Part shown: positions 1 through 64,000 of the stretch, piece after piece
Numbering within the stretch: the stretch's first letter is position 1
Layout: each line of letters begins with the position of its first letter
Source: Brucella pseudogrignonensis
GTDB lineage: Bacteria > Pseudomonadota > Alphaproteobacteria > Rhizobiales > Rhizobiaceae
Reading direction: 5' to 3'
DNA length: 64,000 nucleotides
Assembly (NCBI RefSeq): GCF_002252525.1
Contig: NZ_NNRM01000006.1
Location: 1 to 64,000 of the forward strand
The notes under the pieces: generated by a model
What the model was told of the DNA's origin: nothing
Seen by the model: the letters and a program-made list of their open reading frames with translations, nothing else
The model's database searches: none
Made by a program: the position numbers and the translations under genes

Positions 1-213
1 GTGACGGTTTGCAGTTTCATATTCAACGTGAGCCGTCGAAATAGTGATACCGCGAGCGCGTTCTTCTGGTGCAGCATCGATCTGGTCGTATGCCTTGAAT
101 TCACCGAAAAACTTGGTGATCGCTGCCGTCAGCGAGGTCTTGCCATGGTCAACGTGACCAATGGTGCCGATGTTTACGTGGGGCTTATTACGTTCAAACT
201 TGCTCTTTGCCAT
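1..213 (-). CDS. tuf: Elongation factor Tu, N-terminal part (gene runs off the window)
   Basis: The reverse strand encodes the first 71 residues of EF-Tu, the GTPase that delivers aminoacyl-tRNA to the ribosome. The N-terminus [20 protein letters not shown] is followed by the P-loop [10 protein letters not shown] (about residues 19-28) and the switch I element ARGITIS. The C-terminus lies outside the window. The gene follows tRNA-Tyr and tRNA-Gly on the same strand, so it is probably the last gene of a tRNA-tuf transcript. The GAGAACAACGGCG just before the ATG serves as a modest ribosome binding site. Identification is secure; which of the usual two tuf copies this is cannot be told. Confidence 0.97.
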
Positions 214-353
214 CGCCGTTGTTCTCTTTGTTCTAGAACCGCTCGAGCGCCCGCATAGAAACCAATCAGATTTCCAGGCCGACATTTATGCCAAAACGGA
301 ACGGCGAACCGCCCGTCGATGATTCCTTACACGCCTATCCGCTCTTGAAAATC

Positions 354-427
354 TGGAGCGGGTAACGGGAATCGAACCCGTGTATTCAGCTTGGAAGGCT
401 GCTGCTCTACCATTGAGCTATACCCGC
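354..427 (-). tRNA. tRNA-Gly (anticodon TCC)
   Basis: The reverse strand folds as a full cloverleaf. Acceptor stem GCGGGTA pairs with TACCCGC, the T-loop is GGTTCGATTCC, and CCA is encoded at the 3' end. The anticodon loop CTTCCAA gives anticodon TCC. It lies 24 nt downstream of tRNA-Tyr and 140 nt upstream of tuf on the same strand, the order known from the enterobacterial tyrU-glyT-tufB operon. Confidence 0.97.
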
Positions 428-451
428 GCACTCTAAACTCTAATCCGACAG

Positions 452-536
452 TGGTGGAGGAAGTTGGATTTGAACCAACGTAGGCTTAGCCAACGGATTT
501 ACAGTCCGTCCCCTTTAACCGCTCGGGCATTCCTCC
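452..536 (-). tRNA. tRNA-Tyr (anticodon GTA)
   Basis: An 85-nt class II tRNA with a long variable arm, acceptor stem GGAGGAA/TTCCTCC, encoded CCA and anticodon loop CTGTAAA (GTA). It is the first gene of the apparent tRNA-Tyr/tRNA-Gly/tuf unit and is divergent from rlmB. Confidence 0.97.
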
Positions 537-624
537 TAATATCACTATCAGCAGAGTCGAGTAACTAGGCATTTTTTACAGAGTTTCCGGTTGGCGCTGG
601 GCCCGCCGTCGTTCTGTGAGCGGG

Positions 625-653
625 CTTATGCCGATATGCGTCGCTCCTGTCAA
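625..653 (-). promoter_or_regulatory. sigma70-type promoter of the tRNA-Tyr/tRNA-Gly/tuf unit
   Basis: On the reverse strand a perfect -35 TTGACA (648-653) and a -10 CATAAG (625-630) are separated by exactly 17 nt. A GC-rich discriminator (CCCGCTC) follows, as is usual for stable-RNA and translation-factor promoters under stringent control. The tRNA-Tyr 5' end lies about 80 nt downstream. The rest of the 537-802 gap holds the rlmB upstream region, with an AT-rich stretch at about 743-785 but no promoter I would call firmly. Confidence 0.7.
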
Positions 654-802
654 CAGGGTAAAAGTGAAAAGAATGCAGAACATTCCACAGCTTGGACAGA
701 TCAGCTCGCACTCAGCGCCCGAGAACCGCGCGAAACCGGGATTTGACGCCTATAAAGAGATATAAATTCTCACATTAAATAAAATCGAGCACGCTATCTT
801 CC

Positions 803-1699
803 ATGTTGTGGACAGGGTATAAGCGCCGCATGAATGATAAAAACTCACCCCGTACCCCTAAAGATTCTCATTATGCGCGCCTGCGTCGCGAACATCGTGA
901 CCATAAGGCAGCCGCAGAAGGCAAAGCACCGCACAGGCCTCAACGAGCGCCTATTCCGGCCGGTCGAGTAGCGGATGGAACCGTACGCCTTTATGGCCTG
1001 CATACGGTTCGCGCAGCTGTAGAGAATCCCGCGCGCACGATTTTGCGTATGCGTGCGACTCGCAATGGCTTTGCGCGCCTTGAAATTGGCGAAGCAGAAA
1101 GCCTCCCTTTCCCAGTCGAAATCGTCGAACCAAAAGAGATCGACAAAGAGACCGGTTCGGATGCCGTCCATCAGGGCGTCATGATCGAAGCAGAACCGCT
1201 TCGGCATAAAAAGTTGTCAGAATTGAAAGATAGCCCGCTTTTGCTGGTGCTGGATCAGGTTACCGATCCACACAATGTCGGCGCAATCATCCGCTCGGCA
1301 GTGGCTTTTGGTGCAGGAGCAATCATTACCACTAGCCGTCACAGCCCTCAAGAAAGTGGTGTTCTGGCAAAGGCTGCCTCGGGTGCACTCGAGCTTATTC
1401 CTCATATTGAGGTTCGCAACCTTGCAGAAGCGATCGAAGAACTTCATTCGCTCGGTTTCATGACCATTGGCCTTGATTCGGAAGGTCCACTTGAAATGGA
1501 AGCGACACTTGAGGGCGGTCGTGTAGCACTCGTTCTTGGCGCAGAAGGCAAAGGTCTTCGTCAGAAGACCCGCGAAACGGTGACTGCACTGGCACGTCTC
1601 GATATGCCGGGCGAAATCAAATCGCTTAACGTCTCCAATGCTGCAGCAATTTCGCTCTATGCAGCGGAACGTTATCTGCGTGCGCGCAACGGTTCTTAA
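803..1699 (+). CDS. rlmB: 23S rRNA 2'-O-ribose methyltransferase, TrmH/SpoU family (RlmB-like)
   Basis: A SpoU-class methyltransferase that transfers a methyl group from SAM to a ribose 2'-OH, probably G2251 of 23S rRNA. An N-terminal charged extension is followed by a substrate-binding domain (LYGLHTVRAAVENP, near residue 64) and the knotted catalytic domain. The three SpoU motifs are visible: DPHNVGAIIRSA, LVLGAEGKGLR and LNVSNAAAISLYA. The start is uncertain: the ATG at 830 (MNDKNSPRTP) is equally possible and would remove nine residues. Neither has a strong ribosome binding site. The assignment to RlmB rather than another SpoU member rests on the substrate-binding domain and overall length. 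Confidence 0.9.
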   Translation: MLWTGYKRRMNDKNSPRTPKDSHYARLRREHRDHKAAAEGKAPHRPQRAPIPAGRVADGTVRLYGLHTVRAAVENPARTILRMRATRNGFARLEIGEAESLPFPVEIVEPKEIDKETGSDAVHQGVMIEAEPLRHKKLSELKDSPLLLVLDQVTDPHNVGAIIRSAVAFGAGAIITTSRHSPQESGVLAKAASGALELIPHIEVRNLAEAIEELHSLGFMTIGLDSEGPLEMEATLEGGRVALVLGAEGKGLRQKTRETVTALARLDMPGEIKSLNVSNAAAISLYAAERYLRARNGS

Positions 1700-1717
1700 A
1701 AGCGATTCAATTTTTTA

Positions 1718-1743
1718 TCTGGAGCGTTTCATGCGCTCCAGAT
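1718..1743. repeat. Intergenic hairpin between rlmB and the CBS gene
   Basis: Arms ATCTGGAGCG and CGCTCCAGAT are perfect complements around a 6-nt spacer. The T-run lies on the 5' side for the plus strand, so this is not a classical terminator for rlmB. It separates two converging genes and may stop transcription poorly or act as an RNA end. Confidence 0.5.
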
Positions 1744-1768
1744 GATTCGAAGAGTAGGACACACGGAT

Positions 1769-2200
1769 TTAGGCCGTGGCGATGTAAGTCCGAATATCCT
1801 CTGCTTCACGCTCCACATCCTCAATGCGCCGCTTAACTACGTCACCGATTGAGATGATTCCAGCAAGCTTGCCATTTTCTTCCACCGGCATATGACGGAA
1901 CCGGTTGCGAGTCATGATTTCCATCACCTGATTCACAGTGTGATGTTCCCGACAAACCTGTACCTTTGTAGTCATAAACTCAGACACAAGCCGGTCGGCG
2001 ATCTTTTCTTGCATAGACGCGATAGCACGCACCACGTCACGTTCAGAAAAAATGCCCTTTATCCGACCTGCTTCATCACAGACGACCAAAGCACCGATTT
2101 TGTGTTGAGCTAAGACAGCAACAGCATGAGAAAGCGTTTCCTCAGGGCCTATAACAACAACATCTCTGCCCTTTGTCTCGAGAATCGATCTAACAGTCAT
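1769..2200 (-). CDS. CBS-domain protein
   Basis: A 143-residue protein made almost entirely of a CBS domain pair (Bateman module), which usually binds adenine nucleotides and senses energy state. The first CBS runs from about residue 8 (ILETKGRDVVVIGPEETLSHAV...GIFSERDVVRA) and the second from about 78 (MTTKVQVCREHHTVNQVMEIMTRNRFRHMPV...GIISIGDVVK). There is no attached effector domain. The ATG at 2200 is chosen over an in-frame start at 2227 because GGGAGG lies about 8 nt upstream of it. The partner or target cannot be read from the sequence. Confidence 0.88.
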   Translation of the reverse strand: MTVRSILETKGRDVVVIGPEETLSHAVAVLAQHKIGALVVCDEAGRIKGIFSERDVVRAIASMQEKIADRLVSEFMTTKVQVCREHHTVNQVMEIMTRNRFRHMPVEENGKLAGIISIGDVVKRRIEDVEREAEDIRTYIATA

Positions 2201-2339
2201 GCCAAAGTCCCTCCCAAGGTTCAGCAATCCAATCTGCAGGATCGCTGCATGATTCTAACGCAGCTCCTCCAGCTGCGTTCCAATAATGGTGCGCTTTGAT
2301 TAGCCGCTTTGCAAGCAGACTAAATTGGGAGACCTAAGC

Positions 2340-3089
2340 TCAGCGCCTAATCACAGCGTCGTAGCTTCGGGGCTTATCAAGCAGTGAAATCCCGAAAAAG
2401 CCTGCGATGAAGCCACCAATATGGGCTTCCCATGCAATTCCCGATAAATCAGCGCCGCCTGTCGAATAAAGACCGGTGAAAATATTGATCAGAAACCAGA
2501 TACCCACGAAGGTCAGCACAGGCTTAAGTGTGAGCGTGAGACCAATAGGCAGCACCGGCCCTGCAAATTCCGACCTGCGCCCAAAGCCGACACGGCGGAA
2601 CCCGTAACGCGCTGCAGCCCCCATCATGCCGGAGATGGCGCCGGAAGCACCGACTAGAGGCGTTACGCTTTCGGGATAGATCGCATAATGCGTGAGGCCT
2701 GCAATCACCGACGTTAGAATCCAGAAAATAATCATTCGACCAGTACCGATACGGCCCGCGAGCGGAGAACCGAAAGCGGCAAACCAGATCATATTGACCG
2801 CGATATGCGCAAACCCGCCGTGCATGAAAGAGTAACTGATGAGCGTGAAAAGTGCGGACGGATCGGTAAATCCACTTGCAAGTGAGAAGCGCGCGGGAAT
2901 CAAAGCAAAGTTCAGCATGAACTCATAGTTCTGCTGCTCACTGATAATGTAATTTTGATAGATATAGACGCCAGCGCAGATCGCCATTAGCGCAAGAATG
3001 ACGCTTGGTATGTTGAATATTGGTTCGCTGCCGCCCGAACGTCTCGAATCGTTGGAGTTTCCGCGCATTTCAGGCTGAGGCGTGCTCAT
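2340..3089 (-). CDS. Rhomboid-family intramembrane serine protease
   Basis: A polytopic inner-membrane protein of about 249 residues with six or so hydrophobic segments. Rhomboid hallmarks are present: the nucleophile motif GASGAISGMMG and the catalytic His in WEAHIGGFIAGF near the C-terminus. The conserved HGGFAHIAVNMIWF segment follows the second helix. Rhomboids cleave transmembrane helices within the bilayer; the substrate is unknown. The ATG at 3089 has GGAAAG upstream. A longer TTG start at 3179 would add a hydrophilic 30-residue tail, but a terminator-like hairpin sits directly in front of it, so I prefer the shorter form. Confidence 0.88.
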   Translation of the reverse strand: MSTPQPEMRGNSNDSRRSGGSEPIFNIPSVILALMAICAGVYIYQNYIISEQQNYEFMLNFALIPARFSLASGFTDPSALFTLISYSFMHGGFAHIAVNMIWFAAFGSPLAGRIGTGRMIIFWILTSVIAGLTHYAIYPESVTPLVGASGAISGMMGAAARYGFRRVGFGRRSEFAGPVLPIGLTLTLKPVLTFVGIWFLINIFTGLYSTGGADLSGIAWEAHIGGFIAGFFGISLLDKPRSYDAVIRR

Positions 3090-3186
3090 CGATTGCCACT
3101 TTCCGTCTGCGAAAGACCTGTCGCGCTGATCGCTCTTGCGGTCGCGCTCATCTGGATATGGATTCTTGATAAGTGACAATTCGTTA

Positions 3187-3221
3187 AAAATAAAGGCCGC
3201 CGGAGTATCCCGTACGGCCTT
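3187..3221 (-). terminator. Terminator-like hairpin upstream of the rhomboid gene
   Basis: On the reverse strand AAGGCCG...CGGCCTT is followed by a T-rich run (TATTTTTAACG), the layout of an intrinsic terminator. No protein gene on this strand precedes it. It could end a short RNA that begins somewhere in 3222-3470, or act as a leader attenuator for the rhomboid gene. Confidence 0.45.
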
Positions 3222-3342
3222 GTCGCAAATGTCTGACTTTTGCGATACAGAATCTGGAGATCAGAAAAAAGCCAACCAAGACAATGGCTTCAACTGACAA
3301 CCCATCAAACTGCTATAAAAGAACTTTTGCAACTATTACTTC

Positions 3343-3358
3343 TTGTTAACCTTAACAA
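3343..3358. promoter_or_regulatory. Perfect 16-bp inverted repeat
   Basis: TTGTTAACCTTAACAA has two 7-bp arms around CC and carries two overlapping TTAAC elements resembling CtrA half-sites. It lies 116 nt upstream of the PAS-domain gene. The binding protein is not known. Confidence 0.5.
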
Positions 3359-3403
3359 CCAACCCTAGTGGATGAAGAAAGGGTTAAGCTGGCGCCCTCG
3401 CCG

Positions 3404-3418
3404 TTAATACTATTTTAA
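3404..3418 (+). promoter_or_regulatory. CtrA-type box (TTAA-N7-TTAA)
   Basis: TTAATACTATTTTAA fits the full CtrA consensus TTAA-N7-TTAA exactly. It lies 56 nt upstream of the PAS-domain start codon, where CtrA sites usually sit relative to a promoter. CtrA is the cell-cycle master regulator of alphaproteobacteria. The site is a sequence match only. Confidence 0.5.
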
Positions 3419-3473
3419 TGCGCTGACCAACGGGCACTGCCCGAAATCAGGATAAAACGGCAAGCAGCGCATA

Positions 3474-4112
3474 ATGAAAAACCGCAGCACGATCGCAATC
3501 TTTAGCGAATGGCAGCGACTGGCTTTAAGTCAGGGTAACGCGCTCCATGCGCCGCAGCGCGAACTGATCCAGCCTCGCAAGCTGGGACGGCATTTGTCGG
3601 ATCTGTTCATTCTTGAAGAAGATGAAACGGGGGACCTGATGTTCCGCCTCGCGGGCACACGCGTTTGTGCCCTGTTCGGTCGCGAACTTAAAGCCACTCG
3701 GTTCTTGTCACTCTGGCCTGAACGCAATCGCTCTGCCCTTAACGAACTTGCCAGAAACATTGATTCTCTGTTGGTCCCGGCTTTGAGCCAGAATGACGGC
3801 ATTAGTCTCTCAGGGCGCAGCCTAGCCTTTGAGATGTTGCTGGCACCGCTCGAAAGAGGTGAAGGCGGAAGAATCAATCTGCTTGGCAGCATCGTTGTTC
3901 TTAGTGATGTCGCATGGGCCGGTGCTGATCCACTGGTCTTGGGCCATCTTAACAGTGTTGAACCGCTTGCACCCGATCTAATCATTGAGCAGGAGGTCCG
4001 CAAACCTTCCGTGATGACCGTCAATGTAGCAAACAGCACACGCCGCTGGGGTACGCCGGTTCCTACGCACAATATGCCAGCTCTCCGGGTCATCAACGGC
4101 GGAAAAGCCTGA
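3474..4112 (+). CDS. PAS-domain protein (PAS_5 family)
   Basis: A 212-residue soluble protein of the alphaproteobacterial PAS_5 type. A PAS-like fold runs from roughly residue 10 to 145 (EWQRLALSQGNALHAPQREL; GDLMFRLAGTRVCALFGREL; FEMLLAPLERGE...LLGSIVVLSD). No kinase, cyclase or DNA-binding domain follows, so it probably acts by protein contact. The C-terminal 65 residues look disordered. The ribosome binding site is weak. It stands alone, transcribed away from the rhomboid gene, with a CtrA-type box and a TTAAC palindrome in the upstream region, which suggests cell-cycle control. The signal it senses is unknown. Confidence 0.8.
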   Translation: MKNRSTIAIFSEWQRLALSQGNALHAPQRELIQPRKLGRHLSDLFILEEDETGDLMFRLAGTRVCALFGRELKATRFLSLWPERNRSALNELARNIDSLLVPALSQNDGISLSGRSLAFEMLLAPLERGEGGRINLLGSIVVLSDVAWAGADPLVLGHLNSVEPLAPDLIIEQEVRKPSVMTVNVANSTRRWGTPVPTHNMPALRVINGGKA

Positions 4113-4366
4113 CTGGAAACATTTAAGGTCAGCAATATAAAGGTAAACGCGCACTAAGGTTACGGATTGGCAAACCGCATTTTTGGGCAATTTGGGCATC
4201 AAAAGGCCATAAAACCCTCTAAAATGGTCTTAAACGCGCCATTTCTGAACAAAACATTGCTGAGTTCCGCGCAGTTTTATTCAAATTAGATTCGCATTTT
4301 CGCGTCTGAATTTCCCAGCCCTCAAAGTCTTGCACGCATTCTTGTTTCCAACAGGGAGACAAAAGA

Positions 4367-4975
4367 ATGACGAAGCAAACAATCATCGCAGCAATCCTGC
4401 TGATACTGGGTACGGCTTTTGCACAAGCAGCGAATCCAGCATCCAAGTCGCACTGGATGCCAACGGGTGAGCGTACATCTCAGCCGATCGGCCATTATGA
4501 ATTTTGCGAGCGCCATGACACAGAGTGCAAGATCACCAGCGCTAACAGCGCACCGCTGACGCTCAATCAGAAAGTCTGGCAAGAAATCATCGCTGTTAAC
4601 GCCAGCGTCAATGAACGAATCGCACCACGCACCGATATGGACGTCTGGGGCCGCGAGGAATATTGGGAATACCCAACCACGGCTGGCGATTGCGATGACT
4701 ATATGTTGCTCAAGCGCCGCGAGCTTATTGCACTCGGTATCCCTCTCAACACGCTCCTGATGACAGTCGTTCGTCAGGCAAATGGCGAAGGTCATGCGGT
4801 TCTGACGGTACGCACAGATCGCGGCGACTTCATTCTCGACAATCTCGATCAGCGTGTGCGCCTTTGGAACGAAACCGACTACACCTATCTTAAGCGCCAA
4901 TCGACGACCAACACTGGCACCTGGGTCTCTATCAAGGATGGCCGCGAAACCTTCGTCAGCAGCATCCGCAACTGA
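4367..4975 (+). CDS. Exported transglutaminase-like cysteine proteinase (peptidase C93 family)
   Basis: A 202-residue protein with an N-terminal signal peptide (TIIAAILLILGTAFAQA, cleavage near residue 22). The family's catalytic elements are visible: Cys in GDCDDYMLLKRREL, His in GHAVLTVRTD and Asp in FILDNLDQ. Bacterial members of this group (BTLCP/DUF920) are periplasmic cysteine peptidases; in other bacteria relatives such as LapG cleave adhesins. No lapD-like partner is adjacent, so the substrate is open. GGGAGA upstream of the ATG supports the start. It ends at a strong bidirectional terminator. Confidence 0.88.
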   Translation: MTKQTIIAAILLILGTAFAQAANPASKSHWMPTGERTSQPIGHYEFCERHDTECKITSANSAPLTLNQKVWQEIIAVNASVNERIAPRTDMDVWGREEYWEYPTTAGDCDDYMLLKRRELIALGIPLNTLLMTVVRQANGEGHAVLTVRTDRGDFILDNLDQRVRLWNETDYTYLKRQSTTNTGTWVSIKDGRETFVSSIRN

Positions 4976-4995
4976 TTTTCATCAAATATCACATT

Positions 4996-5030
4996 AAAAA
5001 GGGACGGGTCGTCATTCCCCGTCCCTTTTT
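4996..5030. terminator. Bidirectional intrinsic terminator
   Basis: The stem GGGACGGG/CCCGTCCC is flanked by AAAAA on the left and TTTTT on the right, so it can terminate both the C93 peptidase gene and the convergent carbonic anhydrase gene. Confidence 0.9.
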
Positions 5031-5048
5031 ATATTTGTCAGATTCTGC

Positions 5049-5576
5049 TTATGCCGGTTCCAGGCCACGCATGAAAGATTGGCCTTTCTCGACGTAATGC
5101 TTGGCTGACAACTTCAGCTTTTCGACAGCGGTAACATCAAGCTCGCGAATAACGCGCGCTGGCGAGCCGACAATTAGCGAATTATCCGGAAACTCCTTGC
5201 CTTCTGTCACCAGCGCGCCCGCGCCTATGAGGCAATTGTTCCCGATTTTCGCACCGTTGAGCAAAACGGCCCCCATGCCGATCAAACTATTATCGCCAAT
5301 TGTGCAACCGTGAAGAATCGCGCGATGGCCAATCGTGCAGCCCTCCCCAATGCTGAGCGGAAACCCAATATCCGTATGCATGATGGTGTGTTCTTGCACA
5401 TTGGTGTTGGCACCAACCGAGATCATCTCATTATCGCCACGCAGAACCGCTCCAAACCAAAAGCCGACATTCTCGCCAACGAGAATTTTACCAATCAGCG
5501 TTGCATCCGGTGCGATCCAGTTACTGGCCCGGTCGGCAAATTCAGGTTTGTGACCATTATACGCATAGATCGGCAT
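5049..5576 (-). CDS. Gamma-class carbonic anhydrase family protein
   Basis: A 175-residue left-handed beta-helix protein built of hexapeptide repeats (for example IGEGCTIGHRAILHGCTIGDNSLIGMGAVLLNGAKIGNNCLIGAG). His residues in EHTIMHTD and GHRAILHG correspond to the zinc-binding triad of gamma carbonic anhydrases, supporting metal binding and possibly CO2 hydration. Many family members (YrdA/PaaY type) have uncertain activity. GGAGGAAAG lies before the ATG. The gene converges on the C93 peptidase gene across a shared terminator. Confidence 0.9.
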   Translation of the reverse strand: MPIYAYNGHKPEFADRASNWIAPDATLIGKILVGENVGFWFGAVLRGDNEMISVGANTNVQEHTIMHTDIGFPLSIGEGCTIGHRAILHGCTIGDNSLIGMGAVLLNGAKIGNNCLIGAGALVTEGKEFPDNSLIVGSPARVIRELDVTAVEKLKLSAKHYVEKGQSFMRGLEPA

Positions 5577-5614
5577 GAGCTTTCCTCCATCACAAATTCT
5601 TCGAACAACATGCG

Positions 5615-5989
5615 CTAATTATCGTGGGAACGGAATGCGGCTTTCAGGCAATAGAGTGTTGCCGCCAGGAAGATGATACCGGCGAGCACTTTGAAGCCAA
5701 CAATTGTCGAGAAAAATCCCCAATCATCCGGCCAGTAATAGGTGCTGCGAAGCCTCCCCATCTGCGATGAAACCGCCATTTTTCCTGTGGTTACGTTATT
5801 AAAAGCACTACGAAGCAAAAAGAACGACACCAGTCCCCCGAGCACTGTACTGGCCCAAAGCGAACCCGACGAAAATTTTCGCATTTCAGATTGCGGTCGA
5901 TTTTCAGGATCCTGCTTAATATCGCGCGTTTTACGATTGCGGATATTAAGCCAGATAGGCAACTGTTTATCTCTGTCGTCTTGCGCCAT
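5615..5989 (-). CDS. Small membrane protein, function unknown
   Basis: A 124-residue protein with a hydrophilic N-terminus (MAQDDRDKQLPIWLNIRNRK) and two predicted membrane helices: one around residues 45-62 (WASTVLGGLVSFFLLRSAF) and one around 95-115 (VGFKVLAGIIFLAATLYCLKAAF). The ATG lies 2 nt beyond the stop codon of the upstream gene (TGATCATG), so the two are probably translationally coupled. I do not recognise a family. Confidence 0.6.
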   Translation of the reverse strand: MAQDDRDKQLPIWLNIRNRKTRDIKQDPENRPQSEMRKFSSGSLWASTVLGGLVSFFLLRSAFNNVTTGKMAVSSQMGRLRSTYYWPDDWGFFSTIVGFKVLAGIIFLAATLYCLKAAFRSHDN

Positions 5990-5991
5990 GA

Positions 5992-6330
5992 TCAATCGCA
6001 GATTTCATAGCCGCTGCTTTCAGCTTCCACGGCTGCCTTGATCCAGAAGAAGACATTGCCTTCACCTTGAAGCTTGCCCTGACAAAGAGCGACGACATTT
6101 CCCTGTCCCGCAGGAGCCTTAGCGGCACAAGATGCCTTCCAGCTGGCAAAACGTTCAATGGAACCATCAACAATCTCAGGAAAACCAAAATAAATCTTGC
6201 TCATTTTCTGGGCCAGTTCGGGACAGGTACCGTCATCGTCAATCGCCTGCGCTAGCGCAGAGGAAGCCACAAGGCCCAAGCATAGGGCTGCGGCGGCACC
6301 CAAAACATGGCGCGCAAATGAACCAATCAT
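5992..6330 (-). CDS. Small exported protein, function unknown
   Basis: A 112-residue protein with a clear signal peptide (MIGSFARHVLGAAAALCLGLVASSALAQA, cleavage after ALAQA). The mature part has four cysteines (TCPEL, SCAAK, LCQGK, EICD), compatible with disulfide bonds in the periplasm. The ATG at 6330 has GGAG six nt upstream, which decides it against a longer start at 6351. It is the first gene of a pair with the small membrane protein immediately downstream. Confidence 0.65.
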   Translation of the reverse strand: MIGSFARHVLGAAAALCLGLVASSALAQAIDDDGTCPELAQKMSKIYFGFPEIVDGSIERFASWKASCAAKAPAGQGNVVALCQGKLQGEGNVFFWIKAAVEAESSGYEICD

Positions 6331-6397
6331 GATTTCTCCAACCTCCCTCAATCAGCGCCAACTTTTGTAGAGAACGCTTCTCGGAGCATCAAGCCAA

Positions 6398-6433
6398 TAA
6401 AAAACGCCCTCTCTGCAAAGCAGAAAGGGCGTT
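6398..6433 (-). terminator. Intrinsic terminator of the DUF3126 gene
   Basis: On the reverse strand AACGCCCTTTCTGC/GCAGAGAGGGCGTT forms a 14-bp stem with one mismatch, followed by TTTTATTGG. It lies 25 nt past the stop codon of the gene at 6458-6664. Confidence 0.85.
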
Positions 6434-6457
6434 CTGGTTCATCAATCAAGACGGATC

Positions 6458-6664
6458 TTAAAGATCAACGTCGAGAATGGCCATCGAGAAGTTGTAGGAA
6501 AGTTCGCCTTCGTCTTCGTCCTTATAGACGAGACCCAGGAACTCATCATCCAGATATACCTCAGCAGAATCGTCCTTACGTGGACGCGCCTTCACCTGAA
6601 GGCCCGGATTGTTGAAAGTCCGCTTGAAATATGCGTCGAGTTTCTTGAGTTCTTCGGGTTTCAA
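6458..6664 (-). CDS. DUF3126 family protein
   Basis: A 68-residue acidic protein (LKPEELKKLDAYFKRTFNNP ... ELSYNFSMAILDVDL) that matches the small, highly conserved alphaproteobacterial DUF3126 family. The best start is TTG at 6664, with GGAGAAGCCGG directly upstream; it gives the family's usual length. A longer in-frame ORF to 6757 has no support. Function is unknown. It is followed by its own terminator and lies downstream of cysE on the same strand. Confidence 0.85.
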   Translation of the reverse strand: MKPEELKKLDAYFKRTFNNPGLQVKARPRKDDSAEVYLDDEFLGLVYKDEDEGELSYNFSMAILDVDL

Positions 6665-6849
6665 CCGGCTTCTCCTGATATTGAATTGAGGCCGGTTTAA
6701 TGCACCCGGCATTGTTTGATGTAAAGCACTAACGCATGAGCGGCTCAGCGCATACACCGTTAGTTTGGATGACTGTTTGTGGATATAGTCCGCGTTAATG
6801 AAAAGACCAGACGCGGCAGATCGTTACGATTTATGGGAACTATGCCGGG

Positions 6850-7707
6850 CTAAATACCCTCGCCATACATGTGCTCACCAAAGGCTGCTTCGCCTAGCGT
6901 CTGGTCCATAACGCGCGATGGCTCTGAACAACCACTTTCCCCGACAACCTTTGCCGGCACACCAGCTACCGTCGCATTATTCGGCACAGGTTTCAGTACG
7001 ACAGAACCAGCTGCAATTTTTGAGCAATTTCCAACTTCGATATTGCCGAGAATTTTCGCACCCGCTCCGATCAGCACACCATGGCGAATCTTAGGGTGAC
7101 GATCACCACTGGCCTTGCCCGTACCGCCCAGCGTTACGCCATGCAGAATCGAAACATTGTCTTCAATGACAGCCGTTTCGCCCACCACAAGCCCGGTCGC
7201 ATGGTCAAGGAACAACCCACTGCCAAACTTTGCAGCCGGATGAATATCAGTCTGGAAGATCGAAGACGAACGGCTTTGCAGGTAATAAGCAAAATCCTTA
7301 CGACCTTCTTTATAAAGCCAATGAGCCAGACGATGCGTCTGGATGGCATGAAAACCCTTCAGATAAAGAATTGGGTCCATAAAACGGCTGTAAGCCGGGT
7401 CGCGGTCATACACGGCCTGTATATCGACGCGCACGATATGCGACCATTCCGGATTGGCTTCAAACATCGCATCAAAAGTCTGACGCAGGATATCCGCGCT
7501 GAGATCCGCATGACCAAGACGTTCGGCGATGCGATGCATCACTGCATCTTCGAGCGTCGATTGATTGAGGATCGTTGCATACAGAAACGTTCCAAGCACG
7601 GGATCGTTCTTGGCCGCTTCCTCCGCTTCAGCGCGAATGGAATGCCAGATCGGATCAACCTGCCCCAACGAAGGGGACAATTTTGCGTTCGAACGAACGG
7701 ACATCAT
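6850..7707 (-). CDS. cysE: Serine O-acetyltransferase
   Basis: Transfers acetyl from acetyl-CoA to L-serine, the first step of cysteine synthesis. The N-terminal helical SATase domain (DPIWHSIRAEAEEAAKNDPVLGTFLYATILN) is followed by a hexapeptide-repeat beta-helix with the catalytic elements DIHPAAKFGSGLFLDHATGLVVGETAVI, HGVTLGG and HPKIRHGVLIGAGAKILGNIEVG. GGAGTATGC precedes two adjacent ATGs (7707 and 7704); either could be used. A longer start at 7758 has no ribosome binding site. The C-terminal tail after VPAKVVG is about 30 residues, where feedback control by cysteine acts in characterised enzymes. Confidence 0.95.
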   Translation of the reverse strand: MMSVRSNAKLSPSLGQVDPIWHSIRAEAEEAAKNDPVLGTFLYATILNQSTLEDAVMHRIAERLGHADLSADILRQTFDAMFEANPEWSHIVRVDIQAVYDRDPAYSRFMDPILYLKGFHAIQTHRLAHWLYKEGRKDFAYYLQSRSSSIFQTDIHPAAKFGSGLFLDHATGLVVGETAVIEDNVSILHGVTLGGTGKASGDRHPKIRHGVLIGAGAKILGNIEVGNCSKIAAGSVVLKPVPNNATVAGVPAKVVGESGCSEPSRVMDQTLGEAAFGEHMYGEGI

Positions 7708-7862
7708 GCATACTCCAATTTTGCTCATTGCAGACAACTGAACACTCCCGTTGCCCATAAAGCCTGCATTGCAATGCGAGTTCGGCAGACAACATATCTC
7801 AAAATGCCGTGCCTTTACACCGCATAAATCTTATCGCTGTCGTTAGCGTATCGCGCCCGAAC

Positions 7863-8633
7863 TCAGAGAGGGTTTTCTTCGAGAAAGGCCAGAACACCTT
7901 TCTTATAAACCTTGTCACCCACCGCCAACATGTGGTCACGGTCAGGAATATCGAGCGCCCGGCCATTTGGCAGCATATCTGCCAACTCTTGAGCGCTCCC
8001 TGCAATATCGTCTGTCGTACCCACCGCTACAAGGACCGGCTGCATGATGCGCGCAATTGCCTCGGCAGAAACCAGTTCCTTGGATGTAATGACACAAGCC
8101 GCGAGCGCAATTCGATCACTCTTGGTCTGGTCGGCAAATTTGCGGAACATCATCCCGCGCGGATTCGTGATGGTCGATGGATCTTCTGCAAGAAGTGCTT
8201 CACCAATTGGCTCCCAGTCGCCTGCGCCCGTCACCATGCCGATGCCAAGGCCGCCAAACACGGCGCTATGAACACGTTCGGGGTGCTCGATTGCCAGAAA
8301 CGCAGTGATGCGCGCGCCCATCGAATATCCCATGACATGCGCTTTTTCGATGCCAAGATGATCGAGCAGAGCCGCGGCATCACCCGCCATGGCGCTCGGT
8401 GTGTAATCCGCTGCTTCATGGCTCTTTGCAGAAAAGCCGTGGCCACGATCATCGATGGCGATCACGCGATAACCTGCTTCAGTCAAAGTGCGAAACCAAC
8501 CCGGCGACACCCAATTGACGAGGCTCGACGAGGCAAAGCCGTGAATGAGCAGGATCGGGTCGCCCTCTCCGTCCTGACGATACGCAAGACGCAGACCATC
8601 ATGTTCGAAATATTCGATATCGAGCGCGCTCAA
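7863..8633 (-). CDS. Alpha/beta hydrolase
   Basis: A 256-residue single-domain alpha/beta hydrolase. The oxyanion segment is LLIHGFASS (about residues 28-36), the nucleophile elbow is GYSMG (near residue 100) and the C-terminal His lies in PDRDHMLAVGD. Conserved DDRGHGFSAK follows strand 4. The TTG at 8633 is preferred: AAGGA lies seven nt upstream and this avoids overlap with the DUF192 gene ending at 8678; a longer TTG start at 8699 would overlap it. No substrate can be deduced; it lies just upstream of cysE on the same strand. Confidence 0.85.
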   Translation of the reverse strand: MSALDIEYFEHDGLRLAYRQDGEGDPILLIHGFASSSLVNWVSPGWFRTLTEAGYRVIAIDDRGHGFSAKSHEAADYTPSAMAGDAAALLDHLGIEKAHVMGYSMGARITAFLAIEHPERVHSAVFGGLGIGMVTGAGDWEPIGEALLAEDPSTITNPRGMMFRKFADQTKSDRIALAACVITSKELVSAEAIARIMQPVLVAVGTTDDIAGSAQELADMLPNGRALDIPDRDHMLAVGDKVYKKGVLAFLEENPL

Positions 8634-8677
8634 TTTGTATTCCTTTTGAATTTCAGAATGCGGGATTTTTGACAGGC

Positions 8678-9154
8678 TTAACTGCGACACTCGCCACAAA
8701 TGGCCTTGTGGATCGCACTGTCACCACGCTTGATACCGGTTCGTTTAACAGTCCCGGCCAGAAGTTCAACCACATAAGCCGCAGGCCCTTGCGAAGAAAT
8801 GATGGCCTCGGAGAACGGTTCTGCATTTTCATGGATCGCCGACACATGGCCGGTATCGTCAAGAAAAACCATATCCAGCGGCGAAGGCGTGTTCTGCATC
8901 CACATCATCACGCTCCGCATTTCGCCGAAAACAAAGAGCATAGCGCGGTCTTTCGGAAAATCGGTTCGCCACATCAGACCACGCATACGCGCTTCATCTG
9001 TAGCAGCAATCTCCAACCCGAATGAAACCTTGCCCTTTGAGGTAACGAAGGTCAGCGGTTCTTTATCCAAAGGCAATAGCATTGGCTTGGTTTCCTGCGC
9101 ATGGGCAGAAACAGCAAAAAATAGAAAAGCGAATGCGAAAAGAATCCGGCCCAT
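8678..9154 (-). CDS. Exported DUF192 family protein
   Basis: A 158-residue protein with a signal peptide (MGRILFAFAFLFFAVSAHA). The mature part carries the DUF192 signature: RMRGLMWRTDFPKDRAMLFVF, then MWMQNTPSPLDMVFLDD, then the closing VVELLAGTVKRTGIKRGD. The family is widespread and thought to be periplasmic or extracytoplasmic, but has no assigned enzymatic role. It is the upstream neighbour of the alpha/beta hydrolase on the same strand. Confidence 0.85.
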   Translation of the reverse strand: MGRILFAFAFLFFAVSAHAQETKPMLLPLDKEPLTFVTSKGKVSFGLEIAATDEARMRGLMWRTDFPKDRAMLFVFGEMRSVMMWMQNTPSPLDMVFLDDTGHVSAIHENAEPFSEAIISSQGPAAYVVELLAGTVKRTGIKRGDSAIHKAICGECRS

Positions 9155-9310
9155 ACCCTGCTCTCGTGCTGCGCGTTCGTGCCAATTGCGCTGTCACGGG
9201 CGCTCACGAATGGTGCGATTGAGCCGCGAAGATAACAACGAGGTTGTAGTACGGCAAGACTAAGTCGCCAGCATCACCCGGTTGTTACAGAATATGAAAT
9301 GGGAGTTCGA

Positions 9311-9375
9311 TCATCTCCAGCAAAAGTGCGAAACGTTTTTGCGTTGGATGATGCATTAAGCGAAGAGATAGAGTG
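9311..9375. repeat. Degenerate copy of the dispersed hairpin repeat
   Basis: The segment CATCTCCAGCAAAAGTGCG followed by AAACGTTTTTGCG and GATGATGCATTAAGC resembles the better copies at 25264 and 54037 (GCATCCC-AAAAGTGCG--GCGGTTTTCGG-AGATGCG). It sits just beyond the stop of the cold-shock gene. Confidence 0.45.
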
Positions 9376-9399
9376 ATTCTATGAGCTTTGGTGGGCTGC

Positions 9400-9981
9400 T
9401 CAATGAGAAACCGGAATCGCCGTGCCAATATCTGGATGGATTTCCGCAGCCATGAGGCCCTTGTCTCCATTGCCGAAACGGATCAGAACGACTTGACCGG
9501 GGCGCAGTTCCATCATGCCGAAGCGACGAAGCGTTTCCATATGAATGAAAATATCTTCTGTGCCCTCGCCGCGCGTCAGAAAGCCGAAGCCCTTGGTGCG
9601 GTTGAACCACTTCACAATCACGCGCTCCAGCCCGCTTGATGGCGTAACCGTTACATGCGTGCGCTGTGGCGCCATCTGAGCCGGATGAACTGCTGTAGAC
9701 GTGTCCATGGAAAGAACGCGGAAGCACTGCATACCACGATCGCCATTGCGCACTTCACAAACGATACGCGCGCCTTCGAGCGCTGTTTGAAAGCCATCGC
9801 GGCGAAGCGATGTGACATGAAGGAGAATATCGGAAAGCCCAGGCTGGTCGGGCACGATGAAACCGTACCCCTTTGCAACGTCGAACCACTTGATGTGGCC
9901 GGACACTTCAATAAGTTCGCCTAGCTCTTCTGAGGAGGCCTGACTGCGAAACTGGTCATCCGACACAGATTTGTCCGCCAT
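9400..9981 (-). CDS. Two-domain cold-shock protein (CspA family)
   Basis: A 193-residue protein with two cold-shock domains in tandem. The first is at about residues 26-88 (GHIKWFDVAKGYGFIVPDQPGLSDILLH) and the second at about 122-188 (VIVKWFNRTKGFGFLTRGEGTEDIFIHME). Both keep the RNP1 (KGYGFI, KGFGFL) and RNP2 (DILLH, DIFIH) motifs, so both should bind single-stranded nucleic acid. Double-domain Csp proteins are typical of alphaproteobacteria. The ATG at 9981 has GGAGGG upstream; the longer start at 10035 is not supported. Confidence 0.92.
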   Translation of the reverse strand: MADKSVSDDQFRSQASSEELGELIEVSGHIKWFDVAKGYGFIVPDQPGLSDILLHVTSLRRDGFQTALEGARIVCEVRNGDRGMQCFRVLSMDTSTAVHPAQMAPQRTHVTVTPSSGLERVIVKWFNRTKGFGFLTRGEGTEDIFIHMETLRRFGMMELRPGQVVLIRFGNGDKGLMAAEIHPDIGTAIPVSH

Positions 9982-10355
9982 GCGCTCGTCCCTCCTCTGT
10001 TGTTCCGTTGCGATTCTGTCCTGATTCTTGCCCAAAGAATAACACTTCCTTAACCGGAGGCGGCAAGCCTAAACTTTTGCTGTCATGAAGATGATCACAG
10101 GCTTTGTGCTCTCAGCGTTAATTTGCCAATTTCTAAAATTGAAAATTGCCGTATCAAGCACCTCGTCGAAAACATATGGCAGCATGGCAATTCGACAACT
10201 TGTTTACTTGCGTTTTCACGTAAGCCGCCTATCCACGAAATTGCTCTTTCAAGCCGTGCAATGGAAACCGGGCGGAAGGATACGAAAAGCTGAACCATTC
10301 TCTGGGGAAAGCGTTAAATCCTACAACCGGCAAACATGCGAACCAGGAGAAGACT

Positions 10356-10796
10356 ATGCGTTATCTGCACACGATGGTTAGAATTCGCGACATTGATGAA
10401 TCGCTCGATTTTTACGTGAACAAGTTTGGCCTCGAAGAAATTCGCCGGACTGAAAATGAAAAAGGCCGCTTTACGCTCATCTTCCTTGCCGCGCCATCAG
10501 ACAAGGATAAGGCCAAGGCAGAACGCGCTCCAGAGTTGGAACTGACCTATAACTGGGACCCAGAAACCTATACCAGTGGCCGTAACTTCGGGCATCTCGC
10601 TTATGCGGTCGATAATATCTATGCGACTTGCCAAAAGCTGAAAGACGCTGGCGTCACAATCAACCGTCCACCACGCGACGGCCACATGGCTTTCATCAAG
10701 TCACCCGACGGCATTTCCATCGAACTGATCCAGAAGGGTGAGCGCCTCGCTCCGCAGGAGCCATGGGCTTCGGCCGAAAATATCGGCAGCTGGTAA
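10356..10796 (+). CDS. gloA: Lactoylglutathione lyase (glyoxalase I)
   Basis: Converts the methylglyoxal-glutathione hemithioacetal to S-lactoylglutathione. The 146-residue protein has the two beta-alpha-beta-beta-beta modules of glyoxalase I: MRYLHTMVRIRDIDESLDFYVNKFGLEEIRR with the first metal ligand His, then NFGHLAYAVDNIY with the second His and ISIELIQKGE with the terminal Glu. Both metal-binding Glu/His pairs appear intact. AGGAGA precedes the ATG. The gene is divergent from the cold-shock gene; 9982-10355 is their shared upstream region, in which I see no firm operator. Confidence 0.95.
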   Translation: MRYLHTMVRIRDIDESLDFYVNKFGLEEIRRTENEKGRFTLIFLAAPSDKDKAKAERAPELELTYNWDPETYTSGRNFGHLAYAVDNIYATCQKLKDAGVTINRPPRDGHMAFIKSPDGISIELIQKGERLAPQEPWASAENIGSW

Positions 10797-10801
10797 TCAA
10801 G

Positions 10802-10834
10802 AAAAAGGCCCGGTATCTCGACCGGGCCTTTTCA
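10802..10834. terminator. Bidirectional terminator between gloA and the Tim44-like gene
   Basis: AAAAAGGCCCGGT and ACCGGGCCTTTT form a perfect stem around ATCTCG, with an A-run on one side and T-run on the other. It serves both converging genes. Confidence 0.9.
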
Positions 10835-10849
10835 TTAAAACTGTTGGGC

Positions 10850-11893
10850 TTATTCGGTGCCTTGAATCGCTGCGAGCAACCAGTCGCCACCATCAACGCG
10901 GGTGAACGTCCAGACTTCGACGCTTTCAACCGGCTCATCAGGGTTGCCTTCAACGACAGCGCCTGTATTGCGGTCAAGCATAACATCGATAGCCGAGTAA
11001 CGGATGGCGACAGTCGCATAGTCGACATTGCCTTCACGCCATGCTTCGGAAACATCGCCCTGAAGCAGCTTCACGTCCTTGACTTCATTACGCATACCGC
11101 TGGAAGCGATCTCACCCAGTTCTTCAGCCAGGTAAGACATGGCTTCCGGTGTTGCGAGCTTGCGGAGTGCTGCATAATCCTCACGGCCATAAGCGGTCTG
11201 GATTTCTGACAGCATCTGCTCGAAGCGATCCAGTTCTTCCTGGCCAACATCCATTGGCTCTTCTTCAACCGCAGCTGCAACCGGGGTCTCTTCCTGCTTA
11301 GCGCCAAAGGGATTTACCGAAGGCGTGCGGCTTGTAGTATTTGACGGTGGTGCAGCAGTCTTTGCAGAACCAAAAACCTGTGCAGCATTAAAAGGCTGAG
11401 CGCCGGCGTTGCCTGCACCCGCTGCTGCCGTCTGACGACGATTTGCAATCATGCGCATGACGAACATCGCGATCAGCGCAATGACAGCGACCTGCAACAG
11501 AAGGCCGAACATGCCGGCCATACCGCCAAGGCCATTACCCAGCAACATGCCGATCAGACCACCAACTAGGAGACCACCGAGCATCGAACGGCCGAAATTG
11601 CCAAACATGCCGCCAGAACGAGCCGCAGCTGCATTCTGTGTGCCTGCCGCTGCACTCGGACGATTGGTCTGAGTTGCACCTGTATTTGGCGTCATCGAAC
11701 GTTCCATAGGCGCTGCATTGTTTGGTGCAGTGCGCGTCGGTGCAGGCGCTTGATATGTACGCGCACCACGGCTACCAAAACCGCCCCCGCCAGCACGGCG
11801 AGCCTCGGCGAAATCAACAGCGGCAAAAGAGGCTATAAGCCCAAGGACCATTGCAGCGGTCAGTTTGGTCAGGCGGTTTCCGGAACCCGGCAT
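10850..11893 (-). CDS. Tim44-like domain protein, membrane-anchored
   Basis: A 347-residue protein. It has an N-terminal signal or anchor (LTKLTAAMVLGLIASFAAVDFAEA), then a Gly/Ala/Pro/Thr-rich low-complexity stretch to about residue 95, a glycine-zipper-like hydrophobic pair (MLGGLLVGGLIGMLLGNGLGGMAGMFGLLLQVAVIALIAMFVMRMI, about 104-150), another linker, and a C-terminal Tim44/MRPL45-type domain from about 215 (EELDRFEQMLSEIQTAYGREDYAALRKLATPEAMSYLAEEL ... EVWTFTRVDGGDWLLAAIQGTE). Family members are inner-membrane proteins with the globular domain outside the bilayer; the bacterial role is unclear. GGGAGA supports the start. Confidence 0.88.
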   Translation of the reverse strand: MPGSGNRLTKLTAAMVLGLIASFAAVDFAEARRAGGGGFGSRGARTYQAPAPTRTAPNNAAPMERSMTPNTGATQTNRPSAAAGTQNAAAARSGGMFGNFGRSMLGGLLVGGLIGMLLGNGLGGMAGMFGLLLQVAVIALIAMFVMRMIANRRQTAAAGAGNAGAQPFNAAQVFGSAKTAAPPSNTTSRTPSVNPFGAKQEETPVAAAVEEEPMDVGQEELDRFEQMLSEIQTAYGREDYAALRKLATPEAMSYLAEELGEIASSGMRNEVKDVKLLQGDVSEAWREGNVDYATVAIRYSAIDVMLDRNTGAVVEGNPDEPVESVEVWTFTRVDGGDWLLAAIQGTE

Positions 11894-11997
11894 AAGTATC
11901 TCCCAATAGAGTAATCACAGAATATTTTAGTCCGTGATTATATGGGAATTCGCTCCCCGTTTTCACAAGAGCGTGAAGACAAAAAAGTTGAGAAAAT

Positions 11998-13782
11998 TCA
12001 AATAGGCACAGCTGCGTCCAGAATCTGGATCTGAGGAGTGACCGAACCGTTCCAGTGATTGAGCGACAAGTTCCCAACAATATGGACACTCTGCCCGATA
12101 TTGTTGAACAAGAATCGTCCCAAATCCCCTTCAGCAACGCGGAAAGCGATAGCGTTAACGCGTTTGCCATCTGCGCCACGCAGAACAACACGCACATGAT
12201 CCCGCCCCACCAAACGCACATCCGCCAATATATGATGCGGAAGTGCAAGCACTGGCTGTGGATGCGCTGAGCCGAAAGGACCAGCTTTCTGCAAAGATTC
12301 ATAAAGCGAAACAGTCGCGCCCGAAGCAGCAACCGCCCCGTCAATCGAAAGACTCTGATTTTCACGAAGCCTTGCGACCGTATCAGCCGATTCTTCCTCA
12401 AGATATGCACGAAGCGCACCAAGCTTGCCGCGCTCAATGGTAATACCAGCTGCCATGGCGTGACCACCGCCCTTTACCAGCAACCCGCGCTCCATCGCAC
12501 CGCGAACCAGTTTGCCAAGATCAAGTCCGGAAATAGAACGCCCCGACCCCGAGCCAATGCCATTCGCATTAAATGAAATGGCAAAGGCAGGCCGACGCGC
12601 CTTTTCTTTGAGCCGCGATGCCAGCAATCCGACGATACCCGGATGCCAGCGATCACTTGCCGTCACAATCACCGATGCACCTGCACCGCCTGAAAGCTCA
12701 AGTGAAGCTTCCGCTTCGGCCTCAATCAGCATTTCGGCTTCCATAGCCTGTCGCTCCTGATTGAGTCGGTCGAGTTCTGCGGCAATTGGATCAGCAGCGG
12801 TTGAATCGTCCAGTGTAAGCAACCGAGCGCCCAGCCCTGCATCACCAATACGTCCCCCGGCATTGATACGTGGGCCGATCAGATAACCAAGATGGAAAAC
12901 ATTGAGCGGCTCGCCAATGCGCGAAACCCTGCCAAGCGCTGCCAGGCCCGCATTGCTCTGGCTACGCGCAACCAGGAGTCCTTTCACGACGAAGGCGCGA
13001 TTGACACCTTTCAGCGGAACCACGTCGCAAACTGTCGCAAGTGCCACCAAATCGAGCAGCGAGAGAAGGTCCGGCCCAGGCCCCTTGCCACGTTCGCGCA
13101 AAACTTTTGTCACCTGAACAAGCGTCAGAAAAACAACGCCCGCGGCGCACAGATGCTCCTGCTGTGAAATATCGTCTTCGCGGTTCGGGTTGACAATGGC
13201 CACCGCATCATCCGGTAGATCACCGCCTACCTGATGGTGGTCGATAACCACGACATCGGCACCAGCTTCTTTTGCAGCCGTAATCGACGGCGCGCTGTTG
13301 GTGCCGCAATCAACCGTCACGATTAACGAGGCACCCTTTGCGACCAGTTCACGCATGGCATCGGGGTTCGGGCCATATCCTTCAAAGATACGATCCGGAA
13401 TATAGATTGAATGCGTGATACCATAATGTTTCAAAAACCGCGCCATGAGGGCGGATGAACATGCACCGTCAACGTCATAGTCTCCGAAAATAGCAACCGT
13501 CTCGCGCCGCATAATAGCGTCGGCGATGCGGTTTGCGGCTTTATCCATATCGGTCAGCATGGCTGGATCTGGCATCAGGTTGCGCAGGCTCGGATCGATA
13601 AACTCCGGCGCGCCTTCTACAGAAACCCCGCGCCCTGCAAGCACGCGCGATACCAGATCGGAAATGCCATGATGCTGCGCGATTGCGAGCGCCGTATTGG
13701 CCTCACGCGGGCCGAGCCGATCCATCCATTTCTGGCCAGTGACAGATTTACGGATGCCAAGAAAAAAACGTTCTGTTGTCAT
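11998..13782 (-). CDS. recJ: Single-stranded-DNA-specific exonuclease RecJ
   Basis: A 5'-3' ssDNA exonuclease used in recombination and mismatch repair, 594 residues. DHH-domain motifs are visible: FGDYDVDGACSSALMARFL (near residue 100), VTVDCGTN and VVVIDHHQVGGDLPD, followed by the DHHA1 motif KGGGHAMAAGITI and a C-terminal OB-fold region. It lies downstream of glpX on the same strand, but a strong terminator between them implies its own promoter. Confidence 0.96.
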   Translation of the reverse strand: MTTERFFLGIRKSVTGQKWMDRLGPREANTALAIAQHHGISDLVSRVLAGRGVSVEGAPEFIDPSLRNLMPDPAMLTDMDKAANRIADAIMRRETVAIFGDYDVDGACSSALMARFLKHYGITHSIYIPDRIFEGYGPNPDAMRELVAKGASLIVTVDCGTNSAPSITAAKEAGADVVVIDHHQVGGDLPDDAVAIVNPNREDDISQQEHLCAAGVVFLTLVQVTKVLRERGKGPGPDLLSLLDLVALATVCDVVPLKGVNRAFVVKGLLVARSQSNAGLAALGRVSRIGEPLNVFHLGYLIGPRINAGGRIGDAGLGARLLTLDDSTAADPIAAELDRLNQERQAMEAEMLIEAEAEASLELSGGAGASVIVTASDRWHPGIVGLLASRLKEKARRPAFAISFNANGIGSGSGRSISGLDLGKLVRGAMERGLLVKGGGHAMAAGITIERGKLGALRAYLEEESADTVARLRENQSLSIDGAVAASGATVSLYESLQKAGPFGSAHPQPVLALPHHILADVRLVGRDHVRVVLRGADGKRVNAIAFRVAEGDLGRFLFNNIGQSVHIVGNLSLNHWNGSVTPQIQILDAAVPI

Positions 13783-13798
13783 GGTTTCTTAAAGACAC

Positions 13799-13829
13799 AA
13801 AAGGCGGCATTTTTGCAATGCCGCCTTTT
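13799..13829 (-). terminator. Intrinsic terminator of glpX
   Basis: AAAAGGCGGCAT/ATGCCGCCTTTT forms a perfect 12-bp stem with T-runs, located between the glpX stop (13852) and the recJ start (13782). Confidence 0.88.
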
Positions 13830-13851
13830 AAACAACCCTATGATAGCTCTG

Positions 13852-14850
13852 TTAGAACTTCGACAAATCCTGATGCCGTGCCTTGATTTCACGAACCGTC
13901 TGCGAACTTGAGCGCATGACGATTGTGTGGGTCTGGATATAATCACGGGCGAACTTGACGCCAGAAAGCATATTACCATCCGTCACACCGGTTGCAGCAA
14001 AAAGCACGTCGCCCTTCGCCATCTCTTCCAGCGTATAGACCTTTTTCGGATCCGAAATGCCCATCTTGGCCGCGCGCGCAATTTTCTCATCTGAATTAAG
14101 CTGAAGTCGGCCCTGCATCTGGCCACCAATGCAACGCAACGCTGCAGCTGCCAGCACACCCTCCGGCGCGCCACCGATACCGATATAAATATCGATGCCG
14201 GTTTCATCCGGATTGGTCGTGTGCATCACACCCGCAACATCACCATCGCCGATCAAACGAATGGATGCACCGGTCGCACGCACTTCTTCGATCAGACGTG
14301 CGTGGCGTGGACGATCCATAATGCAAGCCGTAATTTCATGTGGCTTTACGCCCTTGGCCTTTGCAATGGCCATGATGTTGTCGGTCGGTGTTGCATCGAG
14401 ATCGACCACGCCCTTCGGATAACCCGGACCAACAGCAATCTTTTCCATGTAAACATCTGGCGCATAAAGCAGATTGCCCTTCTCGGCGATGGCGATAACA
14501 GCCAGCGAGTTCGGCAGATTCTTGGCGCAAATCGTCGTACCTTCCAGGGGGTCGAGCGCAATATCAACATCAGGCCCCTGCTTGGTGCCAACTTCTTCAC
14601 CGATATAGAGCATCGGCGCTTCATCGCGTTCGCCTTCACCGATTACGACGGTACCAGCAATAGGCAGACGATTAAGCTCCTGACGCATGGCGTCAACTGC
14701 GGCTTGATCAGCAGCCATTTCATCGCCACGTCCACGAAGGCGTGCTGCAGCCACTGCCGCGCGTTCTGCCACACGAACGAGTTCGAGTGTGAGAATGCGA
14801 TCCAGTCCCTGGGCTGATCCATGCGGTTGCTGCTCTGCGGTCTTGGCCAT
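13852..14850 (-). CDS. glpX: Class II fructose-1,6-bisphosphatase
   Basis: Hydrolyses fructose-1,6-bisphosphate to fructose-6-phosphate in gluconeogenesis. The 332-residue protein shows GlpX motifs: VVIGEGERDEAPMLYIGEEVG, the metal/substrate loop DIALDPLEGTTICAKN, YIGIGGAPEGVLAAAALR and the C-terminal LFAATGVTDGNMLSGVKF. The ATG at 14850 (MAKTAEQQ) has AGGAC ten nt upstream and gives the family's normal N-terminus; the in-frame start at 14910 is less likely. It is followed by a terminator. In related genomes I recall it next to hom; here an ABC-F gene lies between. Confidence 0.95.
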   Translation of the reverse strand: MAKTAEQQPHGSAQGLDRILTLELVRVAERAAVAAARLRGRGDEMAADQAAVDAMRQELNRLPIAGTVVIGEGERDEAPMLYIGEEVGTKQGPDVDIALDPLEGTTICAKNLPNSLAVIAIAEKGNLLYAPDVYMEKIAVGPGYPKGVVDLDATPTDNIMAIAKAKGVKPHEITACIMDRPRHARLIEEVRATGASIRLIGDGDVAGVMHTTNPDETGIDIYIGIGGAPEGVLAAAALRCIGGQMQGRLQLNSDEKIARAAKMGISDPKKVYTLEEMAKGDVLFAATGVTDGNMLSGVKFARDYIQTHTIVMRSSSQTVREIKARHQDLSKF

Positions 14851-15107
14851 GTGAACAAAGTCCTGAATTCGAATGAGGTTGCTGCGTCGATAGAGCGACA
14901 GTGTCGTCACTTATAGCGACAATATGCAAATCTTTTGTCAAAGTCCCCTGCCGCCTGCAAGAGAATGAAGGGTAAAAAGATTTTGCACTCAAGCGCTTAA
15001 TCGATTTAAGGTCACACACTTGGTTTCATGTCTTGGTCGGGCGTGAACGAACACACCCAACCATTGAGACCAGAAAGCTGAAAGCAACCAGAAGAATTTT
15101 CGGCAGA

Positions 15108-16628
15108 TCAACCTACAGCTGCTTTGAAGAAAAACTCTGGATTCTCAACTTCGACCAGCTTTTTTCTATCGATTACCCAGAAACGATTTCCAACGTTACG
15201 CACGAAACTGCGATCATGCGATACGATGAGGCTCGCTGTTTCATCGCTCAACAGTTCTGCTTCCAGCGCTTCTTGCCCATCTATATCCAGATGATTGGTC
15301 GGCTCATCGAGAATGTAGAAGTTCGGCTTAGTCAGACGCAGAACCAGCATGGCAAGCCGCGCCTTTTGTCCGCCCGAAAGCCGCGACAAAGGTTTGGTCT
15401 GCATCTCAAGCGTCATACCGGCGCCGGCAAGCAAGGATCGTGCTCGCTGGTCGCCGACATCGAAACGCTTCATGATCGTCTCAAATGGCGTCCATTTACC
15501 ATTCAGCTCGGATAAAGCCTGATCACTATAGCCCAACACGAGTGACGGCGTTGCTTTGATGCCCGCAAGTGATTGTTCCGGCTGAAGGATTGCTTCACGA
15601 ACCAGTGTGAGCAATCGCGTCTTACCCGTACCGTTAGCGCCAAGCAGCACGATTCTGTCACCGGGATTGACCCACAACTGCCCGGCTTTGTAGAGGGGGC
15701 GACCGTCAGGGGTCGCAATCTCGGCCTGATCGATTACGATCAGTGCCTTGGCATGGCTACCCCGACCATCGAGCCTGATCTTGCCAGCAGAGCGTTCGAC
15801 ATGAGCTGCCTTCGCGCTTTCCTCGATTTTCTCGGCTCTCGCACGCAACTGCTTGGTTTTCACCACCAGCAAATCACTTCCCGAGTTAATGCCTATATTG
15901 TTGAGTTTTGCCGCCTGTCTGCGCAATTGCTGGACAGTCTTCATGTCCTTTTCAAACTGGCGGGCGTCAGCCGCATCTATCTCGTCAAGCGCCACACGCG
16001 CTTGGCTGTAGGGCAACGCAAAGACAAACGACTTATCCGCACGCAGGAAAAGCGTGCGTTTCGTCACCACATCAAGAAAGGCGCGGTCATGACTGCAAAC
16101 AATGACGGCTACTGAACGCGGGAGCGCATCAAGCCAGTTTTCCAGCAAATGCACCTTCTCAAGGTCGAGATGGTTTGTCGGCTCGTCCAGCAATAGTACG
16201 TCAGGCTCGGACACCCATGTGCGTGCCAGAAGCGCAAGCCGCTGCCAGCCACCACTCAACTGCCGAATGGCAAGTTCACGCAATTCAGCCGGAACATTAA
16301 GATCATCAAGCACGATATCAGCACGCCAGCTTTCATAAGCGCGTGCTTCTTCATCCAGTCCGCTGAGCACGACGTCATAGAAAGACAGATCCATCAGATC
16401 GTCTGAGACATACTGGCTGACATAGCCGATTTTGAGCCCACGCGAGCGCGTGATCGTACCGCTGGTGGGCTCCCCCTCTCCGACGATCAATCGTAAAAGA
16501 CTGGTCTTTCCACGACCATTGGCGGCAACGATACCAAGCCTCTCGCCATCGCCTACGACGAAATCGAGGTTTGCAAACAAGGTCTGATGGAGGCTAAGCG
16601 AAAGATTCTGAACAGATATAAGAGACAT
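15108..16628 (-). CDS. ABC-F family ATPase (ribosome-associated type)
   Basis: A 506-residue protein with two ABC domains and no membrane segments, the ABC-F layout. The first domain has the Walker A AANGRGKTSLL, signature LSGGWQRLALLARTW and Walker B VLLLDEPTNHLDL. The charged linker (about residues 235-290) carries KQLRARAEKIEESAKAAHVERS. The second domain has GANGTGKTRLL, LSGGQKARLAMLVLRL and FYILDEPTNHLDI. ABC-F proteins act on ribosomes, as translation factors or antibiotic-protection proteins. It does not look like a clear Uup, EttA or YheS. The start at 16628 (MSLISVQNL) is preferred over 16682. It sits between glpX and hom, perhaps inserted there. Confidence 0.85.
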   Translation of the reverse strand: MSLISVQNLSLSLHQTLFANLDFVVGDGERLGIVAANGRGKTSLLRLIVGEGEPTSGTITRSRGLKIGYVSQYVSDDLMDLSFYDVVLSGLDEEARAYESWRADIVLDDLNVPAELRELAIRQLSGGWQRLALLARTWVSEPDVLLLDEPTNHLDLEKVHLLENWLDALPRSVAVIVCSHDRAFLDVVTKRTLFLRADKSFVFALPYSQARVALDEIDAADARQFEKDMKTVQQLRRQAAKLNNIGINSGSDLLVVKTKQLRARAEKIEESAKAAHVERSAGKIRLDGRGSHAKALIVIDQAEIATPDGRPLYKAGQLWVNPGDRIVLLGANGTGKTRLLTLVREAILQPEQSLAGIKATPSLVLGYSDQALSELNGKWTPFETIMKRFDVGDQRARSLLAGAGMTLEMQTKPLSRLSGGQKARLAMLVLRLTKPNFYILDEPTNHLDIDGQEALEAELLSDETASLIVSHDRSFVRNVGNRFWVIDRKKLVEVENPEFFFKAAVG

Positions 16629-16910
16629 GGCGATAGGCCCAATTTGGCCAAGCACGGACGAGGAGTTCTCAAACAGCTTCAATCAACATGCTTGCAAATT
16701 TGCGGCTACAGCAATTGAAGCTGAGCCTTCAGAAAAGGCAGAAAAAGACCTTTGTTTCAGTCTTAATCGGCCCTGCACAATTTACTGTTGCAGGGCAAAA
16801 TCAGGGCCATACTGACGATGACGGTCGTGACGCGTCACATCCATATTACAGCCCTCCTTTTCCATATTTGTCTCTAAACCGGACTATTCCGATGGATGCT
16901 TCTTAGCAAA
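16629..16910. other. Upstream region of the ABC-F gene
   Basis: No gene is seen here. It holds a hairpin with arms GCCCTGC (16770-16776) and GCAGGGC (16790-16796), and a perfect 12-bp palindrome GTGACGCGTCAC at 16827-16838. Neither is followed by a T-run on the reverse strand. They are candidates for leader-based or operator control of the ABC-F gene, but nothing in the sequence proves this. Confidence 0.4.
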
Positions 16911-16937
16911 AGCGTTGCCGCCCTTCAAGAGCGGCAA
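16911..16937 (-). terminator. Terminator of hom
   Basis: The reverse strand carries GTTGCCGC/GCGGCAAC with a 9-nt loop followed by GCTTTTGC, 16 nt past the hom stop codon. Confidence 0.7.
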
Positions 16938-16952
16938 CACTATTGGATATAA

Positions 16953-18272
16953 TCAGCCTGCACGTTCGATACGGATCATCTGTGGCTTGTTGACCAGATG
17001 ATCATCCTTGAGAATTGCTTCAAGAGCTTTCTTCACAGCGGATTCAGTCGTTTCGTGCGTAACGAGGATAACAGTCTTGATGCCGTCACTTACGTCGCTG
17101 TCCATCAAAGGACGTTGAACGATTGACTCAAGCGAAATGTCATTCTCAGCCATACGCTTGGCAATTCCAGCAAATGCACCGATACGATCATAAACCGTCA
17201 GGCGAATGAAATAACCGCCTGCATGTTTGCGCATCTTTGCACGCTTATATGGCTGCAAGGCTTTCGCAGGTGTGCCGAAAACTGGGCCATGCTGGAAGCC
17301 GGGACGGCTTTTGGCAATATCTGCCAGATCGCCGATCACAGCCGATGCCGTGGCATTGCCGCCGGCACCCGGACCGGAAAGCAGCAATTCACCCAGGAGG
17401 TCAGTTTCGATTGCAACTGCATTGGTCACGCCATGGACCTGTGCAATTACTGACGAGGTTGGGACCATGGTCGGATGCACGCGCTGTTCGATACCGGTAT
17501 CGGTCTTCTGCGCAACGCCGAGCAGCTTGATACGATAGCCAAGCTCGTCAGCAGCACGAATATCAGCCAGCGAAATATTGCTGATGCCTTCAAGATAAAT
17601 GTCGTCGGCTGCAATCTGGGTGCCAAATGCAAGGCTTGTAAGCAGCGCAAGTTTGTGCGCCGTATCGTTGCCCTCAATGTCAAAGGTCGGATCAGCTTCG
17701 GCATAACCGAGACGCTGCGCGTCTGCGAGGCAATCTTCAAACGAAATGCCCTCTTCCCACATCCGGGTGAGGATGTAGTTACAGGTGCCGTTCATGATAC
17801 CGTAAACGCGCGAAACCGTGTTGCCGGTCAATGATTCACGCATCGCCTTGATGACGGGAATGCCGCCAGCAACAGCTGCTTCAAAATTGAGAAGAACGCC
17901 CTTCTCTTCGGCAATCTTGGCAAGCGCCACGCCGTGCTTTGCAAGAAGTGCCTTATTGGCAGTCACAACATGATGACCTACACGCAATGCAGCTTCAACA
18001 GCCGTTTTGGCCGGGCCTTCATCACCACCGATCAGCTCAACGAAAACATCAATATTAGCGCTTTTGGCAAGCTCGATTGGATCGTCAAACCATTCAACGC
18101 CATCAAGATCGATACCGCGATCACGAGTGCGGTCGCGTGCGCTCACCGCAGTAACAGTAACTTGCTTGCCGCACTGACGAGTGAGCATTTCGGCCTTGTC
18201 ACGTAGAATACGCAACACCGAAGCACCAACGGTGCCCAGTCCGGCAACGCCGATCCGCAATGCATCACTCAT
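16953..18272 (-). CDS. hom: Homoserine dehydrogenase
   Basis: Reduces aspartate semialdehyde to homoserine with NAD(P)H, feeding threonine, methionine and isoleucine synthesis. The 439-residue protein begins with the Rossmann motif RIGVAGLGTVGASVLRIL and continues with the catalytic core GGDEGPAKTAVEAALRVGHHVVTANKALLAKHG and GIMNGTCNYILTRM...EADPTFDIEGNDTAHKLALL. A C-terminal ACT domain (about residues 355-430, YFIRLTVYDRIGAFAGIAKRMAENDISLESIVQRP) suggests allosteric feedback, classically by threonine. GGAAAG lies nine nt before the ATG. It lies downstream of the aminotransferase gene on the same strand, 90 nt apart. Confidence 0.96.
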   Translation of the reverse strand: MSDALRIGVAGLGTVGASVLRILRDKAEMLTRQCGKQVTVTAVSARDRTRDRGIDLDGVEWFDDPIELAKSANIDVFVELIGGDEGPAKTAVEAALRVGHHVVTANKALLAKHGVALAKIAEEKGVLLNFEAAVAGGIPVIKAMRESLTGNTVSRVYGIMNGTCNYILTRMWEEGISFEDCLADAQRLGYAEADPTFDIEGNDTAHKLALLTSLAFGTQIAADDIYLEGISNISLADIRAADELGYRIKLLGVAQKTDTGIEQRVHPTMVPTSSVIAQVHGVTNAVAIETDLLGELLLSGPGAGGNATASAVIGDLADIAKSRPGFQHGPVFGTPAKALQPYKRAKMRKHAGGYFIRLTVYDRIGAFAGIAKRMAENDISLESIVQRPLMDSDVSDGIKTVILVTHETTESAVKKALEAILKDDHLVNKPQMIRIERAG

Positions 18273-18317
18273 TGTTCTGTCTTTCCGATTCGTTGAATTT
18301 CTATGTGGTGGGAAACA

Positions 18318-18338
18318 AGGGCCGACCAGAAGACGGCC
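18318..18338 (-). terminator. Weak hairpin between the aminotransferase gene and hom
   Basis: GGGCCG and CGGCCC pair around a 9-nt loop, followed on the reverse strand by TTGTTTCC. It may partly separate hom from the upstream aminotransferase transcript. Confidence 0.4.
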
Positions 18339-18362
18339 CCTGCTTTGTCCGGTTAAAATCGC

Positions 18363-19586
18363 TTAACGGCGACCTTCAAGCGGAATGATGTTCTGCACAT
18401 TCTCGTCCTTGGCGGACAGGAAGCGCTTGATGTTACGAGCAGCCTGACGGATGCGGTGTTCGTTCTCGACCAATGCGATACGAACATATTCATCACCGTG
18501 TTCGCCAAAGCCTACGCCCGGCGCAACAGCCACGTCGGCCATTTCAACCAGAAGCTTGGAGAATTCGAGCGAGCCCAGCGCACGGAAACGCTCTGGAATC
18601 GGAACCCATGCGAACATGGTTGCCGCTGGTGGCGGCACATCCCAGCCTGCACGGCCAAAGCTGTCGACCAGCACATCGCGACGCTGCTTATAGACATTCC
18701 GAACATAAGCAATGTCAGTACCGTCGCCGTTAAGTGCTGCGGTTGCTGCAACCTGAATAGGCGTGAATGCACCATAATCCAGATAGGATTTAACGCGCGT
18801 CAGTGCCGCAATCAGGCGTTCATTGCCAACCGCAAAGCCCATGCGCCAGCCCGGCATCGAAAACGTCTTCGACATCGAAGTGAACTCGACAGCAACATCC
18901 ATCGCACCCGGCACTTCAAGAACCGATGGTGGCGGGTTGTTGTCGTCAAAATAGATTTCCGAATAAGCCAGATCCGACAGAATGATCAGATCGTTCTTAC
19001 GCGCGAAATCGACCACATCCTTGTAGAAATCAAGGGTAGCAATATAAGCGGTCGGGTTCGACGGGAAGTTAAGAATAAGCGCGAGCGGCTTTGGAATAGA
19101 ATGCTTGACCGCACGATCCAGCGCACGAATGAAATCCTCATCCGGCTTTGCAGGAATCGAACGGATCACACCACCCGACATGATGAAGCCGAACGAATGA
19201 ATCGGATAGGTTGGATCCGGGCAAAGCACGACATCGCCGGGCGCCGTGATCGCCTGCGCCATATTGGCGAAGCCTTCCTTGGAACCAAGCGTCGCAACGA
19301 CCTGTGTATCCGGGTTGAGCTTCACACCAAAACGACGCGCATAATATTGTGCCTGCGCACGGCGAAGGCCGGGAATGCCCTTCGACGACGAATATCGATG
19401 CGCACGCGGGTCCTGAACAGCTTCGCAAAGCTTGTCGACGATGTTCTTTGGCGTCGGCAGATCAGGATTACCCATTCCGAGATCAATGATGTCGGCTCCA
19501 GCCGCTCGCGCCGATGCCTTCAGGCGATTTACCTGTTCAAAGACATAAGGTGGCAAGCGACGGACTTTATGAAATTCTTCCGACAT
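18363..19586 (-). CDS. Class I/II PLP-dependent aminotransferase (AlaC/DapL-like)
   Basis: A 407-residue fold-type I aminotransferase. The PLP-lysine is in SMSKTFSMPGWRMGF (about residue 240), with NFPSNPTAYIAT and LGMGNPDLPTP as substrate and cofactor elements and EYVRIALVENEHRIRQAARNI near the C-terminus. The N-terminal EEFHKVRRLPPYVFEQVNRLKASAR is typical of the AlaC/YfdZ group, which transaminates alanine-pyruvate or related substrates. Related enzymes are often labelled LL-diaminopimelate aminotransferase. The placement just upstream of hom hints at aspartate-family or methionine-related metabolism. The exact substrate is uncertain. Confidence 0.88.
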   Translation of the reverse strand: MSEEFHKVRRLPPYVFEQVNRLKASARAAGADIIDLGMGNPDLPTPKNIVDKLCEAVQDPRAHRYSSSKGIPGLRRAQAQYYARRFGVKLNPDTQVVATLGSKEGFANMAQAITAPGDVVLCPDPTYPIHSFGFIMSGGVIRSIPAKPDEDFIRALDRAVKHSIPKPLALILNFPSNPTAYIATLDFYKDVVDFARKNDLIILSDLAYSEIYFDDNNPPPSVLEVPGAMDVAVEFTSMSKTFSMPGWRMGFAVGNERLIAALTRVKSYLDYGAFTPIQVAATAALNGDGTDIAYVRNVYKQRRDVLVDSFGRAGWDVPPPAATMFAWVPIPERFRALGSLEFSKLLVEMADVAVAPGVGFGEHGDEYVRIALVENEHRIRQAARNIKRFLSAKDENVQNIIPLEGRR

Positions 19587-19716
19587 GATCCTGTTCCAGA
19601 AGGGAGTTGAATGAAACGGCGCGTATGCGCCGGGTTAGGAGCTATACACCTGTTATCGAATCGGGTCGAGACTTGTTACAGTTCTGCGACGAAGCTTTTA
19701 TAGAAAGAAAAGCCCG

Positions 19717-20061
19717 CTATTCCCCGGCTTCGATCTGCTTGAGGGTGGCGTCTGTTTCTTCCTGCGCCTGTTTGCGCAAAGCAGCAGCCTGAGCTGGCGT
19801 GAGAGCTGCATTGGAAGAACGTGTGGCCGCAAGACGCGTGCGGTCAGAATCAAGGCCGGACATCATCTGCGCCTTCTCTTCGGGCGTAATCTGTGTAGTC
19901 GCAGCTTTTGGCATTCGGCCAAAGGTCGGATAGGTATCGGTGCGCTTGGCACCTTCCTGAGGCGTACCCTGAAACTCAGGCCCACCGGCACAACCCGCGA
20001 GAAGCGCCACGGCTGTTGCTGCCAGCATGAGATTGGCAAACTTCCGTGTGCTTTTGGTCAT
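19717..20061 (-). CDS. Small lipoprotein, function unknown
   Basis: A 114-residue protein with a lipoprotein signal (FANLMLAATAVALLAGCAGG; lipobox LLAGC, lipidated Cys near residue 24). The mature part is hydrophilic (TPEEKAQMMSGLDSDRTRLAATRS) and ends in a helical Ala/Gln-rich segment (LTPAQAAALRKQAQEETDATLKQIEAGE). The lipid anchor places it at the membrane facing the periplasm. I do not recognise a domain. Confidence 0.75.
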   Translation of the reverse strand: MTKSTRKFANLMLAATAVALLAGCAGGPEFQGTPQEGAKRTDTYPTFGRMPKAATTQITPEEKAQMMSGLDSDRTRLAATRSSNAALTPAQAAALRKQAQEETDATLKQIEAGE

Positions 20062-20619
20062 ATGTCCGGTTCCGATCCTGGTGCTCTGAAGACGCTAGTA
20101 CATTACTTAGCGCGTCACAGATAGTATAGTGCGGAATGGATAGCACTAACTCGATGCATCATGTCAACAAGTGAGTTGCGATTGGCTTCATTCCGCGGCG
20201 ACGGATGTATGAATGATAAATAAGTATAACCAAAAATTACAAGCAGTAATATTGTGTTATATCGCTGTAATTGAACGACCTAATAAGCGCTTATGAAACA
20301 CATAGCACTTTCAATAGTTGCGTTTGGCAGTTAAAAATCCTAAAAATTAGTTACTACTTATCACTGAGTGATTTGTATATTCACGCTTAAATGCGCCTAC
20401 ATATGTGGTGTAATCGCTATAAAGTGCTGAAAATCTTGGTTTATCTACCCCGGTACAAATGACCGGTTTCCGTGAGTAAAATCGCCTTCTTTAAAATTGG
20501 CGAGACTCACATGGGGGATTTGATCTCCCGAAACCAGGCGGGCACGGGCTTCCGGTTCGTCAGACTGATAAATCCCGATAAGCTGATAAAACAGCCGGGA
20601 CGTCGAGCTGGAGCAGACA
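20062..20619. other. AT-rich, gene-free region with structured leader
   Basis: About 560 nt without a credible gene, markedly more AT-rich than its surroundings between about 20200 and 20460. It holds a perfect palindrome ATAAGCGCTTAT (20283-20294). From about 20471 a nested hairpin can form: GTGAGT pairs with ACTCAC and CGCC pairs with GGCG inside it, followed by a second small hairpin (GGGGATTTGATCTCCC). These lie in the presumed 5' leader of the peptidase gene. Short ORFs here overlap in several frames and have no ribosome binding sites. Confidence 0.55.
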
Positions 20620-21879
20620 TTGAAATTTGCAGAACCTTCACACCGGAAGACCGGCAGATTGCTGACAAGCAGCGTAGCTTTGCTCGCACTTGTACTCGCA
20701 TCCTGCACATCGACTGGCAACGGCACTTCGCCTTTACAAATGACGAACAACGCCGATGGTTCCATGATTGCTGACACTCTTCAAAGTGCTGCCGATCAGA
20801 CAGCTGCCGCCGAAGTAGCAGCAGACGCAGGTAAGGCTGAAACGAAAAAGGCTGATACAACGACTGAAACGGCGAAAGCCGCGGTCGCCGAAGCAAAGTC
20901 ATCCGATACAGAACAAAAGTCAGCAACAGCAGCGGCAAACGACGCGCAACCGACCCAAGACGGCTCTATTCAGGTTGCAGCTCTCGCACCACAGACGAAA
21001 TCCACTTCCCTCTTTGGCATGTTTGGCAAAAAGCCAGCTGAGCCGCCTGTAAATTCAACAGCGGCGCCCGAAACAACTGAGACTGCAAAACCTGAAGAGG
21101 CAAAAGAGCAGGCTGCAGCACAGGTAGCTAAGCCTACTCCGGAAGAAGCCAAACAAGCCGAAGCGCCAAAACCTGCCGAATCAGAGAAACCTACTCAAGT
21201 GACATCGCTTTTTGGCTCTGCAAAAAATGCCAATGCATATGCAGCGCCCCAGCGCCCCGCCTCAACAGCAAGCCAAGGCAGCATCGCTCGTCTCTTCACC
21301 GATGAATCAGCAAACAGCTCTGGTACGTCGCAGAACAAGAAGCTCGCAGTTATAAGGCCAGCCGGAAAATCGAAGCACGAATATAATTACACCCTCCCTG
21401 GCGTGCGCCCGAACGGCGGCTTCGAGATCAAGCATCGCAAGAGCATCTATGACGACAGCGATATCGATGCGAACGAATATGACGATTACGCATCTGTTCA
21501 GCTAGCATCGGCACCGGGTCTTGCGCGGCTCGCACCAAATGGCCTGAAGGTTCAGCGCGAAACAGTCGATGTTGCCTGCCTTAAGCCTCAGCTTGTCACT
21601 ATGCTGAAGACCATGGAACGGCATTTCCGCAAGCCTGTCATGGTCACTTCCGGCTATCGTAGCCCGTCCTACAATCGCAAGGTCAATGGCGCACGCAAAT
21701 CGCTTCACATGATTTGTGCAGCGGCCGACATTCAGATCGATGGTGTTTCAAAGCATGAAATCGCCCGCTATGCGCGCAACATGACAGGCCGCGGCGGTGT
21801 CGGCACCTATTGCCATACAACCTCAGTCCACGTCGATGTAGGTCCGGAACGTGACTGGAACTGGAGCTGTAAAAAGTAA
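20620..21879 (+). CDS. Lipoprotein peptidase, M15 family (YcbK/DUF882-like)
   Basis: A 419-residue exported protein. The N-terminus ends in a lipobox (LLALVLASCTS, Cys near residue 29). Residues about 45-230 are low-complexity, rich in Ala, Glu, Lys, Thr and Pro, and likely span the periplasm. The C-terminal 130 residues form a peptidase M15 domain, with VTSGYRSPSYNRKVNGA, the zinc motif SLHMICAAADIQIDG and the second His in VHVDVG. Such domains cut murein peptides. Translation starts at TTG, supported by GGAG six nt upstream and by the signal sequence that follows. A clear terminator lies 13 nt past the stop. Confidence 0.85.
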   Translation: MKFAEPSHRKTGRLLTSSVALLALVLASCTSTGNGTSPLQMTNNADGSMIADTLQSAADQTAAAEVAADAGKAETKKADTTTETAKAAVAEAKSSDTEQKSATAAANDAQPTQDGSIQVAALAPQTKSTSLFGMFGKKPAEPPVNSTAAPETTETAKPEEAKEQAAAQVAKPTPEEAKQAEAPKPAESEKPTQVTSLFGSAKNANAYAAPQRPASTASQGSIARLFTDESANSSGTSQNKKLAVIRPAGKSKHEYNYTLPGVRPNGGFEIKHRKSIYDDSDIDANEYDDYASVQLASAPGLARLAPNGLKVQRETVDVACLKPQLVTMLKTMERHFRKPVMVTSGYRSPSYNRKVNGARKSLHMICAAADIQIDGVSKHEIARYARNMTGRGGVGTYCHTTSVHVDVGPERDWNWSCKK

Positions 21880-21891
21880 TCACAGCAAATC

Positions 21892-21918
21892 AAGCCGGAC
21901 CAAAAGTCCGGCTTTTTT
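21892..21918 (+). terminator. Intrinsic terminator of the M15 peptidase gene
   Basis: AAGCCGGAC/GTCCGGCTT with a CAAAA loop is followed by TTTTTTG. Confidence 0.92.
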
Positions 21919-22062
21919 GTTATTTTTCATATAGTTGCCAGATTCCCCACTCCGCTTTTCCAGAAGAAAACGACAATCAGACGAGTTTTTTTTAGAAAAG
22001 TTATATTAAGGGCTTGCGAGTCAGGATCTTCCTGAATATAAGCCCACTCACACCAGCAACAG

Positions 22063-22137
22063 GCGCCCATCGTCTAGCGGTTAGGACAGCGCCCTTTCAC
22101 GGCGCAGACAGGGGTTCGATTCCCCTTGGGCGTACCA
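22063..22137 (+). tRNA. tRNA-Glu (anticodon TTC)
   Basis: A 75-nt cloverleaf including encoded CCA. Acceptor GCGCCCA pairs with TGGGCGT (one G-U), the anticodon loop CTTTCAC gives TTC, and the T-arm GGGGTTCGATTCCCC is perfect. No integrase or attachment-site duplication is seen next to it. Confidence 0.97.
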
Positions 22138-22245
22138 CTTGCTGGTTTTGTTTTTCTCCCGAAAAGTTGATATCTTGGTAAGTGACATAGCTTCGACAGC
22201 AATGTTACGCACTGTCCGTAAAACTTGAAAATGGACAGCAAGATT

Positions 22246-22530
22246 ATGGCTAAAACCAAAGCAATCGTACCGACCGCCCATGCCAGTCGCTATTTACAGC
22301 AGCTGTGCAAACATTGGGCTCATAAATTCACTGTTGAATTCACACCCGAGCATGGTCGAATCGATCTTGGCGAGAATCGCTTGGTTCTGATGGACGCTAA
22401 TCCGGAAAATCTCGTCGCAACGGTCGAGGCACCTGAAGAAAGCCTCTCTCAAATGGAAGACGTCGTCGCAAGCCACATCGTGCGCTTTGCGTTCCGCGAA
22501 GAACTGGTCTTCAACTGGGTGAAGGAATAG
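22246..22530 (+). CDS. DUF2218 family protein
   Basis: A 94-residue protein consisting of one DUF2218 domain (VPTAHASRYLQQLCKHWAHK ... LSQMEDVVASHIVRFAFREE). The same domain occurs at the N-terminus of the siderophore-interacting protein at 32997-34106 in this window. It is commonly found with iron-siderophore reductases, so a role in iron handling is possible but unproven. The ATG at 22246 (MAKTKAIV) is chosen; ATG at 22231 and TTG at 22225 are in-frame alternatives. It lies about 110 nt downstream of tRNA-Glu. Confidence 0.82.
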   Translation: MAKTKAIVPTAHASRYLQQLCKHWAHKFTVEFTPEHGRIDLGENRLVLMDANPENLVATVEAPEESLSQMEDVVASHIVRFAFREELVFNWVKE

Positions 22531-22663
22531 GCGCTTTGGCGCCCGTTCAACCCTCCGATAAATTGCCCGCAAATTGCCCCGAATAGCCATCTTCACATCA
22601 CATTGCGGGCTAAATCTCACGCAAAATTCTCACCAACACAGAGATGATTTGGTGGTGGTGAAG

Positions 22664-22777
22664 ATGACCAGTGAAACAAGAACAACACTGACACTGCTCA
22701 GTGCAGGCCTTATTGCAGCAATGCTTGTGCTCGGCGCAGATATGAGCTGGGCGGACGTCGCCAAGGTACTGTTCTGA
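22664..22777 (+). CDS. Possible small membrane peptide
   Basis: A 37-codon frame (MTSETRTTLTLLSAGLIAAM, ending ADMSWADVAKVLF) with one hydrophobic segment and GGTGAAG before the ATG. The surrounding frame to 22574 has no start signal. It looks protein-like but is too short to be sure; there is no recognised family. Confidence 0.4.
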   Translation: MTSETRTTLTLLSAGLIAAMLVLGADMSWADVAKVLF

Positions 22778-22828
22778 TACTCCTTCGCACATACTTGCAA
22801 CAAAGCAATCATGAGCCTACACCGGCTC

Positions 22829-23530
22829 ATGCTTTTCCAAACCTCCCTTGTCACCGGTCGCTTAGAGCGGCGCTATAAAAGGTTTCTCGCCGACGTCACG
22901 CTCGACGATGGGCGCTTCATCACCGCATCGGTTCCCAACACTGGTTCCATGCTCGGATTGACTGCTCCCGGCTCCCGCGTCTGGTTGAGCGTCTCAGACG
23001 CCCCTCACCGCAAATATCCACATACGTTGCAGATCGTTGAAGCAGACAACACACTGGTCGGCGTCAATACCGGACTCCCAAACAAGATTGCGGAAGAAGC
23101 CATTCTTTCAGGCATGATTCCCGATCTTAAAAACTACGGGCTTCTCAAACGCGAACAGAAATATGGCAAAAACTCGCGGATCGACATTCTACTTGATGAA
23201 GGTGAGCAACCCCGCGCCTATGTCGAAGTGAAAAATGTCCACTTCATCCGCACACCTTCCCTTGCCGAATTTCCCGATACTGTCACCGCGCGCGGTGCAA
23301 AACATCTTGATGAACTTGTTGATGTCGTATCCGCTGGATATCGGGGCGTGATGGTGTTTATTATCCAGCGAAGCGATTGCAACAGATTCAGCATCTCAGG
23401 CGATCTTGATCCGGCTTATGCCCGCGCATTTGAACGCGCACGAGCGGCCGGGGTTGAGGCTTGGGCCATTCGATGCCAAATAACAGAAAATGGCATCACC
23501 GCTGAAACTCTGGTGCCTATTGAATACTGA
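22829..23530 (+). CDS. sfsA: SfsA family DNA/RNA nuclease-like protein
   Basis: A 233-residue SfsA protein. The N-terminal OB-like part ([35 protein letters not shown]) is followed by the nuclease-like domain with RIDILLDEG...[14 protein letters not shown] and [16 protein letters not shown]. SfsA was named for sugar-fermentation stimulation in E. coli, where it may bind DNA. The ATG at 22829 ([11 protein letters not shown]) gives the family's usual N-terminus; 22811 is an alternative. The protein ends at PIEY where a repeat element supplies the stop codon, so its C-terminus may be slightly altered relative to relatives. Confidence 0.9.
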
Positions 23531-23600
23531 GCGCATCTCGAATTGTTTAAAACGGTTTCCGGGCAGCGCATGCGTAAGAATAAATGATTAGAGCGCCGGT
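23528..23600. repeat. Dispersed hairpin repeat, degenerate copy at the end of sfsA
   Basis: TGAGCGCATCTCG begins at the sfsA stop codon and continues through AAACGGTTTCCGGGCAGCGCATGCGTAAGAATAAAT, split here as GAGCGCATC ... ACGGTTTCCGG ... GCATGCGTAA. The order of elements matches the copies at 25264 and 54037. It lies between sfsA and map. Confidence 0.55.
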
Positions 23601-23644
23601 CTGATAAAAACGGATTTTAAAGCGCTTGAGAAAGACGGATCGAA

Positions 23645-24472
23645 ATGGTGACTTATATCGAAGCGACGAGCGCACCGATGAAATATACTGGGCAGATCAG
23701 GCTCTATGGCCAGGACGCCTTTGAAGGTATGCGCAAGGTCTGTAACCTCACCGCTCGTTGCCTTGATGCATTGAATGACATTGTAAAGCCGGGCGTCACG
23801 ACCAATGAAATCGACCGCTTTGTGTTCGAGTTCGGTATGGATAACGGCGCCTTCCCGGCGACACTTAATTATCGCGGTTATACAAAATCGACCTGTACCT
23901 CAATCAATCACGTTGTTTGCCACGGTATTCCGGACGATAAGCCTCTACGTGAAGGCGACATCGTCAATATCGACGTCACCTATCTGCTCGACGGCTGGCA
24001 CGGCGATTCCAGCCGCATGTATGCGGTGGGTGAAATCAAGCGTGCGGCAGAGCGCCTGCTGGAAGTTACCTATGAGAGCCTGCTGCGCGGCATTGCTGCG
24101 GTAAAACCCGGTGCAAAAACCGGCGCAATTGGTGAAGCTATCCAAACCTATGCTGAAGGCGAGCGCTGCTCTGTAGTGCGCGATTTTTGCGGCCACGGCG
24201 TTGGTCAGCTTTTCCATGATGCACCGAACATTCTGCATTATGGCACTGTCAACGAAGGCGTCGAAATCAAGGAAGGCATGATCTTCACGATCGAGCCAAT
24301 GATCAATCTGGGCAAGCCGGGCGTGAAAGTGCTGTCGGATGGTTGGACGGCAGTTACACGCGACCGTTCGCTGACGGCACAATACGAACACACTGTCGGC
24401 GTTACTAAAGATGGCTGTGAAATATTCACACTGTCACCAAAGAATGTTTTTGGCCCGCCATCCATGCGGTAA
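23645..24472 (+). CDS. map: Type I methionine aminopeptidase
   Basis: Removes the initiator methionine from new proteins. The 275-residue enzyme has the five metal ligands of the pita-bread fold: Asp in VNIDVTYLLDGWHGDSSRMY (two Asp), His in GHGVGQLFHDAPNILHYG, Glu in FTIEPMINLG and Glu in TAQYEHTVGVTKDG. The N-terminal KYTGQIRLYGQDAFEGMRKVCNLTA is typical of the alphaproteobacterial form. It is followed 46 nt later by radC on the same strand. Confidence 0.96.
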   Translation: MVTYIEATSAPMKYTGQIRLYGQDAFEGMRKVCNLTARCLDALNDIVKPGVTTNEIDRFVFEFGMDNGAFPATLNYRGYTKSTCTSINHVVCHGIPDDKPLREGDIVNIDVTYLLDGWHGDSSRMYAVGEIKRAAERLLEVTYESLLRGIAAVKPGAKTGAIGEAIQTYAEGERCSVVRDFCGHGVGQLFHDAPNILHYGTVNEGVEIKEGMIFTIEPMINLGKPGVKVLSDGWTAVTRDRSLTAQYEHTVGVTKDGCEIFTLSPKNVFGPPSMR

Positions 24473-24518
24473 GCGTAATTAAATATTGTCTGTCTGTTTC
24501 TGCGGGGGTTTAAACAGA

Positions 24519-25268
24519 ATGGCACCGAAAGATAAAAAAACGGGGAGTTTAGACCTCCCCGGATTCAATGAAGGCATTCAGATCGGCCTGCGGCTCGAAA
24601 AACCGCACCATTTGGGCCACCGTGACAGGCTTCGCCAGCGTTTCAAGGCGGCATCAGATGCGCTCGCGGACTATGAATTGCTCGAACTTCTTCTGTTCCG
24701 CGTTATTCCGCGGGCCGACACCAAGCCGATCGCAAAGTCTTTACTTACCCGTTTTGGCTCTCTCGCCGAAGTTCTTGGTGCACCCGAAAAACTTATTGCC
24801 GAAACGCCGGGCGTTGGCCCTTCCATAGCGCTTGAACTCAAAATAGTTGAGGCAATAGCCAAACGTTCCGCACGTAGCATGGTGATGGAGCGCGAAGTGT
24901 TAGGCTCATGGAGCCAAGTAATCGCATACTGCACGACCGCAATGGCCTATGAAACGCGAGAGCAGTTCCGCGTGCTTTTCCTCGACAAGAAAAATCGCCT
25001 CATCGCAGACGAAGTGCAGCAACAGGGAACGGTCGATCACACGCCAGTCTATCCGCGCGAGGTCGTACGACGAGCACTGGAGCTTTCTGCAACCGCGATA
25101 ATCGTCGTTCACAATCATCCGTCTGGCGATCCGACACCATCGCGGGCTGACATCGACATGACGAAACTTCTGATCGATGCGGCCAAAGCTTTGAGTATCT
25201 CGATCCACGACCACATCATTATCGGCAAGCACGGTCATATCAGTATGCGAGGCCTGAAACTGATTTAG
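24519..25268 (+). CDS. radC: RadC/MPN-domain protein
   Basis: A 249-residue protein with an N-terminal helix-hairpin-helix part ([40 protein letters not shown]) and a C-terminal JAMM/MPN+ domain whose metal motif is [23 protein letters not shown], with the upstream Glu in EVLGSWSQV. The MPN domain suggests metal-dependent hydrolysis; the historic link to DNA repair is weak. The ATG at 24519 is preferred over TTG at 24486. Its stop codon TAG is the first part of a dispersed repeat. Confidence 0.92.
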
Positions 25269-25372
25269 AGCGCATCCCTAAAAGTGCGGCGCGGTTTTCG
25301 GAAAAAGATGCGCGTAGAAACAAATGAACAGTGCATTTCCAATAACTCAATCAAAACTGGAAATGCTCTATT
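25264..25372. repeat. Dispersed hairpin repeat, best copy
   Basis: TTTAGAGCGCATCCC, AAAAGTGCGGCGCGGTTTTC and AGATGCGCGTAGAAACAAAT match the inverted copy at 54037-54096 almost base for base. The 3' part adds a hairpin with arms GCATTTCCA and TGGAAATGC (25334-25368). The repeat starts inside the radC stop codon. Such palindromic intergenic repeats are common in Rhizobiales. Confidence 0.8.
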
Positions 25373-25382
25373 CTCGGACCTG

Positions 25383-25399
25383 TGAATGGTTACCATTCA
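25383..25399. promoter_or_regulatory. 17-bp palindrome upstream of the omp gene
   Basis: TGAATGGTTACCATTCA has perfect 7-bp arms around TTA, a classic operator shape. It lies about 180 nt before the omp start codon. The rest of 25400-25576 has a GGGGC/GCCCC hairpin in the presumed leader and a GGAG ribosome binding site. Confidence 0.5.
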
Positions 25400-25576
25400 T
25401 TAAGCATATGAACGGAAACGCGGGCTTACCTCTACAAATTAGCTCGAATTTTCTTAAATTTAGACACAATCACAAGCGACGAAGCGAATAGTTCAAGGGG
25501 CTTCAAATCCGCCCCTGTCATAAGAGTTAAAGTATATTTCTCGTCAGCGTTTTCGGCGGGAAAACTGGAGTAAAAA

Positions 25577-26215
25577 ATGTTGAAGCGTTCTTACATCGCC
25601 GCGGCGTTCGGTGCCGCAATCGTTGCCTTTGCTGGCCCGTCCTTTGCTGCTGACATGATGGGCGGCGCGGATTACACCTACAACGAGCCGATTGCATCCG
25701 GTCCTCATGACTGGTCGGGCAACTACGTCGGCGCACAGATCGGCGCTTCGTCGTCCCGCGTTCCTGGCCCATTCACGAACCGTACTGGCTTCCTTGGTGG
25801 CGCGGTTGTCGGCAAAAATATGCAGAGCGGTAATGTTGTTTTCGGTGGTGAGCTCGAGGGTAACTTCGCAGAAGCTGAACATCGTATCGGCAATGGCGGC
25901 AGCCTCCAGCAGTCTTGGAATGCAAATGCCAAGGGCAAAGTCGGCTATGCTTTCGACAAAACATTGGTTTACGGCACTGCTGGCTATGGCGTAACGAAGT
26001 TCAAGGCCAAGGATGCAACCACGTCCGCTCCAGGCTGGGAAGGCGGAGCACTGATCGGCGCAGGCGTTGAACAGGCACTTTCTGGTCCAATTTCCATCAA
26101 GGCTGAATATGACTTCCAGCGCTTCAACGATGTGAAGTCGAAGGTAAATGGCGTTAGCCAGACGAACAATTTAAAGAATCATTCGATCAAGGCCGGTGTA
26201 AACTACCGCTTCTGA
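25577..26215 (+). CDS. Outer-membrane beta-barrel protein, Omp25/Omp31-like
   Basis: A 212-residue protein with a Sec signal peptide (LKRSYIAAAFGAAIVAFAGPSFAA). The mature N-terminus DWSGNYVGAQIG and the repeated YAFDKTLVYGTAGYGVTKFKA...WEGGALIGAGVEQALSGPISIKAEYDFQ are the signature strands of the 8-stranded Rhizobiales Omp25/Omp31 family. It ends NYRF with the terminal Phe that the Bam machinery recognises. In Brucella relatives such proteins affect envelope integrity and virulence. GGAG lies ten nt before the ATG. It is monocistronic with its own terminator. Confidence 0.9.
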   Translation: MLKRSYIAAAFGAAIVAFAGPSFAADMMGGADYTYNEPIASGPHDWSGNYVGAQIGASSSRVPGPFTNRTGFLGGAVVGKNMQSGNVVFGGELEGNFAEAEHRIGNGGSLQQSWNANAKGKVGYAFDKTLVYGTAGYGVTKFKAKDATTSAPGWEGGALIGAGVEQALSGPISIKAEYDFQRFNDVKSKVNGVSQTNNLKNHSIKAGVNYRF

Positions 26216-26271
26216 TTCTTGACGAAGGACACTTCAGTCCATTTTCGCATAAGCTCATTCTGCTTTTGCAC

Positions 26272-26305
26272 AAAAGGCTGCGCTTACCGGCGCAGCCTTT
26301 TCTTT
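26272..26305 (+). terminator. Intrinsic terminator of the omp gene
   Basis: AAAAGGCTGCGC/GCGCAGCCTTTT is a perfect 12-bp stem with a 6-nt loop followed by CTTTTGC. The region from here to 26524 carries no gene; it must hold the promoter of the dipeptidase/transport unit, but I see no clear operator. Confidence 0.9.
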
Positions 26306-26524
26306 TGCACAATTTCTCAGGCTGGAAAGGCTGCAGCGGCTATCGTGCCACCCCTCATGCCACTTGACTTCGCTAGCTCCCAACTTCTTATATATCAACG
26401 GTTCGAGTGGGGCGCTCATCACCAGTAATTCTCAAGTGAATTCCGGCAGCGTTGAATCCCTATTGGGAACCGGCTTTCAATTGGGTGGCGAGACATATCT
26501 TCGCCGTTCAGCTAGGAATGGAAA

Positions 26525-27583
26525 ATGCAGCGCGTTTTTGACGGACATAATGATGTCCTTCTGCGTCTTTGGGAAAACCAGCGCAATGGTGGCGACCCAA
26601 TCAAGGAATTCATCGACGGCACGTCGATTGGCCACATAGATCGCCCCCGCTCGCTGAAGGGCGGTCTGGCTGGCGGTATCTGCGCCATCTACATCCCATC
26701 TGGCCACCATATCAAACTGGGCAAGCCAGATCAGAACGGACATTACGAAACGCCGCTTTCGCCTCCACTGGAACGCGCTCCATCTCTTGACATCGCTCTT
26801 GAATTTGCTTCGCTGGCACTCCGCCTCGAAGAAGCTGGTGGCTGGAAACTTTGCCGCAACGGCAAAGAATTAGACGAGGCACTGACGAGCGACACATTCG
26901 CGGCAGTTCTTCATATGGAAGGCTGCGAAGCCATTGACGCCGATCTGGCAGCACTAGACGTCTTTTACGCCGCAGGACTGCGCTCGCTCGGCCCGGTCTG
27001 GAGCCGAAACAATATTTTCGCACATGGCGTACCCTTTGCATTCCCTATGAGCCCTGACACAGGTCCAGGCCTGACAGAAGCCGGTGAACGTCTGGTCAAG
27101 GAATGCAATCGCAAAGGCATCCTCATCGACCTCGCGCACATCACCGAAAAAGGATTTTGGGATGTGGCAAAGCTGAGCGATCAGCCACTTATTGCCAGCC
27201 ATTCCAATGCACATACTCTCACCCCTGTCGCACGCAATCTGACAGATCGTCAGCTTGATGCGATCCGTGATAGTAAAGGCCTTGCCGGTCTCAACTACGC
27301 AACCACCATGCTGCGCAGCGATGGCAGCGAGAATGCAAATACACCGCTTTCAGATATGGTACGCCACGTAGATTACATGGTTGAGCGCATGGGCATCGAT
27401 TGCGTGGCGCTCGGTTCTGACTACGACGGCGCAACCATTCCAAACGAAATCGGTGATGCAGCAGGTACGCAAAATCTCGTCACGGCGCTGCGGGAAGCAG
27501 GTTATAGTGAAGATGAACTCGCGAAGCTTTGCCGCGACAACTGGATAAGAGTGCTTAAACAGGCTTGGCACGAAGCAGCCTGA
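26525..27583 (+). CDS. Membrane dipeptidase family protein (peptidase M19)
   Basis: A 352-residue zinc peptidase of the renal dipeptidase family, hydrolysing dipeptides and possibly D-amino-acid-containing ones. Metal-binding elements are FDGHNDVLLRLWE near the N-terminus, HMEGCEAID (bridging Glu), IASHSNAHTLTPVARNLTD and YMVERMGIDCVALGSDYDG. There is no signal peptide, so it probably works in the cytoplasm on imported peptides. It precedes a five-gene peptide ABC transporter by 49 nt, which fits a take-up-and-cleave unit. Confidence 0.92.
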   Translation: MQRVFDGHNDVLLRLWENQRNGGDPIKEFIDGTSIGHIDRPRSLKGGLAGGICAIYIPSGHHIKLGKPDQNGHYETPLSPPLERAPSLDIALEFASLALRLEEAGGWKLCRNGKELDEALTSDTFAAVLHMEGCEAIDADLAALDVFYAAGLRSLGPVWSRNNIFAHGVPFAFPMSPDTGPGLTEAGERLVKECNRKGILIDLAHITEKGFWDVAKLSDQPLIASHSNAHTLTPVARNLTDRQLDAIRDSKGLAGLNYATTMLRSDGSENANTPLSDMVRHVDYMVERMGIDCVALGSDYDGATIPNEIGDAAGTQNLVTALREAGYSEDELAKLCRDNWIRVLKQAWHEAA

Positions 27584-27631
27584 TCGCTCGATAACAAAAT
27601 CCCAAAACAAAATGACAGAAAGGGAACTAAA

Positions 27632-29263
27632 ATGATGCATTTCGGACGTTTTCGTATTCTTGCAGCCGGTGCAGCTCTTGCTGCAGTTATGGCTGCAAAT
27701 CCGGCATTGTCTGCAACGCCTGCCGATACGCTCGTTCAGGCTTGGGCTATCGATGACACCATCACGCTCGATCCGGCCGAATCCTTCGAGCTTTCGCCAG
27801 CAGAATTCATCGGCAACGCCTATGACATGCTGGTTCGTCTCGACATCAACGACACATCGAAAGTTGTGCCGGGCGTGGCAGAAAGCTGGACCATTTCTGA
27901 TGACGGCCTCACCTACACGTTCAAGATGAAGCCGGGCATCAAGTTTGCTTCCGGCAACCCGCTGACTGCAAAGGACGTGGCTTACTCGTTCGAACGCGCT
28001 GTTCGTCTCGACAAGAGCCCGGCGTTCATTCTGACCCAGTTCGGTCTCAATGGTGAAAACGTCACGGAAAATGCCAAGGCGGTTGACGACACCACCTTCG
28101 TTCTGAAGGTCGACAAGGCTTATGCTCCAAGCTTCGTGCTGAACTGTCTCACCGCTACGATTGGCGCGGTTGTGGATCAGAAGCTGCTTGAAGAGCATTC
28201 TGTAAAGGTCACTCCGACTGACGATTATAAGTACGAAACCGACTATGCCGCAGCATGGCTCAAGACCGGCTATGCAGGTTCGGGTCCATTCAAGATCCGT
28301 GACTGGCGCGCCAATGAAGTTGTCGTTCTGGAACGCAACGACAATTACTATGGCGAAAAGCCGAAGCTCGCCCGCGTCTTCTATCGTCACGTCAAGGAAA
28401 GCGCCACGCAGCGTCTGATGCTTGAATCGGGTGACGTCGATGTCGCGCGCAATCTTGAGCCGGGCGATCTGGAAGCAGTTCAGAAAAACAAGGATCTGGC
28501 CGTCGCCAGTGCTCCAAAGGGTACCGTTTATTATATCTCGCTCAACCAGAAAAATCCGAACCTGGCTAAGCCAGAAGTTCGCGAAGCCTTCAAATATCTG
28601 GTTGATTACGATGCAATCGGCGCTACTCTCATCAAGGGCATCGGCGAAGTTCGCCAGACCTATCAGGCAAAGGGTGTTCTCGGCGCTCTTGACGCTGCCC
28701 CCTACAAGCTCGACGTTGAAAAGGCGAAGGAACTGCTCGAAAAAGCCGGTCTCAAGGACGGTCTATCGATCACCTTCGACGTTCGCAACACACAGCCTGT
28801 GACCGGCATTGCCGAATCCTTCCAGCAGTCCGCCGCCAAGGCTGGCGTCAAGATCGAGATCATTCCGGGCGACGGCAAGCAGACGCTTACCAAGTATCGT
28901 GCGCGTAACCACGATCTTTACATCGGCCAGTGGGGCATGGACTATTGGGATCCAAACTCCAATGCTGAAGCCTTCACGTCCAACCCGGACAATGGCGACG
29001 ATGCTTCCAACAAGACGCTCGCATGGCGTAATGCATGGGACATTCCTGCACTGACCGAGGAAACCAAGGCTGCACTTCTGGAACGCGACAACGACAAGCG
29101 CGCCGCAATCTATCAGAAGCTTCAGCAGGAAGCTCTTGATCAGAGCCCATTCGTAATGCTGTTCCAGCAGACCGAAGTTGCCGGCGTTCGTGGCGGTGTG
29201 AAGGGCTACAAGCTCGGCCCGACATTCGACTCGAACTTCCTCGCACCGATCAGCAAAGACTGA
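27632..29263 (+). CDS. Peptide ABC transporter substrate-binding protein (family 5)
   Basis: A 543-residue periplasmic solute-binding protein of the DppA/OppA class. A signal peptide (ILAAGAALAAVMAANPALSATP) is followed by the family 5 features YDMLVRLDIND, VPGVAESWTISDDGLTYTFKMKPGIKFASGNPLTAKDVAYSFERAV and RVFYRHVKESATQRLMLESGDVDVA. GGGAAC precedes the ATG. It binds peptides or related solutes and delivers them to the permease encoded next. The ligand cannot be fixed from sequence. Confidence 0.93.
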   Translation: MMHFGRFRILAAGAALAAVMAANPALSATPADTLVQAWAIDDTITLDPAESFELSPAEFIGNAYDMLVRLDINDTSKVVPGVAESWTISDDGLTYTFKMKPGIKFASGNPLTAKDVAYSFERAVRLDKSPAFILTQFGLNGENVTENAKAVDDTTFVLKVDKAYAPSFVLNCLTATIGAVVDQKLLEEHSVKVTPTDDYKYETDYAAAWLKTGYAGSGPFKIRDWRANEVVVLERNDNYYGEKPKLARVFYRHVKESATQRLMLESGDVDVARNLEPGDLEAVQKNKDLAVASAPKGTVYYISLNQKNPNLAKPEVREAFKYLVDYDAIGATLIKGIGEVRQTYQAKGVLGALDAAPYKLDVEKAKELLEKAGLKDGLSITFDVRNTQPVTGIAESFQQSAAKAGVKIEIIPGDGKQTLTKYRARNHDLYIGQWGMDYWDPNSNAEAFTSNPDNGDDASNKTLAWRNAWDIPALTEETKAALLERDNDKRAAIYQKLQQEALDQSPFVMLFQQTEVAGVRGGVKGYKLGPTFDSNFLAPISKD

Positions 29264-29283
29264 TCTGAAGAACGGTCAAACAA

Positions 29284-30351
29284 TTGAGCACGACAACAAC
29301 TGTAACTAAAAAGAGGGGCGCCCGACGGCGCTCCTCTTCCATCGCTAAAGCGATTGCCAGCTTTCTGGTCATCGTTATTACCACTTATCTCGGCCTTCTG
29401 GCCGTCACGTTTTTCATCGGCCGCGTTGTGCCGATTGATCCGGTTCTCGCCATTGTCGGCGACCGCGCACCCGCACATGTGGTCGAGCGCGTGCGTCAGG
29501 AGATGGGCTTCAACCTCCCCTATTACCAGCAGTTCTACCTTTATGTGAAAGGTGTCCTGCAAGGCGATTTCGGCACATCGGTACTGACCACAAATCCGGT
29601 CATGACTGATATTCGCCGCGTATTCCCAGCAACGATGGAACTCGCAACCATCGGAACGATCATCGGTGCCCTGCTCGGGATTCCGCTCGGTGTTCTAGCG
29701 GCTGTCAAGCGCGGCAGCATCATTGACCAAATCGTACGCGTGATCGGCCTTGTCGGCTATTCTGTGCCAATCTTCTGGCTCGGTATGCTTGCACTTCTTA
29801 TTTTCTATGCGCGTCTCGGCTGGACGTCTGGCCCCGGACGCATCGATATCACGTTCGAATACACCTTCACACCGATCACTGGCTTTTACCTTGTCGACGC
29901 GATCATCCAGCGCGATTGGGAAGCACTGCGCAACATCGTTTCGCATCTCATTCTGCCGTCGGCTCTGCTTGGCTATTTCAGCCTGGCCTATATCAGCCGC
30001 ATGACGCGTTCCTTCATGCTCAACGAGCTTGAACAGGAATATATCGTTGCAGCGCGCGCGAAAGGTATTTCAGAAACCCGCATCATATGGGGCCATGCTC
30101 TTCGCAATGCCGCTGTGCCACTCGTGACGGTGATTGCGCTTTCCTATGCAGGCTTGCTTGAAGGTTCAGTTTTGACCGAAACGATCTTCTCGTGGCCGGG
30201 TCTTGGTCTTTACATCACCAACTCGCTGCAAAATGCTGACATGAATGCCGTCCTCGGTGGCACAATCATCATCGGGTCGGTCTTTATCGCGCTCAACCTC
30301 GTATCCGATCTGCTGTATCGGCTTCTCGATCCAAGGACGCGCGCACGATGA
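29284..30351 (+). CDS. Peptide ABC transporter permease (DppB-like)
   Basis: A 355-residue inner-membrane permease with an N-terminal helix (ASFLVIVITTYLGLLAVTFFIGRVV) and five further segments. The cytoplasmic EAA loop is seen as NELEQEYIVAARAKGISETRIIWGHALRNA. Translation starts at TTG; the preceding GAAGAACGG is a plausible site. Its stop overlaps the next permease start by 4 nt (ATGA), indicating translational coupling. Confidence 0.92.
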   Translation: MSTTTTVTKKRGARRRSSSIAKAIASFLVIVITTYLGLLAVTFFIGRVVPIDPVLAIVGDRAPAHVVERVRQEMGFNLPYYQQFYLYVKGVLQGDFGTSVLTTNPVMTDIRRVFPATMELATIGTIIGALLGIPLGVLAAVKRGSIIDQIVRVIGLVGYSVPIFWLGMLALLIFYARLGWTSGPGRIDITFEYTFTPITGFYLVDAIIQRDWEALRNIVSHLILPSALLGYFSLAYISRMTRSFMLNELEQEYIVAARAKGISETRIIWGHALRNAAVPLVTVIALSYAGLLEGSVLTETIFSWPGLGLYITNSLQNADMNAVLGGTIIIGSVFIALNLVSDLLYRLLDPRTRAR

Positions 30352-31280
30352 GCCAAATGACAGAAACATCCAATCTTTCGTGGCGCGACTGGCTGCTCTC
30401 CGAGCGCCCGCAATCGCGTATGCAGGCACGCCTCGGCCGTTCTTACATGGTCTGGCGCCGCTTTACGGCAAATAAGCTGGCCGTTCTCGGCCTGCTCATC
30501 ATCATTGCATTGCTGCTCGTTGCAGCCTTTGCCAATGTATTGGCCCCGCATTCGCCTTATACTGGCGACTTGGCCAATGCCCGTCTGCTACCTCCGGGCA
30601 CACCAGGCTATCTGCTCGGCACCGATGATCAGGGGCGCGATATTCTCTCGCGTCTGATCTATGGCTCACGCCTGACACTTTACGTCGTCTTGCTCGTTGC
30701 CGTCATTGCTGCACCTATCGGCCTTCTCGTTGGTACAGTTGCAGGTTACGCCGGTGGCTGGGTCGATGCTGTTCTCATGCGCATCACCGATATTTTCCTT
30801 GCTTTCCCGAAGCTCATTCTGGCACTCGCCTTTGTCGCAGCTTTGGGACCGGGCATTGAAAACGCCATTATCGCAATCGCGATCACCTCATGGCCGCCTT
30901 ACGCGCGTATTGCACGCGCTGAAACCCTGACCATTCGCAACTCGGATTATATTTCCGCCGTGCGCTTGATGGGCGCGTCACCTTTCCGCATCATCCTGCG
31001 CCATGTGATGCCCCTCTGCACATCTTCGCTGATTGTGCGCGTAACGCTTGATATGGCTGGCATCATTCTGACGGCAGCGGGCCTCGGCTTCCTTGGCCTT
31101 GGTGCTCAGCCACCATTGCCTGAATGGGGCGCAATGATTGCTTCTGGCCGTCGCTTCATTCTCGACCAGTGGTGGGTGGCAGCCATGCCGGGTATTGCGA
31201 TTCTCGTCGTCAGCCTTGGCTTCAACTTCCTTGGTGATGGCCTGCGTGATGCACTCGATCCGCGGGGTAACAACCAATGA
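30348..31280 (+). CDS. Peptide ABC transporter permease (DppC-like)
   Basis: A 310-residue inner-membrane permease. It has the N-terminal segment typical of DppC (NKLAVLGLLIIIALLLVAAFANVLAPHSPY), the conserved LLGTDDQGRDILSRLIYGSRLTL motif and the EAA loop IRNSDYISAVRLMGASPFRIILRHVMP. It forms the heterodimeric channel with the preceding permease. Both ends overlap neighbours by 4 nt. Confidence 0.93.
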   Translation: MSQMTETSNLSWRDWLLSERPQSRMQARLGRSYMVWRRFTANKLAVLGLLIIIALLLVAAFANVLAPHSPYTGDLANARLLPPGTPGYLLGTDDQGRDILSRLIYGSRLTLYVVLLVAVIAAPIGLLVGTVAGYAGGWVDAVLMRITDIFLAFPKLILALAFVAALGPGIENAIIAIAITSWPPYARIARAETLTIRNSDYISAVRLMGASPFRIILRHVMPLCTSSLIVRVTLDMAGIILTAAGLGFLGLGAQPPLPEWGAMIASGRRFILDQWWVAAMPGIAILVVSLGFNFLGDGLRDALDPRGNNQ

Positions 31281-32110
31281 AGCCACTTCTGACAGTTGAA
31301 GACCTCCGCGTCACCTTCCCTACCCGCACAGGCGCGATTGAAGCAGTACGTGGCGTAAGCTTTACGCTTGGTCGCGAGCGTCTCGGGATCGTTGGTGAAT
31401 CCGGGTCCGGCAAATCACAGACTGGACGCGCGATCATGGGGCTTACCCCACCACACGCGAAGATCACCGCCAAGAAGCTGGAATTTGACGGCATCGATCT
31501 TCTCAATGCGTCACCGCGTGAACGTCGCGCCTTGCGCGGCGGCCGGGTTGCCATGGTGTTGCAGGACCCGAAATATTCGCTCAATCCTGTCATGACTATC
31601 GGCAAGCAGATCGCGGAAACGCTGAAGGCCCATGGCAAGTTTTCGAGTTCGGAAATTCGCACTCGTTCAATAGCCATGCTGGAAGCCGTGCAGATCAGAG
31701 ATGCTGAACGTGTGATGAAACTCTATCCGCACGAGGTTTCGGGCGGCATGGGACAGCGCGTCATGATCGCTATGATGCTGGTCGCGGAACCGGAAATGCT
31801 GATCGCAGATGAGCCAACCTCTGCACTTGATGTGACAGTTCAGCTCGAAGTGCTTGGCATTCTCGACAAGCTCGTGGCAGAGCGCGGCATGGGCCTCATC
31901 TTCGTGAGCCACGATTTGCGTCTCGTGTCGTCCTTCTGCGACCGCGTCATCGTCATGTATGCTGGCAAGATCGTTGAGGAACTTGCAGCAAGTGATCTTG
32001 CAAACGCGAAACACCCTTATACGCAAGGATTGCTGAACTGCATGCCCAAACTCGGAGCTGATCGCCATCCGCTACCCACCTTGCAGCGTGAGGAGGCATG
32101 GCGTCTATGA
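31277..32110 (+). CDS. Peptide ABC transporter ATPase (DppD-like)
   Basis: A 277-residue ABC ATPase with Walker A GESGSGKSQTGRAIMG, Q-loop LQDPKYSLNP, signature VSGGMGQRVMIAMML, Walker B MLIADEPTSALDV and H-loop FVSHDL. The C-terminal part (HPYTQGLLNCMPKLG) is shorter than in many OppD proteins and has no clear four-cysteine cluster. It overlaps the next ATPase gene, so the two are expressed together. Confidence 0.93.
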   Translation: MKPLLTVEDLRVTFPTRTGAIEAVRGVSFTLGRERLGIVGESGSGKSQTGRAIMGLTPPHAKITAKKLEFDGIDLLNASPRERRALRGGRVAMVLQDPKYSLNPVMTIGKQIAETLKAHGKFSSSEIRTRSIAMLEAVQIRDAERVMKLYPHEVSGGMGQRVMIAMMLVAEPEMLIADEPTSALDVTVQLEVLGILDKLVAERGMGLIFVSHDLRLVSSFCDRVIVMYAGKIVEELAASDLANAKHPYTQGLLNCMPKLGADRHPLPTLQREEAWRL

Positions 32111-32856
32111 ACACCGCACCAGCTCTTAGCGTCGACAAGATCGACGTATTTTTCGACGAATTCCACGCGCTCAAATCGGTCAGCATCGATGTCGCACGCG
32201 GGGAATCTTATGGACTGGTGGGCGAGTCCGGCTCCGGTAAATCCACGCTTCTGCGTGCAGTAGCCGGGCTTGCACCTGTCGACGACGGTGAAATCCGTAT
32301 TGACGGAACGCCACTTAAGACACCGCGCGACAAAGCGTTCTACCGCAATGTTCAGATGGTGTTTCAGGACCCTTACGGCTCTCTGCATCCACGTCAGACG
32401 GTCGATCGCCTGCTGCTTGAACCGCTTGCAGTGCATGGCATAGGTGATACAGAAAAGCGCATCGTTCGCGCGCTTGATGAAGTGGGCCTAGGTTCGGGCT
32501 TCCGTTTCCGCTATCCACACCAGCTTTCGGGCGGTCAGCGTCAGCGTATCGCCATTGCACGCGCACTCATCATCGAGCCAAGTATTTTGCTTCTCGACGA
32601 ACCTACCTCTGCGCTCGATGCCTCCGTGCAGGCTGAGGTGCTCAACCTGCTCGAACAAGTGCGGCGCGACCGCAAGCTGACCTTCGTTATGGTCAGCCAC
32701 GATCTCGCAGTCGTTACGCATATGTGTGATCGGTTGGCGGTGATGCGCAACGGTGAAGTTGTCGAGCAGCTTGAAGCCGGGGATCTTGTCAGCGGCAATA
32801 TCAATGCTGACTATACAAAGAACCTGATGACGGCCAGTGAAGGCTTCAGGCGCTAA
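32107..32856 (+). CDS. Peptide ABC transporter ATPase (DppF-like)
   Basis: A 249-residue ABC ATPase with Walker A GESGSGKSTLLRAVAG, Q-loop FQDPYGSLHPRQTV, signature LSGGQRQRIAIARAL, Walker B ILLLDEPTSALDA and H-loop MVSHDL. The ATG at 32107 is preferred over 32098. GAGGAGG is 10 nt before the former but only 1 nt before the latter, and 32107 gives the ATGA overlap seen elsewhere in the operon. A strong terminator follows 4 nt after the stop. Confidence 0.93.
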   Translation: MNTAPALSVDKIDVFFDEFHALKSVSIDVARGESYGLVGESGSGKSTLLRAVAGLAPVDDGEIRIDGTPLKTPRDKAFYRNVQMVFQDPYGSLHPRQTVDRLLLEPLAVHGIGDTEKRIVRALDEVGLGSGFRFRYPHQLSGGQRQRIAIARALIIEPSILLLDEPTSALDASVQAEVLNLLEQVRRDRKLTFVMVSHDLAVVTHMCDRLAVMRNGEVVEQLEAGDLVSGNINADYTKNLMTASEGFRR

Positions 32857-32860
32857 AAAC

Positions 32861-32885
32861 AAGGGGACCAAAAGGTCCCCTTTTT
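32861..32885 (+). terminator. Terminator of the dipeptidase/peptide-transport operon
   Basis: AAGGGGACC/GGTCCCCTT with an AAAA loop followed by TTT. Confidence 0.9.
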
Positions 32886-32892
32886 CAATAGC

Positions 32893-32980
32893 CATTCTGA
32901 AAAGCGTGAAACGCACGTCGGATAAAACCGGCTTACAGCAGTTCCAATTAAGAATGAATTGTTGGAAACGCTGTAAATCA
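32893..32980. repeat. Degenerate dispersed hairpin repeat
   Basis: TCTGAAAAGCGTGAAACG and CGGATAAAACCGGCTTACAG recall the repeat core. The following segment forms a hairpin between ACAGCAGTTCCAATT and AATTGTTGGAAACGCTGT. It lies between two converging genes. Confidence 0.5.
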
Positions 32981-32996
32981 ATGCACGGTTGGTACT

Positions 32997-34106
32997 TTAG
33001 TCGTCTGCACCGCGGCGTGCACTATCGCCATCCAGACCACGGCGCCAATAGGCAACGATCAGCTGCTTATCCTTTGGAATATTCCGCTCTTTACGCATAT
33101 AGGTGCGGATGGACCTGAATGCGTTGAATTCACATCCCGCCCACACATAGATGCTCTCTTCGCCCTCGGGCAGTTCAACGGCGCGTACGGCATCCTGCAG
33201 AAGCGTCGTGGTTCCAGCTTCGGCACCTTTGCGGTGTAGCCACTGCAGATCAACGTCAGCACGCGATTGAATGACCTGCTCTTCCGCATCACTGTCGATT
33301 TCAATGCGCACGACAGCTTTGGCACCTTCTGGAAGACGCTCCAGAATACGCCCGATTGCTGGCAGAGCCGTTTCATCACCCGCCAACAGATACCAGTTCG
33401 CATCGGCAGCAGCATCACCACCGCCCGGCCCTGTCATTCCAACAATATCGCCCGGCTTGGCGCTTATAGACCAACCGGAACCCGGCGCATCGCAATCATC
33501 ACCATGAACAACCATGTCGATATCGACCCAGCCAGCTTGAGCATCAATCTGGCGGATCGTGTAAACACGGGTCGCGAGCTTGGCTTCGCCTTCCGGCCAG
33601 ACGGGGCGACCGTCTTCACCGGACACGGGCCATTGCGGCGTAGCGAGATCTTTTGGTGGGAATAGCAGTCGAATGTGCAAACCCGTATGGGCAAAGCGCG
33701 CAAGTTCGTTCCCCTTCAGGCGGACACGGCGCATGTGCGGCGTAACATTGCTGACGGCAACTACCTGCATTTCGCGGAAGTAAGGCAGAGGCAGACCGGC
33801 CGCGCCGTCACCTTCCCAGATGATCCGAGGCTTTGGGCTGCCCTTTTCAAGAAACTCCATCACATGTTCAACGATGGAGTATTTCATATAGGCTAGGCCA
33901 GTTTCGTCGCGGCTTTTCACATCGACTGATACTGCGTCCTTGTCCCACTGAACATCAGCCTGTCCGAAGCTTAACACAAGTCGCGCACTGTTTTCCTGCC
34001 GCTCTACATCAGCGTGTTCGACAAAATGATCGAGAACCTGATCAAGAATACGAGATGGATTGTTGACGGTGAAACGTGTGCTGGCGTTCAGGCTCAATTC
34101 GGACAT
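32997..34106 (-). CDS. Siderophore-interacting protein with N-terminal DUF2218 domain
   Basis: A 369-residue flavoprotein of the SIP/ViuB group, which reduces ferric siderophores in the cytoplasm to release iron. The N-terminal 85 residues are a DUF2218 domain (LDQVLDHFVEHADVERQENSARL ... YSIVEHVMEFLE). Then comes a FAD-binding domain (VVAVSNVTPHMRRVRLKG ... TRVYTIRQIDAQAGWVDIDMVVHGDD) and a C-terminal NAD(P)H-type domain with WYLLAGDETALPAIGRILERLP and ESIYVWAGCEFNAFRSIRTYMRKER. The ATG at 34106 has GAGGAG upstream. Iron control is likely but I could not identify a certain Fur, Irr or RirA site. Confidence 0.92.
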   Translation of the reverse strand: MSELSLNASTRFTVNNPSRILDQVLDHFVEHADVERQENSARLVLSFGQADVQWDKDAVSVDVKSRDETGLAYMKYSIVEHVMEFLEKGSPKPRIIWEGDGAAGLPLPYFREMQVVAVSNVTPHMRRVRLKGNELARFAHTGLHIRLLFPPKDLATPQWPVSGEDGRPVWPEGEAKLATRVYTIRQIDAQAGWVDIDMVVHGDDCDAPGSGWSISAKPGDIVGMTGPGGGDAAADANWYLLAGDETALPAIGRILERLPEGAKAVVRIEIDSDAEEQVIQSRADVDLQWLHRKGAEAGTTTLLQDAVRAVELPEGEESIYVWAGCEFNAFRSIRTYMRKERNIPKDKQLIVAYWRRGLDGDSARRGADD

Positions 34107-34171
34107 GCCTGTTCTCCTCATCATGGAATGTGAGCCAGCCATACCCGAATTTAACATGAGGGTTCAAGTCA

Positions 34172-35383
34172 TCATTTAACTTTGATGCCGCAATAAATTG
34201 TGACGGGCAGTGCCTGACGCCATGCATCAAAGGAGCCAAGCGCCCCTGCTTGCGCAACCTGCAGCCTTGTTAGCTCGCCGCCATGCTGCTTACGCCAGTT
34301 GAAAAGCTGCATTTCGCTTTGCAATGTGACGGCATTAGCAACCAAGCGCCCTCCGGGCTTTAGGGCTTTCCAGCAAGCTTCGATCACGCCCGCATCTGTA
34401 ACACCACCACCAATGAAAATCGCATCCGGTGCTTCGAGGCCACTCAACGCTTCAGGCGCTTCGCCTTTCACAAGCTGCAGACCGGGCACGCCCAGAGAAC
34501 GCGCGTTGCGCTCAATGATAGCTTGCCGCGTTTCATCAGCTTCGATTGCGATAGCCCGACAAGAAGGATGAACACGCATCCATTCAATGCCAATCGAGCC
34601 ACAACCAGCACCTACATCCCATAAAAGCTCATGCGGCAGCGGCTGCAACCGTGACAGTGTCACTGCGCGTATATCGCGCTTTGTCAGCTGCCCGTCATTT
34701 TCAAAAGCATGATCTGGCAATCCGCTGACAGGCGAAAAAACAACCGCATCTGGCGCCGCGATGCATTCAATTGCTAAAACATTGAGATCGGCACAGTTTT
34801 CATGTGACCAGCCATCAGCACTGCCAATGATAGATTTTTCCTTTGTTCCGCCGAGATGCTCAAGTACTGTCAGACGGCTTTGGTCAAAGCCTTTGGCCTT
34901 TAGAAGTGCTGCAGCTTTCGCAGGCGTCGTACCATCATTACTCAATACGAGGATCTTCTCGCCCGGCAGAATATGCGGTGCCAGCAATTCAAACGGACGA
35001 CCATGCACGCTGACTATGCGTACTTCTTGCAGAGGCCACGCCATACGGCTTGCGGCCAGCGACAATGACGATGGAAACGGGATGATATGCATGTCCTGTG
35101 TCGAAAAATAACGGCTCAGCGATGCGCCCATGCCAAAGAACATTGGATCACCGCTTGCCAGCACCACAACCTGCCTGCCGCGTTGGGCTTCAATCATTGG
35201 AAATGCATTATCAAACGGTGACGGCCATGAAATCTGCTCGGCTTTGATGCCGTGATCAAGAAAGACTAGATGCCGCTTGCCGCCGAAAATAACATCAGCA
35301 CGGTCGAGCGCGTCACGGGCGCTCTTTCCAAGACCCGCCAGCCCCTCCTCACCAATACCGATAATCGTCAGCCAGCAGCCCAT
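34172..35383 (-). CDS. cobL: Precorrin-6Y C5,15-methyltransferase (decarboxylating)
   Basis: A 403-residue bifunctional enzyme that methylates C5 and C15 of precorrin-6B and decarboxylates the C12 acetate, giving precorrin-8. The N-terminal CbiE-type domain (WLTIIGIGEEGLAGLGKSAR; VVVLASGDPMFFGMGASL) is followed by a CbiT-type Rossmann methyltransferase (DVGAGCGSIGIEWMRVHPSCRAIAIEADETR; IFIGGGVTDAGVIEACWKALKPGGRLVANAV). The ATG at 35383 is chosen because AAGGAG lies 8 nt upstream; the ATG at 35389 is too close to it. It is divergent from cobG over 73 nt. Confidence 0.95.
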   Translation of the reverse strand: MGCWLTIIGIGEEGLAGLGKSARDALDRADVIFGGKRHLVFLDHGIKAEQISWPSPFDNAFPMIEAQRGRQVVVLASGDPMFFGMGASLSRYFSTQDMHIIPFPSSLSLAASRMAWPLQEVRIVSVHGRPFELLAPHILPGEKILVLSNDGTTPAKAAALLKAKGFDQSRLTVLEHLGGTKEKSIIGSADGWSHENCADLNVLAIECIAAPDAVVFSPVSGLPDHAFENDGQLTKRDIRAVTLSRLQPLPHELLWDVGAGCGSIGIEWMRVHPSCRAIAIEADETRQAIIERNARSLGVPGLQLVKGEAPEALSGLEAPDAIFIGGGVTDAGVIEACWKALKPGGRLVANAVTLQSEMQLFNWRKQHGGELTRLQVAQAGALGSFDAWRQALPVTIYCGIKVK

Positions 35384-35456
35384 AAGCATTGCTCCTTTTC
35401 TTTGTTCGTATGGCGGTGCAGTAGCAAGTGCAAGCGCGAAGGCGTATAAGGCCATT

Positions 35457-36743
35457 ATGTTGAGCCAGCAAAATAGTCAGACCATTGCTATCAGACCCGA
35501 CCGGCGTAGTGCCTGTCCGGGACTCTCGCGCATGGTGATGAGCAAGGATGGCGCAATCGCCCGCATCAAGCTCCGGCTCGGAATGCTCAGCGCGGCACAG
35601 GCTCAAGCCATCGCAGATATCGCCGAACGATTTGAAACGGGCGCAATTGAATTGTCGATTCGCTCCAATATTCAGCTTCGCGGCATTCATCCCGACGTCT
35701 GGCCGAATGTAATTAGCGCACTTTATGAGGCCGGACTTGGTGCAGAAAACGCGGCGGCTGATGATGTTCGTAATGTCATGGTAAGCCCCACTGCTGGTAT
35801 TGACCCCAACCAAATCAGTGATGTGACCGGGTTAGCGGCTAAGCTGCTTTCCGTTTTGCAGGACAACGAAACTTATCACGCGCTGTCGCCCAAATTCTCG
35901 CTCCAGATCGATGGTGGCGAAGATTGTGCTATGGTTTCTCATCCCGGCGACATCTGGCTTTCAGCAATTGAAGGTGGCAAGGCCTATGCTTTTGGACTGG
36001 CTTCCTCGCCTGACAAACAGGCGCTTGGCACAATTTCAAACGAACACGCCCTGCCTTTTATAGAGGCTCTGCTACAGCATTTCCTTGGCGCGAGCCAAAA
36101 AGGCATTGCCCGCATGAAGCACCTCTTCGAGGTGATGCCGGTCGCAGAGTTTCTGCAAACACTTCCATTCGCATTTGATGCATCAGCAAGCTGGCAGCGC
36201 AAAGCACCCATCGCTCACGCGCATCTTGGCTTACATCGCCAGCTCGACGGCAACTTCTATGTCGGTGCCATGCCGCTGCTTGGTCGCCTGACACCGCAGC
36301 AACTGCGTGGACTTACAAAGCTTGCAAACGAAGAACTGCATCTCACCCCATGGCAAGGCATTCTCATCCCACATATTGCGGAAGCTGAAGGCAAGAGCAT
36401 CATCAACCAGCTAGATGCCCTTGGCTTCTGCACCGATCCTACCTCGCCTGCCGCCCGTCTTCGGGCCTGTTCCGGTTCCAAAGGCTGCGCCTCTGCTCTC
36501 GCAGATACACAGGCAGACAGTGAAAAGCTTGCGCGTAAGCTACGCAGCGACACCGCACAGATTCACATCACGGGCTGCGCCAAATCCTGCGCCGCACTTT
36601 CTCCCTTGCCACACACGCTTCTCGCCCGCTCCCCAATGCATTACGACCTATTTTTGCAAGACAAAGCTGGACCAGCACGCTTCGGACGGCTATTGGCGTC
36701 AAACATCACCATTGATGAGGCAGCAAAGCTGCTGAACAAATAG
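35457..36743 (+). CDS. cobG: Precorrin-3B synthase (oxygen-dependent)
   Basis: A 428-residue iron-sulfur, non-haem-iron protein of the sulfite/nitrite-reductase fold. It hydroxylates precorrin-3A at C20 with O2 and forms the gamma-lactone, preparing ring contraction. Two ferredoxin-like half-domains are seen (IELSIRSNIQLRGIHPDVW; GMLSAAQAQAIADIAERF). The 4Fe-4S ligands lie in RACSGSKGCASALADT and HITGCAKSCAALSP. Its presence marks the aerobic pathway. AAGG lies 5 nt before the ATG. It leads the cobG-cobH-cobI-cobJ unit. Confidence 0.94.
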   Translation: MLSQQNSQTIAIRPDRRSACPGLSRMVMSKDGAIARIKLRLGMLSAAQAQAIADIAERFETGAIELSIRSNIQLRGIHPDVWPNVISALYEAGLGAENAAADDVRNVMVSPTAGIDPNQISDVTGLAAKLLSVLQDNETYHALSPKFSLQIDGGEDCAMVSHPGDIWLSAIEGGKAYAFGLASSPDKQALGTISNEHALPFIEALLQHFLGASQKGIARMKHLFEVMPVAEFLQTLPFAFDASASWQRKAPIAHAHLGLHRQLDGNFYVGAMPLLGRLTPQQLRGLTKLANEELHLTPWQGILIPHIAEAEGKSIINQLDALGFCTDPTSPAARLRACSGSKGCASALADTQADSEKLARKLRSDTAQIHITGCAKSCAALSPLPHTLLARSPMHYDLFLQDKAGPARFGRLLASNITIDEAAKLLNK

Positions 36744-36757
36744 CAAAAGCGGACGCC

Positions 36758-37384
36758 ATGACAGATTACATCCGCGACGGGCAGGCCATTTATGACCGCT
36801 CCTTCGCCATCATCCGCGCCGAAGCCGATCTGAGCCGCATACCTGCGGATCTCGAAAAGCTCGCCGTGCGCGTGGCTCACGCATCTGGCATGGTCGATAT
36901 CGTTGAAGACATCGTCTTCTCAGATGGCGCAGGACAGGCCGGACGTGATGCTTTGCTCAAAGGAGCACCAATCCTCTGCGATGCGCGTATGGTTGCAGAA
37001 GGCATTACCCGTTCGCGACTGCCAGCCAATAACAATGTTATCTGCACACTGAACGATCCATCGGTTCCGGATTTGGCGAAAAAGATCGGCAATACACGCT
37101 CTGCCGCAGCCCTCGACCTTTGGCTTCCACACCTTGAAGGCAGCATCGTTGCTATCGGTAACGCGCCAACCGCCCTCTTCCGCCTGTTTGAAATGCTTGA
37201 CAATGGCGCGCCCAAACCTGCCCTTATCATTGGTATGCCGGTCGGCTTTGTGGGTGCTGCCGAATCCAAGGACGAGCTAGCTGAGAACAGCCGTGGTGTC
37301 CCTTTCGTCATTGTGCGCGGCCGTCGTGGCGGTAGCGCTATGACCGCAGCTGCCGTTAATGCACTTGCTTCGGAGCGCGAATAA
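36758..37384 (+). CDS. cobH: Precorrin-8X methylmutase
   Basis: Moves the C11 methyl group of precorrin-8 to C12 to give hydrogenobyrinic acid. The 208-residue protein has the catalytic His in [19 protein letters not shown], and the family elements [45 protein letters not shown] and [14 protein letters not shown]. Its stop overlaps the cobI start by one nt (TAATG). Confidence 0.97.
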
Positions 37385-38118
37385 TGGCCCTCAAAGGCAA
37401 GCTCTATGGTCTGGGTGTAGGCCCCGGCGATCCGGAACTCATCACACTCAAAGCTCTTCGACTGCTCAAATCAGCTCCTGTGGTCGCCTACCACGCAGCC
37501 AAGGGCAAAAAGGGCAATGCACTTACTATTGTCGAAACCTACCTGTCTTCAGAACAGACTTTGGTTCCGCTCATCTATCCGGTGACAACGGAAAAACTGC
37601 CCGCACATATGGATTATGAGCAGATCGTCAGCGATTTCTATGCCGAGATCACCACGACGATTGCATGCCATCTTGATGCAGGCCGCGACGTGGCCGTGAT
37701 CGCGGAAGGCGATCCATTCTTCTATGGCTCGTTCATGTATATCCATGACCGACTGGCCGAAAAATACGAAACGGAAGTCGTGCCTGGCGTTTGTTCTGTT
37801 CTGGGCGCTGCTGCCGTGCTTGGCGCACCCTTGGTCTACCGCAACCAGACCCTGTCGATCCTTTCGGGCGTCATGAGCGCAGAAGAACTCAAAACACGTC
37901 TCGCTGCTACTGAGGCCGCAGCCATCATGAAACTCGGGAAAAATCTCGACAAGGTGCGCGGTGTGCTGACCGAGCTTGGGCTGATGGATCGTGCGCTCTA
38001 TATCGAGCGTGCAACCATGCAAAACCAGCGTATTGCGCCATTGACCGAGGTAAGTGGTAGCGATTGCCCTTATTTCTCGATCATTCTCGTTCCGGGCAGC
38101 AAATGGAACGGCGTATGA
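37384..38118 (+). CDS. cobI: Precorrin-2 C20-methyltransferase
   Basis: Methylates precorrin-2 at C20 with SAM to yield precorrin-3A. The 244-residue class III methyltransferase starts with [20 protein letters not shown] and has [22 protein letters not shown] and [19 protein letters not shown]. It overlaps cobH by one nt and cobJ by four, so it is tightly coupled inside the operon. Confidence 0.96.
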
Positions 38119-39800
38119 AGCCTGCAATTCTGATCTTGAGTGAAGCTGCAATTTCCACCGCGCGGAAAGTGCAATCATCACTTGGAAATGCGGAAGTGCT
38201 GGGACTGGAAAACCGCGTTCAAAGCGCCGACAAAAGCTTTGCTCATTTTGGCGACGCTATACGCGCACTTTATGAAGAAGGCCGACCTGTGATCGCCTTG
38301 TGCGCTTCAGGCATCATCATCCGCGCCCTTGCACCCCTTCTGCAAAACAAGCGCATCGAACCGCCAGTTCTATCCGTTGCAGAAGATGGCAGCGCCGTCG
38401 TGCCATTGCTTGGCGGTCTGTCGGGTGTCAACGACCTGGCGCGGACAATAGCTCATGCATTGGAAGTCGCGCCCGCGATCACCACGACTGGCGAGTTGCG
38501 CTTTGGCATCAACCTGCTTCATCCTCCGGCAGAACTGAAACTCGCCAATCAGGACGACGCCAAGACTTTCATGTCCGACCTGCTGGCAGGTCAAACATTA
38601 CTAATCAATGGTAATTCTCGCTGGCTCACGGCATCAAAGCTGCCGCTTGCCGACGATGGGAAGCTCACAATCAGCATCACGCCCGAAACCCGCACGCCAC
38701 AGGCAAATGAGCTGATCTATCATCCGCGAACAATTGCCATCGCTATCGAAAAGCCGACTGAAGAACTGACAAGCCTCATCGGGAAAGCCTTTGACGATAC
38801 GGGCCTGTCTATAGACTCACTTGCTTTGCTTCTCGCTCATGAGAAAGATTGCGCATCACCGCATATCCATCGGGCAGCAAAAGTACTGAAAGCGCCATTG
38901 CGCTTTGTTGCAGGTAATGCCGATCTTTCAGCCGCCTCGGTCGAAAACCCTGTTCGACACATAGCGACTGAAAACCTAAAGCTGGCTGTTGCATCAGCAC
39001 CTGCCGATGTTCTTTTTATCGGTCGCAAGCGCGGCAAGCTCACGGTTATTGGACTTGGCCCCGGTGCCCGTGATCTGATGACCCCAGCCGTGCAGCGTGA
39101 TCTGGAACAGGCCGAAGACGTACTCGGCTATGAAACCTATGTTCGCATGGCAGGACCCTTCCGCGACGATCAGATCATTCACATGACCGACAATCGCGAA
39201 GAAATGCAGCGCGCACGCCATGCGTTTGAACTTGCAGCTTCAGGCCGCGATGTCGTGATGGTGTCGTCCGGCGATCCCGGCGTATTTGCAATGGCTGCAG
39301 CGGTTGTTGAGGCACTGCATGAATCATCTGATGTGGCGTGGCACGGCGTTGAACTGGTTATCCAGCCCGGAATTTCGGCAGCGATGGCAGCGGCGTCCCG
39401 GATCGGTGCGCCGCTTGGGCACGATTTCTGCATCATCTCGCTTTCGGACAATCTCAAGCCCTGGGATGTAATCGAGAAGCGTCTCGCACTGGCAGCTCAA
39501 GCCGATCTCGCCATGGCTTTCTATAATCCGATTTCCAAAGCCCGCCCACATCAGCTTGGTCGTGCGCTGGAAATCCTCCGGCAGTATCGCCATGCTGAAA
39601 CGCCGGTCGTGCTTGGTCGCGATATTGGCAGGCCTGCGGAAACAACTCGCGTTGTTTCGCTCGGGCAACTCACACCTGACGATGTCGACATGCGAACTGT
39701 GGTGATTGTCGGCTCATCGCACACTGCCCGCTTTCCACGCGCGGAAGGCGGAGAGTGGGTTTACACGCCGCGCTGGTATGGCCAAAAGCCGCACAAATGA
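38115..39800 (+). CDS. cobJ: CbiG-CobJ fusion: cobalamin protein CbiG / precorrin-3B C17-methyltransferase
   Basis: A 561-residue fusion. The N-terminal 310 residues resemble the whole of CbiG: an N-part ([21 protein letters not shown]...[21 protein letters not shown]), a middle part ([17 protein letters not shown]) and a CbiG_C-like part ([20 protein letters not shown]...[24 protein letters not shown]). The C-terminal 250 residues are a class III methyltransferase ([68 protein letters not shown]) matching CobJ/CbiH, which methylates C17 and contracts the ring. CbiG opens the delta-lactone and removes the extruded two-carbon unit in the anaerobic pathway. Its fusion here fits the absence of CobF. 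The start overlaps cobI by ATGA. Confidence 0.92.
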
Positions 39801-39805
39801 AAAAC

Positions 39806-39833
39806 AAAAAGGCAGGGAAATCCCTGCCTTTTT
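39806..39833. terminator. Bidirectional terminator after cobJ
   Basis: AAAAAGGCAGGGA and TCCCTGCCTTTTT form a perfect stem with a 2-nt loop region. It ends the cobGHIJ unit and the convergent lipoprotein gene. Confidence 0.92.
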
Positions 39834-39857
39834 AGTAAGTTATGACGTTTTATTGAA

Positions 39858-40310
39858 TCACTTCTTCTTCGACTTTTTCGGTGCTGGTGCAGCCGATGCG
39901 GCCTGAGCAGCGGCAGCTTCAGCTGCAATCTGATCGGCGCTCTTTGGCGACGTATCGACAACCGAACGAACCGAGCCGTTTGCAGAAACCTGACAAACTG
40001 CAGTGCGTAGGTCGACCTTCAGGTCAACATCCGTACCACCACCGGCACCCGGACGCGAATTAACTGCGCTGATCACGCGTTCAGGCAAGAAATACTTGTT
40101 GGCAGCAGCAGTGATGCAAGGCTGTGCCAAAGATGAATCGACCGTCGACGTTGGAATGAAACGTGGCAGCGAAACAGTCGAAGCTGTTACTGGCGCTTCA
40201 GACTTGCCTGGAACCGTCGCATTCTGCGTAGTTGTTGTACAAGCGGCAGCCAAAGGAGCCAGCATGGCAATAACAAACAAACGGGCTCCGTTGCGGGTGC
40301 GTCCGTACAT
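39858..40310 (-). CDS. Small lipoprotein, function unknown
   Basis: A 150-residue protein with a lipoprotein signal (ARLFVIAMLAPLAAACTTTT; lipobox LAAAC). The mature part has two further cysteines (LAQPCITAAANKYFLPERVISAVNSRPGAGGGTDVDLKVD; TAVCQVSANGSVRS), perhaps disulfide-linked, and ends in an Ala-rich stretch closing with KKSKKK. The ATG at 40310 has GAGG upstream. No family recognised; it sits in the cob region but nothing ties it to B12. Confidence 0.7.
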   Translation of the reverse strand: MYGRTRNGARLFVIAMLAPLAAACTTTTQNATVPGKSEAPVTASTVSLPRFIPTSTVDSSLAQPCITAAANKYFLPERVISAVNSRPGAGGGTDVDLKVDLRTAVCQVSANGSVRSVVDTSPKSADQIAAEAAAAQAASAAPAPKKSKKK

Positions 40311-40437
40311 GATCAACCTCTTACGATCTGCTGATTAGGTAAAATTTTAACTGAGATAACTATTCGCTTTTGACAGATTGTCGAGTGGCAGGAAGGCCAC
40401 AATGCCGGTTTTTCGTTGAGCATCCCCAACGACGTCA

Positions 40438-41313
40438 TCATTGTTTCGTGAATATCCAGTTCAACATCTCGCGCCAGTCGCTCATTCTGATCGGCGTTCC
40501 ATGATTGCCGCTTTCAAAACGACGGAACTGAACGGGATAACCGGGCGAGCGCTTGCGGATTTCTCGATAGAAGCCTTCCTGCTTATCGATTGCGAAAACC
40601 GGATCGCGACTGCCATGGCCGAAAAACACCGGCACACGCTTTTTGAACGCCGGCGATTTGAAAAAGCCCTCATCCCACAGTGAACCCAAAAGGATCAGGC
40701 CTGAGAGCTGGTTGCCCGCATTATCATTCGATGCGATACGCCAGCAAAGCGCCCCACCCTGCGATCCACAAGCCAGTATGAGCGGTGCAGATGGTGAAGT
40801 CGCTTTCGCCGCTTCGATGAGTCCTGCAACTTGCGCTTCGCCCGTTGCCGCAAAATCCTTGAAGTCCGGCGTCAGATAAAGTCCGCCATTGGTCGCCGCA
40901 AGGTTCTTCAAGCGGTTGAAATTGCCGCCAAATGTAAAATCATTCATGCCTTGCAGACGATTACCGCCGCGCCCGTGCAGATAAATGACGATAAACGATG
41001 CACCGCTCTGCTTTCCGGCAGCCATGGCCTTTACCGGCCCTGCCGCCGTCTGGAAGACGACATCTTTCTGATATGCACGCGCTTTTAGTGAAACATAAGC
41101 GTCTTTAACGCGCTTTTCAGGCACGGAATCGCGACCATTGATATCGCGCATTTCGTTGTAATCGATGACTTTATAGTCGCCATTGTCGGCGCTGCTTAGC
41201 ACGCCCGGATAGGCGAAATAATCATCCTTGAACGGGGGGAGCGATCCTTGGGCAAAAACGGATGTTGCAGTCAACAGCAACAAACCCGCCAATAATCCAG
41301 CCCGCTTGTTCAT
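40438..41313 (-). CDS. Exported alpha/beta hydrolase-like protein
   Basis: A 291-residue protein with a signal peptide ([21 protein letters not shown]). The fold elements are FIVIYLHGRGGNRLQG (oxyanion), LILACGSQGGALCWRIA (nucleophile elbow), VPVFFGHGSRDPVFAI (acid) and FESGNHGTPIRM (His). The elbow reads C-G-S-Q-G instead of G-x-S-x-G, with Cys at the first position. The ATG at 41313 has GGGAGGGAG upstream; a longer frame to 41466 is not supported. It may be an esterase or phospholipase-like enzyme in the periplasm. It lies directly downstream of cobR on the same strand. Confidence 0.75.
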   Translation of the reverse strand: MNKRAGLLAGLLLLTATSVFAQGSLPPFKDDYFAYPGVLSSADNGDYKVIDYNEMRDINGRDSVPEKRVKDAYVSLKARAYQKDVVFQTAAGPVKAMAAGKQSGASFIVIYLHGRGGNRLQGMNDFTFGGNFNRLKNLAATNGGLYLTPDFKDFAATGEAQVAGLIEAAKATSPSAPLILACGSQGGALCWRIASNDNAGNQLSGLILLGSLWDEGFFKSPAFKKRVPVFFGHGSRDPVFAIDKQEGFYREIRKRSPGYPVQFRRFESGNHGTPIRMSDWREMLNWIFTKQ

Positions 41314-41333
41314 TCTCCCTCCCTCAAACAATT

Positions 41334-41867
41334 TCAGAGTTCCAGCGTATGATAGCGGCGATTGAGATAAATCAGCGCTTCTTCGTCTGCATTCGAACGC
41401 AAGCCAACGACCTCGCCAAACAGTACATGATGCGTGGAATGCTCCTGCACACTTGTCACACGACAATCAAAAGCCGCCAGCGCGCCTTTGAGTACAGGTG
41501 CACCCGTATCGATTATGTCCCATTGTGCCAGCTCGAAACGTTCGTCTTGCGTAAGCCCTATGCGCCCTGAAAACGCATCGGCAAGCTGCTGATGTGAGCC
41601 TGCCAGCGTATTAACCGCAAACACGCCGTTCTTGATGAAAAGCAGGTTCTCTTCGTGCATTTTCTGCAGGCATATCAGCAGAGTTGGCGGATTATCCGAA
41701 ACTGAACAGGCCGCAGTTAAAGTAAGTCCGCGCCTTCCGGCAGCACCTGCGGTGGTAACAACCTGCACCGAACCTGCATAATGACTCATCGCATCGCGAT
41801 AAGTCTTCGGCTCGAGCGATACAGTATTTGAGGTAGTGTTTTTATCCGTTTGCACGTCAGCAAGCAT
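41334..41867 (-). CDS. cobR: Flavin reductase-like protein, probable cob(II)yrinate a,c-diamide reductase
   Basis: A 177-residue FMN-binding split-barrel protein of the flavin reductase family (AMSHYAGSVQVVTTAGAAGRRGLTLTAACSVSDNPPTLLICLQK; FAVNTLAGSHQQLADAFSG; HHVLFGEVVGLR). CobR, first characterised in Brucella melitensis, is a corrin reductase of exactly this family encoded among the cob genes. It reduces Co(II) to Co(I) before adenosylation by CobO. The position here in the cob region of a Brucella-like genome makes that the best reading. A general flavin reductase partner of a monooxygenase is the alternative, but none is adjacent. Confidence 0.8.
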   Translation of the reverse strand: MLADVQTDKNTTSNTVSLEPKTYRDAMSHYAGSVQVVTTAGAAGRRGLTLTAACSVSDNPPTLLICLQKMHEENLLFIKNGVFAVNTLAGSHQQLADAFSGRIGLTQDERFELAQWDIIDTGAPVLKGALAAFDCRVTSVQEHSTHHVLFGEVVGLRSNADEEALIYLNRRYHTLEL

Positions 41868-41975
41868 CCGTATTGTCTGCCAGGCTTCCTGAAATCAATA
41901 TCTGATTGCCTGTATACATATACGGGCATTGCACAAAGGCGAGGAAACCGCTACCCACTTTTCGTTCAATTAGCC

Positions 41976-43151
41976 ATGAAATGTTTGAAGAAGATAAATC
42001 GCGTGATCAAGCCAGAGCAATTACCGGATAGACATGAAGCGGTTTTCCGCCCGGAATTGCGCGTTCTCAACCGGACGAAACTCTTCGCCCTAGCGCTATC
42101 GGCTTTCACAATGCTTTGCTTTCCAGCATCAGCGCAGGAAAATGCGACTGAAATCCGCATTGGAATGGCAGCACCTTTGAGTGGCGGCTTTGCCCCGCTT
42201 GGAAACCAGCTGATCGAAGGCGCCCGCGTGGCGGCCAGTGCCAAGAATGCACAGCTCGTCGTTGCAGATGATCGCTGTGATGCAGAAGGTGGCAAATCCG
42301 CTGCAGAAACCTTTATCAAAGAGAACGTCCAGATCGTAACCGGCTTTCTCTGTTCGGAAGCGTTGGAAGCAGCACTTCCCGTTTTGAGTCAGCGCAACAT
42401 CCCCGTCATCGCCTCAGGCGTCAGCGAACAAACCCTTACAGAAAAGCGTGCAGCAACGCCTTTTTCGGTTTTCCGCATTACGACGGGGCTGGAGAAGGAA
42501 ACGCGTGCTACGGGTAGCTTTTTGGCAAGCCTATGGCGCTCGCAGCCCTTCGCGGTCATAGACGATGGTACGATTGAAGGTCGCGAACGTGCTGGACAGG
42601 TTTTGGCTCACCTGAAGGACCAGCAGCTTCAGCCTGTTTTCACGGATACATATCGCCCCGGCCTCGAAAACCAGAATGCGCTTGTTGCGCGCCTGCGTCG
42701 TGCAGGAGCAACGCATGTTTATGTCGGCGGGGAACGCGACGACATTGCAGCTATTGGCACAAGTGCCGTGACACTTAAGTATCCGCTGGTTATCGCGGGC
42801 GGCAGCGTCCTCAATGCAGCGCCGGGTGCTCAACCACTGAGCACTGAAACCCTGATGATTGCACCTCTGAAGCCGCAGGATCTTTCGACAGCTAAAACGG
42901 CGGTCGATGCCATCAGTCAGGCAGGCAAACTGCCGGAAGCCTATTCCGTCACTGGTTTTGCCAGCATTGAACTCGCGGCTTCCGCGATCAGCAAAGCTGC
43001 GGAACAAAAGCAGCCGCTTATTGATATTTTGCGCGACAGCTCATTTGAAACCGCGCTTGGCACAATCAAATTCGATGGCAACGGTATGCGCAGCGACAAT
43101 CCAAATCGCCTGCAGCGCTATGATGGAACGCATTTTATAACAGCTGACTGA
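41976..43151 (+). CDS. Branched-chain-amino-acid-type periplasmic binding protein, orphan
   Basis: About 391 residues of a type I periplasmic binding protein (Peripla_BP_6). After a hydrophobic signal (TKLFALALSAFTMLCFPASAQ) come EIRIGMAAPLSGGFAPLGNQLIEGARVAAS, VVADDRCDAEGGKSAAETFIKENVQIVTGFLCSEALEAA and THVYVGGERDDIAAIGTSAV. No permease or ATPase gene accompanies it. The start is uncertain: ATG at 41976 leaves a long N-terminal region before the signal, and GTG or TTG codons nearer to it (for example 42003) are possible. It is divergent from cobR and overlaps the end of cobD by 17 nt on the other strand. Confidence 0.8.
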   Translation: MKCLKKINRVIKPEQLPDRHEAVFRPELRVLNRTKLFALALSAFTMLCFPASAQENATEIRIGMAAPLSGGFAPLGNQLIEGARVAASAKNAQLVVADDRCDAEGGKSAAETFIKENVQIVTGFLCSEALEAALPVLSQRNIPVIASGVSEQTLTEKRAATPFSVFRITTGLEKETRATGSFLASLWRSQPFAVIDDGTIEGRERAGQVLAHLKDQQLQPVFTDTYRPGLENQNALVARLRRAGATHVYVGGERDDIAAIGTSAVTLKYPLVIAGGSVLNAAPGAQPLSTETLMIAPLKPQDLSTAKTAVDAISQAGKLPEAYSVTGFASIELAASAISKAAEQKQPLIDILRDSSFETALGTIKFDGNGMRSDNPNRLQRYDGTHFITAD

Positions 43152-44124
43152 TAAGCCCGATCAGGCTTGCAGCGATAATAATCCCGGTCATAACGCTCAT
43201 ACTCGACCAGAAAAGCGAAAGCGCAGCATCAATATCGTCTGCATCAGCTTCCCGCTTACCCTCACCATAAAACAGCGGTGCTTCGACCTTTTCCGATCCA
43301 TATTGGCGCGGTCCGGCAAGTGCCAGCTCAAGCGCACCTGCAAAGGCCGATTCCGGCCATCCAGCATTGGGCGAACGGTGCAGCCGCGCATCGCGCCACA
43401 TGACGGATAGTGTTCTTTTCCCGGCTTTTTTATCGACCGTAAACGCAGCAGCTATTGCAGTCAGCAATCCGGTCAATCGTGCGGGAATATAGTTTGCAAC
43501 ATCATCAAGACGGGCAGCGAAGCGCCCGAAATGACGATAGCGGTCATTGAGATGACCGATCATCGAGTCTGCCGTGTTGATGAGTTTATACGCAAACAGC
43601 CCCGGCAAGCCGGCGACGAGAAACCAGAAAGCAGGAGCAACAATGCCATCCGACGCATTCTCGGAAAGGCTTTCGATCGCTGCGCGACTGATACCGCCTT
43701 CATCGAGCTGATCCGGGTTACGTCCGACAATCATCGAAACCGCTTTGCGACCACCTTCAATACCGTCTTCACGCAACCCAGAGGCCACCGCCCGCACATG
43801 ATCGGCAAGGCTTTTCTGGGCCAGAAACACTGCGACGATGGTGATTTCAACCAGCGCGCCCGCTGTCCCCAGATAAGGCAGCAAATAGTCTAGCGCCAAC
43901 CCCACCACAACACATGAAATTACCAGTCCGATTATCAACCACATGCCATTGCTGCGCAGTGCATTGACAGAAAGACTGTGATCATTGAGACGTTTTTCAC
44001 CCCAGCTGATTGCCTTGCCAAACAGAACCACCGGATGCGGAACTTTCTGCCAGAGCTGTGGCGGATCACCCATCACCCGGTCCAGAACAAGCGCTAAAGC
44101 AAGAATAATCAGCTTTATTTCCAT
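43135..44124 (-). CDS. cobD: Adenosylcobinamide-phosphate synthase (CbiB/CobD)
   Basis: A 329-residue polytopic membrane protein that joins adenosylcobyric acid to (R)-1-amino-2-propanol phosphate. Family elements are DRVMGDPPQLWQKVPHPVVLFGKAISWGEKRLN, the segment SRAAIESLSENASDGIVAPAFWFLVAGLPGLFAYKLINTADSMIGH and SPNAGWPESAFAGALEL. It is the last gene of cobA-cobB-cobC-cobD, 22 nt after cobC, and ends overlapping the binding-protein gene tail to tail. Confidence 0.95.
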   Translation of the reverse strand: MEIKLIILALALVLDRVMGDPPQLWQKVPHPVVLFGKAISWGEKRLNDHSLSVNALRSNGMWLIIGLVISCVVVGLALDYLLPYLGTAGALVEITIVAVFLAQKSLADHVRAVASGLREDGIEGGRKAVSMIVGRNPDQLDEGGISRAAIESLSENASDGIVAPAFWFLVAGLPGLFAYKLINTADSMIGHLNDRYRHFGRFAARLDDVANYIPARLTGLLTAIAAAFTVDKKAGKRTLSVMWRDARLHRSPNAGWPESAFAGALELALAGPRQYGSEKVEAPLFYGEGKREADADDIDAALSLFWSSMSVMTGIIIAASLIGLISQLL

Positions 44125-44146
44125 GGACTTGATGCGCTTTCCTGAA

Positions 44147-45154
44147 TCACTTTTTCAAGCGGAGAATATCCCGCAATGCATGTTCAAATCGCATAAGGCC
44201 CGCCTGATCAGGCGCGAGTCCGATGCGCAGCCAGCTTGGTGCATAGGCAAACTTTCGGACAAGAATATGCCGCTCACAAAGTGCATCGTAAATTGCACGA
44301 GCATTTTCATGTTCAACGAGCGAAAACAGAGCTGTGCCACCTACTTCCAAGAGCTGACAATGTGCGAGCGTCGCGGCAAGTTCTGCCCGTCTTGTATCAA
44401 TGCGTCCGTGAAAGGCCTCAAGTTCAACACCACTTTCGAAAGCATGGAGTGCAATCGCAAGCGTTGGTCCCGCCACAGCCCATGGACCGAGCCTGTCTGC
44501 AACGCGCTTCACAAGCTCATCATTCGCAAGCAGGAACCCAAGCCGGACACCTGCAAGGCCAAAGAACTTACCGAAGGATTTCAACACGACCAGCGGCGCA
44601 TTCGCAGCATGTCTTGCAATGCTCACCTCCGGATGCGGATCGGCAAAAGCCTCATCCACAACCAGAAAACCGCCACGCTCGCCCAACTTTCGCGCAAGCC
44701 CCAGCAAATCAGGCCGCGCAATAATCCGGCCATCCGGGTTGTTCGGATTGACGATTGTGACCACCAGCGCATCCTCTGGGATGTCGTCGAGCGTCGCACA
44801 TTCGATCACATTCCAGTTCGCCGCTTCAAAAGCTGCCGCATGTTCCTGATAGGTCGGGCCCAAAATGGCGACCGTCGCAGGTTCAAGCAATGTCGGAATA
44901 AGCTGAATAAGCGCCTGCGTTCCCGGACTGGCAACGATTGGCGCATTCTTACCGGCTTCGTAATAGGAACGCGCCGCAGTCAGAACCCGCAACGATAGCC
45001 CCTCATCCGGCAAACGGTTCCACAAGGGCGCAGCCAGTTCCGGCAGAGGAAAATGTTCGGGATTGATACCCGTTGAAAGATCAAGCCAGTCGTCGACCTT
45101 ACCGCCAAAGCGCGCAATAGCCTTATCCAGCGCTCCGCCATGCTCAATAGTCAT
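44147..45154 (-). CDS. cobC: Threonine-phosphate decarboxylase (CobC/CobD type)
   Basis: A 335-residue PLP enzyme that makes (R)-1-amino-2-propanol phosphate for the nucleotide loop linker. It shows the aminotransferase-fold elements DLSTGINPEHFPLP near the N-terminus, ASPGTQALIQLIP, VTIVNPNNPDGRI, VVDEAFADPHPE and the PLP lysine in VLKSFGKFFGLAGVRLGF. The start lies 2 nt after the cobB stop, with GGAGAG inside the end of cobB. Confidence 0.94.
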   Translation of the reverse strand: MTIEHGGALDKAIARFGGKVDDWLDLSTGINPEHFPLPELAAPLWNRLPDEGLSLRVLTAARSYYEAGKNAPIVASPGTQALIQLIPTLLEPATVAILGPTYQEHAAAFEAANWNVIECATLDDIPEDALVVTIVNPNNPDGRIIARPDLLGLARKLGERGGFLVVDEAFADPHPEVSIARHAANAPLVVLKSFGKFFGLAGVRLGFLLANDELVKRVADRLGPWAVAGPTLAIALHAFESGVELEAFHGRIDTRRAELAATLAHCQLLEVGGTALFSLVEHENARAIYDALCERHILVRKFAYAPSWLRIGLAPDQAGLMRFEHALRDILRLKK

Positions 45155-45156
45155 GT

Positions 45157-46464
45157 TCAGGCATTCTCTCCGGAAAAATCAATCACATGCGTGAAGGAGC
45201 CAGCAACTGAACCAACGCGAAGTCCCGCCTCTCCCAGTTCCTCGCCCAACGCATCGCGGACGCGGAACAACCGTTCGGCATCCCCTTCGCGCACAATACT
45301 GGCATAGTGAAACTCATGAGCCGAAAGCGGCAATGGCCATGGCGAACCCGACAAAGGTTCCAGTTTGCGATAACCAAGGTGCATTTTGCGTTTGGCAAAA
45401 CTTGTGTCAAGCGGAAGCAGCCCAAGCATGGGATGCTTCACGCAAGACGAATCTTCCAGCGTCTCACCCAGCACCATATAGCCGCCACACTCGCCGTAAA
45501 TGCGCACACCACGATCCGCAGCGCGTCTCATGCCCTGCAGGAAACACTTCGCTTGGCTCAATTTTCCGGCATGAAGCTCAGGATAGCCTCCCGGCAGATA
45601 AATGGCGTCAGCACTTTCATCGGGCGCTTCGTCAACAAGCGGTGAAAAGAATGAAAGCTCAGCACCACGCCTGCGCCAACCTGCAAGTAGATGCGCATAG
45701 GCAAAGGCAAAGGCGTCGTCTCGCGCTACTGCAATGCGGTTTCCAAGCGGCGTGAGGCGAGGAACATTCGCCATAGCCTCATGATGCTTTGGCCGCGACC
45801 AGATATGCTCTAATGCGCTTAAATCAATACGCGCATCAACCACATCCGCAGCGTGCTCAAGGAAACGCTCCAGATCGGCATGTTCCGCTGCTTGAACAAG
45901 CCCAAGATGTCTGGAGGGCAGAACCAGCGCTTCATCTCGCGGAATTACGCCCAGAACGGCAATACCGAGCGGTTTGATCGCTTCGCGCAGCATGGCCTCA
46001 TGTCTGCCGCTGCCAACCCGGTTAAGAATAACCCCGGCAATCAGCACATCTTTGCGAAACTGGCTGAAACCCGAAATGAGTGCAGCAATGGAATGGGATT
46101 GGCGGGCGCAATCGACCACTAGAACCACTGGCAGATCAAGAGTTCGCGCCAAATCTGCCGACGAACCCTTTCCATCGAGCGCACCGTCGAAAAGCCCCAT
46201 CATACCTTCAACAACCAGCAGCTTATTGCCCTCAGTCATGCGGGATGAAATGGCACTGATAAGCTCTGGCCGCATGGCCCATGGATCAAGATTGAAGCAA
46301 TCCACACCGCTCGCAGACTTATGGTAGGCAGGATCGATGTAATCAGGGCCAGCTTTCGCAGGTGCAAGCGCCTCGCCACGACGCTTTAGAGCGCGCAGCA
46401 GCCCAAGCGTCAAAGTGGTTTTGCCTGAACCGGAAGCCGGCGCTGCAATCATGAAACCCTTCAT
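45157..46464 (-). CDS. cobB: Hydrogenobyrinate/cobyrinate a,c-diamide synthase
   Basis: A 435-residue glutamine amidotransferase that amidates the a and c side chains, here before cobalt insertion. An N-terminal ATP-binding domain (GFMIAAPASGSGKTTLTLGLLRALKRRGE; GPDYIDPAYHKSASGVDCFNLDPWAM; VVEGMMGLFDG) is followed by a GATase domain with GGYPELHA and the catalytic Cys in IYGECGGYMVLGE; the late motif HEFHYASI is present. The start overlaps cobA by ATGA. Confidence 0.95.
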   Translation of the reverse strand: MKGFMIAAPASGSGKTTLTLGLLRALKRRGEALAPAKAGPDYIDPAYHKSASGVDCFNLDPWAMRPELISAISSRMTEGNKLLVVEGMMGLFDGALDGKGSSADLARTLDLPVVLVVDCARQSHSIAALISGFSQFRKDVLIAGVILNRVGSGRHEAMLREAIKPLGIAVLGVIPRDEALVLPSRHLGLVQAAEHADLERFLEHAADVVDARIDLSALEHIWSRPKHHEAMANVPRLTPLGNRIAVARDDAFAFAYAHLLAGWRRRGAELSFFSPLVDEAPDESADAIYLPGGYPELHAGKLSQAKCFLQGMRRAADRGVRIYGECGGYMVLGETLEDSSCVKHPMLGLLPLDTSFAKRKMHLGYRKLEPLSGSPWPLPLSAHEFHYASIVREGDAERLFRVRDALGEELGEAGLRVGSVAGSFTHVIDFSGENA

Positions 46465-47336
46465 GCGCTCTTCTCTCTGCTAAGATGAAGCGGATCGCTT
46501 GTCAGTTTTCGACCCTGAGATGCACCGGCCCAGTCAAGCCCCGCACGCAGCTTCACAACCTCTCCCACAACCACGATTGCCGGCGGCTTGAGACCCGATG
46601 CTTCAACATCTGCAACCGCGCGTGACAATGTTGTCTCCAGAACCACCTGTTCAGGCAAGCTGGCATTGCAGACAAATGCGACCGGTTCATCTGGCGAACG
46701 TCCTGCTGTCATCAGACGCTCTGTAATGAGGTCGATATGCTTCATCGCCATATACATCACAATAACCGGAGAAGACTGGGCAATGCCCTCCCAATTAATA
46801 CGATCTGGCATCAGCCCTGTTGCATCGTGGCCCGTGAGGAATGTAACTGATTGGTTGATATCGCGATGCGTGGCCGCAATTCCTGCATAGGCAAGACCGC
46901 CGATACCCGCTGTAATGCCTGGCACAATGCGAAACGGCACGCCATGTTCAACAAGCGTCAGCGCTTCCTCGGCTCCGCGCCCAAAGACGAATGGATCACC
47001 ACCTTTCAGGCGCAGAACCTTCTTGCCTTCCTGAGCTAGCTCAACCAGTCGCAGCGAAATATCGCGCTGCTTTGGTGAAGGCTTGCCGCCTCGTTTGCCT
47101 GCGTATTCAACAATTGCGTCATCGCGCTTGAGTGAAAGACAGGCTTCATCAACCAGCGCATCATAGACAATAACATCCGCGTCTCGCAGCGCGTTCACCG
47201 CGTGCAATGTGAGAAGGCCCGGATCACCCGGACCGGCACCAACAAGCCAGACATGCCCGGGCTGTATCGCGGGCAAGCTGACTTTGCTCTTCGCAACAAT
47301 ACATTCCGGCGCATGTTCAGGCTTATTCATCGTCAT
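46461..47336 (-). CDS. cobA: Uroporphyrinogen-III C-methyltransferase (SUMT)
   Basis: A 291-residue class III methyltransferase that makes precorrin-2 from uroporphyrinogen III. It has VWLVGAGPGDPGLLTLHAVNAL, LKGGDPFVFGRGAEEALTL, GITAGIGGLAYAGIAATHRD and PVIVMYMAMKH. No siroheme-synthase domains are fused to it, so it serves B12 rather than siroheme, at least structurally. The start is one of two near ATGs (47336 or 47330) or a TTG at 47339. It leads cobA-cobB-cobC-cobD and is divergent from cbiD. Confidence 0.95.
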   Translation of the reverse strand: MTMNKPEHAPECIVAKSKVSLPAIQPGHVWLVGAGPGDPGLLTLHAVNALRDADVIVYDALVDEACLSLKRDDAIVEYAGKRGGKPSPKQRDISLRLVELAQEGKKVLRLKGGDPFVFGRGAEEALTLVEHGVPFRIVPGITAGIGGLAYAGIAATHRDINQSVTFLTGHDATGLMPDRINWEGIAQSSPVIVMYMAMKHIDLITERLMTAGRSPDEPVAFVCNASLPEQVVLETTLSRAVADVEASGLKPPAIVVVGEVVKLRAGLDWAGASQGRKLTSDPLHLSREKSA

Positions 47337-47351
47337 CAACCATAATTCTAT

Positions 47352-47429
47352 CTAGTGGATTTTTCGAATTTAACGTTTGTTACGACGCCTATTTCAGCAG
47401 AAATACAAACGTAAAATTCAATCCACTAG
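47352..47429. promoter_or_regulatory. Long imperfect inverted repeat between cobA and cbiD
   Basis: The left arm at 47352-47380 begins CTAGTGGATT and ends AACGTTTGT. The right arm at 47405-47429 begins ACAAACGT and ends AATCCACTAG. Apart from four extra bases in the left arm and one mismatch, the arms are complementary over about 25 positions, with a 24-nt loop. The element fills most of the 126-nt divergent promoter region. There is no T-run, and no B12-box, so it is neither a terminator nor a cobalamin riboswitch. A dimeric-regulator site is the simplest reading. Confidence 0.65.
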
Positions 47430-47462
47430 CGGCACAGCTATCAGATACATTATAAGGCGTCC

Positions 47463-48569
47463 ATGAACGATGAAACCGCCCCTACTAATAAACTACCAGA
47501 AAAAGCCGAACTGCGTCGCGGCTGGACGACGGGCGCCTGTGCCACAGCTGCCACCAAGGCAGCGCTGACTGCGCTTATTACCGGTGAATTCCCCGATCCG
47601 GTCGGCATCATCCTCCCCAAAGGTGAAGTTCCCTATTTCCAGCTTGAATATGAAGGGCTGGGTGAAGGCTATGCCATGGCGGGTATCATCAAGGATGCGG
47701 GTGACGATCCGGATGTCACGCACGGCGCAACAATCATCTCGACCGTTTTCCCTGCCCCTCCCGGCACAGGCATTGTGTTTCAGGCAGGCGAAGGCGTAGG
47801 CACCGTAACGCGACCCGGCTTGCAAATTCAGCCGGGCGAAGCGGCAATCAATCCAACTCCGCGCCGCATGATGACAGAGATCTGCGAACAGATATGTGCG
47901 GAATATGGTCTGCCTGCTGATCTGGTGATTACGATTTCCGTTCCGGGCGGCGAAGAAATTGCGCAGAAAACGTGGAACCCGCGCCTTGGTATCGTTGGCG
48001 GTATTTCCATCTTGGGTACGACAGGCGTTGTGCATCCATTTTCGTGTTCAGCATGGATCCATTCTATCCATCGCGGCATAGATGTAGCGCGTGCTGAAAA
48101 GCAAAAACATGTACTCGCTGCGACCGGCTCAACCTCTGAAGACGCAGCACAAGCACTTTATGATCTGCCGGATTTTGCAATTCTCGACATGGGTGATTTT
48201 GCCGGTGGCGTACTCAAATATCTGCGAGCGCATCCCATCGATAAACTTACCCTTGCAGGCGGATTCGCCAAGCTGACAAAACTTGCTCAGGGTGAGCTTG
48301 ATCTTCATTCTGCGCGTTCACAGGTCGATAAGAGCTTCCTCTGGACTATTGCCGAAAAGGCTGGCGCGCCAAGCGACATGAAGGACCGGATTCTTTTTGC
48401 GAACACTGCACTGGAAGTGCTTGAAATGACTCAAAGCGTTGACATCGACATGGCTACACCGATCGCTGAAAAAGCTAAGCAGGTGGCGCTCGAAACCCTG
48501 CGCGGCGCACCTGTTGAAGTCGAAATCATTGTGACGGATCGCAAAGGCAATATCCTTGCCTGCCTCTAA
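47463..48569 (+). CDS. cbiD: CbiD-type C1-methyltransferase (precorrin-5/cobalt-precorrin-5B)
   Basis: A 368-residue CbiD protein. Family elements are LRRGWTTGACATAATKAALTAL near the N-terminus, ATIISTVFPAPPGTGIVFQAGEGVGTVTRPGLQI, VTISVPGGEEIAQKTWNPRLGIVGGISILGTTGVVHPFS and AGGFAKLTKLAQGELDLHSARS. CbiD methylates C1 in the anaerobic pathway. In this aerobic-type cluster it probably replaces CobF, which is missing from the window. AAGG lies 6 nt before the ATG. It overlaps cobK by 14 nt. Confidence 0.94.
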   Translation: MNDETAPTNKLPEKAELRRGWTTGACATAATKAALTALITGEFPDPVGIILPKGEVPYFQLEYEGLGEGYAMAGIIKDAGDDPDVTHGATIISTVFPAPPGTGIVFQAGEGVGTVTRPGLQIQPGEAAINPTPRRMMTEICEQICAEYGLPADLVITISVPGGEEIAQKTWNPRLGIVGGISILGTTGVVHPFSCSAWIHSIHRGIDVARAEKQKHVLAATGSTSEDAAQALYDLPDFAILDMGDFAGGVLKYLRAHPIDKLTLAGGFAKLTKLAQGELDLHSARSQVDKSFLWTIAEKAGAPSDMKDRILFANTALEVLEMTQSVDIDMATPIAEKAKQVALETLRGAPVEVEIIVTDRKGNILACL

Positions 48570-49296
48570 AATACTCATTCTTGGCGGCACGGCTGAAGCA
48601 TCAAAGCTTGCTTCCTCACTGGAGGCCCTACCCGTCGAAGCTATCACCTCGCTTGCAGGCCGAACGGCCAACCCTGCTCCAATCAGCGGCAAGCTGCGCA
48701 TTGGCGGATTTGGCGGCGCAGAAGGTCTGACAGCTTATCTGACAACCGAGAAAATCAATCTTCTGATCGATGCGACACATCCCTATGCAACGCGCATTTC
48801 ACACAATGCTGTCGTGGCATCCGATATGGCAAATATTCCGCTACTCCGGCTTGAACGTCCAGCATGGGAAAAACAAAGCGGCGATAACTGGATTGAGGTC
48901 GAGAACGAAGCGCAGGCTGCGACCTTGATCCCCGCTGGTGAGCGTGTTCTGCTCGCACTGGGCCGCCAACATATCAAACCCTTTGCAGATCGTAGCGATG
49001 TTCACTTCATCATACGGATGATCGATCCGCCGGAGGTAACACTTCCACGCGATTGTGAAATCGTTCTGGCAAAACCCGGAAACTATGAATCTGAGAAGCA
49101 ATTCCTGAGCGGGCGAAAGATCGGCCTGATTGTCAGCCGCAATTCCGGCGGCAGCATTTCCTATGCGAAAATCCGGGCAGCGCGCGATCTCGCCATACCT
49201 GTCATGATGATCGCACGCCCACCCGTTGAAGCCAAAACTGTTGTCGCCACCGTGGATGAAGCAGTTGAATTTGCGCGTTCAGCTTTACGATTTTGA
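48556..49296 (+). CDS. cobK: Precorrin-6A reductase
   Basis: A 246-residue NADPH-dependent reductase that converts precorrin-6A to 6B. The N-terminus KILILGGTAEASKLASSL is the dinucleotide-binding turn. LLIDATHPYATRISHNAV and LLRLERPAWEKQ are typical family segments, and LIVSRNSGGSISYAKIRAARDLAIPVMMIARP closes the second domain. Translation starts at TTG with AAAGG upstream, overlapping the end of cbiD, so the two are coupled. It converges with cobM, overlapping by 12 nt. Confidence 0.93.
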   Translation: MPASKILILGGTAEASKLASSLEALPVEAITSLAGRTANPAPISGKLRIGGFGGAEGLTAYLTTEKINLLIDATHPYATRISHNAVVASDMANIPLLRLERPAWEKQSGDNWIEVENEAQAATLIPAGERVLLALGRQHIKPFADRSDVHFIIRMIDPPEVTLPRDCEIVLAKPGNYESEKQFLSGRKIGLIVSRNSGGSISYAKIRAARDLAIPVMMIARPPVEAKTVVATVDEAVEFARSALRF

Positions 49297-50043
49297 GCGC
49301 GCAACATGGCTATGCGCTTCATGATAAAGCGCTGAATCACGAAAGTTCTTCGGATCAAGACCACGCCCAACGAATATCATTGCCGTTCTTTTGACGCCAG
49401 AAAGCTCCACTTTCGCCACAATGTCAGACAGTTTTCCGCGCAGAATCTGCTCATCTGGCCACCCAATTCGGTATGCAACGACCACTGGACAGTCAGAACC
49501 GTATAGTGGCGTCAGCTCCGTTTCGATCTTCGCAAGGTTCCGGATCGATAGGTGAATGACCAAAGTCGCACCAGATTTACCCAGTGTGGCGAGATCCTCA
49601 CCTTCCGGCATCGCAGATGATTTTACCGAAGTCCGCGTCAGAATAATGCTCTGGTTAACTTCCGGAATTGTTAGTTCCTGTTTCATTGCAGCTGCAGCTG
49701 CTACAAAAGCCGGGACACCCGGCGTCACGTCATAAGGGATGCCGAGCGTATCAAGCCTGCGCATCTGTTCAGCCATCGCGCCATAAATCGATGGATCTCC
49801 TGAATGCACCCGTGCAACATCATGCCCTTTGGCATGAGCCGCCTCAATCGCCGCAATGATTTCATCAAGTGTCAGCGAGGAACTATCAATCAGCAGCGCA
49901 TTATCGGGTGCAGATGCAACAACTTCTTTTGGCACCAGCGATCCTGCATAAATGCAGACCTGACAGCTTTCGATCAGTCGCAAACCACGCACGGTGATGA
50001 GGTCGGCGGCACCGGGACCGGCTCCAATGAAATGAACTGTCAC
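49285..50043 (-). CDS. cobM: Precorrin-4 C11-methyltransferase
   Basis: A 252-residue class III methyltransferase that methylates C11. It begins VHFIGAGPGAADLITVRGLRLI and has VARVHSGDPSIYGAMAEQMRRLD, VTPGVPAFVAAAAAMKQELTIPEVNQSIILTR and VIHLSIRNL. Start codon GTG, with GAGGAAG upstream. It stands alone on its strand, convergent with cobK. Confidence 0.95.
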   Translation of the reverse strand: MTVHFIGAGPGAADLITVRGLRLIESCQVCIYAGSLVPKEVVASAPDNALLIDSSSLTLDEIIAAIEAAHAKGHDVARVHSGDPSIYGAMAEQMRRLDTLGIPYDVTPGVPAFVAAAAAMKQELTIPEVNQSIILTRTSVKSSAMPEGEDLATLGKSGATLVIHLSIRNLAKIETELTPLYGSDCPVVVAYRIGWPDEQILRGKLSDIVAKVELSGVKRTAMIFVGRGLDPKNFRDSALYHEAHSHVARSKS

Positions 50044-50094
50044 GTTTTCTTCCTCTGTTCAGGCGTTTCGAATGCCTGTCAGGTGGCAGAAGAG

Positions 50095-50664
50095 TCAATC
50101 TTTTTCAGGCAAAAGTCCTTGAATATCATTGAAGATCGACTGCCACTCTTCCGGTGTCAGCTCGAAGAAGTTGAAGCTTCTGAGCAGAAATGCACCCTCA
50201 TTGGCAATGAAAGCCAATCTCGCGCGCCTGCCTTCAGGTGTCGAAACATCAAGTCCATCCCACTGCTTGCGATACCAGGTCCGCGTTTCATCAAGATAAT
50301 GGGAGTTGGGAATAAGGCTCGCCATCATGGCAGCAAATCGTGAATCGTCCTCAGCATCGCTTTCGCGCGTCACCGCGATATGGGCAGCAATGTGCGAAAT
50401 CGCATCCTGCCTGTGCTGTTTGCGCGCTGTCACCAAATCGTCGAACCGGTCGCCCCACCGCTCGATCATAGCTTTCATCAGCCCGTCTTTGTTACCAAAG
50501 CAATATTGCACGCCGCCCTTGGTAACACCGGAGGCCTGCGCCACCGCATCCATGGTCAGCGCAACGATACCACCTTCGGCAACCAGCTTCTCGGCCATAT
50601 CCAGAACGTGGTCACGGTCGATTGAGCGCGGACGGCCGGTTTTCTGCAATTTCTTACTTTCCAT
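50095..50664 (-). CDS. TetR/AcrR family transcriptional regulator
   Basis: A 189-residue regulator with an N-terminal helix-turn-helix (VLDMAEKLVAEGGIVALTMDAVAQASGVTKGGVQYCFGNKDGLMKAMIERW) and a helical ligand-binding C-terminus. It is divergent from an MFS drug-efflux gene; two palindromes lie in the shared intergenic region. The usual arrangement is a repressor released by an efflux substrate. Confidence 0.93.
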   Translation of the reverse strand: MESKKLQKTGRPRSIDRDHVLDMAEKLVAEGGIVALTMDAVAQASGVTKGGVQYCFGNKDGLMKAMIERWGDRFDDLVTARKQHRQDAISHIAAHIAVTRESDAEDDSRFAAMMASLIPNSHYLDETRTWYRKQWDGLDVSTPEGRRARLAFIANEGAFLLRSFNFFELTPEEWQSIFNDIQGLLPEKD

Positions 50665-50682
50665 ACGGACGGATTTATATTA

Positions 50683-50719
50683 TGTCAGCCACCCTGACAA
50701 GTTTGAATACGCTCGTATT
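50683..50719. promoter_or_regulatory. Candidate TetR operators between the regulator and MFS genes
   Basis: Two perfect inverted repeats lie close together: TGTCAGCCACCCTGACA (50683-50699, arms TGTCAG/CTGACA) and AATACGCTCGTATT (50706-50719, arms AATACG/CGTATT). The second can be extended by three pairs with one mismatch. Their position supports the MFS start at 50736 rather than farther upstream. Confidence 0.6.
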
Positions 50720-50735
50720 GAAAAGGTGTAATCCG

Positions 50736-52223
50736 ATGTTGCCGCAAAATCGCTGGCTCGTTCTCGCAATTGTTTCCAGCGCGTTGTTCCTGATCGTTGT
50801 GGATATGACAGTGCTTTACACAGCGCTGCCACGCCTCACCCATGATCTGGCGGCAAGTGCTTCCGAAAAGCTCTGGATCATGAATATCTACCCGCTGGTG
50901 GTGGCAGGCCTGCTGCCGGGCCTCGGCACGCTGGGTGACAAGCTCGGCCACAAGCGCATGTTCATGAATGGCCTGGTGGTGTTTGGCCTTGCTTCGCTGT
51001 GCGCAGCCTATTCACCAAACCCGGAAGTGTTGATCGCAGCCCGCGCATTTCTCGCCTGTGGCGCGGCGATGATGATGCCTGCTACGCTGTCGATCATTCG
51101 ACTGACCTTTACCGATGAAAAAGAACGCTCGCTTGCCATTGGCATCTGGGCGGCGATTGCTTCGGGTGGCGCTGCCATCGGCCCTGTCGCGGGCGGTGTA
51201 CTGCTCGAATATTTCTGGTGGGGCTCGGTGTTCCTCATCAACGTGCCTGTTGTTCTGGTGGCCCTGGCACTTTCAGCCTTCAACCTTGAAAACCGCCCCC
51301 TCGGCTCCCAGCGCAAATGGGATCTCGTCGGCTCGATCCAGATTATGATCGGCCTGATCGCGTTGACCTATGCCGTCAAGGAACTTGCCAAGCGCGATGC
51401 ATCGATGACTGTGTTTGCGAGTGCTCTGATTATCGGCCTCATCGCAACGACCATTTTCGTGCGCCGTCAGTTTTCAAGCAAAGAGCCGCTCATCGACTTC
51501 TCGCTGTTTAATAACAGACTGTTCTCAACGGGTGTGTTTGCGGCTCTCGTTGCGTCCGGTTCGATGACTGGCATGGAACTGGTGTTCAGCCAGCGTATGC
51601 AGCTGATCGAAGGCATGACGCCTTTGCAGGCTGGTCTGATGATCTTGCCTATTCCGCTTGCGGCCTTTGTAGCTGGACCGCTGGCTGGCATGATGTTGCC
51701 GCGCCTTGGCGCAGGCAAGGTGCTCTGGGCGTCGCTCGGCATCACCGCTCTCGGTGTGGTGATCTATATCCTGACCTATAAGCTCTCGACGCATTTCTAT
51801 CTGGCAGGGCTTGCTGTCCTCGGTTTTGGTGTTGGCTGTGCAATGACCGGCGCATCCTCGTCAATCATGGGCAATGCACCGGCCGAAAAGGCTGGCATGG
51901 CGGCATCTGTCGAGGAAGTTTCGTTTGAACTTGGCAATGCGCTGGGTGTGACGATCTTCGGAAGTATCCTGTCGGCATTCTATACCGCCAGCCTTATCCT
52001 GCCTGCAGGCTCAAGCATTCCATCTGTTGTCCGCGACAGCCTGGATGAAGCGCTTCTCGCTGCACAATCGATGCCGGAAGCGGATGCCTATGCTCTGACT
52101 ACCCTCGCATCGCAAGCATTCGAAAATGCCTATGTGGCTGTCATCGTTGCGACCGCTGCCCTGCTGCTCGTTGCGACTGTTGCAACCTACATCGTGCAAC
52201 GTCGCAAAGTGAAGATCGCGTAA
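50736..52223 (+). CDS. MFS efflux transporter, 14-helix DHA2 type (SmvA/QacA-like)
   Basis: A 495-residue major facilitator with about 14 membrane segments. Motifs of the DHA2 drug:H+ antiporters are present: VDMTVLYTALPRLTHDL in helix 1, GTLGDKLGHKRMFMNGL (motif A) and GPVAGGVLLEYFWWGSVFLINVP (motif C). Relatives export quaternary ammonium compounds, dyes and biguanides. The ATG at 50736 has AAGG upstream and places helix 1 at the usual distance; in-frame starts at 50682 or 50622 would run through the operator region. It ends one nt from cobE, tail to tail. Confidence 0.9.
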   Translation: MLPQNRWLVLAIVSSALFLIVVDMTVLYTALPRLTHDLAASASEKLWIMNIYPLVVAGLLPGLGTLGDKLGHKRMFMNGLVVFGLASLCAAYSPNPEVLIAARAFLACGAAMMMPATLSIIRLTFTDEKERSLAIGIWAAIASGGAAIGPVAGGVLLEYFWWGSVFLINVPVVLVALALSAFNLENRPLGSQRKWDLVGSIQIMIGLIALTYAVKELAKRDASMTVFASALIIGLIATTIFVRRQFSSKEPLIDFSLFNNRLFSTGVFAALVASGSMTGMELVFSQRMQLIEGMTPLQAGLMILPIPLAAFVAGPLAGMMLPRLGAGKVLWASLGITALGVVIYILTYKLSTHFYLAGLAVLGFGVGCAMTGASSSIMGNAPAEKAGMAASVEEVSFELGNALGVTIFGSILSAFYTASLILPAGSSIPSVVRDSLDEALLAAQSMPEADAYALTTLASQAFENAYVAVIVATAALLLVATVATYIVQRRKVKIA

Positions 52224-52224
52224 T

Positions 52225-52620
52225 TCATACGCTCCGTGTCACCGCAATCGCTGCGGTGGCACATTCACTGGTCGTTTTTCCGATCAGCAATTCTGCATCA
52301 TCTCCGGTCGCAGCAAGCGCTGCAGATTCTGCAACGCCATGGCATCCGACCATAGCGAAAACCACGTCCGACGGGTGCTTCAACTTTGGCGTTTCTTCTT
52401 CGAGCCGCTCGGCATCAAAGAAGAGCAGCTCGCTACCATAATGTTGAGCAAACTTGGCCCAGACCGGATCACCTTGCTTGGTGGAAATTGTTGCTATGAC
52501 AGAAGGTCGCTTCAAACCGGCTTTAAGCAAAACCTTGTCTGCCAATGAAACGAGTTCCTCGAGACTTACGCCTGACGAACTTCCCATCCCAAGCGCAGCC
52601 CGTTTTTCCTTAGACTGCAC
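52225..52620 (-). CDS. cobE: CobE (CbiG C-terminal-domain protein)
   Basis: A 131-residue CbiG_C-type protein. It begins RAALGMGSSSGVSLEELVSLADKVLLKAG, then IATISTKQGDPVWAKFAQHYGSELLFFDAERLEEETPKL and ends VGCHGVAESAALAATGDDAELLIGKTTSECATAAIAV. CobE is required in some aerobic B12 producers but has no firmly assigned reaction. A second CbiG_C-like segment is inside the CbiG-CobJ fusion. The GTG at 52620 is the likely start; it overlaps the end of the TerB-like gene by 11 nt. Confidence 0.85.
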   Translation of the reverse strand: MQSKEKRAALGMGSSSGVSLEELVSLADKVLLKAGLKRPSVIATISTKQGDPVWAKFAQHYGSELLFFDAERLEEETPKLKHPSDVVFAMVGCHGVAESAALAATGDDAELLIGKTTSECATAAIAVTRSV

Positions 52621-53071
52621 GAGGTGCCGATTGCGGGGCCAGCTGCTGAGCCTGCCGCAAATCATCCGCTGTAACGCCAAGAATGTCGGCAATACGCTTG
52701 ATCATCGCCGTTTCCGACTGATCAACATGATTATCTGCACGCGCAATGCGCATCAGATCGCGCAGCAGTGACGCACGGCGTTCAGGGGCCATTTCAGCCA
52801 GCATAGAAGCCGCCTGCTTGGTGGTGGTCTCATAGCCGAAGTCTTTAAGATACTCGGTAACTTCCGGCAGCTCTTCCGCCGAAATACCAAAATTCTCGGA
52901 AACGATGTCTTTGAAAGCTGCAATTTCTGCCGGATGACGATCGCCATCGGCAAAAACCACATGAAGCAGAAGAAGCAGTTCCGAAGCGAGTGCCGGATCT
53001 TCGGCGACACGCTGCACAGCACTCTTTTTGCTGAGAAACGCAGTAATGCGTTCGAAAATGCTTTCGCTCAT
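52610..53071 (-). CDS. TerB-like domain protein
   Basis: A 153-residue helical protein of the TerB family. Two matching acidic segments are seen: LLLLLHVVFADGDRHPAEIAAFKDIVSENFGI and LMRIARADNHVDQSETAMIKRIADILGV, the second with the D-x-x-V-D-x-x-E type pattern of TerB. TerB domains bind calcium in tellurite-resistance proteins, but stand-alone ones are common and of unknown role. The ATG at 53071 has GGAGAC ten nt upstream. cobE begins inside its 3' end, so they are probably co-expressed. Confidence 0.85.
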   Translation of the reverse strand: MSESIFERITAFLSKKSAVQRVAEDPALASELLLLLHVVFADGDRHPAEIAAFKDIVSENFGISAEELPEVTEYLKDFGYETTTKQAASMLAEMAPERRASLLRDLMRIARADNHVDQSETAMIKRIADILGVTADDLRQAQQLAPQSAPRAV

Positions 53072-53217
53072 GGATGACCGTCTCCTGTTACCAACCTGAC
53101 CTGCATCAGTAATGATGCCTGAACAAAAAAACAACGCAAGCGCCAGCAAGTTCCCGCCGTCGTCTTTACCCGAAAAAGCAGGCGAAATGCGTCTGGCGCA
53201 ATCAGGTTGTCTGCTCT

Positions 53218-54033
53218 ATGTTGCGTCAACTTTTGCCGGACCCCTCCATGCTTGAATTTTTCGATACGTTGACGCTCCTCCTGACCATGGCCGCTTTCAT
53301 TGCGGGCATTATCGATTCTATCGCAGGCGGAGGCGGTATGATTACGATCCCGGCTTTGCTTCTGGCAGGTGTGCCACCTGTCGAAGCGCTTGGCACAAAC
53401 AAGTTGCAAGGCCTGTTCGGCTCTTCCTCTGCAACCATTGCCTACGCACGCAAAGGTCATGTGAACATCAAGGAACAATGGCCTGAAGCCATTGCATCGC
53501 TGGTCGGTTCAGTTTTTGGTGCGCTTTTAGCAACCGTCCTGCCCGTCGATATCATGCGGGCAGCACTGCCAATTCTGCTGATCGCGATTGCCATTTACTT
53601 TGCGGTGAAACCAAGCCTTGGTGATGTGGATCGCGCACGCCGGATAGGGCCGTTTCTGTTTGGCGTCACGCTAGTTCCACTGATTGGCTTTTACGACGGG
53701 CTTTTCGGCCCCGGCACCGGCTCATTCTTCATGCTGGCATTCGTCGCACTTGCAGGCTACGGCGTACTGAAAGCAACTGCTCATACCAAGCTGCTCAATT
53801 GCGCATCCAATATCGGCGGCTTTGCCACTTTCGCGCTCGTTGGCACGATCAACTGGAAACTCGGCATCTGCATGGGGATTGCACAATTCGTCGGCGCTCA
53901 GATCGGTGCAAGCCTTGCCATGAAGATTGGCTCACGCATCATCAAGCCCCTGCTGATTGTAGTGAGCCTCGCGCTTGCCGTGCGGCTACTGATGGAGCCG
54001 AGCAATCCTATTCGTCAGATGATAGGTTTCTAG
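53218..54033 (+). CDS. TSUP/TauE-SafE family membrane permease
   Basis: A 271-residue polytopic protein of the sulfite exporter TauE/SafE family, thought to move sulfur-containing or other organic anions. Two repeats carry the family motif: AGIIDSIAGGGGMITIPALLLAGVPPVEALGTNKLQGLFGS and IGFYDGLFGPGTGSFFMLAFVALAGYGVLKATAHTKLLN. The ATG at 53248 (MLEFFDTL) is an alternative start. It is divergent from the TerB-like gene. Substrate unknown. Confidence 0.88.
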   Translation: MLRQLLPDPSMLEFFDTLTLLLTMAAFIAGIIDSIAGGGGMITIPALLLAGVPPVEALGTNKLQGLFGSSSATIAYARKGHVNIKEQWPEAIASLVGSVFGALLATVLPVDIMRAALPILLIAIAIYFAVKPSLGDVDRARRIGPFLFGVTLVPLIGFYDGLFGPGTGSFFMLAFVALAGYGVLKATAHTKLLNCASNIGGFATFALVGTINWKLGICMGIAQFVGAQIGASLAMKIGSRIIKPLLIVVSLALAVRLLMEPSNPIRQMIGF

Positions 54034-54036
54034 TTA

Positions 54037-54096
54037 TTTGTTTCAACGCGCATCTGTATCCGAAAACCGCTTCGCACTTTTCGGGATGCGGCTCTA
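54037..54096. repeat. Dispersed hairpin repeat, inverted copy
   Basis: On the reverse strand this reads TTTAGAGCCGCATCCCGAAA, then AGTGCGAAGCGGTTTTCGG, then AGATGCGCGTTGAAACAAAT, closely matching the copy at 25264. Its first bases include the TAG stop codon of the EamA gene. Confidence 0.8.
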
Positions 54097-54522
54097 AATC
54101 CTCAGCGCTACCAGCACAACACCGCAACCGATCAGCGCAATTCCTAACCAGTTGATCGTAGACATACGTTCGCCAAGAAATGCTGCTCCGAAAAGCGCGA
54201 CCAATACCACCGACAGTTTATCAACAGGGGCGACGCGTGACGCGTCACCAATTTGCAGCGCCCGGAAATAGGCCAGCCATGACGCGCCAGTGGCAAGGCC
54301 GGAGAGCACGAGAAACACCCAGGACTTTGCAGAAATTTCGCCGGGCTTCTGCCATTGGCCTGTCACGGTCAGAAAAAGGCAAAGCGCGCCGATGATCACC
54401 AGCGTGCGAACCAGCGTGGCAAAATCTGAGTTGATGCCCTGAATGCCAACCTTGGCAAATATCGCCGTCAAGGCAGCGAAAACTGCCGACATCAATGCCC
54501 AGAATTGCCAACTCGCTACCAT
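54094..54522 (-). CDS. EamA family transporter, half-size
   Basis: A 142-residue membrane protein with about five helices and one EamA domain (FWALMSAVFAALTAIFAKVGIQ; VFLVLSGLATGASWLAYFRALQIGDASRVAPVDKLSVVLVALFGAAFLGE; WLGIALIGCGVVLVAL). Such half-size members likely dimerise. The ATG lies 2 nt beyond the cobO stop (TGATCATG), so it is probably translated with cobO and belongs to the riboswitch-led operon. The substrate is unknown. The stop codon is provided by a dispersed repeat. Confidence 0.88.
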   Translation of the reverse strand: MVASWQFWALMSAVFAALTAIFAKVGIQGINSDFATLVRTLVIIGALCLFLTVTGQWQKPGEISAKSWVFLVLSGLATGASWLAYFRALQIGDASRVAPVDKLSVVLVALFGAAFLGERMSTINWLGIALIGCGVVLVALRI

Positions 54523-54524
54523 GA

Positions 54525-55163
54525 TCAGAACTCGATCCCCTTTTGCGCCTTCACGCCCGAACGAAACGGATGTTTGATCATTTCCATCTCGGTGACAAGA
54601 TCAGCAAACTCAATCAGTTCATCTTTGGCGTTACGGCCAGTGATGATGACGTGTTTCATCTCAGGCTTGGCGGCAAGCACTTCGATGATTTCCTCGACAG
54701 GTAGATAATCATAGCGAAGCACGATATTGAGCTCGTCGCAAAGCACCATGTCATAGCTTTCATCAAGGATCAGGGTCTTCGCCTGCTCCCATGCGTCGCG
54801 CGCCATGGCGATATCGCGAGCACGATCCTGCGTCTCCCAGGTAAAACCTTCGCCGAGCGCGGAGATTGTCACCTGTTCCGGAAACTTCTCCAGAACCCAG
54901 CGCTCGCCGGTATCCCACGAGCCTTTGACAAACTGCACGACACCAATTTTCATGCCATGGCCAAGTGCACGGAAAACCATACCGAAACCAGCACTCGACT
55001 TACCCTTGCCCTTGCCCGTATGAACAATCACAAGACCTTTTTCGTCGGTCTTGGTGGCCTGAATCTTGTCGCGCGCCGCTTTCTTCTTGCGCATTTTATC
55101 GGCATGACGGGCATTCAATTCCTCTTCCGTCATCGAAAGAAGTTTCGCAGATTTCTCAGCCAT
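54525..55163 (-). CDS. cobO: Cob(I)yrinic acid a,c-diamide adenosyltransferase
   Basis: A 212-residue ATP:corrinoid adenosyltransferase of the CobA/CobO type, attaching the 5'-deoxyadenosyl group to Co(I). The P-loop is VIVHTGKGKGKSSAGFGMVFRALGHGMKIGVVQFVKG; further family segments are TGERWVLEKFPEQVTISALGEGFTW, YDMVLCDELNIVLRYDYLPVEEII and VIITGRNAKDELIEFADLVTEM. It follows cobN after 100 nt and is coupled to the EamA gene. CobR in this window would provide its Co(I) substrate. Confidence 0.96.
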   Translation of the reverse strand: MAEKSAKLLSMTEEELNARHADKMRKKKAARDKIQATKTDEKGLVIVHTGKGKGKSSAGFGMVFRALGHGMKIGVVQFVKGSWDTGERWVLEKFPEQVTISALGEGFTWETQDRARDIAMARDAWEQAKTLILDESYDMVLCDELNIVLRYDYLPVEEIIEVLAAKPEMKHVIITGRNAKDELIEFADLVTEMEMIKHPFRSGVKAQKGIEF

Positions 55164-55263
55164 TTAATGCCCTTTCCGGAATCAGTTTTTTAAGTTTAAC
55201 AAGGTCCACGGGAGATGACAGATCTTCCAAATCGGACTTTGCTTACAAACAAAGAGTGGCACG

Positions 55264-58200
55264 TCACATCGTCGTTTTCCTGCGATACTCCATAAGGTTT
55301 TCCAACTCAAACCGTGCTGAATTGGAACGTGGCACCCAGAAGCCACGTTCAATTGCATCGTTGAGCTTTGAAGCGGTTTCACTCAGTGCAGCCGGATTCT
55401 TATCAAGCATGAAGTCATGCACCACCTTATCGGCGATATAGGCCTGATAGACAGCCTCGAAGTGATGATTACCGACTTTGCCAGTCGTGGCCGCGAAAGC
55501 AAAAAGATAGTCAACAGTGGCTGCAATTTCCGCAGCGCCCTTATAGCCGTGACGCATTACGCCAGCGATCCACTTGGGATTAGCAGCACGGCCACGCACA
55601 ACGCGCGCAAGTTCTTCTTCGAGCGTGCGGATAACCGGCTTTTCGGGTTTTGAATGATCATTGTGATAGACGGTCGGCATCGCGCCAGTCAGCTTCTCAA
55701 CAGTCGCAGCCATTCCACCTTCGAACTGATAATAATCGTCGCTATCGAGCAAATCATGCTCACGATTATCCTGATTTTGCACCACGGCCTGCACCGAACG
55801 AAGCCGTTCTTCAAGAAGCCCGCGTTCTGCCTGGCCTTCTTCGCCCGCGCCATAGGCATAGCCACCCCAGACAAGCCAGGCTTCCGCCAGATCGTTGCGA
55901 CCAGCCCAACCATTTTCGTCAATCAGCGCCTGCAATCCAGCACCATAGGCACCGGGTTTTGATCCAAACACACGATAGCCTGCGCGACGTTCGGCAGTCT
56001 TTTCGTCAGCACCCGTCGCGATGAGCCGGGCTTGCTCTGCTTTGATGCGGCTAGCAATCGGATTGTCTTCTGCCTCTTCATCCAGAGCACCCACAGCGCG
56101 CACAGCCTTGTCAAACAGCGCAATCTGTTCCGGGAATGCATCGCGGAAGAAACCGGAAATGCGTAAAGTCACATCAACACGCGGGCGGCCAAGCTTGGCA
56201 ATCGGCACAATCTCGTAGCCAGTCACACGCCGCGAGGCCATATCCCAGACCGGCTTTACACCGATGAGCGCAAGTGCCTGCGCAATATCATCGCCGCCTG
56301 TGCGCATGTTGGAGGTTCCCCATGCGGTCAGACCGAACGAAGTCGGCCATTCGCCATGATCCTGCGTATAACGGGTAATGAGCAATTCAGCTGATTTGCG
56401 ACCAAGCTCCCATGCGGCAGGTGTCGGTACGGCACGACTATCGGTCGAGAAGAAATTACGCCCGGTCGGTAATACATCAGGACGACCTCGCGTTGGCGCT
56501 CCCGATGGTCCTGGCGGCACAAAACGCCCTGAAATGGCAGCCAGAAAACCTTCAATCTCTGAAGGTCCGCAGGATGTCACCATGGGGCGCAAATGATCAT
56601 TGATCGATTGCAACACAGCAGTGGTATGCGTCCACTCTACTGGGCAATCAACCTCGCCCTCAACAAACTGCGCAGCAAGCAATTCGATACGCTCAACCGT
56701 ATCACCTTTAATACGCCAGCTTGCAGGACTTGCCGCCAACAGCAGTGCAGGCTTCGGCCCGGTCCACGGATCAGCCATTGCACAATCGAGCGGATCAAAT
56801 TCTTCGCCAAGGCCTGCATCTTTTGCGATTGCACGTTGCAGGCTTTGTTCGCCCGGCAAACCACCCAGTGCAACAGGAATGCCGCGCGGAACGCGCGCCA
56901 GTGCTACCAGCAAATCAGTAAGCAACCGCCCCTCAGGGGCCAAACCAAAAATATGCAGCCCATCGCGGATCTGCATTTCCTTGAGATCACAGAGATAGGC
57001 GTCAAGCTTTTGCAGCGCCATGTCTTCATCGTCATGGTCATGAATGCCCGCGTCGCGGTCGAGACCAATATCGCGCACAAGATCGAGAATCTGCGCCTTC
57101 AACCGCAACAGACGACGCGGGTCAACGCCCGACGCCTCGTAGTATTCATCGACCAGTGCTTCCAGATCCTTGAGCGGGCCATAGCTTTCGGCCCGTGTGA
57201 GCGGCGGTGTCAGATGATCGATGATCACGGCACCCACACGGCGCTTGGCCTGCGTGCCTTCACCGGGATCATTGACGATGAACGGATAGACATGCGGCGT
57301 AGGGCCGAAGACCGCTTCGGGATAGCAATTTTCCGATAGCGCTAGGGCTTTGCCGGGCAGCCATTCCAGATTGCCATGCTTGCCCATATGTACGATGGCA
57401 TCGATCTTCGCCACGTCACGCAGAAAAGCGTAGAACGCGATATAGCCATGCGGCGGCACCAGATCAGGTGAGTGATAGGTCTCTTTTGGATCGATGTTAT
57501 AACCGCGCGCGGGCTGAATACCGGCAATGGTTTCGCCAAGTTTCATCAGCGGCAGAGCGAAAGCATTAAGCTCATTTGCGAAATATGGATCACCTTCCGG
57601 CGCTCCCCAGCGCATTGTCACTTCATTCTGAATCACAGTAGGAAGCTTTGCAAAGAAGGCTTTGTATTGATTCAGAGAAATGACTTCGCGGATTACACGC
57701 CCGTCACGCGCGGCATTGGTTGGGCCGGCCATTAAAAGCTGCATAAAAGCATCACTATTGGCAGGCACATCACCCACCTGATAGCCCTCGCCTTTCATAG
57801 CCCGCAGCACTTCCACCGTTCCGGCTGGCGTATCAAGCCCAACGCCATTGCCCAGCCTGCCATCGCGGTTTGGATAATTGGCGAGGATCAGCGCAATGCG
57901 GCGTTCTTCTGGTTTCCTAAGCTTCAGGCGCACCCAGTTTGCCGCCAGTTCCGCCACAAAAGTCACGCGACCGGCATCCGGCTCGTGGGTGACAATATTG
58001 GCTTCAACCGCGCTATCGAATTGCTTTGCCGATTTAAACGACACCGCGCGTGACAGCACGCGACCGTCCACTTCCGGCAGCGCTACGTTCATCGCGAGAT
58101 CGCGCGCCAGCAGCCCCTGTTGAGATGCCTGCCATGTGGCTTTTGGCGTGCCGGAAAAGATCACCTGCAAAACCATATTGCCGCGCTTATCGAGCACGGT

Positions 58201-59037
58201 CGGCTTGCGCTCCGCACCCGGCGATGAAATCGCAAAGCCGGTTGCATTGAGAACGATATCCGGCTGGCAATCTTCAAACAGGCCATCAACAATCGCCGCC
58301 GAAAGTCTGTCCTTGAGGCTGGAAACAAAGATCGGAACCGGATTCAGACCCTTGGCCTGCAATGCACTGATCAGTGCTTCGACCGGCTGTGTCTGTCCGC
58401 TCTGCACCAGCGCACGATAAAAAATGATTGCGGCAGCAGGCGCATCAGCGGCCTTCCATTGCTGGCGGATGAGATCAAGCGAAGGTGCGGCCATATCCGG
58501 CCACCACAGTCCAGCTTTCAGAAGCGGTGCAGCCTCTTCCGGCTTTTCGCTCTCATCAATCAGTGCGCAACAATAATCGAGAAAGCGAGACGTATTGGCC
58601 GCCCCGCCTTCGATCAGATATTGCCAAAGGGCATCCCGCTCCTGCGCTGGCACGGTTGAAAACCTTGTCAGTCCGTAATCGGGCTTATCATCCCCCGGCA
58701 GCACTGCGATCTTGATGCCGTGTGAAACTGCACAGGCATGAAGCGCCTCAAGCCCATAAGGCCAATAGGTCTCGCCACCAATAATCCGCACGACAATAAG
58801 CTTCGCATGTTTTGCCGTACGCTCAATATAAGCGTCGACCGACATGGGATGTGTGAGGCTTAGAAAATTAGCGAGCCGGAGACTTGGCCCGCTTTGCCCA
58901 AGCTTATGTGCTTGAGCAAGACTGGCCAGTTCCGTATCGGCAGCGGAAAGGAACAATATGTGACCCGGCGTCTGGCCGAGGTCGACGGCCTCATTGCCGT
59001 CGCTTATCGTTCCTTTCTGGGCAAGTAAAAGATGCAT
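55264..59037 (-). CDS. cobN: Cobaltochelatase subunit CobN
   Basis: The large (1257-residue) subunit of the ATP-dependent aerobic cobaltochelatase, which inserts Co2+ into hydrogenobyrinic acid a,c-diamide. It is homologous to the H subunit of magnesium chelatase. Typical segments are GYQVGDVPANSDAFMQLLM, PARGYNIDPKETYHSPDLVPPHGYIAFYAFLRDVAKIDAIVHMGKHGNLEWLPGKALALSENCYPEAVFGPTPHVYPFIVNDPGEGTQAKRR and RTGGDDIAQALALIGVKPVWDMASRRVTGYEIVP. CobS and CobT, its AAA+ partners, are not in this window and must be elsewhere. The start overlaps cobW by one nt (TAATG). Confidence 0.97.
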   Translation of the reverse strand: MHLLLAQKGTISDGNEAVDLGQTPGHILFLSAADTELASLAQAHKLGQSGPSLRLANFLSLTHPMSVDAYIERTAKHAKLIVVRIIGGETYWPYGLEALHACAVSHGIKIAVLPGDDKPDYGLTRFSTVPAQERDALWQYLIEGGAANTSRFLDYCCALIDESEKPEEAAPLLKAGLWWPDMAAPSLDLIRQQWKAADAPAAAIIFYRALVQSGQTQPVEALISALQAKGLNPVPIFVSSLKDRLSAAIVDGLFEDCQPDIVLNATGFAISSPGAERKPTVLDKRGNMVLQVIFSGTPKATWQASQQGLLARDLAMNVALPEVDGRVLSRAVSFKSAKQFDSAVEANIVTHEPDAGRVTFVAELAANWVRLKLRKPEERRIALILANYPNRDGRLGNGVGLDTPAGTVEVLRAMKGEGYQVGDVPANSDAFMQLLMAGPTNAARDGRVIREVISLNQYKAFFAKLPTVIQNEVTMRWGAPEGDPYFANELNAFALPLMKLGETIAGIQPARGYNIDPKETYHSPDLVPPHGYIAFYAFLRDVAKIDAIVHMGKHGNLEWLPGKALALSENCYPEAVFGPTPHVYPFIVNDPGEGTQAKRRVGAVIIDHLTPPLTRAESYGPLKDLEALVDEYYEASGVDPRRLLRLKAQILDLVRDIGLDRDAGIHDHDDEDMALQKLDAYLCDLKEMQIRDGLHIFGLAPEGRLLTDLLVALARVPRGIPVALGGLPGEQSLQRAIAKDAGLGEEFDPLDCAMADPWTGPKPALLLAASPASWRIKGDTVERIELLAAQFVEGEVDCPVEWTHTTAVLQSINDHLRPMVTSCGPSEIEGFLAAISGRFVPPGPSGAPTRGRPDVLPTGRNFFSTDSRAVPTPAAWELGRKSAELLITRYTQDHGEWPTSFGLTAWGTSNMRTGGDDIAQALALIGVKPVWDMASRRVTGYEIVPIAKLGRPRVDVTLRISGFFRDAFPEQIALFDKAVRAVGALDEEAEDNPIASRIKAEQARLIATGADEKTAERRAGYRVFGSKPGAYGAGLQALIDENGWAGRNDLAEAWLVWGGYAYGAGEEGQAERGLLEERLRSVQAVVQNQDNREHDLLDSDDYYQFEGGMAATVEKLTGAMPTVYHNDHSKPEKPVIRTLEEELARVVRGRAANPKWIAGVMRHGYKGAAEIAATVDYLFAFAATTGKVGNHHFEAVYQAYIADKVVHDFMLDKNPAALSETASKLNDAIERGFWVPRSNSARFELENLMEYRRKTTM

Positions 59038-60089
59038 TACGAAACAGCGTCTTTCACGGCTTTGGTGATTGCCTGCTCATCGATCTCATGCAGACCAATG
59101 ACGACAAGACGCGTATTGCGCGCTTCATCCTTGCCCCATGGGCGATCGAAATAATGCTCAATACGCGGACCAACGGCCTGCACAACCAGACGCATCGGCT
59201 TGCCCGGCACATCGACAAAGCCTTTGAGCCGCAGAACATCGTGTTCCGCAATCACAGCCTTGAGCTTTTCAGTAAAGGCCTTTGGATCAGCAACCGAGCC
59301 TGCTTCGACCACAAAGCTTTCAAACTCATCGTGATCATGCTCATGGCCGTCAGCGTGATGGATTTCATGATGCGACTTGCGGTTGGCAATATCGTCTTCC
59401 GTGCCCACGCCGAGGCCGAGCAGCACGTCCGCACCAAGCTTGCCGAAGCTTGCTGGCACCATGTTGACGCGACGCGTTGAGCGTGCAGCCACATCGGTCT
59501 TCACACCATCGAGTTTCGATGGATCAACGAGATCAGCTTTGTTCAAAACGATAAGGTCAGCTGCATGAATCTGATCTTCAAAAAGTTCCTCTAAAGGGCT
59601 TTCATGATCAAGAGATTCGTCCGCCGCGCGCTGAGCATCCACCTTGTCGTGGTCGTCAGCAAAACGACCTTCGGCAACGGCGGCAGCATCGATAACCGTC
59701 ACCACGCCGTCGACTGTTACCTGCGTCTTGATTTCAGGCCAGTTGAAAGCAGCGACCAGCGGCTGAGGCAGCGCCAGGCCAGAAGTTTCGATCACGATAT
59801 GATCAGGACGATCCGCACGATCCAGAAGCTTGGTCATCGTCGGAATGAAATCATCGGCAACAGTGCAGCAGATGCAACCATTGTTGAGCTCGATCACGTC
59901 TTCCTCACGGCAGCTTTCGATACCGCAGCCTTTCAGAATTCCGCCATCAACGCCCAGATCGCCAAACTCATTGATAATGAGCGCGATGCGCTTTCCATTG
60001 GCATTTTCCAGCAGATTGCGGATCAGCGTCGTCTTGCCGGAACCTAAGAAGCCGGTGATTACGGTCGCTGGAATCTTTTGTCCCTGCAT
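59037..60089 (-). CDS. cobW: CobW, GTPase/metallochaperone of the COG0523 family
   Basis: A 350-residue G3E GTPase. Walker A is ITGFLGSGKTTLIRNLL, the metal-binding CxCC motif is NNGCICCTVADDF, and NKADLVDP is the guanine-specificity motif. A His-rich insert (HHEIHHADGHEHDHDEFE) precedes the C-terminal CobW_C domain. CobW is thought to deliver cobalt to CobN. It lies 4 nt after cobP and overlaps cobN by one nt, placing it exactly between kinase and chelatase. Confidence 0.95.
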   Translation of the reverse strand: MQGQKIPATVITGFLGSGKTTLIRNLLENANGKRIALIINEFGDLGVDGGILKGCGIESCREEDVIELNNGCICCTVADDFIPTMTKLLDRADRPDHIVIETSGLALPQPLVAAFNWPEIKTQVTVDGVVTVIDAAAVAEGRFADDHDKVDAQRAADESLDHESPLEELFEDQIHAADLIVLNKADLVDPSKLDGVKTDVAARSTRRVNMVPASFGKLGADVLLGLGVGTEDDIANRKSHHEIHHADGHEHDHDEFESFVVEAGSVADPKAFTEKLKAVIAEHDVLRLKGFVDVPGKPMRLVVQAVGPRIEHYFDRPWGKDEARNTRLVVIGLHEIDEQAITKAVKDAVS

Positions 60090-60093
60090 CGAA

Positions 60094-60627
60094 TTATCCC
60101 TTCATTTTGAGCGGCAAGCCTGCCGCCAGAAAATAGACTTCATCCGCCACTGATGCCACGGCCTGATGCAAAAAACCGGCATGATCGCGAAACTCCCGCG
60201 CCATCTGATTTTCCGGCACAATGCCTAGGCCAACTTCGTTGGAAACGAAAACAACCGGACCTGAAAGCGGACTCAACGCCGCTATCAGTGTCTCGGTTTC
60301 AGCAGCGATATTCTGCTCTGCCATCATCAGATTGGTGATCCAGAGCGTCAGGCAATCGACCAGCACGAAGCGGTCATGCCCCGCATGTTTTTCAAGCGCC
60401 CCAACAAGGTCGAGTGGTTCTTCCACCGTCTGCCATTCACGTCCGCGACGGTCGCGATGAATGGAAATACGGCTTTCCATTTCCTTGTCGAATGCACGTC
60501 CTGTCGCGAGATAGACTGGCTGAAGTCCTGAGTCCTCAACCAGTTTCTCCGCAAACGACGACTTACCAGAACGGGCTCCGCCAAGAACGAATGTAATTTT
60601 TGCATTTTCATTTCTGGGCGGAGCCAT
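60094..60627 (-). CDS. cobP: Adenosylcobinamide kinase / adenosylcobinamide-phosphate guanylyltransferase
   Basis: A 177-residue bifunctional enzyme that phosphorylates adenosylcobinamide and transfers GMP to it, activating the molecule for the nucleotide loop. It has the P-loop [18 protein letters not shown], the segment [36 protein letters not shown] and [30 protein letters not shown]. The same enzyme is called CobU in enterobacteria. The gene starts 5 nt after the cbtA stop. Confidence 0.96.
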
Positions 60628-60632
60628 AGGTA

Positions 60633-61358
60633 TCAGCCTTCAATATCCGACTTTGCATAAGCCTGAATGAACCAGCCCAGCGCAAGACCAATGACGGCCC
60701 ACATGAACAGGTTTGTTGCAAGCGATGCGACTGCATATTGCGAAGCAAGCAGCGATGGGATTGGCGATGCAATATCTTCAGGATGCGGTGCACCATAAAG
60801 ATGTGGTGCGATAATCAACACAAGCCCGAGAATTTTGGAAATGATCTCACCACGCAAAACCAGCAGATAAATGCCGACGCCGCTTAACACCACTGTCAGA
60901 ATCCACCAGAGCTGGCGCTGCGCCAGATCGGCTGCGGGCATCGCAGGCAGTTCCGGCGAAAGCCCCAAAGCTGGCAGGAAAGCGACTGCAAAGAAACCGG
61001 CCACACCCCAGAAAATACCGTTCTGCGGCGTAATACGACGACCAAGCAACAGAGCAACACCGCCCAAAAGCAGGGCAAAACCTGCGCCAGCTACGAGATT
61101 GGCGAGCAATGTATTGCCAAGACGACCAAACGGCAGTTCTGCCCCGGCCTCACCTTCACCTTCGCTGGTTGCAGCTGCTGCATGATCGTGCGGTGCAGCC
61201 GCTTCGGCTGCATCACCATGACTATGACCACCACCAGCGTCTTCATAAGTTTCCGCCTGAATGATCAGCGGAACGGTTTTCAAGTACATGGCAGGCGTCA
61301 CGAGAAGCCCTGCCAAAAGGCCAGCAGCAAGTGTGGCCAGAAGATAACGGATCAACAT
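60633..61358 (-). CDS. cbtA: CbtA, predicted cobalt transporter subunit
   Basis: A 241-residue membrane protein with about five helices. After the first helix comes a His-rich periplasmic loop ([21 protein letters not shown]) expected to bind metal. The segments [76 protein letters not shown] and [24 protein letters not shown] are typical of CbtA. CbtAB was proposed as a cobalt uptake system because of B12-riboswitch control, as here. GAGGGAATGAA precedes the ATG. Confidence 0.93.
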
Positions 61359-61442
61359 TTCATTCCCTCAATAGCAATTCCCGCTCCGATGGCCGTCCAC
61401 CATCGAGCGTTGCTCATTTCCTGTTTCTAAAAGCTAAACGGC

Positions 61443-61631
61443 TTAGTGGCAGGGAAAACCGTATGAATGACGCGTGTCGTGCGCTGAATCGTGCAGCGTA
61501 TCGGAGTGAGCAAGACCCACGCCGTAAATCAGAAATGCACCAAGAAGCAGCGAAACGACGGCCGTGCCAAGACGCGTTGCAAGCGGCATAGCTAAAGTGT
61601 TGGGAACAGAATTTTGGGTACGCGCAGCCAT
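61443..61631 (-). CDS. cbtB: CbtB, predicted cobalt transporter small subunit
   Basis: A 62-residue protein with one helix (RLGTAVVSLLLGAFLIYGVGLAHS) and the characteristic C-terminal histidine motif DTLHDSAHDTRHSYGFPCH, expected to bind cobalt. The ATG at 61631 has GGAGG five nt upstream; a longer frame to 61718 would run into the riboswitch. It is the first gene after the riboswitch and lies 84 nt before cbtA. Confidence 0.93.
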   Translation of the reverse strand: MAARTQNSVPNTLAMPLATRLGTAVVSLLLGAFLIYGVGLAHSDTLHDSAHDTRHSYGFPCH

Positions 61632-61694
61632 GACAACCTCCGTGCAGGCAGCAGGGAAAACCTCCCATGGGGTGCGGACAAAATGTCCTTCACG

Positions 61695-61904
61695 CAACAG
61701 GCAGGTCTCCTGGCTCACGGGTCGTAGGGTTTGAAGCTGCCTTCCCAGAAACGCTGTGTTTCCAGTGGCCGCCGGTTAACCGGCTTGCCTCATCCCTCTC
61801 CGCTCTACAGTCGCGGGGTCGGCTGCGATAAAGACGCCCGGATTGGGTCTGTCCGTCGCATTCCCTTTTGGTATCGCCGGGATTCGTCCCGGCAAAACCT
61901 GTTG
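61695..61904 (-). promoter_or_regulatory. Cobalamin riboswitch
   Basis: On the reverse strand the 3' part carries GAGCCAGGAGACCTGCC, the conserved B12 element, and GCCACTGG lies at 61762-61769, both diagnostic of the adenosylcobalamin aptamer. P1 can form between CAACAGG (61898-61904 side) and CCTGTTG (61695-61701 side). The conserved GACCCCGCGACTGTAGAGCGG block lies between. Between the aptamer and cbtB is a 60-nt stretch with small hairpins near the GGAGG site, suggesting translational control. It should reduce expression of cbtB-cbtA-cobP-cobW-cobN-cobO-eamA when cobalamin is ample. Confidence 0.93.
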
Positions 61905-61938
61905 TGTAAATCGACACTAGGCTTTCACAAATGCGGCG

Positions 61939-63390
61939 TCAATCGAGTGCGAACAACGCATCAATATCAAGGCAGTTTTCAAGGCCGTCAGCCAGCTCAT
62001 CAAGTGCCGTTTCAATGCCAGCACGATAATTCTCGACTGAACTGCTCACGCCGAGCGTTGCAAGAAACTGCCGACGGAACTCATCCGCACCAAAAACACC
62101 ATGCAGGTAGGTGCCCATCACCCGACCGTTCGCCGAGACTGCCCCGTCATCGTGATCGCCGATCCGCGAGAATGGGCGGATAGCATCTGTACCATTGGTT
62201 CGCCCTATATGAATCTCGTATCCATCAAGTGCTGCATCATAAAGTTGCGAGTGAGCCGCAACATTGCGCACGACTTTTTCCGGTTCCATCACAGTGTTGA
62301 CGTCCAGCAGCCCCAACCCATCGATGTCGCGCACCTGCCCCTCGATGCCGTCCGGGTCACTGATCCGGTTGCCGAGCATCTGAAACCCGCCACAAATACC
62401 AAGCACATGCCCGCCGCGCCGCACATGGAGCTGCAAATCGCGCTCCCATCCGTTTTCACGAAATGCAATCAGATCGGCAATCGTTGATTTCGTGCCCGGT
62501 AAAACCACAAGCCCTGCGTCATGCGGCAAAGGCTGTCCCGGCGGAACCATTACAACCTCAACCTGGTTTTCTGCTTTCAGCGGATCAAAATCGTCGAAAT
62601 TCGCAATACGCGGCAACAGGGGGACTGCTACTTTCAACGCCTTGGCATCGCCGCGCGTGGCTCGTTCCAGAACGACCGAATCTTCAGCAGGCAGTCGTGA
62701 CACGGCTTTCAACCATGGAACAACCCCAAAAGAACGCCAGCCCGTAAAGCGGGTAATCGCTTCCAGACCGTCATCAAACAGCGAAATATCGCCGCGAAAC
62801 TTGTTAATCATGAAGCCGCGCACCATGGCGCGATCTTCATCCGGCAGAATTGTATGCGTACCGACCAGCGAGGCAATCACCCCGCCGCGATCAATATCAC
62901 CCACCAAGACGACTGGCACATTTGCGCGCGTGGCAAAGCCCATATTGGCGATATCGCCGGCACGCAGATTGATTTCGGCAGGCGACCCCGCGCCTTCGAT
63001 CAACACCAGATCGGCGCCATCACTGACAATATCAAAGGATTCCATCACCGCCGCCATCAGTTGCGGCTTTAACTGCTGATAATAGCGCCCACGCGCCTCG
63101 CCACGCACTTTGCCCTGCACAACCACCTGACTGCCCATGTCAGTCTGTGGCTTCAGTAGAACCGGGTTCATATGAACCGATGACGGCTCGCCGCAAGCCA
63201 GAGCTTGAAGCCATTGCGCGCGCCCAATCTCGCCGCCATCATCGCTGACGGCTGCATTATTCGACATGTTTTGCGGTTTGAACGGCCGAACTTTCAGCCC
63301 GCGATTGCGTGCAACGCGACAAAGACCGGCAACAAGCACACTTTTGCCGACATCCGAACCCGTTCCCTGAAACATGATTGCGCGTGTCAT
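61939..63390 (-). CDS. cobQ: Cobyric acid synthase
   Basis: A 483-residue glutamine amidotransferase that amidates four peripheral carboxylates of adenosylcobyrinic acid a,c-diamide. The N-terminal domain begins [43 protein letters not shown] with [23 protein letters not shown]. The GATase domain has [13 protein letters not shown], the nucleophile Cys in [13 protein letters not shown] and the His in GTYLHGVFG. It lies upstream of the riboswitch on the same strand, so it is probably not under that riboswitch. It is divergent from the acyl-CoA dehydrogenase gene over 184 nt. Confidence 0.97.
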
Positions 63391-63574
63391 GCGAGCTTGC
63401 CTATCCCAACTTCATGTGACTGGCAATCGCCAGCAGTTGCGGCAACCTTATATGCAAAAATGCGCATCAGTTTATTACAAAAGTGAGCAACATTATTCCA
63501 ATGGAGCGTTGGCAGCCACGCGCCATTGTGATCTAGTCGCCTCAGGAGGGTGCGGTGCTCATAGGGAGGAAACC

Positions 63575-64000
63575 ATGGATACTGCCGACCAGAACCAGTT
63601 TGAACTCAATGAAGATCAACTCGCCATTCAAGATATGGCGCGCGGCTTCGCATCGGATTTTGTTGCGCCTCATGCACTGCGATGGGATCGCGACAAACAT
63701 TTCCCGATTGACGTTATAAAGGAAACCGGACCGCTTGGCATGGGTGGCATTTATGTTCGCGAAGACGTAGGTGGATCGGCACTTAAACGCTCTGATGCGG
63801 TCCTTATTTTCGAGGCGCTTGCCGAGGCTTGCCCAGCTTTTTCAGCGTTTGTTTCCATCCACAATATGGCAGCATGGATGATCGATACGTTTGGCAATGA
63901 AAGCCAGCGTCAGACATTTTTGCCTAAACTTACGTCGATGGAATGGCTTGCGAGCTATTGCCTGACTGAACCCGGTTCAGGCTCCGATGCAGCCGCACTT
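63575..64000 (+). CDS. Acyl-CoA dehydrogenase, N-terminal part (runs off the window)
   Basis: The first 142 residues of an FAD-dependent acyl-CoA dehydrogenase. The N-terminal helical domain (NEDQLAIQDMARGFASDFVAPHALRWDRDKHFPIDVIKETGPLGMGGIYVREDVGGSAL) leads to the signature LASYCLTEPGSGSDAAAL at the window edge. The resemblance is to isobutyryl-CoA or short-branched-chain enzymes of valine breakdown, but the catalytic Glu and substrate loop are beyond the window. AGGGAGGAAACC gives a strong ribosome binding site. Confidence 0.93.
   Translation, partial: MDTADQNQFELNEDQLAIQDMARGFASDFVAPHALRWDRDKHFPIDVIKETGPLGMGGIYVREDVGGSALKRSDAVLIFEALAEACPAFSAFVSIHNMAAWMIDTFGNESQRQTFLPKLTSMEWLASYCLTEPGSGSDAAAL

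Follow-up and report, generated by a model that had tools for sequence, protein, structure and literature searches.

A cobalamin locus of Brucella pseudogrignonensis predicted to use CbiD in place of CobF in an oxygen-dependent, cobalt-late pathway

A cob locus that encodes CbiD

The stretch of DNA analysed here (the window, 64,000 nucleotides) belongs to a Brucella pseudogrignonensis genome of 5.53 Mb in 53 contigs that is rated 100% complete. Profile searches identified cobG, cobH, cobI, cobJ, cobK, cobL, cobM, cobA, cobB, cobR and cobN together with cbiD (Table 1), which bears out the gene set of the initial annotation (cobG, I, J, M, K, L, H, B, N and R plus CbiD), and the cob genes of the window are open frames in the ORF list. 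With the exception of cobR, every gene named here exceeds the curated cut-off of one model or more; cobR was assigned from a Pfam match (PF01613) and a match to PDB entries 3cb0/4ira, the latter of which we take to be a CobR. The cobG reading frame overlaps cobL, so its real start is probably downstream of position 35277, and the CobJ fusion likely starts at the ATG at 38115. cobN lies outside the interval 34172..52620 over which the locus was initially described.

Table 1. Cobalamin-related features of the window, with bit scores and, in brackets, model cut-offs
Feature	Position	Strand	Evidence (bits)
cobL, CbiE+CbiT fusion, precorrin-6Y C5,15-methyltransferase	34172..35455	-	TIGR02467 164.4 (92.9); TIGR02469 121.6 (78.3)
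cobG, precorrin-3B synthase	35277..36743	+	TIGR02435 402.4 (234.8); adjoins cobH/cobI
cobH, precorrin-8X methylmutase	36758..37384	+	NF006136 370 (276)
cobI, precorrin-2 C20-methyltransferase	37384..38118	+	NF004647 417.9 (271)
CbiG-like N-terminal region of CobJ fusion, residues 18-320 of the 578-aa ORF	38115..39023	+	PF11760 82.9 (25); PF01890 14.4 (27)
Codon CTG, Leu119 of 578-aa ORF, at CbiG histidine site	38418..38420	+	
cobJ domain, precorrin-3B C17-methyltransferase	39024..39800	+	TIGR01466 293 (246.35)
cobR-like flavin reductase	41334..41867	-	PF01613 119.9; PDB 3cb0/4ira 315.7
cobD/cbiB, adenosylcobinamide-phosphate synthase	43135..44124	-	TIGR00380 220.7 (165.9)
cobC, threonine-phosphate decarboxylase	44147..45154	-	TIGR01140 319.3 (290.55)
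cobB, a,c-diamide synthase	45157..46464	-	NF002204 501.1 (254)
cobA, uroporphyrinogen-III methyltransferase	46461..47339	-	TIGR01469 281.6 (185)
cbiD, predicted C1-methyltransferase in cobF's place	47463..48569	+	NF000849 510.8 (348); TIGR00312 422.7 (200)
cobK, precorrin-6A reductase	48556..49296	+	TIGR00715 140.9 (129.85)
cobM, precorrin-4 C11-methyltransferase	49285..50043	-	TIGR01465 314.8 (259.65)
cobE, stand-alone CbiG_C protein	52225..52692	-	PF01890 87.9 (27); PDB CobE 2w6l/2w6k
cobO, corrinoid adenosyltransferase	54525..55163	-	TIGR00708 234.8 (167.75)
cobN, late cobalt chelatase subunit	55264..59037	-	TIGR02257 1697.3 (822.05)
cobW	59037..60089	-	TIGR02475 566 (332.1)
cobP/cobU	60094..60627	-	NF004469 224.6 (161)
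cbtA, proposed cobalt transporter	60633..61358	-	TIGR02458 286.3 (182.9)
Cobalamin riboswitch, upstream of cbtA-cobP-cobW-cobN-cobO run	61683..61917	-	RF00174 99.1
cobQ, cobyric acid synthase	61939..63390	-	NF001989 638.8 (273)

CobF had initially been reported as absent from the 64 kb, and a search extended to the whole 5.53 Mb likewise found none above the cut-off. The best match to the CobF model in the genome is the cobI of the window, at 50.8 bits against the 195.8 needed, a cut-off below which a diverged CobF could also score. Weak matches outside the cluster were checked as candidates for a hidden CobF and proved to be the siroheme synthase CysG on contig C8 and an aminotransferase (C49:246175). 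Two markers of late cobalt insertion are present, CobG adjoining cobH/cobI, and CobN. The window CbiD matches no CobF model, agrees with 45 canonical CbiDs at 50 of the 53 positions that these conserve and carries the motif KDAGDDPDVTH, which fits the CbiD signature KD[AG]GDDXD[AV]TH given in PMC5481537.

CbiD and CobF among CobG genomes

To place this gene set in a wider context, 349 genomes were sampled, with CobG counted only where a match of at least 150 bits lay within 15 kb of a cobI-like match. CobG stood beside cobI in at least 54 of them, all of which carry CobF, CbiD or both. Among the matches listed, these 54 divide into 35 with CobF only, 16 with CbiD only, three with both and none with neither, and the overlap of three is the least possible (p = 5e-11, by a statistic that ignores kinship). 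Fourteen genomes with CobG matches fall outside the 54: ten with CobF, G004 (with CbiD), G014 (with CbiD and CbiG_N; its CobG scores 173 bits), and the pair G217 and G289, in which a CobG-model match above the cut-off lies away from cobI, neither CobF nor CbiD is present, and the match was taken as a paralog. Also outside is G063, whose CobG match lies beside cobH; G004 and G063 were classed with the CobG genomes in the CbiD tree and the conservation counts, and the tree excludes three partial CbiDs (G291, G266 and G198). A second set comprised 37 named loci with CobG adjoining cobH (within 3 kb in 37/37), 27 of them without CobF. Its genomes are listed without completeness figures and include some metagenome-assembled ones, and in two loci (L214 and L216) the CobG match is truncated where the contig ends.

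Within the family of the window, two genomes from two other genera (G265 and G331) have CbiD and no CobF, and 12 sampled genomes have CobF. In G265, cbiD lies between cobM and cobA, a spot at which the CobF genome G194 has only ~77 bp. Among the matches listed, four of the 16 CbiD-only CobG genomes (G046, G249, G322 and G324) encode a short CbiX elsewhere. Only three weak positions in CbiD mark the CobG genomes, and CobZ scored above its cut-off in 2/15 CbiX-type alphaproteobacteria. The initial annotation had divided the CobF job between CbiD and the CbiG part of CobJ; the first half of that proposal stands, with CobF or CbiD in 54/54 CobG genomes among the matches listed, and on gene content it is well supported that CbiD stands in for CobF in the CobG-type pathway. 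The second half finds no support in the distribution and sequence of the CbiG part, which are set out below.

The CbiG-like extension of CobJ

The region in front of the CobJ domain had been described as a complete CbiG. Its N-terminal part is recognised by PF11760, but its C-terminal part falls below the PF01890 cut-off, and the recognisable CbiG_C domain of the window is encoded by the separate gene cobE, not within the CobJ fusion. The region also fails the CbiG signature LLSGH.GGAN, as published in PMC5481537, having leucine where the histidine stands. When CbiG_N regions from 57 of the 83 genomes that have one were fetched and aligned, leucine occupied this site in all 18 CobG-associated copies (the window included) and histidine in all 39 copies from genomes that lack CobG by the rule above; further named loci contributed four more leucines and 25 more histidines. 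The CobG-associated copies form one clade in the tree, so that the loss of the histidine counts as a single event. Sequence conservation within this group is strong, and most of the positions conserved in CbiG are retained (10 of the 13 conserved in other CbiG_N regions, for the window copy), which points to a function of some kind, possibly that of an altered hydrolase. The fusions of two CobF genomes, G286 and G310, still contain a residual CbiG_C match (27.1 and 22.7 bits).

Among the matches listed, CbiG_N is absent from 10/16 CobG genomes with CbiD and without CobF, in which the cobI and cobJ matches are 11–56 bp apart, and is present in 9/35 CobF-only CobG genomes. Under the same rule it occurs in six of the 16 CbiD-only CobG genomes versus 60 of 66 CbiD genomes without CobG, again among the matches listed. 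In the second named set it is absent genome-wide from 24 of the 27 genomes with CobG and CbiD and without CobF. Judged by gene content, these counts show the CbiG-like region to be dispensable alongside CobG and CbiD, and on the distribution together with the lost histidine it was rejected as an obligatory CbiD partner.

A predicted pathway and its alternatives

The gene set probably specifies a B12 pathway of the ordinary oxygen-dependent, cobalt-late kind, with CbiD as the substitute for CobF and with deacetylation most likely not performed by the CbiG-like part of CobJ. CobG and CobJ would contract the ring of a metal-free precorrin, CobM would methylate C11, and CbiD would methylate C1 of precorrin-5 (or its deacetylated form), producing the precorrin-6A on which CobK acts, with CobN inserting cobalt later. 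That CbiD would accept a metal-free precorrin follows from the genes present. Because the CbiG histidine is gone and the region is missing from most CobG genomes with CbiD and without CobF, the CbiG-like part is an unlikely deacetylase; loss of the C1 acetyl group would most likely be the work of CbiD or follow from the reaction that CbiD catalyses. This assumes a new activity for CbiD, since in the anaerobic route, as described in PMC7242693, CbiG deacetylates and CbiD does not. More tentatively, and a little short of where we would lean, CbiD may be a complete precorrin-6A synthase in CobG organisms, catalysing both C1 deacetylation and methylation on metal-free precorrin-5, while the conserved, histidine-less CobJ extension took on a CobG-specific task, such as handling of the lactone of precorrin-3B as the ring contracts, irrespective of which of CobF and CbiD acts next.

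CobE could instead be the deacetylating partner of CbiD, and perhaps of CobF too. The window copy is homologous to C-terminal CbiG, and CbiG_C was found in 72/73 genomes surveyed, the exception being G095, a genome with CobG and CobF. This near-universal presence cuts both ways, as CobE accompanies CobF, an enzyme described as deacetylating, as well as CbiD, and it was rejected as a CbiD-specific compensation on the same ground. The passage of PMC5282855 on in vitro HBA synthesis names twelve enzymes, and CobE is not among them. With the CobF genome G095 also managing without a CbiG_C match, we regard a role for CobE in deacetylation as unlikely. A comparison by eye of 68 aligned CbiG_C regions showed nothing that separates the CobF group from the CbiD group.

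The division of labour proposed initially, in which metal-free precorrin-5 loses its two-carbon fragment to the CbiG-like part of CobJ before CbiD methylates C1, seems to us distinctly unlikely. CbiG opens a delta-lactone, and the CobG route is not known to leave one in precorrin-5, which counts against such a split, as do the patchy distribution of the region, its lost histidine and its C-terminal domain below the cut-off. The region and CbiD do co-occur in the window genome, and the positions it keeps mean that it may still bind the ring. The order of action in anaerobes, CbiG and then CbiD in the account that PMC7242693 gives of these steps, is also in its favour.

Early cobalt entry, for example via CysG, with CbiD acting on a cobalt-containing ring, is very improbable. 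CysG is encoded at C8:354381-355808 (555 bits) and is counted as an early chelatase in the anaerobic rule of PMC4403557, and the window CbiD groups in the tree with CbiDs of CbiX-bearing alphaproteobacteria. However, profile searches of the genome gave no match to either CbiX or CbiK, and CobG, CobN and a cobR-like gene are present; CysG may serve siroheme alone here, and it leaves a small doubt on the timing of cobalt insertion. A broken pathway with CbiD as a leftover, for which the missing CobF is all that was found in favour, is scarcely credible given open cob frames, a cbiD with 91% and 81% identity to those of the two closest named loci, and no genome without both CobF and CbiD among the 54 with CobG beside cobI (among the matches listed).

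Relation to known pathways and implications

The favoured pathway, with CbiD in CobF's place, shares with the Pseudomonas denitrificans and Rhodobacter capsulatus route its oxygen-using ring contraction and CobI, CobJ, CobM, CobK, CobL, CobH, CobB, CobN and CobE, and differs from it in CbiD and in the CbiG-like extension on CobJ. With the anaerobic CbiG/CbiD pair it shares a homologous CbiD that retains its signature and a CobJ extension homologous to CbiG, but it lacks a CbiX or CbiK match, the CbiG histidine and a C-terminal CbiG domain above the cut-off. The combination of CobG with CbiD is ordinary, common and in print since 2015: Table 2 of PMC4403557 gives the set 'CbiL + CobG + CbiGF + (CobF or CbiD) + CbiECA + CobNST ...', which accepts CobG with CbiD as the CobF alternative, as here, as B12-producing. 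That rule also demands CbiG, whose N-terminal domain is missing from most surveyed CobG genomes with CbiD and without CobF, which suggests that pathway rules requiring CbiG would miss most such producers. In its treatment of CbiD, PMC3621897 suggested the protein encoded on plasmid pCMU01 of Methylobacterium extorquens CM4 as a CobF stand-in in an oxygen-dependent setting and cited a Streptomyces CbiD likewise; unlike the window genome, strain CM4 also has a chromosomal cobF according to the same account.

In chemical terms, how the extruded two-carbon unit is lost is one of the points that set the two B12 routes apart, and the His-to-Leu switch provides a simple marker that separates the CobG-type CobJ extension from true CbiG. 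Since either CobF or CbiD is available for C1 methylation in 54/54 genomes with CobG beside cobI among the matches listed, the predicted substrate range of CbiD is directly testable.

Gene content of the B12 cluster

Analysis with NCBIfam and Pfam models identified a B12 gene cluster between 34.2 and 63.4 kb of the window (see table). The initial annotation was mostly right: the genes it named were identified by the models, but cobN lies beyond the interval 34172–52620 that it had assigned to the pathway, and its "CbiG region" is incomplete. The N-terminal part of the CobJ fusion matches CbiG_N (PF11760, 82.9 bits) and the C-terminal CbiG part reaches only 14.4 bits against a cut-off of 27; a CbiG_C domain is recognisable in cobE, a separate gene (87.9 bits).

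Features of the B12 cluster and of related loci
Feature	Position	Remark
First group: cobL, cobG, cobH, cobI, CbiG_N-CobJ fusion, cobR-like flavin reductase	34.2–63.4 kb	NCBIfam/Pfam
Second group: cobD/cbiB, cobC, cobB, cobA, cbiD, cobK, cobM, cobE	34.2–63.4 kb	NCBIfam/Pfam
Third group: cobO, cobN, cobW, cobP, cbtA, cobQ	34.2–63.4 kb	NCBIfam/Pfam
Cobalamin riboswitch	61683–61917	single copy
Leu119 codon at the CbiG histidine site	38418–38420
Interrupting genes without known B12 role	40438–41466, 41850–43151, 50095–52223	weak alpha/beta hydrolase match; branched-chain amino acid type binding protein; TetR/MFS pair
CysG siroheme synthase, source genome	C8:354381–355808	another contig; 555 bits
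cobN frames of two CbiX-type genomes	G163:C49:18901–22605, G205:C15:53899–57591	one in-frame TGA in each
CobZ-model match in G008 (CobG and CbiD)	C14:46134–47384	just above cut-off (384 vs 372.55 bits)
Opposite-hybrid genomes		G047, G103, G262, G016, G099, G135, G163, G205, G226, G232, G235, G247, G280, G291, G321

As initially stated for the window, no CobF-type gene was found: across the whole source genome (5.53 Mb, 53 contigs, rated 100% complete), of which the window is C49:1–64000, no CobF match (TIGR02434) was above cut-off, the top match (50.8 bits versus 195.8) being cobI. CbiX and CbiK gave zero matches in this genome; CysG is accepted as an early chelatase by one published rule (PMC4403557). 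These searches define the source set as CobG, CobN and CbiD, without CobF or a dedicated early cobalt chelatase.

CbiD in place of CobF

Models for CobG, CobF, CbiD and CbiG_N were each run on one sample of 349 genomes from the phylum and gave 63, 50, 85 and 83 genomes above cut-off, respectively. Because the CobG model also matches an apparent paralog remote from the cob genes (~375–420 bits), a genome was credited with CobG only if one of its listed matches scored 150 bits or more and was no further than 15 kb from a cobI-like match, yielding at least 54 genomes. Such TIGR02435 (CobG) matches, above cut-off and away from cobI, occur in G217, G289 and other genomes of families f2 and f3, and would make the model an annotation trap if they are paralogs. 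Fourteen genomes were dropped by this rule: 10 with CobF, two with CbiD, and G217 and G289 with neither, whose sole CobG match is the one unlinked to cobI.

Among the at least 54 remaining genomes, 35 have CobF only, 16 CbiD only and three both (p 5e-11 for an overlap this small, uncorrected for kinship). CbiD-only genomes occur in seven families and CobF-only genomes in eight, with both kinds in three. One of these three is the window's own, in which CobF is found in 12 sampled genomes and G265 and G331 carry CbiD and no CobF. The cbiD gene of G265 is flanked by cobM and cobA, whose matches in G194, a genome with CobF, are separated by about 77 bp. The replacement of CobF by CbiD is well supported, as none of these genomes has neither gene. 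As a gene set it is already in print: among the producing sets in Table 2 of PMC4403557 is one that combines CobG, CobNST and "(CobF or CbiD)". The two pathways have also been described as indistinguishable by annotated gene content, with chelatases not exclusive (PMC6461909).

In the three genomes with both genes (G058, G130 and G146, family f38), CobF is remote from the cob cluster or on a different contig, as if they were caught mid-exchange; their f38 relatives have CobF only (eight) or CbiD only (one). Table 5 of PMC11596459 reports CobF as missing in Pseudomonas denitrificans and present in P. putida, which conflicts with the P. denitrificans cobF named in PMC5282855.

The CbiG-like region

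When CobF methylates C1, the extruded C20 unit is lost; in anaerobes CbiG breaks the delta-lactone, releasing acetaldehyde, before CbiD methylates C1 (PMC7242693). The initial annotation had proposed the CbiG part of CobJ as the deacetylating half of a divided CobF reaction, which is not supported by its distribution. Among the at least 54 CobG genomes, CbiG_N occurs in 6 of 16 with CbiD only, 9 of 35 with CobF only (Fisher p 0.51) and all three with both, compared with 60 of 66 CbiD genomes that the CobG rule classes as lacking that gene (p 2e-5 versus the 6 of 16). The 10 CbiD-only genomes lacking CbiG_N have gaps of only 11–56 bp between cobI and cobJ matches, and so harbor no hidden CbiG-like region.

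A second set, which may overlap the first, comprised named genomes scanned with a CbiD alignment. Among the best 80 of 581 loci encoding relatives, 37 have CobG in their flanks, adjoined by cobH in every case (28 Actinomycetes, one Thermoleophilia, seven alphaproteobacteria and one unassigned). When all 37 genomes were searched, CobF was present in 10 and absent in 27, and only three of the latter (loci L186, L244 and L238) have CbiG_N anywhere, leaving 24 of 27 genomes (of unstated completeness) in which CobG and CbiD occur and CobF and CbiG_N are both absent.

Once CobG and CobJ have acted, ring A carries a free acetate, so the lactone opened by CbiG would not be present. Taken with the survey data, this leaves CbiD as the consistent CobF replacement in preference to the CbiG-like region, and we favor removal of the acetyl group by CbiD itself. 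CobE is another candidate for this step, since CbiG_C matches occur in 72 of 73 surveyed genomes, but it accompanies CobF as well as CbiD; some further hydrolase is also a candidate. The one genome without a CbiG_C/CobE match (G095, contig C3) has CobG and CobF, and its CbiG_N-CobJ fusion carries a diverged motif.

An alignment covered the CbiG_N regions of 57 of the 83 genomes that have one. In the 39 copies whose genomes lack CobG under the same rule, conservation reaches 97% or more at thirteen positions, of which the window retains 10. The histidine of PLLGGH/VLSGH, which belongs to a published CbiG signature (PMC5481537), is kept in 39 of 39 such copies and is leucine in all 18 CobG-associated copies (six with CbiD, nine with CobF, three with both), the window's included. 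Among the best 80 of 581 named loci, 25 more copies have histidine, none CobG-flanked, and four have leucine. Of these four, L186 and L244 have CobG; the other two, L168 and L169, are the loci of this set closest to the window, with no CobG seen in the flank. As the 18 copies form a single clade (support 97), this is one old, retained change, not many. The open-access literature searched yielded neither mention of this change nor an assay of CbiD on a metal-free precorrin. The histidine may be catalytic in CbiG. Conservation within the group of CobG-type regions is high, so the domain probably functions in some other way and is not a decaying relic.

Relationships of CbiD and apparent assembly of the cluster

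Under the same rule, 17 alphaproteobacterial CbiD genomes lack CobG; with G004 and G063 left aside, the other 15 show the opposite hybrid. Each has CbiX, within a few kb of cob genes in 14, and CobN above cut-off; CobZ is above cut-off in two. Large plasmids (records H1–H18) encode CbiD relatives with 50–59% identity, in hosts including Azospirillum, Rhizobium sp. Q54, Neorhizobium, Methylorubrum extorquens CM4 and Acetobacter.

The cluster at 34172–50043 looks to have been assembled from two sources, as judged by sequence matches, because its two blocks match different genomes best. The cobL-cobG-cobH-cobI-cbiG.cobJ block best matches G008 and genomes of families f38 and f60 (CobI, 368 bits to G008 and 191 to G262), and the cobB-cobA-cbiD-cobM block best matches, among the loci compared, the CbiX-type alphaproteobacteria G262 and G047 (to G262 versus G265: CobA, 390 versus 219 bits; CbiD, 418 versus 338).

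Of 53 positions conserved across 45 canonical CbiDs, the window CbiD retains 50. A tree of 82 CbiD sequences contains one clade (support 98) that unites 21 CbiDs from CobG genomes, G004 and G063 being counted among these, with 14 from CbiX-type alphaproteobacteria and those of G158 and G162; the window CbiD pairs with that of the CbiX-type G262 (support 90), and at least five changes of the CobG/no-CobG label are required. This proximity of CbiDs from genomes with and without CbiX suggests that CbiD may tolerate ring substrates both with and without cobalt, or may be easily adapted to either.
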